64,000 nucleotides of DNA from Carettochelys insculpta (lineage: Eukaryota > Chordata > Testudines > Carettochelyidae): positions 173,923,501 to 173,987,500 of the forward strand of contig NC_134137.1 of the NCBI RefSeq assembly GCF_033958435.1. Direction: 5' to 3'. Under the pieces are notes generated by a model, which made no database searches, was not told the DNA's origin, and saw only the letters and a list, made by a program, of their open reading frames with translations. Below are positions 1 through 64,000 of the stretch, in pieces. Each line of letters opens with the position of its first letter. Within the stretch, counting starts at the first letter, position 1. The translations under genes and the position numbers were made by a program.

Positions 1-187
1 CACATTCTTGCACTCAGTCCCCTAACCTGAGCTCTCTTCTGCACTCAACCTCAGTCCCAGACCCCGCTTCCCCTTCATAGAAGAGTGCAGCCCTTGACCA
101 CTCCAAAAGCTATTGCCCACCCCTGGAACAGAGGATGGAAAAGGAGGATCTGCTAAATTAAACCACAATGCAATTAACAGCATGTAC

Positions 188-325
188 CTTTTCTTATTTC
201 TTTTCCCACTTTTGAAGGATCATGGAGTTCTTCATTTACAGTCAGGTAACTAATTGTCCCTTTCCATTCCTGCTGAGGAGCCAGTTTTTTCAGTCTGAGC
301 GCTAAGGGACATCTGGTGACAATAC
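188..325 (-). CDS. MX1: Mx-D coding exon 3 (switch I side of the GTPase domain)
   Basis: Bounded on the minus strand by an acceptor ending TGTAG and the donor GTACATG; phase 1 on both sides, 138 bp. It encodes [14 protein letters not shown] followed by a variable stretch ending GKEIRKG, the segment after the P-loop in Mx proteins. It matches the 138-bp exon at 54918-55055 but differs at nine of about 46 residues, mostly in the last 25. The donor (GTACATG) is weaker than the GTAAGTG of the other copy. Confidence 0.88.
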
Positions 326-3300
326 CTACAGTTGCCCATAGAGAGAATTCTGTTAACGACCACCCTTGTTATAGTACTTTGAACAGGGACAGAGAACACA
401 CCGCAGAACGGAGCTTTTCCTACTGTCAGCTTTTCAATGGGTTCACAGGGCTCACCCACTATGGAATATCTGAGAGTCAGGAAAGCACGCTGAGCTTTGG
501 CAGAGTGGTGAAGAAAACTATCCTCCTGTTTGAATGCAGCACGGTGCAGTGGCCATGCGTTAAAAGCTGTGTGTGGAAAGACTTTGAGCTTGTTTGAGAG
601 CTATTTCAAACAGTTACAGTGGGGATTGGAAACCAAGAATCTCTCTCTGGAGAGAGAGGAAATGTTTAAGGGGTACATACATTAGATGCTTTTTACCTTG
701 AACAGCCGTTTTCAGTATCACATGCCTACTATAGGAGGTACACTGATCTTGTTCTATAGTAGGGGAGTGATTTTGTACTGTATTGCATGGGAATGTTTTC
801 AAAATCTATAGCGGTATTAGTTCTATAGGGTTTTAAGAGCAATTTCTATAGAACTCGGTTTAATTCTATAGCCAGAAAGGAGCATTATGACCATCTAGTC
901 TGATTTTCCTCATAAAGGAGGCCAAAGAATTGCACCCTGTGGTTCCTGCATAAGGGTAATGTCTTCCTGTCGTACCAGCTCATATCTTTTAGAAAAAAAA
1001 GTCCAGTCCTGACTTTCTTAGAACCCCATTGGTTTCATGTCTATTAATCTCTGGGGCATCTTCCCTTAAGGAAGAGTGCCTGAAATTCATAGATTAAAAC
1101 AAAGGATGTGATTTCCACTCTAGCCTGCCTCACACCCAGGAGCTGGGAAGGTGAAGCAAAGATGTGGCAAGACTGTTCTGGGATTACTGTGGTTTAGCTG
1201 CCTTGACCCTGGCAGTTCCAGTGAAGTGGCTCAGAACACTAATACCTTTTGCCAAGCTTTAACATGGGGTGTTTGGTAAATATTTGGAACACAATGTGTC
1301 TCCTGTGTAGACATACGCTTTAGTGTGATGTTAGATGGTCTTTTGCATGCCCACACTGCTGCCTGGGTTGTGAAAGCTGCAGGTGGGTGTTCTCTCGTGG
1401 CAGCACACGGCTCAGATTCTACTTCTGTGATGCCAGTTTTTAGAAAAGAGGCTCCTGAGGTGGCCCCAGCAATTACAGGAAGAGTCCCGTCTGAGGTGTG
1501 TGGAGGGCAAGAGAGCAGTGTGTGGCTGGGTGGTGGTGGTGGTGGAGGGTGTTTAAGCCTAGGAGAGTGGTTTGGGGCTATTTTGTGTTTGGTCCCTTGG
1601 AACATATAAAAATTGCTGTGTGGCCCCCCAATGTAACAAGGTTGGACACCCCGGTCTAGATGATTGGTTAGGGAATCGAGAGAAATCTTGGAGTCCTTGT
1701 GTATAGTCTCTGAAAAAAAAAATTCCACTCCGTGTGCAGTGCTGCCAAAAAAGCTAACGGAAGGTTGGGAATCATTAAGAAAGGGGTAGAAAAGACAGAA
1801 AATATACTGCCTGTATATAAATCCATGCTATATGGCATGTAGATCGCGTCTCCCATCTCAAAAGATATATATTGCAATTTGACAAGGTTCAGAAAACAAC
1901 AAAAATTATTATGAGTACGGAATGACTGCTGTAAGAGGAGGGATTAATAAGGTTGTCCCTTTTGCTACTTGAGAAGTCCCAGAGGAGAGGATAACAGGGC
2001 TATAAAATCATGACTGGTATGGAGAAAATAGACAAAGAAGAGTTATTTACCCCTCACAACTCAAGAGCTAGGGGGAGGGTCACCAAATGAAATGAATAGG
2101 CAGCCGGTTTAAAACCCAAACAAAAGGAAGTATTTCTTCACACCCAGTCAGCCTGTGGTGCTCTTTGCCAGAGGATGTTGTGAAGGCCAGGACTTCTAGC
2201 AGAGTTCAAAAAAGAGTTAGATAATTCATGGAGGATATGCCTGTCAGTGGCTATTAGGCAGAATGGGCAGGTGCGGTGCTCCTAGCCGTTGTTTGCTGGA
2301 AGCTGGGGACGGGTCTTTTGATAACTGCCTGTTCTGTTCATTCCTCTGGGGCTCCTGGTACTGGCCACTTCCAGAGGACAGGTTCCTTGGCTAGACTGAC
2401 CCTTAGTCTGACCCAATAGGGCCATTCTTATGTTCTCTGGAATACAGGTTGCCATTATCTGGCTAGGGAGCACTCTGAAGTAGATTCCCTTTCACTCCCC
2501 ACTCCCCTGTGCCTTGACCCACTGCCCATGGCAGATAGGAAAGGCAAGCCCCAGCCCAGCCCCTTCCACCCCCAACGTCCCCTCCCTTCCACAGCCTTTC
2601 CTTCTCCCCTCCCCAAGACATACCTGACTCCAGCCCCCCTTACCAGCTGTGGAGCTGGACTGCTGTGCCACAGCCACAGCCCTCTCTGGCCACAGTGGCT
2701 CCAGCCCTCTTTGGATATCTGGAGAGCATAGGCAATTCCCCACTGCCCATGACCCCTTCTACGAATGCTGCGGAAGGAGTTGTGAACCAATACATGCTGC
2801 CTAGAGTGCTAAAGCTGGGGACACGCCAATCCATGGCAAAGACATACAGAGGAAGAGTGACAGATTTAAAACACTGACCAACACATGGGGTTTCATGCAT
2901 ATTTTAAATATTAAAAACAGTGTATGGAGAATGAAATTAAAAGCTGCATTATGGCATACAAGAGGGTGTGGAAGATATTGAAATAAAGATTGGAACTCCC
3001 TAGTCTGGCACCCTCAGGACCTGAACAGTCCCGAACGAGAGAGTTTGCCACATCAGGGGATGTCAGTTCTCGTCACTCTGCAGCTTGCCTATGGGCTCTC
3101 CCAGGAGGCCTCCAGGCTTGACCCTTCAGAACCTCCCTTGCCCCCTGGATGTTGCTGTACCAAGGATTCCCAGACCAGAGAGATGCAGCATGAACTAGAT
3201 GTTATCAGATGATAGTTGGATGTGCTTGAGACATTATTTCCCATCAAATATGAGCCACCACGAAAATGGAGGTGTACTGATTCTTAGAGGATTTCAGTCA

Positions 3301-6300
3301 CACTGAGTGTGGCAACCCCCCCTGAAAATAGTTGACCAAGCCTAATTATGAAGACTGCTTTATATCCTTCAGTGATTGGAATTGGGTATTAGTTATGAAG
3401 AGATCAAGCAAATGCATTTATTGGACTAAAAATGTTTCCTGATCTGTATAGAAATGATGCATAATAATAAAGCAAAAATTAGCGACACTGTAGCAAAAAT
3501 TATAAAAAAAAACTCAAGTATTTATTGAGAAACAGATTCTCAACTGGAAAAAAGTTTGCAGGGTTTTTTAAATGTAAAGAGTGAAGATGGACATCCTTCT
3601 GAATCACAGATAGTCCCTCTTACTGAAAGCACCTCTAGATGTTGTCCACCTGACTGGAAAAAAGTGACTTATGATCATATCTCTGGGTACTAACTTGACC
3701 TGGTCAAAAATATTCTGACCATTTCTATCAATGTTCTGAATCAGAAGATGCTGAAAATCAATTCAACACATTGCCCCGAAGCATTTTAACACAAATTTAA
3801 CTTAAACTATTGACTTAGATTTTTTTCCATTTCATGTAAAAATTGAAACAAAGTTATAACAGAATATAAAGTCAATGTCAAAATGTTTCAATTTCTATTG
3901 ACCCAAAATAATGTTCCCAAAAGTTGTTTCCACAATAAAGTCTGAAATATATTTGTCTGAATACGGAATGAAAGCAAATTACAAAATACTGGAATTCTTC
4001 TCAAAAGGGATATTCCAGTTGCTGCACAGTTTCCATCATAATGTATTTTCCCTATCCTATTATACAGAAGATGCTGTTTCCCTTTGTGTTGTGTCAGGGA
4101 AGGATCTAAACTTAACTTTCCATGTCCCTAAACTAACGTGAATTACAGAATACCAGACAAAAGCACACCACTGGGACTCAGTGAAGTGTCAGATTTCTGA
4201 CATGAAGGCAAATTCTTACCACTGCCTCTAGGAAGAGCGACTCCAGACAGGGCTTCTAGAACCGAGCTTTTTCCAGAACTCTGGTCTCCAATCACCGCAA
4301 TGGCTGGCAAGGCCAGGTCCTTTTCCACTCCGAGCGCTCTCAGGGAGTCAATAAGATCAATACAAGGACGGATCTTCTCCTCATAGTGGTTGTACAAGGT
4401 GTTGTCGGCGCTCTGCTAAAATAGCCTCAGATTTAATTTGAGCTCTTGCTTCATGGAAACAGGAAAAGTTAACAATTTCTGTGCCATAAATTGTGTACAT
4501 CAGCAAACTACACTTCATATCTAGGAACCTACAAATTCACCCTACATTCTGGTCAATTTCACATCTAGAAGTCTTTCAACTTGGTCAATGTCATGATTTC
4601 AGACGTTTACACCATGGTTCGTGGTGTTCCAACTGCATGGGTCCCGACCAAAAAGTGGGAGTGGGACGTTGCGGTGTGGGTGGGTGGGGCTGGAGCACCC
4701 TGGGGCCTGGTGATTCAAAGGACTCCTAGCCACAGCTGCTGCTACAGGTTGAACCTCTCTAATGCAGAACTCTCTTGTCTGGCAACATCCATAATCTGGC
4801 TGATATTAGTTAGCTGGATGACCACTGATTGTGGTCCTGGCCAAGTTTCCCACCGTCCCATAAAATTTGTTTCCCACCACCAGCCCTGGCTCACTGTGCT
4901 CTGTGCTGTTACTTTGCTGTATTTTAGCCCTAAATGTCTTCTAATAACCCAGTAAGCAGTGTAAGCGTTGGGAATGTGCTAGACAATAATGACCTCTTGT
5001 GGTCTGGCAAATTCTCTCGTCTGGCACCAGTCAGGTCCTGAGGGTGCCTGATTAGAGGGGTTCAAGCTGAAGTGCAATTGTAGCAGCAGCTGGAGTCCCA
5101 AGCCCTTAAAATCCCTGCTGAAGTGCCGTATTCCATGCAGATCTGAGGGACAGGGGAGGGTGCTGTGTTCTGGGCAGTGCTTAGGGCTGGCTGCCCTGCC
5201 CCTTCTGGGACTGTGTAGCCACCCCCTCCCACACCTGGCTCAGGGATCTGGGAGGCTAGGGTGGGGTGGAATTTGCAAAGGAGCTGTGGGGAAGGGATCC
5301 CAAGAATGCCACCTTCACTCCAGGTCAGGGCTAGAGTAGGTTCCTGGAGGTGGAAGTGGCCATTTATGGGCCCCTAAGGAAAATGGATACTCCAGACCTG
5401 AAAAAACACCAGAGGCTGTAGCCCCTGCTACCCAGTCACCCTGAATTCTGGTAGGAGTCCCGAGCCACAACTGGAGTGGAAGCAGGAGCGGCAGAGAAGG
5501 GCACAAACCCAGAATCTGGGTTGTCCCAGTAGCAGCTGCCAGGAGAAGAGATTCCCACCTGGAGCTACTGGCCGCGTCTACACGTGCCGGCTACTTCGAA
5601 GTAGAGGCGCCAACTTCGAAATAGCGCCCGTCACGGCTACACGTGTTGGGTGCTATTTCGAAGTTGACATCGACGTAAGGCGGCGAGACGTCGAAGTCGC
5701 TAACCCCATCAGGAGATGGGAATAGCGCCCTACTTCGACGTTCAACGTCAAAGTAGGGAACGTGTAGTCGTTGCACGTCCCGCAACATCGAAATAGCAGG
5801 GTCCGCCATGGCGGCCATCAGCTGAGGGGTTGAGAGACGCTCTCTCCAGCCCCTGAGCTCGATGGTCGCCGCATGCAGCGGCCCCTTGAAGCTCCCCGCC
5901 CCCTCCCTTCCTGTGCAGGAAGCTGAGAGAGCGTGCAGGTGGCAGCCCAGCCACATGGCCAGCCTGCACGTCTCTGAGCAGCCACATCAACCCCCCAGCA
6001 CTGTGATGGCCACCCGCCAGCCCCCTAAGCGCCCCCAGGGCACCCCCCCCAAGGGGAAGCCAGGGCTCCCAGACCGGCAGCCAGGCTGGGAAGCAGCAGC
6101 GGGGCCCCTCTTGGATGGAGGCTGAGCTTCAGGACCTGCTGGGGCTCTGGAGTGAGGAGGAGGTGCTCCAGGTAATGGGAAGCAAGAGGCAGAACGCGGA
6201 TGTGTTCGCTCGGCTGGCCGAGGGCCTGGCTGCCTGGGGTCACCCTGCCCGCACTCCGGATCATGTCCGCAGTAAAGTGAAGGAGCTGTGGCAGGATTAC

Positions 6301-9300
6301 GCCCGGTCCCGGGATGCGGCCGGCCGATCTGGGGCCGCCCCCGTCACTTGCCCCTTTTACAGGGAGCTCAGGGACATCCTGGGCCCCCGGCACACCTCCT
6401 CCCCTCTGACCACTCTTGATACCTTGGCCGACAAGCCCCAGCAGGCCCCGGAGGTAAGCCCTGCACCCCGGGGGCCCCCCCAGGAGCCCACCCCGGGACG
6501 CTGGAGGAGGAGGAGGAGGAGGAGGGGGAGTCCTCCTCCAGCGACGGGGGGGCTGCACATCATCCTGCCATCAGGGAGCTCCAGCAGGGTGTCTGCCCAC
6601 CGGGTGTCCCCCGACCGTGGGAGTGGACCATCAGTTATGTACCCCCCCGGTGCGCACCCCTGGGGTTGAGGGGCGGGGGCAACAGACATGACCAGGGCCC
6701 TCCACATGCCCAGATGACCATGGCCCCAAGGACAGCAGTGGCATTTCCCTCACAGGAGTGCATCAGCCCCTGCCCCCCCAGCAGGACAGCGCCATGCCCC
6801 ATCCCTGCGAATGGGGGGAGCGGAACCTAGGGTCCCCCGGGGGAAGAGGGTGGGACACCCATCATCATCAGCAGCAGCATCTGACGGGGACGGGGAACCA
6901 GCAGCAGAGGGGTGGGGGGACAAGGGCCACGGCTCGGGGCCCACACTAACGGCCGTCTCCACTCTTCTTCCCCCCGTGTTCCGCAGCTGCACCATTGTAA
7001 GGACCGGAGAGCGCCGGCGAGGTGTCAGTGGTCCCGGAGAGCCCACCGGGGCCATCACTCCAGGCCAGCCCCTTGGCAGAGCACCGACCAGGCCCACGGC
7101 GGGGACGACGGCAGAGCCAGCCCCACTCCTGGATGGCGACAGACCCCCAGCTGCTGGCAATCCACTGTCGGCAGCTGGAGGTCACCGAGCAGCGCCTGCG
7201 GGTGGAGGAGCGGCGCCTTCAACTTCAGGAGCGGGCACTGGCCTGGCGCCAGGAGGCATGGGAGGCCTTTATGCGGACATTCGAGTGTATTGCGGACTAC
7301 TTGGCCCCCCCATGCCACGCCGGCCGCCGCTCTGCCCACCCTGCCTGCTCCACCCGCCGCTCCACCCGCTGCTCCACCGGCTGCTCCATCTGCCGTCACA
7401 CCACCACCCGCCACCGAGAGCCCTTCCACCGAGGGGGACCTGGGGCCAGCTGTCACCCGCCGGCCTTATCTCCTGGTCCACCCGGCCCCCAGCCAGCCCC
7501 AGCCAGGGCTGAGGCTGAGGCATGGGTCGCGGCCGCCCACCCCCAGCGCTGGACATTAGGAGGTATGGGGCCCAGGACGTGCCCCCCCCCCCCTTTGTAT
7601 ATATCCCCTTCAGTTTTATCTTCTTTTGTAAATAGTTTCTATTAGACTCCTGTTGTTATGATGTTGTTGTGCTGATACCTGCCCCCCCATGTACATAGTT
7701 CTCCCCTTCCTTGTCTTCCCCCTTTTTTCTTTCATCTTATCTGACTTATAATATATATGTATGTAATATTTATTTGGCCTGTAAATAGTTAGTTAGGATA
7801 ATAACATATATCTGGTTTGACGAACAAATGTCTGCTTTTATTTACAAGAAAAGTTGGGGGGGGGTGCTCTTGGGTGCTCTGTGATGTGGGAGTAGGGGCA
7901 GGGAGTGTTGTGGAGGATGGGGGGGTGCAGTGGGGCACTTGTCAGCATTCACCCCGCGGCCTCATCGAAATGGGCCTGCAGGGCCTCCCAGACCCGGGTC
8001 CCTTCGGGGACCACCTGGCGACTGGGGGCAGCGGGTGGCTGCACATCGGCCCTGCCAGCCTCCACAGCCCAGCCCTGAAAGAAGGCCTCCCCCTTGCTCT
8101 CGACGAGGTTGTGGAGGGCGCTGCATGCGCCCACAATCTGGGGGATGTTGGTGGGGCCCGCATCAAGGTGGGTGAGGAGACACCTCCAGCGCCCTTTGAG
8201 GCACCCAAATGTGCTCTCCACCACCTGGCGCGCGTGGTTCAGGCGCATGTTGAAGTGCTCCTGGCTGGCTGACAGGTGGCCCGTGTAAGGGTGCATGAGC
8301 CAGGGCCAGAGGGGGTACACCGCATCTGCGATGACGCAGAGGGGCATGGTGGTGTCCGCCACAGGGATCTCCCGCTGGGGGATGTAGGTCCCCGCCTCCA
8401 GCCGGCGGCACAGGCCCGAGTTCCGGAATACCCAGGCGTCGTGGGTGCTGCCAGGCCAGCCCACATAAATGTCCAGGAAACGGCCCCGGCTGTCCACCAA
8501 GGCCTGGAGGACCACAGAATGGTAGCCCTTCCTGTTTAGGAAGCGTCCTCCACTGTGCTCTGGGGCACGGATGGGGATGTGGGTCCCATCCAGAGCCCCA
8601 AAGCAATTGGGGAAGCCCAGGGTGGCAAAGCCCGCGATGGCGGCATCCAGGTCCCCAAGCCTCACGAGCCTGTGGAGGAGCATGGCGTTGATGGCGCGGA
8701 CGACCTGCAGGGGAAGCACATGGGAGAGCACCAATGAGGGGTGTGCAGGGTGTGTGTTGCCCTCCCCTGCCAGGGCCCCCATCCTCTCCCCTCCCCTCCC
8801 CTGCAAGGGCTGCCTCCCCCTCCCCCTGTGGGTCCTCTTACCTCCATGAGGACAGCCCCAACGGTGGCCTTGCCGACGCCAAACTGCTGCCCCACGGATC
8901 GGTAGCTGTCTGGAGTGGCCAGCTTCCAGACAGCGATGCCGACCCATTTCTCCACGCTGAGGGCACGCCGCATGAAGGTGTCCTGTGCCTCAGTGAGGGG
9001 TGAGCCGCTGGCACAGCTCCATAAATGTCTGCCGGCTCATGCGAAAGTTCTGGAGCCAGCGGTCGTCGTCCCACTCTCCGAGCACCAGCTGCTCCCACCA
9101 GTCGGTGCTGGTGGGGTAGCTCCACAGCCAGCGGCGTGTGAGGCGGTGGGGGGCCGGGTGCTGCAGGGTTGGGGGTTGTGTCCTCCTCCCCTGTGGGCAG
9201 CTCCTCCTCTGTGGCAAGGAGGTGCTCAGCTGCCTCCTGCATGGCATCGAGCAGGGCGAGCACTGCTTCTACGGGGCGGCTGCGTGGACCTCTGGCTGCT

Positions 9301-12300
9301 GCTGCTGCTGCTGGGGGTCCATATTGCTTCGCCGAGGTGTGCGTGCCTATGGCTCTGCAGACCGCGTGCTGTGCAGGCTGCGTGTGTCTGGGAGGGGCCC
9401 TTTAAGGGAGCGGCTAGCTGTTTCCCCGGAAGCGCTAGTCCACCCTGTGACCCTGTCTGCAGCTGTTCCTGGCATCCTTATTTCGATGTGTGCCGCTTTG
9501 GCGTGTAGACGTTCCCTCACAGCGCCTATTTCGATGTGGTGCTGCCCAACGTCGACGTTGAACGTCGACGGCACCAGCCCTGGAGGACGTGTAGACGTTA
9601 TTCATCAAAATAAGCTATTTCGATGTAGCGTTCACGTGTAGACGTAGCCACTGAGGAAGAAAGCTGCAATCTCTGCTCCTGGAGCCACAGAGGAGCTGTG
9701 GCGATGGGGGAGGAGGGAACCCAGAGCCCAGCTTGTGCTCCTTGTGGCTGCAGGTGGGACAAGCCCCGTCACTGGCTGGAAAGGCTATGGGGAGGAAGCC
9801 CCAGACTCCATGCCCAAGCACCAGGGAAGGAGTGGGAGCCCTGCACTGGAGAAACCAGAGAGCTGAAGTGAGGGTATACCACCCTCATTTCTGCACTGCC
9901 TCACAGACTATGTCTAGACTGCAGGCTTCTGTCAACAAATCTTCTGTGGACAGAAGTTTTGTCAACAGAGCGTGCACCCAGACTGCAGATCTGTTGGAAG
10001 AGATCTGCCGGTCGGGGGCGTTCTGTCAACATCCCTGTACACCTCGTTCCACGAGGAAGAAGTGATGTCTCAACAGGGGGATTTTCTGACATTTGGCCCC
10101 CTGTGGATGAAATGTCAGAAAAGCCTCTGCCGACTGAACTGTCAGCAAAAAAATACACAAATTGCAGTGTGCAATTTGTGTATCTTTTGCTGACAGTTCA
10201 TCGCAGCCTAGGCATAGCCTCAGAGTGGGTCTGATCTCCCCATCAAGATCAGCCATGTAGAGGAAGGATTGCTCCTGTCCCTCCACAGCCTGGCCAGACT
10301 AGCAGCTGGGAGCCCAAGCTCCTAGCAACATGGAAAGATCTGATTTCACAGGGCAGGGCTGATTTCATGGTCCCTCATGGCCTGTTCATGTCACTAGCTG
10401 TTTGCTGTGAACACCAACCCTTCTGTAGTATTCTTGACACAGTAAAAATGTTTCTGCAAGCGCTATATAACTTAGCTAATTTGCACCAATGGCAGAAGTA
10501 TACATTGTAAAATTACTGAATTTTATATAAAGACACAATAAGAAAAGCAAACACATAATCAAATATACTTTGTTGAGTTATTTTGCTGACTGCAGTTTCT
10601 TATAATGCATCATAATGTTCTAGCACCTGTATTGCAATATATATAGTTAAATAATGAGGATCTTAAATTTTGATACATTCTCTATTAAACTGTTGCTGTG
10701 TGCTCTGGTAAAAGACAGTTGATGTGTGAATCAGAGCATGCAAAAAGAAGTGAGTTTCTGCTATAATTTTTTATGGGAGATAGATTAATATCTTGGATTT
10801 TTATGTTGATTCTTGCCCTACCTCCCCTAGGGAAGATTATTTTGTCCAGGGAAGAATGAATACATCCATTTTTTTTGAAGTTACATGTCACTTGTTTCAC
10901 ATACCATCGTCTGCATAACACTCAAGGACTCCTTACATTAAATAAAGCTAGCTCTTATTATTTACAGTGCTGTTCAAACTACACCATGGTGTCCCTAACC
11001 ACTACAGGCTGACTTCCTGAAGCCTCCTTCAAATTCTTCCCTCTGCTGTCCCTCCAGGTCTCAACCAGATTGCTCCATTTATGATATCTGTCACTTTGAG
11101 ATGACTAGTATTTTATGATTTAACAGGTTAGGTAGCTTCCTGTCTTAATCTAAATACTACATCCGTGTAGAGAGAGAAAAAGCTAAATGCCCGTATTTCA
11201 CACTGAAAAGAGAACACTTTCAGTAAATATATATCAAAAACACAAATACCAACTAGCTGTCTTTGGAGATAAGGCAATTATTACTGGGGGAAATATTTTT
11301 GATCCCCTGGATCATAACAGCAATGCTTATCACCTAATCATCTTACTATATAACTGTGTTATTAACTTTAATATAAACTTTTTCAAATGCTAGTTCTGGT
11401 TCTCAGTGTTACTATACAAGTATGAGAAAATATTAAATAAGATTTTTATCAGTTTCTATTAATGCCCCCCGTAAAAGAGAAAAAAGCCAAATCCCATGAA
11501 ATTGATTTTCCTTAAGATAACCATTCTAGGGCATAGCTGGAACTGGGCTGTGACCCTTCTCTGTCTTCTGCTATTTTCAAAGCCTGTAGGTGAAATACAG
11601 GTGCAAATCTTAGTAACTACATGACTGAGCATCTGGTCCAAGATTTATGTGTGTGCTCAGCAAAACAAGCAGTCCCATAGCACCTGAAAGACTAACTATT
11701 TGATTGATTAGGTAATGAGCTTTCATGGGTGAGACCCACAGAATAAATAAATGAAAGTTCACTACCTTATAAATAAAATGGTTAGTCTTTCAGGGGCTAC
11801 AGGACCGCTTGCTTTGTTTTGAAAGGATACAGACTAACATGGCTACCCCTCTGAGACTATTTACATGTGCTTTGGTTTACAAAGTACTATAGGAGCGAAA
11901 GGGATTTACACGCATGCATTCAGTTAAACATGTGCATAAGTCTTGGCTCCAATCACACACTGAGACAGAATTGTTTTGATTTGTGCTTGCAATTTGTGTG
12001 TAAAGAAGGGAGGCTGGATTGCTGAAAATTCAGCCCTCAATGACAGCAGCTGAGCATTAAAATCTCAGAAGTGGTATTGATTTTCACTCAAGTACCATGC
12101 ATCTGACTTACCTTATTCTGCTGATCTTCAAAAATACTGATTCCCTCTTGCTGTTTCATCTTTTCTTGGTATTTCTCAGACTCTGCCCACCGGGCTGCTG
12201 CCATCTGTTCCTGAATTGTATCTTTCCTCTCTGGAGGTATGCTCTGCAGCCAAGGGCGAGGCCCTTCAGTAGCTCCTTTTGATTCTGTCGGTTGCAGAAC

Positions 12301-12564
12301 TGTAGAGGATTCTTTAGATGGGGTTGGGTGTGGTTTTGCAAAGATCTGGTTAGACTGTGCTGGCCTAAATACAAAAGCTGTATTTGACTGTAGGAGAGAA
12401 CCTGCCAGGGATTGTCCTTCAGGGAATGCTTGTGGGTCTTTGCCCATCAAGAAAGGTCCAGGTCCTGACTGCGCCTGCATCACACGCTGTGACCCTCTAC
12501 GCAGTATCTTCCTGTGTCTTTGCTTGCTGGAGGAAGATGTCCAACAGCCTTGGGATTTGCTCAT
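188..12564 (-). CDS. MX1: Mx dynamin-like GTPase, downstream tandem copy (Mx-D), 5' part only; coding join 12112-12564, 4220-4412, 188-325
   Basis: Interferon-induced large GTPase of the dynamin superfamily, a cytoplasmic or nuclear antiviral effector that self-assembles on viral nucleocapsids (family knowledge). Seen here are three coding exons with canonical minus-strand splice sites and matching phases (0, 1, 1). They give about 261 residues: a 151-residue N-terminal extension if translation starts at the ATG at 12564, then the bundle-signalling helix ([20 protein letters not shown]), the P-loop GDQSSGKSS and the LPRGSG signature. The remaining GTPase, stalk and GED exons must lie beyond the left edge. 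No stop or frameshift is seen, so nothing marks it as a pseudogene. It is a paralogue of the complete Mx at 30.4-60.3 kb. The start is uncertain: an alternative in-frame ATG gives the start MQAQSG further in. Confidence 0.9.
326..1659. other. Mx-D intron sequence, no gene
   Basis: The first 270 bases and the stretch at about 880-1150 can be aligned by eye with the matching intron of Mx-U (55056-55370), so this is ancestral intron. Short proline- or glycine-rich frames at 1231-1728 follow simple (GGT)n sequence near 1530-1550 and look non-coding. Confidence 0.6.
1660..2445 (+). mobile_element. CR1-type LINE, 3' end fragment
   Basis: The first half reads in broken frames like the end of CR1 ORF2 ([20 protein letters not shown], then a Y-K-S-M-L-Y-G segment). 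The second half carries the conserved CR1 3' segment, with a 'CTGACCCAATAGGGCCATTC' run and an ending TTATGTTCT typical of CR1 tails. It is 5'-truncated with stops and frameshifts, and is inserted in the Mx-D intron between coding exons 2 and 3, antisense to the gene. Confidence 0.75.
2446..4219. other. Mx-D intron remainder, no gene
   Basis: AT-rich intron sequence downstream of the CR1 fragment. A short segment at 2995-3060 (CTAGTCTGGCACCCTCAGGA) resembles the end of the foldback repeat at 4749-5065. I see no exon-like open frame bounded by splice sites. Confidence 0.5.
4220..4412 (-). CDS. MX1: Mx-D coding exon 2 (bundle-signalling helix, P-loop)
   Basis: 193 bp, minus strand, acceptor TTTTAGCAG and donor GTAAGAAT. 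It encodes [20 protein letters not shown] through [24 protein letters not shown], including the G1/P-loop lysine and serine needed for GTP and magnesium binding. Only two residues differ from the 193-bp exon at 55379-55571, about 94% identity at the DNA level by eye, mostly silent changes. This indicates strong purifying selection or gene conversion. Confidence 0.95.
4749..5065. repeat. Foldback MITE-like repeat
   Basis: It begins TTGAACCTCTCTAAT and ends ATTAGAGGGGTTCAA, so the termini are imperfect inverted repeats about 15 bases long. Internal CTCTTGTCTGGCAAC and CTCTCGTCTGGCACC motifs repeat. Related ends occur near 3000 and 42660-42715. The class is not clear; no convincing target duplication was seen. 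Confidence 0.5.
5862..7559 (+). pseudogene. Harbinger-encoded Myb/SANT-like DNA-binding protein (copy 1), frameshifted
   Basis: Partner protein of PIF/Harbinger transposases, which bind element ends and help nuclear import of the transposase (family knowledge). The start [20 protein letters not shown] reads in one frame and shifts by one near 6110-6125. The trihelix-like segment continues as [20 protein letters not shown], then [20 protein letters not shown] and [11 protein letters not shown]. An acidic or arginine-rich stretch (GAG repeats near 6500-6530) follows, then a probable intron to about 6986, and a C-terminal coiled-coil-like part ([20 protein letters not shown], ending near [11 protein letters not shown]). 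The other copy is broken at a different place. Confidence 0.7.
7949..9322 (-). pseudogene. Harbinger transposase, DDE_Tnp_4/HARBI1 type (copy 1)
   Basis: Cut-and-paste transposase. Read on the minus strand from the ATG at 9322 ([13 protein letters not shown]). A one-base loss soon after brings a stop, and at least two further frame changes precede the helical part [20 protein letters not shown] short intron is plausible at 8705-8841 (GTAAGAGG donor, CCTGCAG acceptor), matching an intron in copy 2. The main exon 7949-8704 is open and keeps the catalytic triad: ALDGTHIPI (D1), [13 protein letters not shown] (D2), [13 protein letters not shown] (E). The 5' part is dead, so it cannot make full-length transposase as it stands. 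Confidence 0.8.
9909..10200. repeat. Degraded MITE with internal hairpin
   Basis: It begins with CTATGTCTAGACTGCAG, similar to MITE ends elsewhere in the window, and has several CTGTCAACA/TTGTTGACAG-like motifs. A near-perfect inverted repeat at 10137-10198 has arms AACTGTCAGCAAAA and TTTTGCTGACAGTT plus an inner ATACACAAATTGC stem. The outer ends are not clear. It lies between the Harbinger element and ancestral Mx-D intron. Confidence 0.45.
10380..11640. other. Ancestral Mx intron, aligned with 55676-57010
   Basis: The stretch from CTTCTGTAGTATTCTTGACAC onward can be matched by eye to 55692 onward in Mx-U, including shared motifs around 10560, 10680 and 11280 (TTTTTGATCCCC). It marks the right edge of the roughly 5.9 kb of repeats that enlarged this intron in Mx-D. 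No gene is seen. Confidence 0.65.
11655..11855 (+). repeat. Penelope-like 3' tail with inverted repeat
   Basis: Two inverted arms (AGCACCTGAAAGACTAAC and GTTAGTCTTTCAGGGGCT) flank an AT-rich centre. The second arm is followed by GATACAGACTAACATGGCTA and CCCCTCTGA. This matches the end of the element at 55797-55995 and common turtle and crocodile Penelope-type tails. It lies in the Mx-D first coding intron. Confidence 0.55.
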
Positions 12565-12617
12565 TAACTGTCACCACAAAGAAAAAAGTCTGGTCCAGCA
12601 ACTCTTCTGTACTGCTC
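12112..12617 (-). CDS. MX1: Mx-D coding exon 1 (N-terminal extension, about four 12-residue repeats); coding from 12564
   Basis: Acceptor CATTTCAG before 12617 and donor GTAAGTCAG after 12112. The first ATG in the open frame is at 12564 (MSKSQGCW), leaving 53 nt of untranslated exon. The extension is proline-, serine- and glutamine-rich, with about four degenerate 12-residue units ([46 protein letters not shown]), then a charged helix-like stretch ([12 protein letters not shown]) into QQNK at the splice. It is homologous to 57641-58359 but shorter and strongly diverged; the ATG usage also differs. Confidence 0.82.
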
Positions 12618-15600
12618 CTGAAATGAGAGAGGGTCTTGAGCCAACTCAGCTCTGCGATGTACAAAATCAGAACAATATTGTTATTAGTTGAGCCAGATCT
12701 CTGCTGAACCTAGATGGTTTAATTCTTTTCAAACGAATGGAGCTGTGTAAGTTTGTACCAGTGGAGATTCTGACCTTTTCATTCCTGGGGGAGGGAATTC
12801 TCTTCCAAAAATTAAAAGTTCTGCACATTGTATTTGTCAAACCAGCACTACATAATCACACCAGTTTAATAATTTTTGTAATTTCTTTCAAAATACCTGT
12901 TACAGACGTCCCTTCTGACAATAGAGACAACACAAAAGATTCCTCAAGAAGTAGGGAGTTAAAGAGACACCTGCACCCCCATGGATCCTCACTGCAGGAT
13001 CAAAGTATAAGTTACCCTTAAGCTGGTAGGACAGATGGGGTGAAAGGAAGAGAGGGTATTAGATGAGAGACTGAATTAGCTTAGTGGGGTCTGTCCCTGT
13101 CTCTTCTCCAAGGAGCACCCTCACCTCTCCCTGAGGCCAAACGGATCCCAAAACTTGTAGCTGCTTTGACCCCAGCTTTTGGCTCCTCCTTCCTCAGGAT
13201 TCTTGCCCCAGAGACTGTTCTACCTCACTGCAGGAGCTTCTTCCACACTCTGCCCTCTCAGAGCACATCCCTGTGGCCTAGCCTTTCCCTTGTGTAGCCA
13301 ACCAGGCTCAGGTTCCCCAGAAACGAGGCTGCACCCAGAAGGCGAGCGCTATATTTGGTTTATTGAAAGCGCATGACACCCGCGACGGGAGCCCCGGAGA
13401 CGCCGCAGTCACCAGTGGGGGAAAACCCGACACATCGGAGCTTCGCTCGGGGAGAGGCTCTGTAACAGGCCTCCTAACACTAGCTGATAAAGCTGAACTC
13501 ATTAACATAAGATTGCCTAAAACTGCCTATGCATTTCTTATCACTATCTCTTGTGGCCTACTGCCAGCGTAGCCTTGAAGTCTTGGCAAGCGCGCCTTGT
13601 TCTGCAATAGTTCCCATGGCAGTTAGTTTGCAGCTTTCACCTTGCACAGACTGGTCTGTTTAGATTCTCCTGAGGATTCACAGAGGGGTCAGACCGGACT
13701 CTCGACCGTTACAATGTCTTCTCGCACCCTACACCTTGGGACTGACTCCCTTTCTCCTCCCACTGGCTTCCCCAGGCTGCATCCTCCCAGAGGATTACTC
13801 CTCTTCTCACACGTACCTTGCTGTCCTGTGCTCCCTCACTCCTCTGACTGATCCTTTCCCTGCCTGCCCCACTCCCAGAGGCCCTAGTGCTGTGGAGGAA
13901 ACCAACCATGGGAGAACCCCAGCTGCTGGAGGAGGGGACCTGCCTGTGTGTCACAGAAGGTAAGAGCTGACTGGGACTGGAGATGTCCTGTGAACAGACT
14001 GCCAGTGTGACACTCAAGCAGGGAGAGCTGAGGCAGTTGCCCCTCCATTGTCCCTAAATGGTGTCCCTGGCCAGGGCTTTCTGGGGTTTCCCCATAGCTG
14101 CTCAGGGCAGTCCCCTGCCTCTGCAGAGTGCACATAGCAGCAGGGACAAGGGTGAGAGCTGGTCGTACCTCCCAATGGGAAGCACAAGTCACTGGCTCCT
14201 TTGGGGGAGGGATCACCCTGCCACCCTCCTTTCTTCTGAGACACCGACTCGGTGGGCAAGCTTCACCCAACTCTAATAAAGCACAAGGGCTGGGCCAGCA
14301 CCAGGAACACCTCTGGGCCCTGTCCCTCTGCCTCAGAACCTTTGGCTCTAAACCCATGGGCAGAGACTGGGGGAGGGCTAGGGGTCTTGTCCCCCACCAA
14401 ACCATATTCTGGTCCTCGTGTGGGCAGCAGGAGATTCGTGCTGGCTGCAAAACGCCCTGTGTGTGTGAAGCACCTGAAGCCCCAACACACAAGCTCCAGT
14501 GCTCCTGCCTCGCCTGCCCACCTGTGCAAGCCAGCAGGGCACAGAGCCTGCCGGAGGCCCAGGGCTGCAGCTATGGCTAAGTCTACACAAGCCAAGTTCT
14601 TGTATCCTGGGCCATGAGTCCTTGGGGCTGGGGACTCTATCCTCCAGCAGCACTTCTGCCGCTGCTAGCACCCCCTTGCCTCCCTGGGGCACGCCCATGA
14701 GAAGGCTGCTGCTCCAGGAAGCCCAGCAGGGGCAGAGACTCCCCAGTCCTGGCAGTGAGGCAAGAGGTGAGGCCTCAGGGCCTAGAAGAGAGACGTCACC
14801 CTAGCTACCAGGACATCATCCCTGGGTGGGGTACACAGAGAGCATCACCCCCAAATATTTTGTAGGCAGGGAGTACTAGGGAGTCCAGATATCACACAGC
14901 ATCCTTGGGTTAGGTGGCTCATGGAGGCCACCCCTTAAGATGAGAGGGCAGGTACCGGTGGAGGTGTCATTCTCCAATAAGGAGCACCATGGGAGGTTTC
15001 ACTCACCCCAAAGGGGAACAAGGACTGCTGAGGATATCACTCACAGATGGGGGAAGGGGGGAGCGAGAGATTCTCCCCCTGCCACAGGAAGGGAAGGGGA
15101 GCAGGGGTTGGGGGTCCAGGAGGGGATCATCTTGCTTTGCATCCCCCTACTCTGCACCGCCTCCCAGTTGCCTGGCAGGGGGTATCCCCCCCCCCATGCA
15201 GCGGGCAGGTGGAGCAGTCCGAGTTGGGGGGTGGGGGTGGAATTTGCACTTTGTGTCTTGCCCCTTACCTAGTGATCAAAGTGGAGTTTGTCTATGCAGG
15301 ATGGTCCTCAGGGAGGGGTGTGTGCTTGTGGTGGGGGCTATTGAGCCCTCCCGAGAGGGTGGGAGGCAGCATTTTAGGGAAATCCCAGCAGGCAGTACAT
15401 GGCAGGGCACTCGCTCAGCCCTCCCTCGGTTAGGAGGTGCGGGACCGTGTGCGTGTGCGTGTGTGTGTGTCGGGGGAGGATATGTCTGTAAGTCCCTCCC
15501 TCAAGCAGGTGGTACAAGATCCAGGGGTGGACCCCTTACTGAGGGCTCCCTGGGGGAGGGTACTGGACCCTGGGGGTTTCCCTAAGGAGTGCAGGGTTCT

Positions 15601-16586
15601 GTCAGGCTGTCCTGAGAGCAGGGGCCTGGCATCCTGCAGGTTCCCTGTGGACAGATGCAGGGAGAGTGTCCTCGGACAGTGTGTGTTGGTACCACTGGTC
15701 CTTTCCTGGGGTAGGGGGTCCCGAAGGGTGTGTGTAGGCGGGGGGGGGATACGTTGATCCCTCCCTTGAAGGAGGAGGCGCAGGGCCTGCTTATCAGTTC
15801 CTTCCCTGGGTGGACAGGATCTGTGGGGGTCTCCTTTGGGGTGTGGATGAGTTTGTAGGACTGCAGCCTTTGGGGGGTTTTCTATGGTGTTGTGAGAAGC
15901 ATAATCTCTGGGAGTGAGGTGTGACCTGTCAATCTGTCCTTGGGGCAGGAGGGTCCTTTGGTCTCTTCCAGGGTCGGGGTGCAGGCTCTAGGGAAGTCCA
16001 TATAGCGTGCAGGGAGGGGACCCCTTCCCTCCTTGGAGCAGGGAGTATGAGTGGGTTCCCTTATGCAAGTACAGGATGTTTGTCAATTAGTAAATCCAGA
16101 AGTTAAACCTATACCCACTATTAGTGGTGAGAAAGTCCCCTTAGTCCCTCTCCCCCGAAATACAGACCACAAACTATGCCTCTGTCAAAACCACTCCCTT
16201 TTGTTGTACAGCAGGCAGCCTCTCAGGAAATGAAAGTCAGACCAGACAGTACTTACAGCACCCAAAGCTATTAGAGACAGACATCCTGGATAATCTTATC
16301 ATTTAAAAAAAAAAAAAAAAGCATCACCATTTAGCAATTTAAGGCTTTGGCTCCCAAGCACATCTTCATAAAGAGATATGAGACTTTGTATCCTAGGACC
16401 TTATGATAGAAATAATGATACTTTTATGGGAAAAAGCTTATGTTCATTAACTCATTTATTTCTCTCATTTCAGATTTCCTTGCAGTTTCTGCCACCCTAC
16501 ACACATTTAGCTACAAAAAGAAATGAATTACAGACACACAAACTTTTAAATCGTTACTGAAAAGAGGAGAAGGAAAAAGGCTTACC
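12618..16586. other. Mx-D 5'UTR intron; no gene recognised
   Basis: It joins the 5'UTR exon to coding exon 1. Parts near each end match the Mx-U intron. The middle has a block at 13320-13700 whose composition suggests an old LTR fragment, and a G-rich degenerate repeat region at about 14800-16060 with recurring GGGGTAC, CCCTGGGG and TCCCTCC words plus a (GT)n run near 15455. A 17-base poly-A is at 16304-16320. Long frames in either strand here overlap each other and lack exon signals. Confidence 0.5.
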
Positions 16587-16650
16587 TGTGCAGTGCTCAG
16601 TCCAAGGAAACTAACACAGATTATCTTTGTGCTTTGCTTTGTCACTAGCT
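16587..16650 (-). other. MX1: Mx-D 5'UTR exon (approximate start)
   Basis: The minus-strand donor GTAAGCC follows GGACTGAGCACTGCACAG, and the same arrangement is seen in Mx-U (GGACTGAATATGAGGCAG then GTAGGAC at 60159). The position just below the ISRE block and the homology to Mx-U support a first non-coding exon. The transcription start is not determined. Confidence 0.6.
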
Positions 16651-16745
16651 CCACCCACAGTACATGACAGCACATAAGAGAAATGAAACTAGCTCCCAAA
16701 GCAACCTATTGGGAACACTATTGTGAATGGATTTCACACTGCAAT
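16640..16745 (-). promoter_or_regulatory. Mx-D proximal promoter block with ISRE
   Basis: It contains GAAATGAAACT at 16680-16690, the single-spaced GAAA-N-GAAAC form of interferon-stimulated response element known from vertebrate Mx promoters. It is preceded by CTCCACCCAC and followed by TGAATGGATTTCACA. The same three-part block occurs twice in the Mx-U promoter, so this is a homologous interferon-responsive promoter. There is no clear TATA box. Confidence 0.75.
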
Positions 16746-16747
16746 AG

Positions 16748-17362
16748 AAACAGAAAACAGCAGTCATGTAGCACTTTCAAAACTAACAAAATAAAATATT
16801 AGGTGATGAGCTTTCATGGGACAGACCCACTGCTTCAGATCATAGCCTTACCAGAACAGACTCAACATATAAAGCACAGAGATCAAAAAATGGTTATCAA
16901 GGTTGGCAAATCTGAAGAGCAGAGGGGTGGCGAGGCGGGAAGCTGAGTTAGATAAAACATCAAAGTATGTAAAAGAGTCCTCATAATGGGTCAGGTAATT
17001 GCCGTCCCTGTTCAAACTACGTCTAAAAGTGTCAGGTTTGAATATGAATGTTAGTTCTAAGTATTCCCTCTGTAGAGGGTTGTTAAAGTCCCTTTTCAGT
17101 AGAACAAAAACTCTCAAGTCTTTAACAGAATGGCCCACTCCATAAAAGTGCTGGCTGACAGGTTTGTGTATTTGGAGTTTTTTGATATCTGCTCTATGTC
17201 CATTCATTCTTTGTTGAAGAGTGTTTGCTGTCTTTCCTATATACGTACTGTGTGTGCATTGTTGGCACATGATGGCATATATGATGTTAGATGAGGAACA
17301 GAAACACCGCAGTAGGTTTTCTTTGATACTTTTGTCACTACCTGCATCCACATTCTCTGACA
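16748..17362 (-). mobile_element. Penelope-like retroelement fragment inserted in the Mx-D promoter
   Basis: Read on the minus strand: the end of a Penelope-like ORF with a GIY-YIG endonuclease domain, then a 3' tail with CCCATGAAAGCTCATCACC and AAAGTGCTACATGACTGC, the usual turtle Penelope tail. The 5' end is truncated. It separates two ISRE blocks that are only 120 bp apart in Mx-U but 693 bp apart here. Confidence 0.75.
16924..17362 (-). pseudogene. GIY-YIG endonuclease domain of a Penelope-like element, truncated
   Basis: The open frame on the minus strand contains NIIYAIMCQQC, then YIGKTANTLQQRMNGHRADI, the GIY-YIG core (here I-Y and Y-I-G with the downstream R and H). The PVSQHFYGVGHSVKDLRV and REYLELTFIF segments typical of the Penelope C-terminus follow. 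The reverse transcriptase that normally precedes it is absent, so it is a fragment. The domain nicks DNA for target-primed insertion in this family. Confidence 0.75.
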
Positions 17363-17430
17363 GCAACCAGGGGAAATGAAACTAACTTGCAAGAGCATCC
17401 TCAGCATCACTGTAAATTAGTTTCAGAATA
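17363..17430 (-). promoter_or_regulatory. Mx-D distal promoter block with second ISRE
   Basis: GAAATGAAACT at 17373-17383, followed by ATCACTGTAAATTAGTTTCA, matches the distal block of Mx-U (60396-60465) better than the proximal one. It is cut off from the proximal block by the Penelope insertion, which also removed the CTCCACCC part. Confidence 0.7.
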
Positions 17431-17820
17431 GGTTGCGTCATATCCCTCCCACAGCTTAAAATCTACAGAGCTTTCAAGGACAAGTGAGTCATGTGTCGAG
17501 CATCTGTGTTGTATTAACTCTAACCGTATTTGAACACATCATATGAATGCTGCTTACATTTATAGAAGGTTGCAGTTACTGATTTTTTCATGCAAAATAA
17601 CAGGGTCTAGTGCAGGGGGTTCTCAGTCTCACTCCCCTCTCCCCAGATAATGACTCAAGTCCCCACAAAAATCAAGATTAGATTTTTGACTGATTTAAAA
17701 TTGTGGTTTTTATGTACTTTTGAGATTTGAGCCTTTAGAGTTCACACATACATTTGTCTCTTTAACCATAAGAGACTGGAAACCAATTTTCAAAGGATTT
17801 TCTGAGGTTCCTGACTCCAG

Positions 17821-18458
17821 GGGCGCATCTACACTAGCCGGCTACTTCGAAGTAGCTGGCACAACATCGAAACAGATGTTAGGCGGCGAGACATTGAAAC
17901 TGCTATTCCCATCTAAAGATGGGAACAGCGCCCTACTTCAACGTTCGACGTCGAAGTAGGGCACGTGTAGACAATCCGTGTCCCGCTCCTTCAAAATAGC
18001 GGGGTCCTCCATGGTGGCCATCAGCTGAGGGGTCGAGAGATGCTCTCTCCAGCCCCTGTGGGGCTCTATGGTCACCACGTGCAGCAGCCCTTAGCCCAGG
18101 GCTGCTGCTGCTGCTGCTGCAGCTGCGGTCCATGCTGCGTGCACAGGGTCTGCAACCAGTTGTTGGCTCTGTGGATCTCGTGCTGTGCAGGGTGAGTGTG
18201 TCTGGGAGGGGCCCTTTAAGGGAGTGGCTTGAGGCTTTGCTGGCCCCTTATTTTGACGGGGAGCACTTGTGTGTGTGGACACTCCACATTTCCTTCCGGG
18301 GTGGCTCCTTTCGGTGTTCTCCGTCGCTACTTCGATGTTGAACGTTGATGGCACCAGCCCTGGAGGACATGTAGATGATACGCATTGAAGTAGCCTATTT
18401 CGATGTTCTTAGGGCATAATAGGCTACTTCAACAATGTGTGCTAGTGTAGACGTAGCC
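17821..18458. mobile_element. Harbinger deletion derivative (non-autonomous, 638 bp)
   Basis: The ends GGGCGCATCTACACTAG and CTAGTGTAGACGTAGCC pair as inverted repeats, with a CAG direct repeat at 17818-17820 and 18459-18461. The left part matches the left 300 bp of the 5570-9649 element (GGCGGCGAGAC, GTCGAAGTAGGGC). The right part matches its right end, including a CTG run and GGGAGGGGCCCTTTAAGGGA. The whole coding middle is missing, so it is an internally deleted copy that would need a transposase in trans. Confidence 0.85.
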
Positions 18459-18461
18459 CAG

Positions 18462-19690
18462 GAGTTGGGCTTCTGAGAAAGACTACAAATATCACAGAGG
18501 GTCATAATAAAAGCATGAGAGGTGGCATCACTGCTGCAGCAAGGCTATGGCACGAACAACCCACAAAAAAAAGACACCATCCCCCAATGTCAATTTCTGA
18601 CCCAGTTAAAACACACACACACACACACACCCCTTAGTGCCCACACTGCACATTCAAAAATCATTTTCCTCAACAATCCTACTCAGTCTCCCCAAACACA
18701 AACTTGAGCTTACTTCTCACAATCCTCTGCCACTTCAGCCCCTTGATTCCTTCCTCCTGGTACTTCACGGTCTAGAGCTGTTGTCTTCTCGCCGTGCAGT
18801 GTTCCTAGCTCAAGGTTCCATTGCTACTTCCCCTTACTCCCACCCAGAGCCCTGGGCCACCTCTCTGCTTTGCACACTCTTACCAGGCTCCCCACCCAAA
18901 GTCTTTTTTTCTTCTTCAGGTTAATCTCCCACTGAGGGTCCCCAGCACCAGAGGTCCCAGTTCATTCCCTCTCTTAGATGCAAAAGTATCATTATTAGGG
19001 CTGGGTGAGTGTCACAGGGTTGGCATGCCCACCCCTCGCCAGAGGCACACCATGTGCTCCAAGGTCTTGCAGATGGTGCCCAGCCCTGTATTACTCACTA
19101 GTCTGGGTCCTTGGGCACACTCTCAGCTACCCAGGCAAGCAGGCAACCAGACTCAAGAACAACACCCTCCTCTTGCAGGGCAGTGCATGCTAGCAGCCAA
19201 GCGTCACTAACAATGCCCTCCTTACATAGGCAGGCTGCCTAGTGGCCAGAGTCAGTGACACAGGTTCACCACCTTGAGAGGCTGTGGCCAGGGGAGGGAA
19301 GGAGAACCCAGACCCACCCTGTCCACCAGATTGCAACCCAAGGCCATCTCTACCAATACACACGAGCGCAGCAGGTGTACCAGCAAAACAAACCCAGCTG
19401 TTTCAGTAAAGCTACCAGTCTCCACAAAACTCCCCTGGGTTACTTCCTACACAGCCCTCTTAGCACTGGGCTCACTGTGTCTACCCTGTCAGCAGTTTCC
19501 CAGCTGGGGCATCTTCTTGTAGCCAGACAAAGTCTCCCCCTTACAAGCCAGCTTGCTCGTTGCCCCCTCCCCCCACTGAGGAGCACACAGGGCACGGAAA
19601 CGGCTGCTGACAGCACAGTCTTTGATGCCCTCATTGAGGCCCAGATATGCTAACTTATCGTGACCCTGAGAAGCAGAAAGTACAGCTAGA
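18462..19690. other. Intergenic sequence, no gene
   Basis: A (CA)n run is at 18609-18630. The rest is mixed sequence with short overlapping frames, none with a recognisable domain. Confidence 0.5.
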
Positions 19691-19699
19691 AGGCTAACA

Positions 19700-20430
19700 G
19701 GCCAGACTGTCAACATGGGGGCGGGGGACCCTCAAGAAATCACCCCAGCTGGCATTGATCAATATGATGCACACACACAATCACCCAGAAGGGGACGTGC
19801 CCGCACAAAAGAATGTCCTGTACTCCTAAATTGCTTATCTCTTGTCTTACAAGTGCAAACTAAGTAGAAATGCCCTTGTAACAAACTGGTGTCACAAAGA
19901 CAGACCAGTATGATCTGGCACCATAGATAAGAAAGAGAATACATAACCCAAAAGGGGTATAAAAGATGGGTCCAGCAGAACTCTAACTTTGAGTGCATCT
20001 CCACCAACTACCTGCTGGTCGGGTCAGGTGATTGCCTCCCGAGGTCCACAGCTGGGGACGCCCAACCTCGTATTCGTCTTTCCACGGAATTGAGTGACCG
20101 ATCCGGCTTGGCTACGCTGGTATCGAGAGACGCAGAGAGGGTAAGATACACCCATGCTAGGTCTCTGACTTTTTTTTGTGCACAGCTAAAGAATTAGAGC
20201 TCTGTAACTAGTATCAAGATATCATTGTGTTAGATGGTAACAGATATCTTTGTATTGGATTGTAACGTAACTTGTTAACACCTGTACTTTGCTAGCATAT
20301 AAGAAGTAAACAATAGCCTTTTGTAACCCTACGCTTATAACTGTAGCTTAATAAACTTGTAACTAGTTAAGCTCTGAGCCTAACCATTTTGTTAACCCTT
20401 TTGTTACTGGAACACAGCCGGCACAACAAA
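19700..20430 (+). mobile_element. Possible solo LTR of an endogenous retrovirus
   Basis: It has an LTR-like order of signals on the plus strand: a TATA box (GGGGTATAAAAGATGG at about 19954), a GC-richer R-like stretch with TGGCTACGCTGGTATCGAGA, then TTAATAAACTTG as a polyadenylation signal near 20350. Plausible outer bases are TGTCAAC and GGCACAACA. No target duplication was confirmed, and no gag, pol or env frames are adjacent. Confidence 0.4.
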
Positions 20431-23249
20431 AAGAACTTTAACCGTTTGGTTACTACAGCCTGGCCGTGGGTGAGAGTGCTAGGAGCTGCCTGCTCTAACA
20501 GTAAAAAACTGGGTTGCTTAGGACCCAGGGGAGTACCTCACCGCACATTACCTGGCCACCGGCTAACACTTCTTCCCTCTGGCTCATATCAACATCCTGG
20601 TGTAACAGCAAGTCCCTTTCAGGAGCTTCTACAAACCTTCCTTTTCCATCAGCAGTCAGACCAGACTGAGCTGCTCTAACAGGACTTCTTTGTACCTGGC
20701 CTCCAGAGGGAGCATGCGCAACAGGGCTGAGGGGTTGGGGCCTCCTCATCTAGGCAGACAGGGTTCACTCCTGCAGTCCCAGTGCTAGGTTGGTTGCTTT
20801 CTTTCTCCTTCCCATGGCAATTTCTTTATATTGAAAGATTTTCCTCAGTCTGAATCAGGAGCCTGGGATTGCCTTCATGGAGCTCTCTTTCGTGGCATTG
20901 GAGAATCAGTGCATGTCCTGGTTCACAGCTGAGCCATGGGGCAAGTGATGGCTCTGGCCTACTGGATGGGGGCTTGGTCAGAAAGAGATCTGTGTTTCTG
21001 GGCTCCTGCCCAAGAGCTAGACTGACAAATAGTCCATAGCTCAGGCCTTCTGCAACCAGTACTCGACATTACTTGAGTAAAAGTGCAGCTGCTGTCACGT
21101 CTGGGTACTTGAGTACTATCTAGATGTAACTCGTGTGTGTACTTTTTCTCAAGCAGTTTTCCCAAGGGACACTGGTGACTTGTGCTTAAGCACATTCCCT
21201 ACTCCCCGCCCCCGCCCCAAGCAGTTGTACTTTTACTCGAAAGTTGTCTCTCCCTCCACCACTTTGGCTGAGTTGGGAGGCCCTGGAACAGTCAAGATAA
21301 AACACTGCTGGAACAGGCATTGTAGGGGGCCAGATGAGTACCTTATTCTTGGAAATGTATCTGGGAGTGCAGCACATCACACTTAAGCAATGGCTGCAGC
21401 TGCCTCCCTATACCAGGAGCTCTAGAATAAATACCCTATAGTCCATCTTCACCAGCACTTCCCACTTCTCTGTCCTTCCTCTCTCCAGGTGTGCAGGAAC
21501 TAGACCATGAAAGTTTGAACTTCTTTTAACTTTGGATCTCACCCCTTCCTCCTAGGACATTTTATGGCCGTACCATGATGGCGGGGAGGGCACCTCTGGT
21601 GAGTGCTCACGTCTAATCATGCTGCACGTGGGTTAAGAAAATTGGGCATGATCTGTGGTGGGCGCTGTATTTATACAACCCAGGTCCTCCAGAACAACTT
21701 GTTAATATGTCTGGGGATGGAGTGCCGATCCTCTCTGCACATCTCTTCGTGTGCCAGTGTGGACGTGCAACCTCAACTTTATGAAATCGGGTGCTACAAA
21801 GTTGACCTTAACAAATTTGACCTAATTTCCTAGTCTAGACATACTCTTGAGGTATGAAGGGGATTAGTTGGCCAGGGCTGGTGGGAGCCTGGGGTAGGTA
21901 TTTAGAGCGGGAGCTGAGAAGGATGGCAGATCTTGGAAGTGACTCTACAAGGGACCGTAGGAAAAGCTTCAGTTGGGAAAGAGTTTACAACAAATGAAGA
22001 AGTGTGCACTTCATTTTACACCCTAAGGAGGAGGGACAGGCCAGGAAGGTAGCCTATAATTTCCGTCTGAGAAGTAACATGTTCATAACTATCAATAAGA
22101 CACTTCAGCATTGATCATAAAAGAAAGAGCTGTAATTTGCATGAATGGGCTGCTTCCTTTGAAAATTGTTCTATAAACACTTGAGACCCTCGATTAAGGG
22201 ATTTTGTAGTCTTGAAAGATACAGCATTAATAGGAACAAAGTAGGAATATCATGTTTTAAAAGTTTGGACAAACTGAAAGTCAAGGGGTGTTGCTGTATC
22301 TTTAACATGGCTATATATTTTATATAAATACATGTTTATAAATAACAATTTAGTGAAGTTAACATTTAAAAAGAAAAAAAAATAGAAAATGTACATCACT
22401 ATAGAATAGCTGAGCTAACTTTGGTGGCGCATCTTCAACTTCAGTAACTTTGTAATGATAACCAAATGCTTGATTATTTCAGCCTAAACATCGACTAATT
22501 AATTAATTAATTACCTTGAGCTGGTATTTGAATGGGGTAAAGGAACTTGAGGGTTTTTAGCATCACCAAATGGAGTCTGTAGCTATTTGGTTCTCAGTTT
22601 ATGCTGAGAGTTATTCATCTCAACAATGGTCTCCTATGTAAGGTACTGACTATAATAACACCAAAGCCTGTTCCTCAGGGCCCAGTTCAGGAAAGCTTTT
22701 AAGCAATGGGTATGTTCATCTTAATCTATGCTTAAGCAGCTTTGAAATCCCCACATACAAATAAATTGTGTCTAGATTCTGCCATTTTCCAGCTCAATGT
22801 AGCTAGCTCCTAAGGCCAGATTGAGCAAAACACATTCTAAGCTTACTCAAAATTCAAAACCACCACAACTGATTCTGCTAACATTTTTCTAAAGGGTAAA
22901 TGTTGCACTTGGCACTCAGTTCTTCTCCAATGAAGGCACAAGTCCCTTCCCTGCAGGCTTGGGAGGCAGAGTTCTCAAGTTCTAAAGTGTTACTCCTGTG
23001 GAAATTCAGCACCAACAATTTTAAAAATTCTGTGCACAATATTTTAAAACTCTGCATAATGTATATGGTATATGTTGTTTGTCAGAAATGAGACAATACC
23101 TGTATAATTATTCCAGTTTCAATTATTTTGGTAATTTAATGAAAAATGCACAGCAACAAGTAGGCTTGTAACAGTACAGAAAACAAAAAAGGGTCAGGAA
23201 ATGTTTTTTGACAAATAGATTCCTTGCTAGGCAAATTTATATAGAACTC
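20431..23249. other. Intergenic sequence, no gene
   Basis: No domain-bearing frame. There is a TTAA-rich microsatellite (ATTAATTAATTAATTA) at about 22496-22511, and MITE-like traces (a TAGTCTAGACATACTC end near 21830). Confidence 0.45.
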
Positions 23250-23254
23250 TGTCT

Positions 23255-23480
23255 CTGTCTACACTACAAAAACAACTTCGAAGTTAAACTTGGAAGTAGG
23301 GCACTACTCCATTCCCAGGAGGAAGGAGGAGTACTCCCAGGAATGGAGTAAGGACTTGAAAGTTAGGCTCCCTATCTTCCAAGTCGTGGAAAATGTGCTT
23401 AGACTCTCTGCTGGCTACTTCAAGGTAGTGCCTAACTTCGAAGTTAACTTCAAAATTAGTTCCTAGTGCAGACACACCCT
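23255..23480. repeat. Short Harbinger-like MITE
   Basis: It begins GTCTACACTACAAAAACAAC with TTCGAAGTTAA inside, and ends GAAGTTAACTTCAAAATTAG followed by GTGCAGACACACCC. A central palindrome CATTCCCAGGAGG...ACTCCCAGGAATGG is present. The terminal GTCTACAC and TTCGAAGT motifs match the large Harbinger copies. The ends are not exact. Confidence 0.5.
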
Positions 23481-23529
23481 TTAAGTAGTAACTAATTTAA
23501 ACTACAAGACAGAAAAATATCTTCTGTAC

Positions 23530-24457
23530 CAGAGTTTCCCAAACTTTTCAGCATCACACCCCTCTTTTGATGCTTGGGAAGCCCTCAGGCCCCCCACCTC
23601 TTCTTTACCATCATTCATCCCCTTCTAACAAAAAATTCAACCCATAGTTTAAAACAAACAAAAAATTGATAAAAATGTTATTTAAAAATAAAAATAAGCA
23701 CAAATAGTTTTTCTTGACACAAAAATTTAATTAAAATGTCATTTAATATCAGGAACAGCAAAAACTAAATGAATTTAATGTGACGGATGATGAGCCCTGG
23801 CCAGTCATCCTAGCCATGGGCCCACTGTCAAAGCCCTGCGAGTCTCTAGCCTGAGCCCTGTGAACCACAGGCCCAAGCCCCGTCAGCCACAGGCCTGCCA
23901 CCCGAGCCTCATCAGCCACAGGTCACCCTCCCGAGCCACAGGCCCGCTGCACGAGCCCCACCAGCTGCCTGAGCTGCTGTCCGAGCCTTGGGCCACCCCC
24001 GAAGCTGCGCCCGAGCCCTGCCAGCTGCAGGCCCACTGCCTGAGCCCCGCCACCTGCAGGGCCCGCAACCCACTGCCAGGGACGGACACCCGAGTCAGAA
24101 CCTCTGCCCTCCTCGCAAGCCACCCGCCAGCTGGATCCATGGTCCAGCTGCCAAAGCCAGGCACCCCCAGCCCCCTCCCCCCAGCCAGACACCCCCAGCC
24201 CCCCCAGCCTCTTCTCCTCTGCTCCTTCCCTTCCCCTTCCCCCAACCCACACTCACGCACTTGCGTTTCCAGGAGGGTGCTCCACGTGGCTATTCGCAGC
24301 CGCCTCCTTCTTGTAGTAGCTGCAGGGTCACCCAGGTAAAATGGCAGGGGCTGCTCACAGCACCCCTGCGTACCGAAGGAAGAAGGACTCAATTGGTAGT
24401 TAAACTATTGAGTCCATGGTTGAGAGTCTTGGTGCCCCTCCAGTTTAAGAACCCATG
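23530..24457. mobile_element. Non-autonomous hAT element (diverged copy)
   Basis: The left end CCAGAGTTTCCCAAACTTT and right end AGTTTAAGAACCCATG are degraded hAT-type inverted repeats. Flanking 8-mers TTCTGTAC and TTCTATGC match at 6 of 8. The inner left part (CTCAGGCCCCC, ACCTCTTCTTTACCATCATT) is shared with the hAT element at 47815-49245. The centre (about 23820-24060) is a GC-rich array of degenerate repeats of the GCCACAGGCC type, which gives long but meaningless proline- or glycine-rich frames. Confidence 0.6.
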
Positions 24458-24475
24458 TTCTATGCTGCTCTGAAT

Positions 24476-24926
24476 GGCCGTTTCTACACAGGCCACTTCC
24501 TTTGGAAGTGGCATGCTAATACACAGAGTGAAAGATGCTAATGAGGTGCAGATGCAAATTCCCCATGCCTCATTAGCATAACATCACGTGATTTGGCGTC
24601 CGGAAGACTGTTCTTCTGGACTCCAAAACGCCATGTAGAAGCACGGCCCAGGGGGCTTCTGGAAGGAAGCGCTTCCTCCAGAGGCTTCTTCCCAAAAATT
24701 TTTGGGAAGAAGGGGCCTCCGCAAGAAGCACGTCCTTCCAGAAGCACCCCTGGGGGCCGTGCTTCTACACGGCGTTTTGGAGTCCAGAAGAACAGTCTTC
24801 CAGACTCCAGTCACATGACGTTATGCTAATGGGGCACGGGGAATTTGCATTTGCACCTCATTAGCATATTTTGGTCCATGTATTAGCATGCCACTTCCGA
24901 AGGAAGTGGCCTGTGTAGAAACGGCC
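24476..24926. mobile_element. Foldback MITE, 451 bp, TSD AAT
   Basis: It starts GGCCGTTTCTACACAGGCCA and ends with the exact reverse complement, flanked by AAT on both sides. Almost the whole element is a giant inverted repeat: GGCATGCTAAT, CACGTGATTTGG, GGAAGACTGTTCTTC and CAAAACGCC recur mirrored. The 3-bp target duplication and the CTACAC terminal word suggest mobilisation by a Harbinger-type transposase. A second copy lies at 34301-34756. Confidence 0.85.
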
Positions 24927-25812
24927 AATCAGTACCATGGCTTGTGGGGGAGTCAGGAGGAGCTGAGAGAGAGGGAAGTAAATTGACGGGAAGGAGCCTG
25001 GGAGTGAAATTGATGGGTTTTCTGGTATGGGGGGGAGAAATATGAATTTTTTTTTTCTGGGGGTGAGGGTGGAGGAAGGGATTGTTAGGAAGTTGGGGAG
25101 TCTTCCCCCCAAGCAGACCCTGGCTGACCCTTAGCCTCTCTCATTCAGCCAGGCACATGTGCCCCATAAGTCCCTATACAATCTTTCCCCTACATTCCCA
25201 CTCAACCGCCCCCTCATGCTTTGGCCCCACATGGTCCTGAACCACATTTCCATGTAGGCCCTTTTCCAATCTCTCCCCTCTACTACCCCTTTGAATTTCT
25301 GTTGGTGACCCCCTTGCAGCCTCACATACCCTCCTCTGTTATCTCACCCCAAATGTCCTATGCTTCCTAGCCTGGCTCTGTGGGCAGGGTTCTGTCAGGA
25401 ATGTGGCCAGCTCCTACTGTTGGTCAGGCAGCTGCTCTCTGTTCTAATGTCACCTTAGCTACGTCTACATGGGGCTGCTACATCGAAATAGCTTATTTCG
25501 ATGTAGCAAAATTGAAATAAGCTATTTCAATGAATAGCGTCTACACGTCCTCCCGGGCTGGTGCCGTCGACATTCAGTGTCGACGTTGGGCAGCACTACA
25601 TCGAAGTAGGCACTGCAGGGGAGCGTCTACACGCGAAAGCGGCCCAAATCGAAACAAGGGTGCCAGGAACAGCTGCAGACAGGGTCACAGGGCGGACTAG
25701 CGCTTCCGGGACAACAGCTAGCCGCTCCCTTAAAAGGCCCCTCCCAGACACACTCAGCCTGCACAGCACGCGGTCTGCAGAGCCACAGTCACGCGCACCC
25801 TGTCGACGCAGT

Positions 25813-25827
25813 ATGGACCCCCAGCAG

Positions 25828-25859
<32 letters not shown>

Positions 25860-27161
25860 AGAGGTCCACACACCCGCCCCTGCAGGAGCAGTGTTTGCCC
25901 TGCTCAGTGCTATGCAGGAGGCAGCTGATCATCTTTTATTCGTGGAAGAGGAGCTGCCCCCAGTGGAGGAGGAAGCAGCCCCAGACCCTGCTGCCCTCCG
26001 ACCCCCCGCCACACACGCCGCTGGCTGTGGAGCTACCCGACGAGCACAGACTGGTGGGAGCGGTTGGTGCTCGGCAAGTGGGACAATGACCGCTGGCTCC
26101 AGAATTTCTGCATGAGCTGGCAGACATTCCTGGAGCTCTGCCAGTGGCTGACACCTGCCTTACAGCACCAGGACATCTCCATGCGACGTGCCCTCACGGT
26201 CAAGAAACGGGTCGGCATCGCTGTCTGGAAGCTGGCCACTCCAGACAGCTAGCGATCTGTAGGGCAGCAGTTTGGCGTGGGCAAGGCCACCGTCGGGGCT
26301 GTCCTCATGGAGGTAAGAGGACCTGGTGGGGGGAGCCCTGGGGTGGAGCGCCAGACACACCCTGCACACCCCTCACTGGTGCTCTCTCATGTCCTTCCCC
26401 TGCAGGTTGTCCGTGCAATCAATGCCCTGCTGCTCCACAGGCTCATGCGGCTTGGGGACCTGGATGCTGCCATCGCGGGGTTTGCCAGCCTGGGCTTCCC
26501 AAATTGCTATGGGGCTCTGGATGGGTCCCACATCCCCATCTGTGCCCCGGAGCACAGCAGAGGATGCTTCCTGAATAGGAAGGGCTACCATTCCATGGTC
26601 CTCCAGGCTTTGGTGGACAGCTGGGGCCGCTTCCTGGACATTTATGTTGGCTGGCCTGGCAGCACCCACGATGCCCGGGTGTTCAGAAATTCGGGCCTGT
26701 GCCGCTGGCTGGAGGCGGGGACCTACATCCCCCAGTGGGAGATCCCTGTTGGGGACACCACCATGCCCCTCTGTGTCGTCGCAGACGCGGCGTACCCCTT
26801 CCGGCCCTGGCTCATGCACCCTTACACGGGCCATCTCTCAGCTAGCCAGGAGCGGTTCAACATGCAGTTGAACCATGCGTGCCAGGTGGTCGAGTGCACA
26901 TTCGGCCACCTCAAAGGGTGCTGGAGGTGTCTCCTCACCCACCTGGATGCAGGCCCCACCAACATCCCCCAGCTTGTGGGCGCGTGCAGCGCACTCCACA
27001 ACTTGGTGGAGAGCAAGGGAGAGGCATTCTTCCAGGGCTGGGCTGTGGAGGCTGGCAGGGCCGACATGCAGCCACCCGCTGCCCCCAGTTGCCAGGTGGA
27101 CCCCGAGGGAATCTGGGTCCGGAAGGCCCTGCGGGCCCATTTTGACCAGGCTGCGGGGTGA
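25813..27161 (+). pseudogene. Harbinger transposase, DDE_Tnp_4/HARBI1 type (copy 2)
   Basis: The start MDPQQK is followed by nine Q encoded by (CAG)9 at 25831-25857, then MQEAADHLLFVEEELPPVEE. A frameshift near 25990-26040 moves the frame to WNDRWLQNF-like helices (KWDNDRWLQNFCMSWQTFLE). TAG at 26250-26252 replaces the tyrosine codon of copy 1. The intron 26313-26405 has a GTAAGAGG donor and CCCCTGCAG acceptor. The main exon 26406-27161 is open to TGA and retains the triad ALDGSHIPI, VVADAAYPFRPWL and VVECTFGHLKGCW. Function is lost by frameshift and nonsense change, yet the catalytic half alone is intact. Confidence 0.82.
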
Positions 27162-27468
27162 ACGCTGGCAGGCCACCCACTGCACCCCCCCATCCTCCAC
27201 AACACTCCCTGCCCCTACGCCCACACCACAGAGCACACAAGAGCACACCCCCCTGCACTTTTCTTGCAAATAAATGGACCTGTTGTTTGAAACCAAACAG
27301 TGAAATCTCTTATTAATACTATATATATATATAAAAAAAGAGGGGGGAACTATTTACATGGCGGGGGCAGGTACCAGAACAGAACAGGGGTCCAACACAA
27401 ACTATATACAAATAATGGGGGATATGTACAAAGGGGGAGGGGGGGTCCATGTCCTCGTCCCCGCACCC

Positions 27469-28984
27469 CTACTGTCCGGCGCCCGGGGTTGGAGGGCGCG
27501 ACCCTCGCCTCAGCCAGAGCCCTGGCCGAGGCTGGGTGGGGGCCAGGCGAACTGGCAGATACGGCCGGCGGGTGTCTGCAGGCCCCAGGTCCCCCTTGGC
27601 AACAGGCCCCAGGGTGGCGGACGGTGGAGGGACGGCGGTCGGAGCGGTGGGCAGAGCGGTGGGCGGCACGGCATGGGGAGGCCAGGTGTTCCGCGATGCG
27701 CTCAAAGGTGCGCATGAAGGCCCCCCAAGCCTCCTAGCACGAGGCCAGCGCTCACTCTTGTAGCTCCAGCCTCTGCTCCTCCACTCGCAGGCATCGCTCC
27801 GACACCTCCAGCTGATGCCGGAGGGTCGCGAGCAGCTGCGGGTCTGTGGCCATCCTCTGGTGGTGGCTCCTCCATTGGCCTCGTCCTGGGGCTGGTCGTT
27901 GCTCTGCCGAGGGGCTGGCCTGCTGGGATGGCCCTGGTGGGCTCTCCAGGACCACTGACACCTTGCCAGCACCCTCCGGGAGCTCCGATGGTGCAGCTGT
28001 GGAACACAGGGGGGAAGAAGAATGGAGACAGCTGTTAGTGTGGGCCCTGACCCGTGGCCCTTGTCCCCCCACCCCTCTGCTGCTGGTTCCCCATCCCCGT
28101 CCCCGGGAGATGCTGCTGCTGCTGATGGGTGTCCCCCCCCCACCCCGGGGGACCCTAGGTTCTGCTCCCCCCATCTCCAGGGATGGGGCATGGCGCTGTC
28201 CTGCTGGGGGGCAGGGGGTGATACACTCTTCTGAGGGACATGCCACTGCTGTCCTTGGGGCCATGGTCATCTGGGCATGCGGAGGGCCCTGGTCATGTCT
28301 GTTGTCCCTGCCCCTTAACCCCTGGGGGTGTGCACCGGGGGGGCGGGTACATACCTGACGGTCCACTCCCATGGTCAGGGGACACCCAGTGGGCGGACAC
28401 CCTGCTGGAGCTCGGGGACGGGAGGGCGATCCAGAGCCCCCTGTCGCTGGAGGAGTCCCCCTCCTCCTCCTCCTCCAGCATCCCAGGGGTGGGCTCCTGC
28501 GGGGGCCCCTGGGGTGCAGGGCTTGCCTCCGGGGTGGACTCCATCTCCGGGGCCTGCTGGGGCTCATTGGCCGAGGTGTCAAGAGTGGCCGGGGGGAGGA
28601 GGTGTACCGGGGGCCCAGGATGGCCCTGGGCTCCCTGTAAAAGAGGCAAGTGGCGGGGGCGGCCCCAGATCGGCTGGCTGCATCCCGGGTCTGGGCGTAA
28701 CCCTGCCGCAGCTCCTTCACCTGACGTGGTCAGGAGTGCGGGCAGGGTGACCCCAGGCAGCCAGGCCCTTGGCCAGCTGAGCGAACGCATCCGCGTTCCA
28801 CCTCTTGCTCCCCATTACCTGTAGCACCTCCCCCTCACCCCAGAGCCCTAGCAGGTCCCGGATCTCGGCCTCCGTCCAGGAGGGGTCCCGCTGCCTCTTC
28901 CCAGACTGGCTGGCAGGCTGAGTGCCCTGGCTCCCCTTGTGGGGGGATGCCCTGGGGGCGCTTGGGGGGCTGCCTGGTGGCCAT
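27469..28984 (-). pseudogene. Harbinger-encoded Myb/SANT-like DNA-binding protein (copy 2), frameshifted
   Basis: The minus-strand start is at 28984 ([20 protein letters not shown]). After a frame change the conserved part reads [40 protein letters not shown], then ARTPDHV. A small deletion relative to copy 1 shifts the frame before KELRQGYAQTRDAASRS. A polyglutamate stretch, an intron and a C-terminal QLEVSERCLRVEEQRLELQE segment follow. WTEAE in this copy against WMEAE in copy 1 suggests which residues are ancestral. Confidence 0.7.
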
Positions 28985-29784
28985 CAGTGCAGGATGGTGG
29001 GTTGGAGCTGCTGCAAGGTGTGCAGGCTCGCCATGTGGCAATGCTGCTGCCTGCACGTGCTCTCAGCTTCCTGCACAGGAATGCAGGGTGCGGGGAGCTT
29101 TAAGGGGCTGCTGCACGCAGTGACCATAGAGCTCAGGGGCTGGAGAGAGTGTCTCTTAACCCCTCAGCTGATGGCCGCCATGGCGGACCCCGCTATTTCA
29201 ATGTTGTGGGACGCGCATCATCTACATGTGCCCTACTTCGACGTTCAATGTCAAAGTAGGGCGCTATTCTCATCTCCTGATGGGGATAGCAACTTTGACG
29301 TCTTGCCGCCTTACGTCGATTTCAACTTCGAAATAGTGCTCGCCACGTGTAGACGTGGCGGCTGCTATTTCGAAGGTGGCGTGTCTACTTTGAAGCAGCC
29401 AGCTCGTGTAGACGCAGCTCTTGTGAGGAAAAGGCATAATTGCAGTGCCCCTTCCACAGAATGTATTTTCTGTGAAGAAAAATTGTGCAGTGGTGCACAA
29501 TTTCCCCAGAGGTAAAATAGAGACCTATTTCTGGAGCTGAGTAGCAGCAAGAAAGATTCCAAACCATCTGGCTGTGACCAACACTAAAGGTAGGAGCAAA
29601 TGGACATAGACTGACCTCAGATCTGCTATGGTGGCTAAAAAATACGGGTCAGCAATGCTGAACTATGTATTCATCCCTTTGGGTAAATGTTGAACTGTCT
29701 GATAGTACGAACCTCCATCACTCTCTTCAAACTCATACTTGTAGAATTTCACAGAACCATAATTATAATACACGCTCACAGACA

Positions 29785-30444
29785 CAACTTAGTCTCAACA
29801 AATTATTTATTGCACCACCTTGAGATTAATTTCTTTGCAAGTGACCAGATCAGGACATCATGTGTCACACACATACACAAGATCTCGATCTAGAATCTTA
29901 CAACTTTATATCCTCACGCTACAGTTTCAAAGTGACATTTACCTTTTAATATGTACCATAACTCCAAAATGTTAAATAGATTCATTTCCATGACTGAAAT
30001 AAAGCATGTGGAAGAAAACAACAGAAGAGCGAGTAGGGAAAGCACGCATTTAAAACACACTTTTTTTTCAGTCTCACTGCAATATGGTTTCATTCATTTG
30101 CCAACTGTAGGATGTACGTTCTATACCAGGGAGCCCATGTCCTAACTTTGTTAAAATTAACATATTCAAAATGTTTCCTACTAACAACATAATGAGAGGA
30201 AAGCAGAGGAAATCCATAATGCTATGCATTAAAACAAGGCTTTGTACATAAAATGGTCCACCGCTGAACATGTGACACAAGGTGATGCTAAAGCAGTTCT
30301 GCGATGTAGCTAAAATGTGACTTAGTTACTTCAGTTTTTAAGGCCATTGTAGATTGAAGCGCAAAAGGGCTACACAAAGCTCTGATACAGATATTTTCAG
30401 TACCAAGAACTAACATTTGAAACAGACCATTTAAAGTTAAGAGG
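29785..30444 (-). other. MX1: Mx-U 3'UTR (predicted)
   Basis: AT-rich unique sequence after the Mx-U stop. AATAAA on the minus strand at 29806-29811 and ATTAAA near 29944-29949 are the candidate polyadenylation signals. No repeat family is recognised inside, in contrast to the flanking Harbinger element. Confidence 0.5.
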
Positions 30445-30678
30445 CTACATGGCAGAAAAATTTATTAAGCGAAAGTGAGCTTGCGTCAGACGATCAATTC
30501 GTCCGCTCAGAAAAGATCTCTGATCAGCAGCATCTTTCCGTTCCTGCAAAAAGAAGCTCAGTTTTTCTTTTTCTTGTAAAAGTTGCATCATTGAAAGCTG
30601 CAATTTTTCTCCAAAGTCCTGAAGAATGTAGAACTGGATGATCAGAGGAATTTGGTTGGAGAGACGTTTACCTGCACT
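30445..30678 (-). CDS. MX1: Mx-U coding exon 13 (GED end, stop)
   Basis: The acceptor TATTTCCAG precedes [20 protein letters not shown]. The exon continues to [12 protein letters not shown] and ends with TAG at 30445-30447. It encodes the last helices of the stalk and GTPase effector region, including the family-typical IPLIIQF and RLTQA segments. Confidence 0.93.
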   Translation of the reverse strand, partial: SAGKRLSNQIPLIIQFYILQDFGEKLQLSMMQLLQEKEKLSFFLQERKDAADQRSFLSGRIDRLTQAHFRLINFSAM

Positions 30679-33600
30679 CTGGAAATACAAGATGATTATA
30701 AAAACATTATCAGAACACACGGAAAGCAGTGAAAGTCAGTAAGAAGCTACAAAATTTTGTACTGAGTGATTGTTTCAGTGGGTATCTTCATGAAGTAGTC
30801 ATGAAACGGTGCAGACATCTGAAGGGCATCTGTCTTTTTCATCCCATTTGAAACCATGAACAAAACTGTTCTTAATTTGAACTACAAGTTTTTTTTCAGA
30901 AACATAAACACAAGGCAGATCAGTCACTTGTAACTGCTTGTATAACCAAATTCATGCTGGCGTTTGCCAGCAGAAGGCCATCCAGTATATAATACTGTTA
31001 GTAAAGTACAAGATCTCTTTTGCCTTTTCACCCTCCCTCCTAACATCTACTGGTAAAATAACCACTTCTAATAACTGGCCTATTATAGTCTTTCCATGTG
31101 AACAACATGGAAACAGAGGTCTGCTTATTCATCACCTGCCTTTAGTCTTATGGATGTACTGATGTGTATCTCTAGATATATCCATTTTGGGCCACTGCAT
31201 CTGCATTTGCTGGTGCTGCATCACTGCAGACCAGGCTGCGGCTCAGGTAAAAATCAGAGCCTTAATTTCTGAGTTGATGGACACAAAGCTAAATTTAGAT
31301 ATGTAGTAAGTTTTGTCACTAAGTGGTGACATCTGGTGTAACTCAGAATAGGAAAAGCAATTAAAAGGTAGATGCAGCATGGTGAAACAGGCTTTTGTTA
31401 CACACTTAGCCCATAACTGCACTTAATAATGATTCTGTACGTTGATACTGTATTGTATGTGCCTTTCACGTCTAAATTTGCCCATGAACACGATGTGTTG
31501 GCAGTTCCAAATTCCAGTTCATGCAAAAAGATGTTGACTGTAGACATCAAAAGAGGATTTTATGTCATATAAATGGCACGAATGTTTTCTAAAATTAAAA
31601 ACATACAGAGGTGCTCTATTGATTGCATTGGAAACTGGCATGGTACATGCTTCAAGATTTGGAAAGGAAAAGAAACTGGTGTGGTAGGAAACCCATAAAC
31701 TCACACTGAAGTATGCCTCCAGGTGATAAGCCATATCCTTAATAGCAGGGTAGTTCTGGGCAGCACCAAAAGTGAAACTCAAGGAGGCCAGGTTCAGACT
31801 GTTGGCTGCTCCGTTTGGTGTTTCTTCCCGGATAACTTTTAAGTCTTGTCTGTACACGTTGTCCTGGCAGTATACGAGCTGCTCCATTCTAAAATTAATT
31901 CTGATAATTGTTTCAGCTTCCTGTGCTTGCTTCTTGCTAATGTCTTCAATTCTGTCCTATAAAAGCAGATTGGAGTTGTGGTGGGGGTAGGAAAGAAAAT
32001 GCTCAAAATCCATTAACCAACAGGTTCATGAGTATAGGACCAGGCCTGTGGGACAGGTAACATGTGACATGGTGTCATTCCCAAGAGCATGTGGTAAAGT
32101 GCTAGATTCTGGCTCCCTGTCAGGTAGTGCAAGGGGGCAAGCAAGCCTACATTGCTTTGTACACTCATTACACTTGTGGACAGGAGCAGCCCAAAGCTTG
32201 TGGCTTGAACTCCCTGAGTGCTGAGAGGAGTGTTTGTGCTGTCAATTATGGGAGACACCCTACCCACCACCTGCTTTCCCCTCCCTCCCCCATGAAGGAA
32301 GGCGTCTGCAGAGCCAGGGAAACACTGAAGGCATCCTTCAGTATGTTCTGACTAAGCATGTAGTGATTGCCAATGATGCATTCAACATGTGCCCCCTGCA
32401 GCATTTGGACTGCCTCTGTCTTCTGCAGACCCTGACATGAACTCCGTTTCCCTCTGTCTCATCTCCAAAATCTGCACCATTGTCCATGCACAAGCCAACT
32501 TTCAGCCAGGCACAGGGCAGCTAACGGTTCAGCTCGTACACTCCCCCACCCCCACCCTGCCCGGGTTGCCTTAACCTTCCAATCGACCCAAAATCTAGTG
32601 AGAAAATCATCTACCTCTCCTCAGTGTCATAATGATATTTAAACTCTCTTAATATACTTTCACAGGCTCCTTGCTGCCTCCTGAGCCATATTCAGCCTTG
32701 TTCTCAGCTTCAAGTATTTCCACATCAGATCTCCTTCCCTTCCTCTCCCTCTGCTCTGGTTCCCCTTTACTCACCTCACCCTCTTTGCTCATCCAAAGCC
32801 ACTTCCTTGATTGCTTCCTGATTTTTTCAAAGCTGCTAAGCCCTTGTAAGTCCAAGAGATTTAAAAAATTGGATGCTCATCACTTTAGAACATTAGAGCA
32901 TAAAGGTTGCTATCTTGTGTATGCCTCTGGGTCTTCATTCATGTAGATCCCACTGAGTGGCAGCACTTTCCTAGCTGGCCATACAGGGTTCCCGCTCCTT
33001 CAGTCTTTTATCTATATATATCTCTTGGGTGACTGTACGCACATTGACCATACTCACATTTTTTTTTTAAAAAAAGTGTCCCTCTACCCCCATAATACAT
33101 ACGAATCTTCTAAGCAGCCTCATCATCATATTGTCTTTAGCCTTTCCCCTCCCCTTGGTTTTGTCTGCTGTTCTTAGCTTAACACTAGCACTACAAAGAC
33201 TTGCAGGCATGCTTGACTTCGTGTAATCCCTCTGGGACGACATACATCTCAGCAGGAATGAAATCCGAGAATGTAATCTCTTTGGCTATATCTACAGGGC
33301 ACGTGCTATCTCAGGACACCAAAGTATCCCAAAATAGCTGCCTGTGTCTATGCAACCCACCCATTGTTTTGAAACAGATATCGAGATAACAGGCACGCTA
33401 TTCAAGCACCCCTGGAAACCTCAGTGGAAGAGGAGTGCAGGAATGCCTCAAAATAGGGCTTTATTTCCGCACGTGGCATTGTTTAGACAGCACCGCATGC
33501 CAAAATAGCCTATTTCGAAAACTACTCAAAATAAACTATGCCATTTGCATAGCAAAAAATAAGTAGCTTATTTCGAGGTGAGAGTACTGTCTAGACATAA

Positions 33601-36600
33601 CCTTTGGGAGCAGGGAGTCAATCTTTGTTGTGTTCAGTGCTATGCACAGATATGATATAAAATATAATGCAGTACAATCAAGAAACTGGAAAACACAGTT
33701 TACCGCAATGTCAATGTCACTGGACAATGTAACAAACGTTCATGCCTCCTCTGTATAAAATTTTCATTTATTTACATAGTAACAGATAGTAACATAGTAA
33801 ATTATTTTGTTAGTCTTTAAAGTGCTACTTGACTGCTTTTTTTGTTTTCATTTATTTACAGTTTCTCTGATACCTTATTGCACAACATAGTCCTAAAGAC
33901 GGTAAGTCTGTAGGAATCTTCCACAAGTTGCTTATAGATAACAATGACATAAGAGAGACAGATCAAGAATGAAGGCATAAAATGTAATTCTGTATGTGTC
34001 TTGTGTTGATTACACAGACTCATAGAAGTATTAGATGGGAAGGGACTTTGGGGCTAGAGCCAAGTTATTTTGAGTTAATAGCTGTTATTTGAAAATAACT
34101 GTGTGGTCGTCTACACTACACACTTGCTATTTCAAAATAAATTAAAAATAGCAGATACTTATTTTGAAATTGGTAAACCAAAACATGGGATAGTGCTTAT
34201 TTCAAAATAAGCACAGTGCCCTGTCTGAACAGCACATATTTTGAAACAGTTATTTGGAAATAAGCGCTATTTCAAAATAAGTGCTATGCGTGCAGACTAT
34301 GCCCGTTTCTACACAGGCCACTTTCTCCAAAAGTGACATGGTAATACATGGCCTGAAATATGCTAATGAGCCACAGACGCAAATTCCCTGTGCCTCATTA
34401 GCATACGGTCACGTGATTTGGAGTCCGGAAGACCGTTCTTCCGGACTCCAAAACACTGGTCAGAAGCGCGGCCCTGGGGGGGAGCTTCCAGAAGGAAGTC
34501 CTTCTGGAGGCCCCTTCTTCCCAAAAATTTTGAGGAAGAAGGGGTGTCCGGAAGAAGGACTGCCTTACAGAAGCTCCCCCCAGGGCCGCGCTTCTAAACG
34601 GCGTTTTGGAGTCCGGAAGAACGGTCTTCTGGACTCCAAATCACGTGACCGTATGCTAATGAGGCATGGAGAATTTGCATCCATGCCTTATTAGCATATT
34701 TTGGGCTGTGTATTACCATGCCACTTTCGGAGAAAGTGGCCTGTGTAGAAACGGCCTATGTGTTTTGAAGTAGCTAAGTGCTATTTTGAAATACATTTTT
34801 GTATGCAGCAGTCCTATTTCAAAATCACTATTTTGAAATAGCTATTCCAGAATAACTTATTTTGAAATAGATGATGGGGATTTCACTGCCTCCCTGACCA
34901 GCTTTTTCCAGAGTTTATCTGAACAATTAAGAAGTTTTTCTTAATCTCCAACCTAAACCTCTCTTGCTGCAATTTGTCTCATCCTTGGAGGTTAGGGAGA
35001 ACAAATTTCTATTTTTGCCCTTGTAGTAGCCTTTTACATATTTAAAAACTTATGATGTTCCCCCTTTGTCTTCTCCCTTTCCAAACTAAACAAGCCCATT
35101 TTTATCAATCTTCGCCCGTAAGTTATGTTTTTCAGACCTTTAATCAAACTGGCCGCTCTTCTCTGGAGAGCATGTGGTGTCTTACCTTAGTAGCTCTGTT
35201 AAGATTGCAAAAATCTTCAAAATGATCTTTGGCAAGCTCTATAAAAGATTTTCGGACAATTTCTGAGGGGGAAAAAGAGACAGCATATAAAGGTAGCAGT
35301 GTAAATGTGATTATTGAACTCCTGCTAATACAAGATTTCTGAAAACTTGCCACCATGTTCTATCTAATGATTTTTCACTTTTCTATCATAGTCCATTTCT
35401 AAGTTTATCTGAAATACAATAATAGAATCACAGAGCTGACAGGAACCTCAAAAGATGATTGAGTTCAGTACCTTAAACTCACACCAAGACCAAGCCCATC
35501 TGAACCATCCCTGACAGGTGTTTGTCTGATCTGCTCTTAAAAATCTCCGGTGATGGAGATCCAAAACCCACCTTTTCGAGTTTTTTGGAATCTATCCCAT
35601 ATTCCATGACTTTTCAAAGATAATAGCTAATGGCCCAGATATTTCCTGAGTCATCTTCTTTAATATTTTAGGATTCCTTTAATCAGGCCTTGCTGATGGT
35701 CATATAACTTGTCTAAATAATGTTCAACGTATTCTTTTCCTATTTTTAATCATTTGATCGGACCCATTTTCTCTGGCACTCACAATGTTGGGTGTCCAAT
35801 TACCACCAACCCTACTGATGAAAACTGAGACAAGGATGTCATTTAGCACCACTACTGCTTCCACAGTTTTCTATTTGTCAGGATTTTTTAACACCTTGGA
35901 CATAATTGTCCCTGTGGGCCAGGGAATACATGCCTTTGGCTGTGTAAAGTCAGTGCAGACACATGAAATTCCAAAGTGTCACAGGCTGCCATTTAGCAGC
36001 ATTACCAACGGTCACTTTTTGTCAGTTAGCTCCCCCAGTGACCTGAACTCATGAATAATTCATAACCAGGTGTTCAAATTCCAGGCTTCTGACTGGGCAA
36101 AGGGGAGAGTTTCTGGAATTTTCCTTCCCTCAGAGGACCTGGTTGAAAACCACACCTGCATGCAAATTTGATCATGAATATTTATACAGAATCATGAATT
36201 ATGTATGAAGACTAAGAATATAAGCAGGTGCTGCGGAGCACTCTGCGGCCCTGGGAGGCGCAGACAAGGATTCTGCGGTCCTGTATAGGGAGGCGTGGCT
36301 GCAGGTGAGGCGTCCACCGAGTCCCTTAGGCCAGCCCACAGAGGCGAAGCAGCTGAATCACTCTAGATCACTTCACCACTGCCATCCACCCTGACTGGAC
36401 TTGGGCAGCGCCTACGCTCTCTAGCGGCAGCTCCTCTCCACCTGCGGTGCCAGCGGCAAGCGGTCTCCGTGGGGCGGCGGCCGAGCGTTGAACTGGCCCG
36501 CCTTTTGGCTGCCATCTTACCATAGTTCCCACCGTTCCACCTGCAGCGCCGCCATATTGATTGTCAGACTCTTCTACTTACCTGGACTTGACTCAACACT

Positions 36601-39600
36601 GGACTCGACTACAACTTCTGGAAACATAACTTTACCTATACATACACACGCAGACTTCCCTGGGACATCGGGACCCCCAGTGGGGGAGCAGGGGTCGCAC
36701 CTCTGTTGTGCTTATCTCCCGACGGGGGGAGGGCAGTGCCCGGGGGCCTGACCCATAGGGCTGGGCCTACGTGCCCAGGGTATTTATACAACACTACAGT
36801 TAACTATTTATTTGGCTAATGTTACAGCACATTTAATTATTAATTTGGTAAATTAGTTAATGGTATTATCAATTAGTTTAGACTATTAGTAATTCCTATA
36901 CTGGAATGTTAAATCCTGTACCTTGTACCCATATGTCTATACATATATAATAGTGAGTGAAGGCTTGACCTCCTCACCTTCCATCAGCTGCCTACCTCAG
37001 AGCTACCTGAGGCAGAGCTAAGACCGCCCAGGAGCCCCCTTCAAATAGAGCCTATTCAGGGGAAACGCAAGGCCTCCCACAAATAAGAGGAGTCAACCTT
37101 GACCGCCCCCCCAGGCCTTTACATTGGGGCAGGAGTAGCACCCTGCCCCCAGTTAGAGGTGGGGGTTAGCACCCCTCGCCCTACCTGTATTAGTTGGCAG
37201 CAGGGATATTTAAACCCTTCCCCTTCTACCTATCCCTTTCTACTAATAAATTCATTTTTGCCTTCCAGTTTAATAAAATTTACATCTACATCCAAGAATC
37301 GTCAAATCTTCACAATGTTACTAGTAAGTCTCTAGGTATCGTTAAAGTTGTAGTATAGATAGTTTGTTATTTTGTTAGTGCTGTTCCAATAAAAACCGTT
37401 ATTTTGTTACCATTTTAATCCTTGTCCTTGGTCTCGCTCTTCCTTGCCAGCCACTTCCCGCTAGGAGGCTTGGGCGGGGTCCAGTGTAAACCGGGGTGGA
37501 GCTCTCCTGCCTGGGTTTGCAGCAGGGAACTGACTGGGTCCTGGGATCTGTGCTCAGGAGGCGTCAAACAGACCTCCTTGGTGTAGGGCTTTGTTTAATC
37601 TAACATCCTCTAGCCTGTCTAGAAAAAAGCCCGGCACTATTATTATTTTTCCATCTTCATTGAGTAACAGGCCTACCCTGTCTTTGGTCTTCCTCTTGCT
37701 TCTAGCGTATTTATACAATGTTTTCTTGCTACCCTTTATATCTCTAGTTATTTTGATCTCATTTTGTGCCTTGGCTTTTCTAATTTTGCTCCTTTGTACC
37801 TGCATTGTTTATTTATATTCACTGTTTATAATTTGACCTAATTTATACTTTATGTTGGCCTCTTTCTGATTTTTAGATTTTTCAGGGTCTCCTGGTTAAG
37901 ACTGGGTGGTCTGTTTATGAACTTTTTTCTTTCTTACATAGTGGTGTAGTTTGTTCTTGTGCCGTTAATAATGTCTCTTGGAAAAACTGCTCATTGACTT
38001 CCACTGTTTATCTTTGACTTATTTCCCATGGGACCTTACGTACCACCTCTGAGTTTGCTGAAGTTTGCCTTCCTGAAATCCATGGGCTTTATTTTGCTGT
38101 TCTCTCTCCTCCCATATTTCATAAACTCTGCAATATCACCCATCACTGTCACTCATGCTACCATCCAACTTCAAATTCTGAACCATTTCCTCTCTATTAT
38201 CAAAACCATATTTAGCACAGCCACTCCCCTGTCCATTTCGGAATTTGTATCATCAGAGTAATTCTGTCATGAAGCCTCTATGAGCTCCATGCCAGTCCCA
38301 AGCCTGGATGAAGGAGGAGGGTTGGTCAGATGTGTGTCAATGCGCTGACCATCAAAAAACAATATGAATGAAATCTGATGCCAGTACAACTAAATGATAA
38401 AAGATGCCAGCTCGGACATCACCCAGATAAACAAGCTCCATGATACTAATTGAGCGATCGGGGTTGGGTCAATAAGTTGGCTACCAAAAGAAAATTACAG
38501 CTAACTCATACGGTCTCCATTGAAACATGGAACGTCCGAATACCGTGGGCAGCTGGAAAATTACAGCTGCTTCGGAAGGAGATGGAGAGATACCAATGCA
38601 ATATACTTGGACTGGCAGAGATGCGTTGGATGGCATCAGGAGAGATATGTGGTTGTGAAGTCATTTGGTCAGGAAACGAAACAAAGCATGAAGCAGGAGT
38701 TGGATTCCTTCTTAGCAAAACAGCTAGAAGAGTATTATTAGGACACAAACAGGTGAGTGCAAAAATGATGGCAGCAAGATTCGAAGCAAAACTGTTCAAC
38801 ATCTCAGTCATTCAGATGTATGCACCCATGTTGGACAGTACGGAGGAAGAGATTGGGCTATTCTGTAAAGACTTGACGAAGACAGTAGATGAGATACTGA
38901 AGAAAGATGTGCTGATCATTGGAGGAGATTGGAATGTGAAGATTGGAACAGATAACGAAGGTTGGGAGAGAGTCATGGGAAGGTATAGATATGGAGAAAG
39001 AGAACAAGGTGAGAAACTGCTAGAGTTTGCTATAGAGCATGAGATGGTGATCTGCCGCACAATATTCCAACAAAAGGACTGTAGGAAGTGGACATGGTGA
39101 TCGAATGACAGGAAGTCCAAGAACATGATAGATATGATTTTGATAAGGAGAAGATGTATAACAGCAGTACAGCAGTAGTGAACTTTCCAAGGAGCGGATA
39201 TAGACTCAGACCCCAGCCTAGTGATCGCAAACATCAAGATAAAACTCAAAAGAAAATGTAAGACACAGTTTAAGAAAAGAAGAGATGTGGCGAGGCTATG
39301 TGAGGAAGAAACAGGGAACGCATACAGAACAGTGCTCAAAGAGAAGATCAAGAATATCGCCACAGAGAAAGACCTAGATAAGAGAGTCGCAGGGATAGCC
39401 ATCGCTATAGAAGAGGCAATTATGCAGACTGTTCCAGAGGAAGAAAAGATCAATAAGAAGTGGATTACCCAGGAAAGACTGAAGTTGGTTCAAGAGAAGA
39501 GAGCGATGAAGATCAGAAGAGTTGTCTCTGAGAAGGCAGAACAGCAATATAGGATGAAATGCAATGAGGTAAGGAAAGCAGCCAGAAAGGATAAGGAGAA

Positions 39601-42600
39601 ACGGTTAGAGGAGCAATGTGAAGATATTGAGTGGTATTACAGTAAATGTAAGACCAGGGAGGTGTATAAAAAAATTAGGTATATTAATAGGAAATGGCAA
39701 CCAAAGCAGATGGAGATCAAAGATGAGAATGAAGAAGTGCTCATGAACAGGGAGAAGATTGTTCAGCGATGGACGAGATATTGCACCAACCTATACAAAA
39801 CACAGTTGGACCGCGTGTCTCAGAGAGACTGACTGAAGAATTGAAAGAGATATCTCCACCCAGCACCAAGAGTGAGACTGATATTTCGAAGGAGGAAGTA
39901 GAAAAAGCAGTGAAATGACTAAAGAACAACAAGAGCCCTAAAAATGATAAGATCATGGGAGAGGTGATCAAATATGGTGGAGAAAGCATGATTCAGGAAA
40001 TGCACCGACTATGTAATATAGCATGGAAAGAAGGGAAGGCGCCTAAAGAATGGACAAGATCTGTGCTAGTGACAATACCCAAGAAAGGAAGTACATGGGA
40101 ATGCAAGAACTACAGAACGATTGCCCTCACGAGTCATCTAGGCAAGGTGCTGATGATGATACTGACTGAGAGACTAAGATCACAGATAGAAGAACATATA
40201 GCAGATGAGCAAGTGGGGTTCAGAAAAAATAGAAGTACCATACAGCAGATATTGGCACTAAGACTGATAGCGGAAAAAGTCTGACGAAAGAACAAGAATG
40301 TATACACTTGCTTCGTCGATTTTCAAAAGGCATTTGACAGTACAGATCAGAAAGTGACTTGGGCGGTGTTGGAGTCATATGGAGTGGATAGCAGACTGAT
40401 AGAGTTGTTGGAGGATATCAATGACAATGCGGAGGCGGCAGTGAGAATATGCAGGGAGTTGGGAATTTGGTTTAAAACAAGTAGAGGTAAGAGACAAGGA
40501 GATTCAATAACGCCAAGTATCTTCATTGCACATCTGGAGAGAGCGATGGACAAGATCAAGGAAGAGGCAGAAGGGGTATCTGTGCACAGGAAAAGAATTA
40601 ACAACCTGAGATTCGTGGATGATATAGTTATCATTGAGGAAGATGCGGAGAAGCTAGCGAAAACAGTGCAGGTGTTAAACGAAGAAGGAAAGTGGTATGG
40701 ACTGATTATGAACATCGACAAAACAAAAACAATGGTATTTGGAGATAAGGTAATAGGAAGGAAGGTGAGTGTCAATGGTATTGAACTAGAAAATGTAGAG
40801 AAGTTCACATATCTGGGGAGCAACGTAACGTATGATCTAGACTGTAAAAAGGAAATAGCGACTAGAATAGTGAAAGCAAGAGCAAGTTTGAAGGCGATGG
40901 ATAAGATCTGGAAAAGCAAAGCAATTAGCTTATGAACAAAGCTGACCATCTTGAAAACGTGTGTATTCAGCAGCATTTTGTATGGATGTGAGATGGGTGA
41001 TAACGAAAGATTAGAAAAGAAGAATATTGGCGTTCAAAAGGAGTTGCTATAGAAAGATTCAGAGAATAAGATGGATGCAGAAGGTCTCCAATGAGGAATT
41101 ATATAGGAAGTTACAGCCGAAAGAGAACCTGCTGCAGAACGGTTATAAAACGGAAGCTACAACTATTTGGGCATATTTGCAGAATGAACGACGAATGAAA
41201 AATCAAGACCTGGTATTCAGCATAATGGACGGTCTGAACAGGAGAGGCAGACCCCACAGAGAATGGATAGATGATATATTAGATTGGTGCGGAGCTAGTC
41301 TACAGAAACTAAGCCACTCTGCACTGGACAGGGAAAGATGGAAGGAAATAGTGAGAGAGGCATCAGACACCAGCGGGTGCTGAGCCCACTGTTATTGATG
41401 ATGATGATGATGATGATGATGATGTTCATCAAAGTATAAAGGCCAGGCATAAAAGCTTAAGGTCTAGAGTTCTGTCTCATGGACTGAAAGTGGTTTGATT
41501 CAGATTAATTTTCCCCTGCTTGAAGCAGCCAACGTACAGCTTTTGTCATTGTCAACCAAAATGTAGACAAACCGATATTCCCAGAGTGTAAGATAACCTT
41601 AGCAACTGAACCTCACCATTCACTTTTTTCAGCATCTCAGTAGCTGGTTTTTCTAGAGCTGCAATTCGCTGTCTTACAATGGCCTCAAATGTCTTGTAAC
41701 TGGTAAACCCTGGGAGCTCTCTTCCACGATACTGTTCTTCGAATCTCCACACTTCTTGCTGTATAGTTTTTCTATCTATAACATCAAAACAGCACTATTT
41801 TAATTTTCCGAATCTGAGGAATTTCTAAAGAGAACTGGATTTAGAAAATAGAAGTTCAGTTCTTTGTCAGACCAAAAAACAAACAGCCCCACACCCCCAA
41901 AACAGCAATCTATACAGCAAAACCAAAAGGAAGTAATTTAATCAGGTATCAAAGAAGAAGTAACATTATGTCTGGTTTTAACAACAGAAAATATATATCA
42001 TCAGTGTATTTTTCCAAACGCTCGCGGCGCACCTGTGAGTGGTTCACAGAGCCCCCGTATTCTGCAGAGCATAGTTTAAGAAACACTGATATAAACTAAT
42101 GGAAAAAGGAACATGGGCCAGTACTCTGACCCAGTATAGCACTTCCTATGAGACTGATATCCTTGATGCTTGAGAGAAAGATGTAAAACAGTTTGATGGC
42201 CATCAGATACTACGATCACTAAAACAACATAAACAATGGAGAAATTTGCTGGGCCCAGAGCCAGTGGTCTGGGCAGGGCTAGAGCTGGCTTCTACAGGGC
42301 TGAGGGTGGGGCTGCATCAGCAGTGGCTGTGGGGCTGGGGCTGCATCAACAGTCTGGCCAGGGCCGGACTCTGTCCATATCCAGCATCCCCGGGGCTGGG
42401 GCCATGTCTGGCATTTATGGGGTCAGGGCTGGTGCCTGCAGTGGCACTTGCGGAACTATGTCTGGCATCTGGGCTGGACCCAGCCTCCATGGCCAGCAGC
42501 CCAAGTATGGGTGGCCGGTGTCAGGCCAAGGTCTGGGCAGGTGGTAAGGGGGGCCACGGGGCTGGAGATGGGAGTGGGAGGGCACAAATGGAACTGGAAG

Positions 42601-45600
42601 CACGGAGGAGCAACAGACTGGGTGGCCAGAGGCATGGGACCTCCCTTCATCCCGCAAATTATCTCATCTGGGACCGGTCAGGTCCCAAGGGTGCTGGATG
42701 AGGGAGGTGCAACCTGTAATTACTACTGCCACTTTTACCAGCACAGAGAGTATGTGTAATTCAAATGACTGGTCTTGATGAAAAGTTTTCCAGTGATCAC
42801 AAACAATACCATCAAACAGCATGAGCATAAAATCTGTGCTACCTTAAATTTAGTTGGGAATGCATTCTGTCTTAAAGATTTCTATCAAATAATCAAGCAT
42901 TACTCTACACACCATCCTCAACCAAAAGCAAGTCAGTAAAAAATCATGGTGTGTGTGTAAGAAACTGAAAATTTCTGCACAGTTTTATTCATGCTTGCCA
43001 AAATGTCAAGGAAAAAAAGCTTTCCAAAGTTTGAAGTGTGAAAAATTTTGACCATCTTGAGCTATCTATTGCCAGGTTTACACAATCCTGAAAAGTAATT
43101 TAGCTCTCTCTACTGGTTTCACACAAGCAATGTTGAGTCCCTGACTACATCCTGACATCAGACGTATGAATGTTCTATCTAGCAAGTTAACAGAGAACTT
43201 TTGATAAAATGTAACTTCATTAGGAAGAGCAGGTGAGAGAACACAGTTGTTTTTTTCAAATAGGAAAAGAAAGGTTTGGTAGGCTAAGCCAGTTTCACAG
43301 CAAATATTATAAACTTCTTTACAGATATCCCTAAAGACTTAAACAAGCAAATACCAATGTTATTATGTGGGTTGTTTCTTTTTTTAAAAAAAATCTGCTT
43401 GGGTGAGGAAGGCATGACGAAGTTAGTTAAAAATTACAATTTATCCCTTTACTCTTGTGTCAGCTAAACCAGCATCTGAGGAAGGAAGGATTAATGTTTG
43501 AGTGAGATTTCCAGAAGCATTTGGTGTTTTCTTATCTCTCCTTCACCGGGAGAACTTCACTGGGAGCAGAATTAAACTGATGCAGAATGCTTTTGAAAAA
43601 TATCCCACTTGACATGACCCCGGCATGCTGATTCAGCATCTCCCATGCAAGCCACTTCAATTCAGGCGGGAAGGCCTGCATCCCAGCCAGTGCTCGTGCA
43701 AACTTGTTCCATTTGTCGGTGGAATAAATTTTGTTCTGTGCACCAAGGCATGTACACATGTGCACCACCAATAGAAACACATGCTGCCCTCTGTGACTGT
43801 AGGTCCTCTGCTACTTGGCTGGGTGGTACCTGAGTCTCTCCTGCGCAGCCACCCAAGCACTCAGCTTACAAGGAACACTGACCCCAACCCTCTGCCTCAG
43901 CCTGGAATCCCCATCCCACAATATTAACCCTACAGCTTCACCCCCACCATACATCACCTCCATATTGGGGAATAACACAAAATGAACCCCACATGTGGCT
44001 GTAAAAAACTACAGAGCACATTGATTGCAAAGTCAGTCAAAAGAAGCGAAGTTTCGCATTTCTTAGCAGCTTCACAGGCTGTAAATCTGCTGTGCTCACC
44101 AGTCAATACGCCGTCATCCAGTAGTTTCCCCCATTTTTGAAACTCAGCGCGGATTTTTGTAAAAAGCCTAATTTGATCTTCAGACAACTTTTCTTCTCCC
44201 GCCACTGAACTCGTGATGTCTTGATTAAATAGTTTGATCTTCTGCAATTAGATATTTTAAAAAAAAAACAGCCTGAGCTCTGTAAAGACAGCGTAGCTAA
44301 GGAAGAGTGAACTTGAATTTATTTCCCTTGTGGATCAAGGCCATCTTTTACAAAAATTCCAGCGCTGGTTGGTGGAGTTGCCAGGCCCGCTGACAGAGAG
44401 GGGCAAAGGGGGCAATGACCCCCAGCCCCAGCATTTCAAAAGGGCTCAGAGTTCCAGCTGCCAGTATCACTGGTGCCTGGAGCTCAGAGCCTCTTTGAAA
44501 TGCTGTGAAGCACTGTGCCACTGTGTTGCTGCTCTCGGCATAGTGAGGAGGGAACCAGGAATCACTGCCCTAAACCCCACCCCTTCTGTCCCTGGCCATG
44601 CCCCTTCAGGGGACAGGGAGCCAGGCCTCCCCTTCCACCTTGCTCTGGGCCTACAGTGACTGTCCACACTGCTGCGAATTGTACACGTATTAGTGATGAA
44701 GGCTATAAACGTATAGGGTAACACATGATCCCAGGGAACAACTCTGGCCCTGCTAAGTAGTCCCATTTGGCTGCCAGGGAGGCCTAAGCTGGAGACCCAG
44801 CCTGAGACTGATTGGATTACAGCATCACACTCTGAAGAGAAGTGGAGGTGCAGGCCTGCGTGGTGACAGGGTGCCCTGGGGGGACTGGAAGTGAGTGCCT
44901 GTGGAAACAGCCTACACAGTACTGTGGGACCAACCATTCACCACAGTTGGTCTTACAGACTCACAGACTTAAAGGGCAGGAGGGATTGTTGTAGTTATCC
45001 AGTCTGCACAAGAACACCAGCCACTGAATCTGACCTGGCCACACCACTAAGAGACCTAATCCCCTCAGGCTGGGGTTCGTAATAAGAAGACAGAAGAAAC
45101 AAATGGAAGATCTTCAGACTGGCCACCATGAGCCAAGTGAATCCATGGTTTCAAAATCCAGGGTGCACTTAGGCTTATGTGTATTGTGAGTCATGAAAGC
45201 CCTACAAAGTGGACAGCAGAAAGGAATTTGTTCCCTTTGAAGTTTCTGAAAGTAATTTATTCAGCTCTCCGGCGAGCCACACAACCAAATACGCATGTAT
45301 ACTTACATCTATTAGGAAAAGCAACTGCTCATCATATGCTTTTGGTACACCCTTGCCATATTTCAGTAACTCTTCAGTTGCTTTCTGGAGCTGAAAGTTT
45401 ATTTGGTCTTCTAAAGCTGGCAAAGATTTCTAGGGGAGAAAAACCAACAATACTTGTATACATTGGGTTATTCCATTCTTAGAAAGAAACAGAACTTTTC
45501 AGGGTGTGACATGGAGAGATTTACATCTTGCACTGCCCATAAAAGTCTACAATGGCCCATAGTCTAAATCCACACTGCCTGGACTGAGAAAAAGAGTGTT

Positions 45601-48600
45601 GTTCTTTGGTGCTTTTATTGCATTAAAAAAGCAGTGTTTCTCTTGCAGATCTAGCATAATATCCTATTTAGAGAATCAATGCATCTCAGCAACCTTTTCA
45701 TTCTTATTAAACAGTTTATAAAAAGCACATTAAGTATCTTAAATTCTTCACATTTACTTTATATCAGTTTTTCAAGATTCCAAAAGTTGAGGATCATGAT
45801 AATAGCTCTAATTAGCACTAATTATCTAATTAGTCTAATTATCTAATTATCTAAAAGGCTCAACAAAGGAGATCAAGTAACAGAATCCCTACTTTAAGAG
45901 GACAGGATGAGTGCATATCTGAGAGATTAAGTGATTTGACAATGGTTAAACAGTAGGATGTCAGCAGTGAGAACAGAATCGCGGTCTGCTGATGATTGCT
46001 GGGTATTTTTTTATTTTTTTGCATGACTAGTGTATTCATTGAAAAAAACAGTTCTGCTTAACCTGCAACCAGGTGAAGTTAATGCAGTAGTTTCAACTGG
46101 GGAAGAACTGGACTCTTCTAATTTACTGACAAATTACAAACACTTTTAGAACCAAAGTGAGTATTTCCCCCGATCATATCCCCTGTTGACAGCTGAACTG
46201 TTATCCTTCCTGCTCTATGCCTGACTGCCAAGCCAAGGCGCAGCATAGTAGACCACATGCTTCCAGACTACCAGAGAAGATTGTTAAAGGTTAGTCGCAG
46301 AAATAATGTTTACAGGCCCAGTTCTCCAAAACTGCAGGAATTGGGTCCTGTTCTTTCGTAAAAGTCACTGATATAAGCAAGCTGATGCACAGGATTTCTT
46401 TGTTACTTACACTAATGTGTGCCACAAGCTCAGCTGTAAGCTTCTCTGCCAAAACGGGGATAGTAGCCTTGTTTTCCTCCAGAAGAACTCTGAAACAGAG
46501 AAAGGAATATGAATGTCGACAACCCACGTTTGCCGGACAAGGGAGCGGTATCGTCTCTAGTTCTGCCGCACAAAGCAGGTAAAGACAGGTTCTTCTGATC
46601 AAGTGGGAATGGTAGTGAAGGTGCAGCCATGGTTTCAACACATCCTGGCAAATCTGCTTTTCTGCAAGATTAGTTTTGAAATTATGAACTGTTTGCTCAA
46701 CAGACTGAAAACAGAAAATGGTTCAGAACCATGACTTCAAAAAAGACCATTTCTGTATTATAAGAAAGTATGCCTTGCTATATATGGTAAAGAAACTGAT
46801 TCAGAACTGCTTTTGGGTTCAGAAATTCTCTCTTTGCATGAAATGCCATAAAGCAATCCTCTGTAGAGGACTGCGTTCACCTGGCACAGACCCTACCCTT
46901 CCTGCGGCTTTCATCGTATTTTCAAGGGGTTAGAACTATACACATTAATGCCTGAGCCAGCAAAGTACTTTAAAGCATGTGCATGTCTTGATTTCATTGA
47001 GACTGCTTTAGAGTTGAATATTCAACATGTTTTTAAATGGTTTTCTAGGGGATTAAAGGAAACTTGCATCTGGAAGTTCAAGTCAAGAAGATATTTGACA
47101 TGTAAACTTTTTTGCATTTTAAAATACAATACAATACAGACGATGCCAACAAACAAAACAAAACCAGGCAAACAAAAAAAACACACCCAAGCTAAGCTTG
47201 AGGATAATTCTTACTGCTGACCTAATCCAGATTTGATGGGAGTCAGGCAGAATCTTTCCACTGACCTCAATGGATTTTGGATTAGGCCCTTCAACTGTCT
47301 GAAAATTACCTAAAATGCCCATGGTGCTCAAAGAATGCTCTCTCCTTCTGGATTGCATCAGCCAGGGTCAGGTTGTTGTGAATGTCTTGCTGCCCACGAC
47401 ATTTGACAATCATATAACCCTTCCTTAGGTGGATGACAAGATTTCGTACAATGTCAACCACTGACTCCTCAGTTCCTTTGTCCACCAAATCTGGTTTTGT
47501 CAGGATCCCTGTGAAGTAGTGTGACGAGAAGATTAGATAAACACAGAAATTAATGAGGGGAAAGATCCATTTGGGTGTCTAGTTACCCAGTGCGGGACTG
47601 TTCTCTACAACAGGTACTGAATTGAGTAGTTCAGCAATCCTGCAATTTCCCCTCCTCACCCCCTTCCTTTCTCCTCAACTTTCTCAAGAGAACCTGAGGG
47701 ACATTAAAAGTAAATATTGTAAAAGCTCTTCCATCAATCTTTCCAGTTTTCAAGATATTTCTAGGCATAGTATCAGTGGCAGCAAGGTCCCCAAACTGAG
47801 TTATCCCTTTAGAGCAGTGGTTCCCAAACTTTCCATCATCACGCCCCCCCTTTTTTTGGTGAGAAACCTTCAGGCCCCCGACCTCTTCTTTACCATCATT
47901 CAACCCCCTTTTAACAAAAACGTCAATTCGTAATTTAAAATTTAAAGTAAACACAAAAACTTGGTATAAAAATTGCATTTTAAATTAAAAATAAACACAA
48001 ATCGTTTTCCTTGGCCCCAAAATTTAATACAGCAGTGATCGCCAATCTTTTTACAGCCAAGATCACTTTTTAAATGTCAGGGCAAGCCCCAAGACCCCAC
48101 CCCTTTCTTGAGGCCCCACCCTCTCCATTTCCCTCCTCTCCATCATCATTTGCTGCCACCAGTTCTTACTCACTCTCACTGGGTTGAGACAGGTAGTGTG
48201 GGCTCTGGGCCAGGAATGAGGGATTTGGGTGTGGGAAGGGGTGAAAGGTGCACAGCTTGGGAGGGAATCTGGGTGCAGGAAGAGGTTGAGAAGGGGCTGC
48301 TGGCTCAGGGAGGGGGTTCCAGGCTGGAGAGTATTGGGGGGGCAGGTGGAGTGTTGGGGTGCCGAGCAAACCACAGGCTTGTGGATGTGAGGGGGCAGGA
48401 ATTCAGGTTGGAGCGTATGAGGGGCTCAGTGCAGGGGCAGTTGGGAGTACGAGGCGCTCAGGACACAGATGTGCAGTGTGTGGATTGTGCGGTAGTGTGG
48501 TGGCAAAAGACAGGGGATGTGAGAGGCTTGGGACAGGGGGTTCCAGTGCATGATAGACTCAGGACTGAAGTGGGGGGGGGATGCAGGGGTGTTAGGGTGC

Positions 48601-51600
48601 TGTGGCCAGATGGGGCTTGCTGGCCAGGCTTCATTTTTAAATAAAATATGCCCAACAAACGTTTCAGCTTTGTCTTTATTTATGTGAGGGGTGGGGAACC
48701 TGTACTCGTGGGGGTCTGGGCAAGGGGAGGGGACAGCTCAGCTGGTAGCTAGGGGTCCTGCAGCTGCACGCCAGGTCCGGCGTCTCAGGAAGTGCGTGTG
48801 CTGCTTCCACTCCCCACAAATCTGGCGTGTTTCCTGAAAAGCTGGGTCTGCTGCCTTCCTGCAGGGGGAGGGAGACTGCCAGGTCTGTGCCTGCTCCTCA
48901 CTCCCCACGGCAGCTGCATGCTGCCTTAGCAGTTCTAGCTGGCGCGGATCTGGGACTCCTGCTCCCCTGCAGGCAGAAGGAAGTTGCTGTCAGGCAAGAG
49001 ACCCAGCTCTTCAGGAAACACACCAGCTGTTTGGGGTGGGGTAGCAGCGTACGTGCTTCCTGAGATGCCGGCTCTTGCGTGCAGCTGCGGGACTTCCGAC
49101 CATGCTGCAGGAAGGCAGCACTACCTCCATTTTTGCAGGAGGTAACGCCAGCGTGGGCTCCTTTTTCAGGTGGGGGATCGATGGGGGGCTAGGTTGCCTT
49201 GTGCCCCCGCAATTTCTTCATATCCCACACGTTTGGGAACCTATGTTTTAGAGGTTGGTTGCCTTTTATTGGTGCGTAACATTTCATCCGGCTTGTCCTT
49301 TCCTCTTAGAGGGTAACCTTTTGCAGGGTTGGGAGGGTAAGAAGGATATTAGAGCTCCATGACCAGACCCACCCCCACATCTTAATTTGCTTAAAAGTAG
49401 TTCTTACCTAGAGTTCTCTCTCCATCAGGGTCTACCTCTTGAGCCATTTTCAGTGCCTCTGTGGTTGCAATATCCACATTACTTGGCACCACTACCAAGT
49501 TTATGGTCTCTTGCTTAGCAATAAAAACTTTAATTAGCCTTTTGATCTGTAATACAATATGGAAAGAAAATCAGTAAAGTTTGATGCAGTTAATGACATT
49601 GGATGCCGGCTCCTCCGTGTCCGACCAGGTGGACTGGACACAATCATAGTATAAAACTGAACACGCAAAGTTCAGCGGTGGTGGACTACAGCCTGATTAT
49701 CTAAAGGTAATGTAAATGTGTAATGCAGCCCAGAACATATGGCTATGATGTCATCCTTGGGAAAGGGTCATAAAATCTTACTTAGTTCGTGTACACAAAT
49801 TGTTGATGAATATGCTAATGATATTTTTCCTGCATTAAAAAACAACCAAGTTCTAGTCTCTAAATGCATGCTAAGAAAAAAAATTAAGATGGATTATTCT
49901 GGTACTTCATGATCAGATAATATGTCAAACTAATATCCCAGTAGCATACCTATTGAAATTAAGCGAAATGCCTTGTTTCTGCCTTTCATAAAAATTAAAT
50001 AAAGTAGACATGAAGTTTGGATGATGTTTTTCCATGTCTGAATCGTAATGACCAGAGTTACTCATAGTTTTGAGTTGTGTTAGCAAAGGTTCACCCAGTT
50101 CTACTTATATTGAAATAATGTAACTATTATTCTGAGTTTCCATAAATATTCCCTTGTCCTATGTGTTTCCCTTCACTACCATTTTCTGTCACGTTCAAAA
50201 AGTACCATACTTTCTTCTTTTGCATCTGGAGATGGATCATTCAGGGTAATTGACAAGCACAGCTGCTACCACACCACCCGTTTTATTGTGGATCAAATGA
50301 ATAGAGTAGTTCAAGTTACTAAAGTAATTTCATCTAAAAAAAAAAAAAAGCAGAGGGATGGTATTCCTGCATTCTGGATGGATAAGAGAGCTCACTTGTA
50401 TTATCTTTGACACTGTCACAATACATTGCCCAAACCTTTCTTGTTCACTCACCCTTTTTTGACATTTGTCAAGTTTTTCCAATTCTGTCAACTCCAGTTT
50501 ACCACTTACATGTACTATTAGGGTGGTATTAATACACATATTTATTGTGTATCTCCTTGCACTCCTCAAGCTTTTGCTAGGACTACTTTACTGGTGGCCT
50601 TGTTCTTGAGGAACTCCTATTTGAACAATAAGCATTTTAGTTTATTATTACATATTAAAAGAAAGACAGAAAAATCATCACTTATTTCTACTTTCCTGGA
50701 AAAGATGGGATACCAGTAGAAATATATAAAGCAGCAAGTCCAGCAGCACTGGCAGCATTCCACAGCATGATCATCAGCATCTGGGAGGATGAAAACATAC
50801 CACAGGACCTCCGCGATGCTATTATTGTCTCCCTTTTCAAGAACAAAGGCAGCAAAGCAGAATGTGAAAACTACGGAGGCATATCCCTCCTCTCCGTTAG
50901 AGGGAAGATCATCGCCCGCATCATCTTGAATCGCCTAATAGTCAGTATTTCCAAGGCAAATCTACCTGAAAGTCAATGCGGTTTTCGACCTCGCCGGAGC
51001 ACAGCCAATATGGTGTTTGCTGTCAGACAAATACAGGAGAAGTGCATTGAACAGAACATGCACCTCTATGCTGTCTTCATAGATCTGACAAAGGCGTTTG
51101 ATACCATCAACAGGGAAGCCCTTTGGACCATTCTAATACGACTTGGCTGCCCAAGAAAATTTGTCCAGATTATACGCCTTTTCCATGACGACATGACAGG
51201 CGAAGTACTGTCTGATGGAGCCACATCAGCCCCCTTCAGCATGACCAGTGGAATGAAACAAAGATGTGTTCTCGCTCCTGTCTTATTTAACCTGTTCTTT
51301 GCATGCGTCCTTAACCATGCAATGAAAGATCTGGACCGAGGTATACACTTGAAATACCAGCATGATGGTTCACTTTTTGACCTCTGTCGCCTGAATGCGA
51401 AGACTAAGACAGTGCAGAAACTCCTTTCTGAGGCACTCTTTGCTGACGACTGTGCCCTTATGGCTCACACTGAAAATGATCTTCAGCACGTTGTCAACAA
51501 GTTTGCTGAGGCCTCGCAACTTTTCAGACTAACTGTCAGCCTCAGAAAGACAGAAGTTCTCCATCAACCTGCACCTGGATCAAATGCTCCTGTCCCGAGT

Positions 51601-54600
51601 ATCTCCATTGACGGCACTCGGCTTAAAGTAGTGGAGAACTTTAAATACCTGGGTAGTGTCATATCCAGTGATGGATCACTGGATAATGAGATCAATGCAC
51701 AAATATCCAAAGCGAGCCAGGCACTTGGCTGTCTGCATGTCAAAGTTCTAAACCACCATAACATCCAGATGTCAACAAAACTGCTTGTGTACAGAGCTGT
51801 TGTTCTCTCATCTCTTTTGTACGGGTGCGAAACATGGACACTATATAGGCGTCACATCAAGCAGCTCGAAGCATTCCACATGCGCTGCCTCCGTAACATC
51901 ATGAAGATCCACTGGCAAGACAAAGTGCCCAATCTTGAGGTCCTCGAAAGAGCCCAGATGACAAGCATCGAAATGATGATTATGAAGTCACAACTACGTT
52001 GGACCGGTCATGGCAGCCGCATGGATGCCAACAGAATCCCTCACCAGCTTCTGTATGGTGAACTCTCCCAGGGCATCCAGTGTATAGGTCATCCACGGAA
52101 ACGCTACAAGGATACCATCAAAGCCAATCTGCGTAGAGCAGTATCAAACCTAGGGACCTTGAGGACGCTGCCAGTGACAGAACACAGTGGCGTGCAACAG
52201 TCAGAAATACCTGCATTGCCTTTGAGGAAGACCGGTGCCGGCATCTACAAGACGCACGCGAACGACGTCACAGAACATCAGCAATGCACAACGCACAGAT
52301 TGCAAACTTCCCATGCACCATCTGCAGCAAAATGTGCACCTCTAGAACTGGCTTATACAGTCACCAGAGGGCACACCATAAGACCAATAACAGATGATCT
52401 GCACAGATTTGTCATCATCGGATCGATGGACTACCATTATTATTATTACATATTAAAAGAAAGACAGAAAAATCATCACTTATTTCAACTTTATGCATTT
52501 TTTTCACTCCATTAAAGTGTTCTACAAGGTTCAGAAAAAATGGGACAATTACTATTCTCATTTGTCCTGCTGTAAAGTTGCAATAACTCTGCTGAAGTTA
52601 GAATTTGATCCATCATGTAGGCTGAGACACAGTAAAAGTAATGGAGCTACTTTTTTTCTTTACTACACATTATTATCCACAGTTGAGAGAGAATATACTG
52701 GACAAAGATTTTTTTTAATTATGAGCCCTCCTTTTGCTGAATTTTGCCTACAGTGCTGCCCAGCATGTGTTTAGGTCTAAGTGTCCACAACTCTTCTTTT
52801 CAGCACTTCCTTCCTTCCAGTCTGTTGTCTACAACACTTTTAATTCTGATGGTATGGCAAGTTAGCTTTTTAGAACACTTTTGTCTAGATCTGTGGGGAA
52901 CAACGAGTTCTATAGAGTGGCTACTGCTCTGGTGAATTACCCACTTTATCCTGAAAATATATTTATTATTCAAGACTACTAGCCACACTCAACCAGCCAA
53001 ACAGCCATATGTGGCTAGTGGCTAGCAGTGTTGGACACCACAGGTCTAGATCCTCCAGGAAAACTTCATGTTGAGATTAATTTGTACATTTGGTCTTTAC
53101 TAATGCAATTTAACTGTTTTACAACTCAGAACCATTGTATTGTATTACCTGTTCTCCAATGTCTTGTGGCTGATTCCCTACAGCCACCCTCGCAATCCCT
53201 GGAAGATCGATCAGCGTCAGATCTGGAACATTCGGGGACCTAATTTCTAGAGAAATTAATTCTGGGCTAATGCCCACTCCTTCCCCAGCTATTGCATTCT
53301 GGGCTAGAAAGGAGGAGAGGGATTAGATTAGAACATAATCTGATCTGGGAAGCTCCTTTGTCACCTGGGTTTTTTGTTGTTGTTTTTGTTTTAAAGAAAG
53401 GCATTTTGGGACCCAATCCTGCCCACACAAAATCCCATGGAAATGAATGGGACATGACTGGACACTTTTGCAGGATTTGAGTTTTAATAATAATTGAAGG
53501 ATACGCTTTCAGAAATCTCAGTGTACAAAAATCAAAGTATATGGAGAAATAACAATATGGCAATACAATGAAAAACTTAACATTTACATAATTGGTTCCT
53601 CATCTCTTAAATGATGGACACGTATTAGTTAATCCTTGACAATCTTGCAAGGTAGCAGAGGAGTATGATACACATTCTATAAATGTGTGACATGAGGCAC
53701 AGAGATTAAGTGGGTTATCCAAGGCCATATAGCACAACAGTGGCAGAGCCAGGAACAAAAACAAAGGATAGCAAGTGCCAGTATTCTGCTTTAACCATTA
53801 GAGAACAGAACAATCAAACACCAGCTCACAGAAGTCTGCCAGTGCATGTGATAGATTCGTTGATTCAGAATAACATGATTTTATAGCTGTGTATTGCCAC
53901 TATTTCTTGATATCAAAGTAAATAATTTCTTAGGAGAGACTTTGAGCCATAATTTACTTATGTTCCTTGTATATCACTTCACTACTTTTTAAAATTATTG
54001 CTTGAAAACTTCACAGAGTAAATAGATCCATAAAAATAGTGTTATGACTAACAACATTGTCAGTAACTACACATGCTAAGCAAGCCAAGGACAATTCTAG
54101 CTTAAGCTTCCCAGCACAGACTGATAACCCTTAGGGGCCAGGGGTCAGGGAGATATTTTGTGCCATAATGTGGAACAGTGTACAACTAGGTAGTGCCATA
54201 TGAATACATCACCTATTTTCTTTTTGTCTGCAGCTAGGGTATATCTAAACTAGAGGGATTTGTCGGCAAAACAGCCATTTTGTCGACAAAGCCCATGGAG
54301 CGTCCAGATTTCCAAGGGCATTTTGTTGACAGTAAGTTGACCAAATGCAGTGCTTTTGTTGATAGACGTGCCCCTCTCGCCACAAGGAAGAACGCCACTG
54401 CCGACAGAGATCTGTCAAGAAAATGCTGGTCTCCAAGTTCCAGGGGGCCTTCTGTCAACAGAAAAGGCCTCCGGGACACCATAGAACCCTGTCGGCTGTG
54501 TTTCCAGGTGGCCATTTTGCCGACAGAGTAACCAGACTGGCCTGCTGCTCTCTTGCAGTCTGACCACGATCTGTCAACAGAAGTTTTGTCAGAAGATATC

Positions 54601-57600
54601 ATCCCACAGACGCTTCTGACAAGTCCCTCTAGTCCAGACAGAGCCTTAGAATGCTTGGTATTGGCAAAAGGCAAATGCAGGATAATGACTTAGGCCCATA
54701 CTAGCCTGAACTGGTCTGAAAAATGCTGGTGCTTCTGATCTTATATGAAATCAGATTAATTGTGCCAGCTCATCCCAGCTATGCATGCGGCTTCCTGTGT
54801 TCTTGGCACTTTGTGTGGTTATGATCAGGAGAGTAATCTGGGAAACGTCATGCTGCCTGACAGAATGGAATGAAACATGAAGAAGGATGACCTACGAGTG
54901 CAATCAACAGCACTTACCTTTTCTTATTTCTTTTTCTACCCCTGAGGGATGGTGGAGTTCTTCAATTATATCCCGGTAACTAATTATCCCTTTCCATTCC
55001 TGGTGAGGAGCCAGTTTTTTCAGTCTGAGCGCTAAGGGACATCTGGTAACAATACCTACAGTTGTCCATAAAGAGAGTTAATTCTGTTAACAACCACTCT
55101 TGTTACTTTGAATGGGGACAGATGGAGTACACCACAGAATGTTATTTTTTCTATCGTAATATGAAAAATGCCCAAAAATTTACAGTGTGTCTGATCTCCT
55201 ACATATAGCAGGCTGTCGAACTGCACTCTGTGGTTCCTACATCAGGCCAACATCTTTCTGTCATGCTAGTTCATAAAACATTCAGTCCTGATTTTCATGG
55301 AACTGTTAAGGAATAGCAGTTCAAAGAAACGTTCACTCTCACCTGCCTCACACCTAGAGCTGAAAGGCAAATTCTTACCACTGCCTCTAGGAAGAGCAAC
55401 TCCAGACAGGGCTTCTAGAACTGAGCTTTTTCCAGAACTCTGGTCTCCAATCACCGCAATGGCTGGCAGGGCCAGGTCCTTTTCTACTCCGAGTGCTCTC
55501 AGGGAGTCAATGAGATCAATACAGGGACGGATCTTCTCCTCATAGTGTTTGTACAAGGTGTTGTCTGCATTCTGTTAGAATAGCGTTAGATTTAACTTGA
55601 GCTCTTGTTTCACAGAATCAGGAAAAGCTAAACACATCTACGCCATAAATCATGCACATCATCAGCCAATTATATTTTGTACTGTGAACTATCAGCCTTC
55701 TGTAGTATTCTTACGCATTTCTGTAAATTCAGTAGGATTTAGATAATTTCACCAATGTTTGAAATAGCCTTTGTAAATTACTGAATTGATTGCCAAAAAC
55801 AAGAAGAAGTCCTGTGGCACCTTGTAGACTAACAGAGATTTTGGAGCATAAGCTTTTGTGGGCAAAGACCCGCTTTGTCGGGTCTTTGCCCATGAACACT
55901 TACGCCCACAAAAGCTTATGCTCCAAAATATCTGTTAATCTGTAAGGTGCCACAGGACTTCTTGTTGTTTTTGAAGATACAGACTAACTTGGCTACCTCT
56001 CTGATATTGATTGGCAAGTAAGAGAAAGCACAGTAAGAAAAGCAGTAACACCCCATAAAATGTATTTTGTTCAGTTATTTGTGCTATCAGCAGGGTTTTC
56101 TTCTTAAATGATCCATGGTAAAGTGCTAGTATACTTATTGCAGTATAGATAGTAAAATAATGATAGTCTTAAAACTAAGAAAGCTCATTACACTATCCCT
56201 ATTAAATCATTGCTGTATGTGCCAGAGAAACATACAGTTTGTATGAGAGTCAGATAATGCAGAGGTGAGTGAGGCTCTGCTGTGATTTTTTTTTTTTTAT
56301 GGGCTAAGAGCTGATGACTCTCTTTTAGATTTTCATGTTGCTCCTGGCTCTACTTCCTCCTTTCTAGGGCAGGACAGTGTGCCCAGAGAAAGAACAAATA
56401 ACCTGTGTTCAAAAGAAAAGTTGAGTATGTGATGTCACTTTTGATGTCACTTGTTTCATGTACCACCTGTTGCACAATAACACATAAGAGCGCCACCTTT
56501 CTTAAATGAAACTGGCTCTTTATTAGAGCTGTTATTTACATTGCTGTTCAAAATACTTAATAGTATCCCTAATTGCACATACAACTGGCTTCCTGCCGCC
56601 TGCTCCAAATTCTTCTCTCCTGCATCCTTTCTACGGGTCTCAAGCAGATTGCTGCGCTTACGGTATCCATGTTGCTTTGAGGTCACTGGGATTTTATGAT
56701 TTATGAGGCTAGACAGCTTCCTATCTTAATCTAAAATCTGTATCTGTCCATAGAGATGACATGCTAAATGTTCATCTTCCACCCCGCATTAAGAACACTA
56801 TTTCAGAAAAAAACTATCAAAACACAAATGCAGACTAGCTACCTTTGGGGATAAGACTATAAATATCAAAGGGGGAAATATTTTTGATCCCCAATCACAA
56901 TGGCAATGCTTATTATCTAATAACCTTACTATTGAACTGCTTTATTAACTTTAATATAAACTTTTCAAATGTCTATTCTAGTGTTAAGCACAGGACATAC
57001 TAACTAAGAGTCTTTATTTCTACCAATTCCTGCTGAAGGCACTGGAGCCTCATGTTAAATTACGCCCAACATCTCTTTAAAGCTTCCTAATTCATAAAAC
57101 TACACATTTCAAGGGAAAGGTGGAATAAGGCTGTGGCCCTTCCATTTTATATGCCTACATTTTTTATGCCTGCAAATGAAACGCAGATGCAAATCTTAGT
57201 AATTTCATGACTGATTAGTCGTTTTCCCCCTCACCCTGCAAGTATTTACACATGACATTTATTGAGTGCTATAGGAGTCAAAGAGATTGACTCGTGCAGA
57301 AAGTTAAATATGTCCGGAAGTGTTTTTCAGGACTAGTGCCCAGACTTGCATGCACAATCACTCAGAAACAGAATTGTTTTGATTTGTGTCTGCAATAGAC
57401 TGACCAGAGGTCCCGATTGTATAGGGAGAGTCCTGATATTTTGAGCTCTGTCTTATATACAGGCATATTAATCTCCAGCCCCTGTTCCGATGTTTCACAC
57501 TTGCTATCTGGTCAGCCTAGTCTGTGGACTGTGTATGCAGAAATAAGACCAGACTGCTGAAAAGTCAGCCCTGACTGCACCTGAACATTAATCTCAGAGG

Positions 57601-58246
57601 AAGGGCCAGTTTTCACTCAAGTGCCAAATAAGTGACTTGCCTTATTCTGTTGCTCTTGGAAAAGAAAGATACCCCCTTCCTGTTTCATCTTTTCTCGAGG
57701 GTAATTCTCAGCCTCCGCCCACTGGTCAGTTACTCTCTGTTTCTGAATCCGCTCATTCCACTCTGGAGGTGCGCTCTGCAGCCACGGGTTTGGCACTGCT
57801 GTAGCTCCTTTTGGGTCTGTTGGCTGTGGCCTTGTAAAAACATCTTTCGACAGAGTTGGGAGCGATCCTGGAAAAAATGCTTTTCTCTGTGCCGGGAAAT
57901 ATCCTGGAAAACCTTGTTTTGACTGCGCTGGGAATGATCCTGGAAATGCTGCATTTGATTGCATTGAGAGTAAACCTGGAAAAGCTTCACTAGTCTGTGC
58001 TGGTGGAGGCACTGTAACAAAAGGGTCTTCTGACTCTGGTGGGAGTGGTACTGCAAAATTTTCTTCTGACTGAGCTGGAAATGACCCTGCAATAACGGTT
58101 TTAGACTGTGCTGTGAGTGCTGCTGAAAAATTTGCAGTTGGCTCTTGGGGGTGTCTTCCTCCCAGGAAGACTTGTGTTTCTTTAGCCATCAAGTAAGCTC
58201 CATGCCCTGCCTGTGCCTGCACCTGATGCAGCAATGGTTTATTCAT
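30445..58246 (-). CDS. MX1: Mx dynamin-like GTPase, complete upstream tandem copy (Mx-U), 13 coding exons, 831 aa from the first ATG
   Basis: Interferon-induced antiviral dynamin-like GTPase. Coding join on minus: 57641-58246, 55379-55571, 54918-55055, 53149-53303, 49408-49546, 47310-47508, 46411-46489, 45307-45429, 44100-44241, 41617-41775, 35186-35262, 31705-31956, 30445-30678. The lengths sum to 2,496 nt with consistent phases. Visible in order: repeat-rich N-extension (1-202), P-loop GDQSSGKSS (244-252), DLPG (345-348), TKPD (414-417), CRGQ, then the stalk with [14 protein letters not shown]-like EQLVYCQD, loop L4 in exon 12, and the GED to the end. All GTPase motifs are intact. Chicken Mx is about 705 and human MxA 662 residues, so the excess is the N-extension. 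All introns are GT-AG except the first coding one (GC-AG). Apparently functional. Confidence 0.93.
30679..31704. other. Mx-U intron 12, no gene
   Basis: AT-rich intron sequence with no recognised repeat or open frame. Confidence 0.6.
31705..31956 (-). CDS. MX1: Mx-U coding exon 12 (stalk, loop L4)
   Basis: 252 bp, phase 0 on both sides; acceptor GCTTTTATAG, donor GTGAGTTT. It encodes [40 protein letters not shown], then a Ser/Asn/Ala-rich segment at the place of the disordered L4 loop, and [11 protein letters not shown]4 is the main virus-recognition loop in primate MxA (family knowledge). The L4 segment here is of ordinary length. Confidence 0.92.
31957..33283. other. Mx-U intron 11 part, no gene
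   Basis: No repeats assigned with confidence; pyrimidine-rich around 32700-32830. Frames here are short and overlapping. Confidence 0.5.
33284..33602. mobile_element. Harbinger-like MITE, 319 bp, TSD TTT
   Basis: The left end GGCTATATCTACAGGGCAC and right end TACTGTCTAGACATAACC are imperfect inverted repeats flanked by TTT (33281-33283 and 33603-33605). The interior has TTTCGA and AAAATAG motifs as in other members here. Confidence 0.75.
33785..33862 (+). repeat. Penelope-type tail fragment
   Basis: ATTTTGTTAGTCTTTAAAGT followed by GCTACTTGACTGCTTTTTTT is the same tail as at 16750-16800, here without coding sequence. Confidence 0.55.
34108..34874. repeat. AT-rich MITE interrupted by a second MITE
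   Basis: Stretches of TATTTCAAAATAA and TTATTTTGAAATAG in both orientations lie at 34108-34300 and resume at 34757-34874. The interruption is the complete MITE 34301-34756. A CTACACTACAC word near the left end resembles other ends in the window. The outer borders are approximate. Confidence 0.55.
34301..34756. mobile_element. Foldback MITE, 456 bp, TSD TAT (nested)
   Basis: Same family as 24476-24926: left end GCCCGTTTCTACACAGGCCA, right end TGGCCTGTGTAGAAACGGCC, TAT on both sides. It is nearly one long palindrome with GAGTCCGGAAGA and CACGTGA mirrored. It is younger than the AT-rich element it interrupts. Confidence 0.85.
34875..35160. repeat. CR1-like LINE-derived sequence
   Basis: AAGTTTTTCTTAATCTCCAA, CTAAACCTCTCTTGCTGCAA and CAGACCTTTAATCAAACTGG are words of a common amniote CR1-related repeat. 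The matching beginning (CATAGAAGTATTAGATGGGA) lies at 34020-34060 on the other side of the MITEs. It ends next to the Mx-U exon at 35186. Confidence 0.5.
35186..35262 (-). CDS. MX1: Mx-U coding exon 11 (stalk)
   Basis: 77 bp, acceptor CCCCCTCAG, donor GTAAGACA. It encodes [20 protein letters not shown] ending NLNRATK, a stalk helix matching the family. Phase 1 in, phase 0 out. Confidence 0.9.
35410..35890 (-). mobile_element. CR1-type LINE fragment, left part, antisense to plus
   Basis: Words such as CATCCCTGACAGGTGTTTGT, CTGCTCTTAAAAATCTCC and TCAGGCCTTGCTGATGGTCA belong to a CR1 family common in turtles. It reads on minus and continues at 37554 after an intervening LTR-like segment. Confidence 0.5.
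35900..37550 (+). mobile_element. Possible LTR-type insertion splitting the CR1
   Basis: Unrelated sequence between two CR1 parts. It has a TATA-like GAATATAAGCAGG near 36205, a GC-rich stretch after it, AATAAA signals near 37250-37275 and 37389, and a GC-rich end. This arrangement suggests an LTR or solo LTR pair, but ends and target duplication were not established. Confidence 0.3.
37554..38280 (-). mobile_element. CR1-type LINE fragment with ORF2 linker region
   Basis: The minus-strand frame reads [20 protein letters not shown], then [20 protein letters not shown] and LLNEDGKI, the stretch between endonuclease and reverse transcriptase in CR1 ORF2. It is degraded on either side. Confidence 0.6.
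38430..41424 (+). mobile_element. RTE-like LINE, nearly full ORF2, several stops
   Basis: Endonuclease: WNVR near 38530, [18 protein letters not shown]. Reverse transcriptase: [51 protein letters not shown] (the catalytic F-V-D-D form), [10 protein letters not shown]. The end reads [16 protein letters not shown]. The element ends with a (GAT)n run at 41394-41424, a usual RTE-type simple-repeat tail. Stops interrupt at about 39100, 39830, 39917, 40283 and 40935. It lies in Mx-U intron 10, antisense to the gene. Confidence 0.75.
38450..41383 (+). pseudogene. RTE-like LINE ORF2 (endonuclease and reverse transcriptase), broken
   Basis: Four longer open blocks (38450-39100, 39221-39832, 39955-40284, 40354-40935) plus a C-terminal block 41027-41383 make up one ORF2 of the endonuclease-RT type. 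The order and spacing of domains are normal for a LINE. In-frame stops (for example TGA at 39098 and TGA near 40282) and probable frame changes show it is inactive. The endonuclease active-site pieces (GDWN) and the RT metal-binding pair DD are retained. Confidence 0.72.
41617..41775 (-). CDS. MX1: Mx-U coding exon 10 (stalk)
   Basis: 159 bp, acceptor GATGTTATAG, donor GTGAGGTT, phase 1 on both sides. It encodes [20 protein letters not shown], then [20 protein letters not shown] and [13 protein letters not shown]. The YRGRELPGF motif is a hallmark of Mx stalks and contributes to oligomer interfaces. Confidence 0.93.
41776..44099. other. Mx-U intron 9, no gene
   Basis: A hAT-like end (AGTTTAAGAAACACTG) is near 42070. 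There is a GC-rich degenerate repeat at about 42240-42540 (recurrent GGGGCTG and GGCATC words) and a relative of the 4749-5065 repeat at 42655-42715. No coding exon is seen. Confidence 0.5.
44100..44241 (-). CDS. MX1: Mx-U coding exon 9 (stalk)
   Basis: 142 bp; acceptor CTAATTGCAG, donor GTGAGCAC. It encodes [20 protein letters not shown], then [20 protein letters not shown], matching the LFNQDI and LF.R...EF.KW segments of Mx stalks. Confidence 0.92.
44242..45306. other. Mx-U intron 8, no gene
   Basis: A CR1-like scrap (CTTACAGACTCACAGACTTA and AGTCTGCACAAGAACACC) is at about 44950-45040. The rest is unassigned. Confidence 0.5.
45307..45429 (-). CDS. MX1: Mx-U coding exon 8 (stalk)
   Basis: 123 bp, phase 0 both sides; acceptor CTCCCCTAG, donor GTAAGTAT. 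It encodes [20 protein letters not shown], then [20 protein letters not shown] and D. The KSLP.LE.QI start is typical of Mx. Confidence 0.93.
45430..46410. other. Mx-U intron 7, no gene
   Basis: AT-rich; a simple TCTAATTA-type run at about 45820-45855. No repeats otherwise recognised. Confidence 0.5.
46411..46489 (-). CDS. MX1: Mx-U coding exon 7
   Basis: 79 bp; acceptor CTGTTTCAG, donor GTAAGTAA. With the two bases of the previous exon it encodes [20 protein letters not shown] and ELVAHIS, the bundle-signalling/stalk junction (LAEKLT.EL..HI) of Mx. Confidence 0.92.
46490..47309. other. Mx-U intron 6, no gene
   Basis: AT-rich intron; no repeats or exons recognised. Confidence 0.5.
47310..47508 (-). 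CDS. MX1: Mx-U coding exon 6 (G4 motif)
   Basis: 199 bp; acceptor CTACTTCACAG, donor GTAATTTT. It encodes [20 protein letters not shown], then [20 protein letters not shown] and the helix to HHGHF. TKPD is the guanine-specificity motif and CRGQ the G5-like element; both are intact. Confidence 0.94.
47815..49245. mobile_element. Non-autonomous hAT element, 1,431 bp, 8-bp TSD
   Basis: The left end CAGTGGTTCCCAAACTTT and right end ACGTTTGGGAACCTATG are hAT-type inverted repeats. Flanking 8-mers CTTTAGAG (47807-47814) and TTTTAGAG (49246-49253) match at 7 of 8. There is no transposase frame; the interior is G-rich degenerate repeat with spurious long frames. It shares its left 100 bp with 23530-24457. 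Confidence 0.8.
49408..49546 (-). CDS. MX1: Mx-U coding exon 5
   Basis: 139 bp; acceptor GTATTACAG, donor GTAAGAAC. It encodes [20 protein letters not shown], then [20 protein letters not shown] and DGERTL, the strictly conserved middle of the GTPase domain. Confidence 0.94.
49547..50641. other. Mx-U intron 4, left part, no gene
   Basis: AT-rich; a poly-A stretch near 50336-50349. Nothing else is recognised before the LINE insertion. Confidence 0.5.
50642..52486 (+). mobile_element. 5'-truncated LINE with a long open reading frame and 47-bp TSD
   Basis: A 47-base direct repeat starting TTATTATTACATATTAAAAG lies at 50642-50688 and 52440-52486, identical by eye. The element between begins inside the reverse transcriptase and ends with an (ATT)n tail after GATCGATGGACTACC. 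It lies in Mx-U intron 4, antisense to the gene. Perfect duplication and an open frame point to a recent insertion. Confidence 0.85.
50767..52515 (+). CDS. LINE reverse transcriptase, 582-codon open frame, N-terminally truncated
   Basis: The conserved order is [40 protein letters not shown], then [49 protein letters not shown] (catalytic F-A-D-D) and [14 protein letters not shown]. The C-terminal part has [20 protein letters not shown] and RRW-like helices. A CCHH-type finger (CTICSKMC.., H..H) is encoded near 52310-52375 but in a different frame, so a frame change probably occurred near 52190-52300, and the last 100 residues are out of the true frame. The element clade is not certain. The RT core looks intact, but the endonuclease is missing, so it is not autonomous. 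Confidence 0.75.
   Translation: MIISIWEDENIPQDLRDAIIVSLFKNKGSKAECENYGGISLLSVRGKIIARIILNRLIVSISKANLPESQCGFRPRRSTANMVFAVRQIQEKCIEQNMHLYAVFIDLTKAFDTINREALWTILIRLGCPRKFVQIIRLFHDDMTGEVLSDGATSAPFSMTSGMKQRCVLAPVLFNLFFACVLNHAMKDLDRGIHLKYQHDGSLFDLCRLNAKTKTVQKLLSEALFADDCALMAHTENDLQHVVNKFAEASQLFRLTVSLRKTEVLHQPAPGSNAPVPSISIDGTRLKVVENFKYLGSVISSDGSLDNEINAQISKASQALGCLHVKVLNHHNIQMSTKLLVYRAVVLSSLLYGCETWTLYRRHIKQLEAFHMRCLRNIMKIHWQDKVPNLEVLERAQMTSIEMMIMKSQLRWTGHGSRMDANRIPHQLLYGELSQGIQCIGHPRKRYKDTIKANLRRAVSNLGTLRTLPVTEHSGVQQSEIPALPLRKTGAGIYKTHANDVTEHQQCTTHRLQTSHAPSAAKCAPLELAYTVTRGHTIRPITDDLHRFVIIGSMDYHYYYYILKERQKNHHLFQLYAFFSLH
53149..53303 (-). CDS. MX1: Mx-U coding exon 4 (G3 motif, DLPG)
   Basis: 155 bp; acceptor CCTTTCTAG, donor GTAATACA. 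It encodes [20 protein letters not shown], then [20 protein letters not shown] and [16 protein letters not shown] coordinates the nucleotide gamma-phosphate and water. Phase 1 in, 0 out. Confidence 0.95.
53304..54236. other. Mx-U intron 3, left part, no gene
   Basis: AT-rich; an old MIR- or CR1-like scrap may be present near 53690-53800 (GAGGCACAGAGATTAAGTGG, typical of ancient SINE cores). No exon is seen. Confidence 0.45.
54237..54645. mobile_element. MITE, 409 bp
   Basis: The left end GGGTATATCTAAACTAGAGG and right end TCCCTCTAGTCCAGACAGAGCC are inverted repeats extending into GGGATTTGTC and GACAAGTCCC. Flanking triplets CTA and TTA fit a TWA-like Harbinger target. Inner TGTCGACA and CTGTCAACAG words resemble 9909-10200, so the two may be one family. 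Confidence 0.7.
54918..55055 (-). CDS. MX1: Mx-U coding exon 3 (switch I side)
   Basis: 138 bp; acceptor CAACTGTAG, donor GTAAGTGC. It encodes [20 protein letters not shown], then [20 protein letters not shown] and KEIRKG. It is homologous to 188-325; the substitutions are concentrated after ISY. Confidence 0.93.
55379..55571 (-). CDS. MX1: Mx-U coding exon 2 (P-loop)
   Basis: 193 bp; acceptor TTCTAACAG, donor GTAAGAAT. It encodes [20 protein letters not shown] through [20 protein letters not shown] and RGSG. P-loop residues are unchanged from the family. Confidence 0.95.
55797..55995 (+). repeat. Penelope-like tail: inverted-repeat insertion in Mx-U intron 1
   Basis: Arms AAGTCCTGTGGCACCTTGTA and its inverse TAAGGTGCCACAGGACTTCT, with GGAGCATAAGCTTTTGTGGG mirrored inside, end with GATACAGACTAACTTGGCTA. 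It is flanked by ATTGATTG-CAA on both sides (near 55785 and 56008), a likely target duplication. It is absent at the homologous place in Mx-D. Confidence 0.65.
56010..57640. other. Ancestral Mx-U intron 1, alignable to Mx-D
   Basis: It matches 10520-12110 of Mx-D in order (for example TGCAGTATAGATAGTAAAAT at about 56140 and TTTTTGATCCCC at about 56880). Mx-D has its own Penelope tail at 11655 that is absent here. No gene. Confidence 0.6.
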
Positions 58247-58359
58247 GATCAGTCTGCTTCTTTGCTTGTCAGAGGAAGATGCCCAGGAGGCCTGGAATTG
58301 TTTATTAACTGTCTGTAACTTGAAAGCAAAGTCTGGTCCAGCAACACTTCTGTACTGCT
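57641..58359 (-). CDS. MX1: Mx-U coding exon 1 (N-terminal extension, about nine 12-residue repeats); coding from 58246
   Basis: Acceptor TTGTTTCTAG before 58359; donor GCAAGTCAC (a GC-AG intron). The first in-frame ATG is at 58246 ([10 protein letters not shown]). The frame is open back to the acceptor, so an upstream start in another exon cannot be excluded. From residue about 55 the sequence is an array of roughly nine 12-residue units with consensus [12 protein letters not shown] (clearest: [36 protein letters not shown]). It ends with [11 protein letters not shown], a charged helix and QQNK. The extension is proline-rich, low in complexity and probably disordered. Confidence 0.87.
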
Positions 58360-58757
58360 CTAGAAACAATGCATGGGCTTGAGTGGATTCAGCTCTACAT
58401 TAGTAATACCTATGGAGAACGTCAAAACAATATTGTTATTGGCTGGGCTAGAGCTCTGTGTTAGTTTGTACCAGCTGAGATTATCACTCCTTATTTTTAC
58501 TGCATCATTGTGCTGGGGTGTCTGGTGCAGGGATTTCAAGCAAGGCATTGGCCATTTGCACCTTCCCTTCTCCCCTCTCACACTTCTGTCACACCCATCG
58601 CCCTCTCCTCCTGCCCCTGCTCCGCCCCACCCTCTCTCCACCTCACTTAACCCCCTATTGTCTCTTCCTGCAAAAGCAGCCTGCCACTTCTGAGGGGCAC
58701 TACCCTTCCCCTCCCTCAGAGTGGCACGGCCTGAGGCCATGTCGATGCTAGGCAGAT

Positions 58758-58829
58758 AAGTCAATTTCAGATATGCAATTTTAGCTACAGCAATTGTGTA
58801 GCTACAATCAGCGTATCTGAAATTGACTT
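58758..58829. repeat. Short palindrome, MITE remnant
   Basis: AAGTCAATTTCAGATATGC is mirrored as GCGTATCTGAAATTGACTT with TAGCTACA in the loop. This is a perfect stem but for single mismatches. Confidence 0.6.
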
Positions 58830-58952
58830 ACCTGGCTGTCTTCGCTGAGGGAGGTCGATAGGAGTGTTTCTCCCATTGACCTCTCTTACTCCATGTGGTA
58901 GGGATTGACTGCTGACCCCTGACAGATCAATTTTGCACCTCTCTGTATAAAA

Positions 58953-59431
58953 CATTAATACAAGGTGAGTTGGTAGATGCTGATGCTACGAAACACATTA
59001 ATATATGCTATACATTACATATGCTGTATAACACATTAATACAAAGTGAGTTGGTAGATACTGATGCTGTATAATACATTGGCTATGTCTACACCAGCCC
59101 CAGAACTTCGAAAGGGGCATGATAATGAACCTTATCGAAAGATGCTAATGAGGCGCTGCCATGAATATGCAGCGCCTCATTAGCGTAATGGTGGCTGCGG
59201 CATGTCAAAGGTGCTGCTTTCGATCGCGCACAGCTCGTCTACACGGGGTCCTTTTTGAAAGGACCTCGCACACTTTGAAATCTCCTTATTCCTATAACCA
59301 AAGAGACACAGCCATTAATATATACTATGAATTAGATATGCTGTATAACACATTAATACAAGGGGAGTTGGTAGATTCTGATATAGATACCCTCCCTCTC
59401 AGGGGTGTCCTCTCTTTTGAAAGTTTATATA
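58953..59431. repeat. 81-bp tandem repeat, three units, interrupted by a MITE
   Basis: CATTAATACAA followed by GTGAGTTGGTAGATRCTGAT begins at 58953, 59034 and 59351. The first two are 81 bp apart. Removing the 233-bp MITE plus one 3-bp duplication puts the third exactly 81 bp after the second. The last unit is partial. Confidence 0.75.
59081..59313. mobile_element. Harbinger-like MITE, 233 bp, TSD ATT
   Basis: Left end GGCTATGTCTACACCAGCC, right end AAAGAGACACAGCC, flanked by ATT on both sides (59078-59080 and 59314-59316). Inner palindrome AATGAGGCGCTGC/GCAGCGCCTCATT. It is inserted in the middle unit of the 81-bp repeat. Confidence 0.8.
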
Positions 59432-60158
59432 TGGTAATGCTAGTTTAGCATATATGTGTCTAAGGAATGGAGCCTAAATAGACAGCTGGCAAACAGAGGT
59501 AAGGAGCACAAATGAACACCCCACAACCCAGCCACCCTTTTTGTGGTGAGTTTCCATCAACCTATGTGTTTAGAAAAATGATTTTTCAAAAATGCAAATC
59601 TGGACAACTTCTGGAAGGTGCCATTTTCATGTACCGCCTTTTCCAAATGTAATCTTATTTCAACTTTTGTCCATTCGCAAAATGGCATTGACATCTGCCT
59701 GCCATGTTGTTGTGATTCTCTCAGAACAATTGGCTTAAGTCCAGGCAGTCTCTCACAGGAAAGGAAAGTCTGACCAGACAGAGTGCTCATAGCTCTGAAA
59801 CCAATTAGATGTTTACTCAGGCTATTAGGCTGAATTCCTGTAAGAACTCCAGGCTTCTTAACAAGACACCCACGCCCACATGCCCCAGTACATTTCAGCA
59901 ATTTAAAACTTAGGATCCCAAATACATCCTCCGAAAGAGAAAACAATCACTGTATTTGTTTTGTAACTTATATTAGTGGGCTGATAATTTTATTGGGAGA
60001 AAACATATTCCCAAAAAAATCTTTTTTCTCTTTTATTTCCAATGTCCTTTATAGTGTCTACCAGCCTACCCAGATGTAGCTATGGAAAGAGATGAATTAA
60101 AGATATACACAAGCTTTTAAATAGTTACCGAAAAGAGGTGAAAGAGAAAAAGTCCTAC

Positions 60159-60215
60159 CTGCCTCATATTCAGTCCAGATGAAAACTCTTAGGCTTTCAA
60201 ATACATCCTGTGGAC
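60159..60215 (-). other. MX1: Mx-U 5'UTR exon (approximate start)
   Basis: The donor GTAGGACT follows GGACTGAATATGAGGCAG; the sequence matches the Mx-D first exon (16587 on). It contains one ATG (ATGAGGCAG) that would open a short upstream frame. The transcription start is not known. Confidence 0.6.
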
Positions 60216-60480
60216 TTTGTTCTTTCTTTTCTTTCCTTTTCTTTTCTTCAGTAGCTCCACCCACGGCACCAGACAGAAAATAGAAGAAATGAAACTAACT
60301 CAGAAAACACCATTAGAATCACTGTGAATTGATTTCACAATGCCATACATTGTGCTTTTTTATAGTTTTGGCATTGGCTCCACCCAGTCTCAGACATAGA
60401 TCCAGGAAATGAAACTAATTGGCAAAGTGGCCTTTGAATCACTGTAAATTAGTTTCACAAAGGAAGGAGCTATCTTTTAG
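60216..60480 (-). promoter_or_regulatory. Mx-U promoter: GAAA tract and duplicated ISRE block
   Basis: Two direct blocks of about 110-120 bp, each with CTCCACCC, then GAAATGAAACTAA (60286-60298 and 60406-60418), then a GAATCACTGTGAATT/GAATCACTGTAAATT element ending in TTTCACA. The ISRE cores are of the GAAA-N-GAAAC kind used by Mx genes. Between the proximal block and the first exon, the minus strand has a purine tract of repeated GAAA words at 60216-60248, absent from Mx-D. The duplication predates the gene duplication, since both copies show both blocks. Confidence 0.78.
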
Positions 60481-60481
60481 C

Positions 60482-60594
60482 TGCAGGGGTAGTTCAGTGG
60501 TTTGAGCACTGGCATATTAAATCCAGGGTTGTGAGCTCAATCCTTGAGGGGGCCATTTATGGATCTACTAAAAAGAAAAAGAGGGGGAGCTGGG
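60482..60594 (+). mobile_element. tRNA-derived SINE (turtle Cry type)
   Basis: The head GGGGTAGTTCAGTGGTTTGA is an A-box-bearing tRNA-like start, and GGTTGTGAGCTCAATCC at about 60527-60543 is a B box. It is followed by TTGAGGGGGCCATTTATGGA, the familiar turtle SINE sequence. The tail is cut short. It lies directly upstream of the distal ISRE block of Mx-U and could supply a Pol III start. Confidence 0.75.
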
Positions 60595-60804
60595 TCTTTC
60601 TGTCTAAAATTACAGAGGTTTTAAGGATGTGTGTTCCCTCCAATTTTCCAGACTCATCCTGTTCTTTTGCTCTTAGTCTGAGCCACTGTCTCAAACTTTT
60701 TTTACTATCCTATGTTAACTTTGCACTAAGTATGGCTTATGCAGTATCATCTGAAAACTCAGAATCTGATGATCATTATTTGTATCTGATGATCATTGAT
60801 CTGG

Positions 60805-62250
60805 TCCAGAAACACAATATGGCTTCAGGGCTGGCAGGTCAACAATGGACATGATTTTCTCACTTCGACAACTACAGGAAAAATGCAGAGAACAAGGAAA
60901 GCCGTTATTCATAGTATGTGTGGACTTAACAAAGGCATTTGACACAGTCAGTAGATCAGGACTGCACAGATTGGCTGTCCACTGACCCTACTCAGGCTCA
61001 TAACATCCTTTCATGAAAACTTGAAAGCAACAGTGCAATAAGATGGATCTACATTGGAACCATTTGCAATGAACAGCGGAGTCAAACAAGGGAGTGTTCT
61101 TGCCCCTATCCTCTTTGGCATCTTCTTCCCAGTTCTACTAAATTATGCATTTCAAAACTCGTGTAGTGATGTGTTTCTCCACACAAGCTTAGATAGCTCC
61201 CTCTACAACCTGGCAAGACTCAAGGCCAAAATTAAGGTCAAGAAAGTCCTCTTAGGGAGCTCCTCTTCACAGATGATGCAGCTCGTGTTGCTCATAATGA
61301 AGACATACTACAGTCACTGATGGATTCTCTGTCCAGAGCCTGCAAGTTGTTTTACCCTGACATAAGCATGAAGAAAACATGTATTTACTCAAGATATACC
61401 TCAGCAACCCAATGTCATCTCGATAACAGCCCATTAAATGTAGGTCAACAATTGTGTTATCTTGGATCTACTGTCACCACAAACCTATCCATAAATGAAG
61501 AACTGAACATCAGAATTGGGAAAGCAGCTACAATTTTTGGCAGACTTATGAAACGACAGTGAAAACAAAGAGATAAATCTACCAGGCATGTGTATTGAGT
61601 ATCTTGCTACATGGTTCTGAGGCATGGACCATCTACTCGAACCAGAAGAAAAAAACTGAACAGCTTCCATCTTCACTGTCTCCGCAGAATTATGAATATC
61701 AACTGGCAAAATAAAATTTCAAATGCAGATGTCCTGTCAAGATCTGGCATACCCAGCCTCATAGTAATCCTCAACAGCATAAAACTACGATGACTTGGTC
61801 ACATGAGACAAATGGGTGATGAATGTCTTTCCAAAGAAATTCTCTTCAGTGAACTGTCATGTGGGTTGAGAGCAAGAGGAAGACCAAAGCTAAGATTCAA
61901 GGATACACGCAAAAACGCCATGAAAAAGTTCAACATTGAGACAAAATCCTGGGAATCTGCATCATCAGATCGAAATACCTGGCAATGATTGGCATACGAC
62001 AACATCCTTTGATAGTATATGTGCAAGCCATGCAAAAGAGCTTTGTCTTCGAAGGAAAATCTCTCAGATTCACAAACTCAGAAGTAGACTGCCATGCGGG
62101 TATTGCTATCAACTGTGCGAATCCAATATTGGACGGATAAGCCACGAGAGAAGGTGCAGACTCAAACACTGTCCACAGATCCTCACCACCACTGCTAACC
62201 ACCATTTCTTGAGACGAAAAGGGGCCATACTGCTCTGGTAAAATGTGTGT
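60805..62250 (+). pseudogene. LINE reverse transcriptase remnant
   Basis: Read in three frames: [44 protein letters not shown], then MNSGVKQGSVLAPILFGIFF, KVLLG near a lost FADD (no catalytic DD seen), QLCYLGSTVTTNLSINEELN, RRIMNINWQNKISNADVLSR, GRPKLRFKD and a finger CGYCYQLCESNIGRISHERRC-like end at about 62095-62160. It is the same general family as 50642-52486 but clearly older, with many stops and frameshifts. Confidence 0.7.
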
Positions 62251-63189
62251 GGCAACACGGTGTAAAGTTACTGTTGGAAAGAAAACAGCAGGTGGACCCA
62301 TAGTTGGCAGAGGAGGTAAACAGACTTTATTATTGTGGAAACTCATTCCACTTTGAACCCCAAACCTGTCCAAGTGAGCCCTGAAGTAACCACACGTACA
62401 TTCTTTTATCCAAGTTAGTTTGTAAATGCACTTACAACTCCCTCTCAACCCTTATTTAGTAATATAAACATCCACACACTGAATATTAATCGCTATATGA
62501 TGAATATTATTATACCTACCCCTGTTCACTACAGTATTTTGCGCTGAAGCATGCAGTTTTACAGCAGTTAACAACGGTTCTGACCCTGAACACGTTAATT
62601 AAGCAGATAGGAAGTTGGGAGGAGAAAGAAGATAGCACACTTCTGAAGTTACATTCTTGATGCAGCTGTCGCTTCTCTTGTCAAGGCCTTGGAAAGAGTT
62701 AGCAAAGCACATCTATAAATCAGGGCCAGTGTTTGCCCCTGCCAGCACCCCTGATTGCCATAGAACTACCATCCAGGCCTTCATTTAACCCTACAAACCT
62801 CAACCATTATGAGAGTCTTAACTATGAGATGTGACTGAGAAATGTTCCAAGTCTGCAAAAGTAAACACAAATTAGTTCCCCAACAACAAAAGGGGAAATG
62901 GAGCCTCAGCCAGGTGTCAACAAAATCAAATGGATTATTGGCTGTGTAAATGGCCAAACTTTGGTAGGCAAAAGGATGAGAAATCTACATCTTAGCATAG
63001 AAACAGCTTAGAGGTGACTGTGCCCACAGACTTCCTATCTCCTGAATGTCAGCTGGAGATGGTTTTTCAAAGAAAAAAAGGAACCGTAAAAAAGGAGAAC
63101 CGATGTCTCACAATACTCTGCCCTTTCTCTCTGCCCATGGCATCAATCATGCCTGAAGGACAAAGAAAGGAACAATGAACTGTCAGAGG
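62251..63189. other. Upstream flank, no gene
   Basis: AT-rich sequence without recognised repeat or domain. The upstream neighbour of Mx-U is not in the window. Confidence 0.5.
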
Positions 63190-63313
63190 CAGAGCCAGAT
63201 TTACACCATACATTCCCCTATGCACAGTATCTTCTGCACCCTCTGGCTACGGCTGACCTCGGGGTGGAGAAGATACTGTGCATAGAGGAGTGTATGGTGT
63301 AACTCTGGCTCTG
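63190..63313. repeat. Foldback repeat, 124 bp
   Basis: Left arm CAGAGCCAGATTTACACCAT and TCCCCTATGCACAGTATCTTCT; right arm AGAAGATACTGTGCATAGAGGA and ATGGTGTAACTCTGGCTCTG. The arms are about 45 bases with few mismatches, loop about 33. No clear target duplication. Confidence 0.7.
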
Positions 63314-64000
63314 TGCATTGCATTAAAAAATGAACCCTTTAATTCATTTTTAACTTTTAGGAATCCCTAGACTGCTGGTGCCCCTAAGGTTAAGCCCATT
63401 ATACCTAATCTGAAATTAGGCCTGGCCAGATGGGTTCTAGTTAAAAGAAATCCAGCCAGCAAGATGGGTTGAGAGAGAGAGGAATACTTCTTTTGGATTC
63501 ATTTAGCTTGTTAAGTCAGATTAAGTTGCACTTTACTTTTATTCGCCCATTTCCAGATCTGACTTTTATGCCTCATTACCTGTAACCATTTAAAATATCT
63601 CTTTATTTAGTCAACAGACTTGTTTTATTGTTTTATTTAAAACAACATATTTGGATCGATGTGTTTGGGAAAGGCCTTTTGAAATAACAGCATTCGTGTG
63701 TATAGTTTTTGATTAACAAAGTAACGGACTTTATATGAGCTTGTGTGGTCCATGAGCGGGCTGGGCAGTACAAGATTCATATTTCGGGGCCAGGCTGGGA
63801 CTGAGATTTGCTAATGTTGGTCTACAGTATAATTCATGAGTGGCTGGCCATAGCAGTCTGACAGTATAGCTTGGTGTATCTTACATGTTAGAGATGGTGT
63901 GGGCGGACTAGGAGTGGTGTCTCTCACAGTGAAGCTGTGTAAAAACACCCTGGGCTGGAGAACTGAGAAGACACAAATAGTCATCAGTGCAGATGGCAAT
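63314..64000. other. Flank, no gene
   Basis: Short frames only; no splice-bounded exon, domain or repeat family recognised. Confidence 0.5.

What the first reader, a model, noticed from the sequence alone, without database searches (positions are those of the whole stretch)
188..60480. Tandem duplication of Mx in a turtle-like genome, both copies looking functional
Two Mx genes lie head to tail with alignable exons, introns and promoters. The upstream copy is complete, with 13 coding exons and every GTPase motif. The three visible coding exons of the downstream copy are open with sound splice sites. Sauropsids are usually described with a single Mx, so an expanded, diverging pair may mean divided antiviral duties.
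Basis: partly seen in the sequence, partly recalled or inferred. Interest (0 to 1): 0.8.

Follow-up and report, generated by a model that had tools for sequence, protein, structure and literature searches.

The report
Ancient tandem Mx pair in turtle
This stretch of pig-nosed turtle DNA carries two neighbouring, intact-looking copies of the antiviral gene Mx; the pair appears older than the split of the living turtles, and one copy has an unusual repeated tail also seen in other turtles.

Summary
Confirmed: two Mx genes lie head to tail on the minus strand. Upstream Mx-U (58246..30445) has 13 open coding exons, 831 aa. Downstream Mx-D shows three open exons; their 261 residues equal 261/261 residues of P0015, a 782-aa public Carettochelys insculpta Mx protein, so the window is pig-nosed turtle and Mx-D is annotated full length. 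A haplotype artefact is very unlikely: synonymous divergence is 0.18-0.66 by exon and other turtles have both types.

The duplication is not new: public records already list several Mx proteins per turtle, three in Carettochelys. In a 70-row tree the U-type proteins, side-necked turtles included, form one supported clade, so U and D apparently separated before living turtles diverged. Mx-U has an N-terminal extension of about ten 12-residue repeats, found here only in turtles; Mx-D's is shorter and degenerate. Divergence concentrates in this tail and the exon holding loop L4; several GTPase-half exons look homogenised, recalling MxA/MxB in mammals. Conversion is suggestive, not proven. Both promoters carry two ISRE-like motifs, separated in Mx-D by a transposon remnant. 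Expression, interferon response and divided duties are untested. Ten library searches listed no paper on turtle Mx duplicates.

The parts
30445..58246 (-). Mx-U, upstream gene: 13 coding exons 58246-57641, 55571-55379, 55055-54918, 53303-53149, 49546-49408, 47508-47310, 46489-46411, 45429-45307, 44241-44100, 41775-41617, 35262-35186, 31956-31705, 30678-30445 (stop included)
   Evidence: Splice model and translation, 831 aa; Pfam Dynamin_N, Dynamin_M, GED
57641..58246 (-). Mx-U coding exon 1: 202-residue N-terminal extension with about ten 12-residue repeats; ends in a GC splice donor
   Evidence: tandem repeat of period 36 at 57836-57962
58832..58876 (-). Alternative first coding exon used by the public Carettochelys model P0014 (MGETLLSTSLSEDSQ), followed by GTAAGT
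12112..12564 (-). Mx-D coding exon 1: shorter N-terminal extension, GT donor
   Evidence: identical to the start of P0015
4220..4412 (-). Mx-D coding exon 2 (P-loop GDQSSGKS)
188..325 (-). Mx-D coding exon 3; the remaining exons lie beyond the left edge
   Evidence: full protein P0015 of 782 aa
59680..60480 (-). Mx-U 5' region with two TAGTTTCATTTC (ISRE-like) motifs at 60286-60297 and 60406-60417
16180..17440 (-). Mx-D 5' region with the same two motifs at 16680-16691 and 17373-17384, separated by a transposon remnant (open frame 16851-17381, GIY-YIG match)

Best explanation
The window holds two of at least three Mx genes of Carettochelys insculpta. Both encode complete dynamin-type Mx GTPases, presumably induced by interferon, that assemble through the stalk and recognise viral targets through loop L4 and perhaps the N-terminal tail. 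U and D arose by tandem duplication before the living turtles diverged. Since then gene conversion has patchily kept parts of the GTPase half alike, while the tail and the exon with loop L4 diverged, so the two proteins most likely share one motor but differ in target range. Shown: gene models, an annotated full-length Mx-D, a U clade across turtles, the repeated tail, and where divergence lies. Inferred: gene conversion, interferon induction, assembly, different targets.
For: 831-aa open model with the Mx domains; Mx-D 261/261 identical to P0015, which aligns 148-779 to human MxA 32-660. U clade of 20 rows, SH-aLRT 99, includes Emydura and Pelusios; exons 10-13 alone give U 100/98. U/D identity in Carettochelys is 50% in exon 1 and 68% in exon 12 but 93-97% in exons 2, 4, 5, 6. 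Ks 0.655 in exon 1 against 0.204 in exons 2-3 (Fisher p 0.0004). Exons 5, 6, 7, 9 are paralogue-type over 28 species pairs, exons 4, 8, 10, 12 orthologue-type. Repeats in 9 of 9 U rows. Four ISRE-like motifs against 0.01 expected, all in the two 5' regions.
Against: The exon 2-9 tree lacks a U clade but does not reject one (AU p 0.38), so conversion is not proven; 20 of 28 pairs are not significant in the site test, pairs are not independent, and rows were sorted into U and D by the tree. D-type rows do not form a supported clade. The standard ISRE spacing GAAANNGAAACT is absent from the window. The public model P0014 of Mx-U leaves out exon 1 and exon 10. No expression data were seen for either gene in this species.
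Confidence: 0.6

Rival explanations
1. An old duplicate pair kept by constraint and dosage: both copies make functionally the same protein, the GTPase half is alike because it is conserved, and tail and L4 drift with little constraint. No conversion or specialisation is needed.
For: The exon 2-9 data do not reject a U clade. Exon 2 has Ka/Ks 0.06, strong protein constraint. Exon 1 has Ka/Ks 0.49 and exon 3 0.61, relaxed but below 1.
Against: Protein constraint does not lower synonymous divergence, yet Ks in exons 2-3 is a third of that in exon 1. Exons 5, 6, 7, 9 show sites where the two paralogues of one species agree against another species. The tail repeat is present in 9 of 9 U rows tested, which is more than drift would keep.
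Confidence: 0.27
2. Mx-U is decaying or makes mainly a short product: the GC donor of exon 1 and the skipped exon 10 of the public model P0014 reflect real splicing, leaving a protein without the tail and without part of the stalk.
For: P0014 (591 aa) uses the first exon at 58876-58832 and lacks the 53 residues of exon 10; intron 1 starts with GC.
Against: All 13 exons are open and in frame; AAG|GCAAGT is a good GC-donor context (recalled). Other turtles have long models with this tail, and exon 10 is intact in frame with AG and GT.
Confidence: 0.1
3. Assembly artefact: the two copies are two haplotypes or a misjoin.
For: None found; read depth could not be tested.
Against: Ks between copies is 0.18-0.66 by exon; separate U and D proteins exist in Malaclemys, Emydura, Platysternon and Chelonoidis, with one contig length per species. 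A published Carettochelys assembly is HiFi with contig N50 126 Mb (PMC10960847, passages), though it is not known that the window comes from it.
Confidence: 0.01

Closest known systems
Turtle Mx1-like and Mx2-like proteins in NCBI/UniProt (P0003 and P0012 Malaclemys, P0009 and P0021 Emydura, P0014, P0015 and P0088 Carettochelys)
   Same: Same genes or orthologues; P0015 is Mx-D itself, P0014 is a model of Mx-U
   Different: The public model of Mx-U lacks exons 1 and 10; names Mx1/Mx2 are borrowed and do not follow the U/D split consistently
Mammalian MxA/MxB (MX1/MX2) pair, Mitchell et al. 2015, PMC4687636 (passages seen)
   Same: Two linked paralogues; local conversion in the BSE-GTPase region; divergence in the N-terminal tail and loop L4
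   Different: Independent pair: the two mammalian rows group apart from the sauropsid rows; MxB tail is 91 residues without the 12-residue repeats described here
Four Mx genes of Andrias davidianus, PMC9405346 (passages seen)
   Same: Several Mx genes in one genome
   Different: Amphibian genes; the passages seen do not discuss turtle copy number

Membership tests
Mx dynamin-like GTPases | Dynamin_N, Dynamin_M and GED domains in order | tested here: met
   Mx-U; Mx-D as P0015, precomputed domains
Mx dynamin-like GTPases | GTP-binding motifs [16 protein letters not shown] and the signature LPRGSGIVTR | tested here: met
   Found in Mx-U, P0015 and P0088
Mx dynamin-like GTPases | Closest solved relatives are Mx proteins rather than other dynamins | tested here: met
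   Mx-D (P0015): best matches MX1/MX2, E 2.8e-248, dynamins E 9.1e-66 or weaker; Mx-U GTPase part likewise
Mx dynamin-like GTPases | Induction by interferon | not testable with these tools
   Only ISRE-like motifs were seen; standard ISRE spacing absent
Mx dynamin-like GTPases | Antiviral activity | not testable with these tools
   No assay
Mammalian-type MX2 (MxB) | Orthology to mammalian MX2 | tested here: not met
   the two mammalian rows (Pan MX1, Galeopterus Mx2) group together, 100, outside the 68 sauropsid rows; only two mammals were used and they served as outgroup. PMC10224399 (passages) also says reptiles lack a human-like MX2

The most novel reading that the evidence does not exclude
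The N-terminal 12-residue repeat array of U-type Mx is a second, turtle-only virus-recognition module: it and the L4 exon change while gene conversion keeps parts of the shared GTPase motor alike, so turtles independently evolved an MxA/MxB-like division of labour.
Probability: 0.25. Interest if true: 0.65.

Novelty: new variant of a known kind. Interest (0 to 1): 0.42.

Why it matters
Mx genes are a model case of host-virus conflict, studied mostly in mammals. An old turtle pair with a repeated tail would be an independent replicate of the MxA/MxB pattern, so one could test whether divergence of tail and L4 with a homogenised motor is a general rule. It also shows that a public gene model of Mx-U probably drops exons 1 and 10.

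Tried and rejected
Haplotype artefact: rejected on divergence and on both types being present in other turtles.

Lost start codon in Mx-D: considered, because at the position of Mx-U's ATG the Mx-D sequence is not ATG; rejected because Mx-D has an in-frame upstream ATG, which P0015 uses.

GC-rich 4-kb inverted pair as a hidden gene: rejected, both copies hold a DDE_Tnp_4 transposase frame.

Standard ISRE (GAAANNGAAACT): searched, 0 matches.

Structure of Mx-D (P0015): mean pLDDT 49.3, pTM 0.32, too poor to use; no fold search was made.

Own-genome search for further Mx copies: not completed.

A first tree, trees by segment and a site count disagree in strength on gene conversion; I report all of them.

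Full report
Observation. The two Mx copies were checked by self-comparison and exon by exon. Mx-U has 13 coding exons from 58246 to 30445, 831 residues then a stop. All 12 introns end in AG and 11 of 12 begin with GT; intron 1 begins with GC in the context AAG|GCAAGT. Pfam finds Dynamin_N, Dynamin_M and GED. Mx-D shows exons 12564-12112, 4412-4220 and 325-188, open, each followed by GT. About 17.9 kb lie between the stop of Mx-U and the start of Mx-D.

Identity and completeness. One search found 5,832 proteins among the 7,994 candidates scored and listed the best 120. One of them, P0015, named Mx1-like of Carettochelys insculpta, matches the Mx-D fragment at 261 of 261 residues. P0015 has 782 residues and aligns 148-779 to human MxA 32-660, so Mx-D is annotated complete beyond the left edge.

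Age. A quick tree of 70 proteins (69 of the 120 listed, chosen by me, plus Mx-U; fish, most mammals, birds and squamates and the model P0014 were left out) gives turtle proteins of three types: U, D and C. The U clade (20 rows, SH-aLRT 99) includes the side-necked turtles Emydura and Pelusios. D-type rows also include these two but are not resolved as one clade; C-type rows (9, SH-aLRT 100) include Pelusios. U and D hence appear to have separated before the living turtles diverged. In Emydura, Malaclemys, Platysternon, Chelonoidis and Carettochelys the U and D proteins have the same longest-contig length, which suggests linkage but gives no positions. Pelusios has 13 rows in the tree, which may include alternative models.

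Mosaic. In Carettochelys, U and D are 50% identical in exon 1, 68% in exon 12 (which holds loop L4), and 93-97% in exons 2, 4, 5 and 6. NG86 Ks is 0.655 in exon 1, 0.219 in exon 2 and 0.181 in exon 3 (0.204 for exons 2-3); Ka/Ks is 0.49, 0.06 and 0.61. The synonymous contrast gives Fisher p 0.0004 on rounded counts. Trees of 27 rows by segment: exons 10-13 give a U clade (12 rows) with 100/98; exons 2-9 do not, yet the AU test does not reject it, p 0.38. Site counts over 28 pairs of 8 species (paralogue-type: orthologue-type): exons 5, 6, 7, 9 give 13:0, 58:2, 31:0, 27:1; exons 4, 8, 10, 12 give 1:27, 0:58, 10:152, 45:159; exons 2, 3, 11, 13 are mixed, 21:13, 29:57, 12:12, 58:36; exon 1 gives 12:1 on few aligned sites. 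For exons 2-9 against 10-13, 8 of 28 pairs have p below 0.05 and 20 do not; pairs share species, rows were sorted by the tree, and some rows are faulty models, such as Platysternon U in exon 6. This suggests, but does not prove, patchy gene conversion. Mitchell et al. 2015 (PMC4687636; passages seen) describe conversion in the BSE-GTPase region between MxA and MxB and diversifying selection in the MxB tail and in MxA L4.

Tail. Exon 1 of Mx-U encodes about ten 12-residue units (counted by eye; TRF period 36 at 57836-57962). Self-match at lag 12 has z 7.0-9.6 in 9 of 9 U-type rows tested. In 5 D-type rows z is -1.4 to 3.0, and some of those models are short at the start. Emys P0001, placed with D in the tree, has z 8.1 and at 1103 residues looks like a fused model. 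Four crocodilian, two bird and five squamate rows reach at most 2.4. A region search with residues 1-220 of P0003 found 18 of 1,139 candidates: 17 named turtle proteins and P0013 of unnamed source. That search did not list P0015 itself, whose tail is divergent, so it would also miss distant tails in other animals. In L4, 4 of 5 U rows shown are two residues shorter than the D rows; Emydura U is the exception.

Promoters. TAGTTTCATTTC occurs four times in the window against 0.01 expected, twice upstream of each gene. It resembles an ISRE with one base less between the repeats (ISRE form recalled); the standard spacing GAAANNGAAACT occurs 0 times. The two copies are 120 bases apart in Mx-U and 693 in Mx-D, where a GIY-YIG transposon remnant without counterpart in Mx-U lies between them.

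Expression. None seen for this species. P0013, a D-type protein of 741 residues, comes from a contig of 3,162 bases, too short to hold the introns seen here, so it is probably a transcript of some turtle (inference).

Literature. Ten library searches listed no paper on turtle Mx duplication; two of them asked other questions, one search showed 25 of 1,394 papers, and the library lacks most subscription journals. [quoted passage not shown] PMC10224399 (passages) states that fish, birds and reptiles lack a human-like MX2. PMC12047444 (start of abstract) names L4 as the specificity determinant of human MxA. PMC10984849 and PMC10247546 (passages) add nothing on turtle Mx copies.

Verdict. The copies are old turtle paralogues already present in public annotation, with a repeated tail that I found no description of and a mosaic that parallels MxA/MxB. 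Function remains inferred.

Noticed in passing
5574-9624 and 25511-29415: Two GC-rich copies (about 63% G+C, 78-88% identical pieces) in opposite orientation; both hold a DDE_Tnp_4 transposase frame and one a Myb/SANT-like frame, so a pair of Harbinger-like DNA transposons (name recalled). One lies in intron 1 of Mx-D, the other between the genes.
   Followed up: yes
38450-41383 and 50659-52515: LINE-like frames on the plus strand inside Mx-U introns 10 and 4; reverse transcriptase domain at 40285-40932 and 50659-52512, the second an open frame of 618 codons.
   Followed up: partly
24470-24932 and 34299-34756: Two long palindromes (about 87% self-complementary, 81% like each other), probably foldback-type elements.
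   Followed up: no
Proteins P0032-P0092 of Pelusios castaneus: Thirteen Pelusios Mx rows used in the tree (5 U-type, 7 D-type, 1 C-type); could be a large lineage-specific expansion or alternative models.
   Followed up: no
Protein P0001, Emys orbicularis, 1103 aa: Probably a fused gene model across the tandem pair: U-type repeated tail with a core that falls among D-type rows.
   Followed up: no
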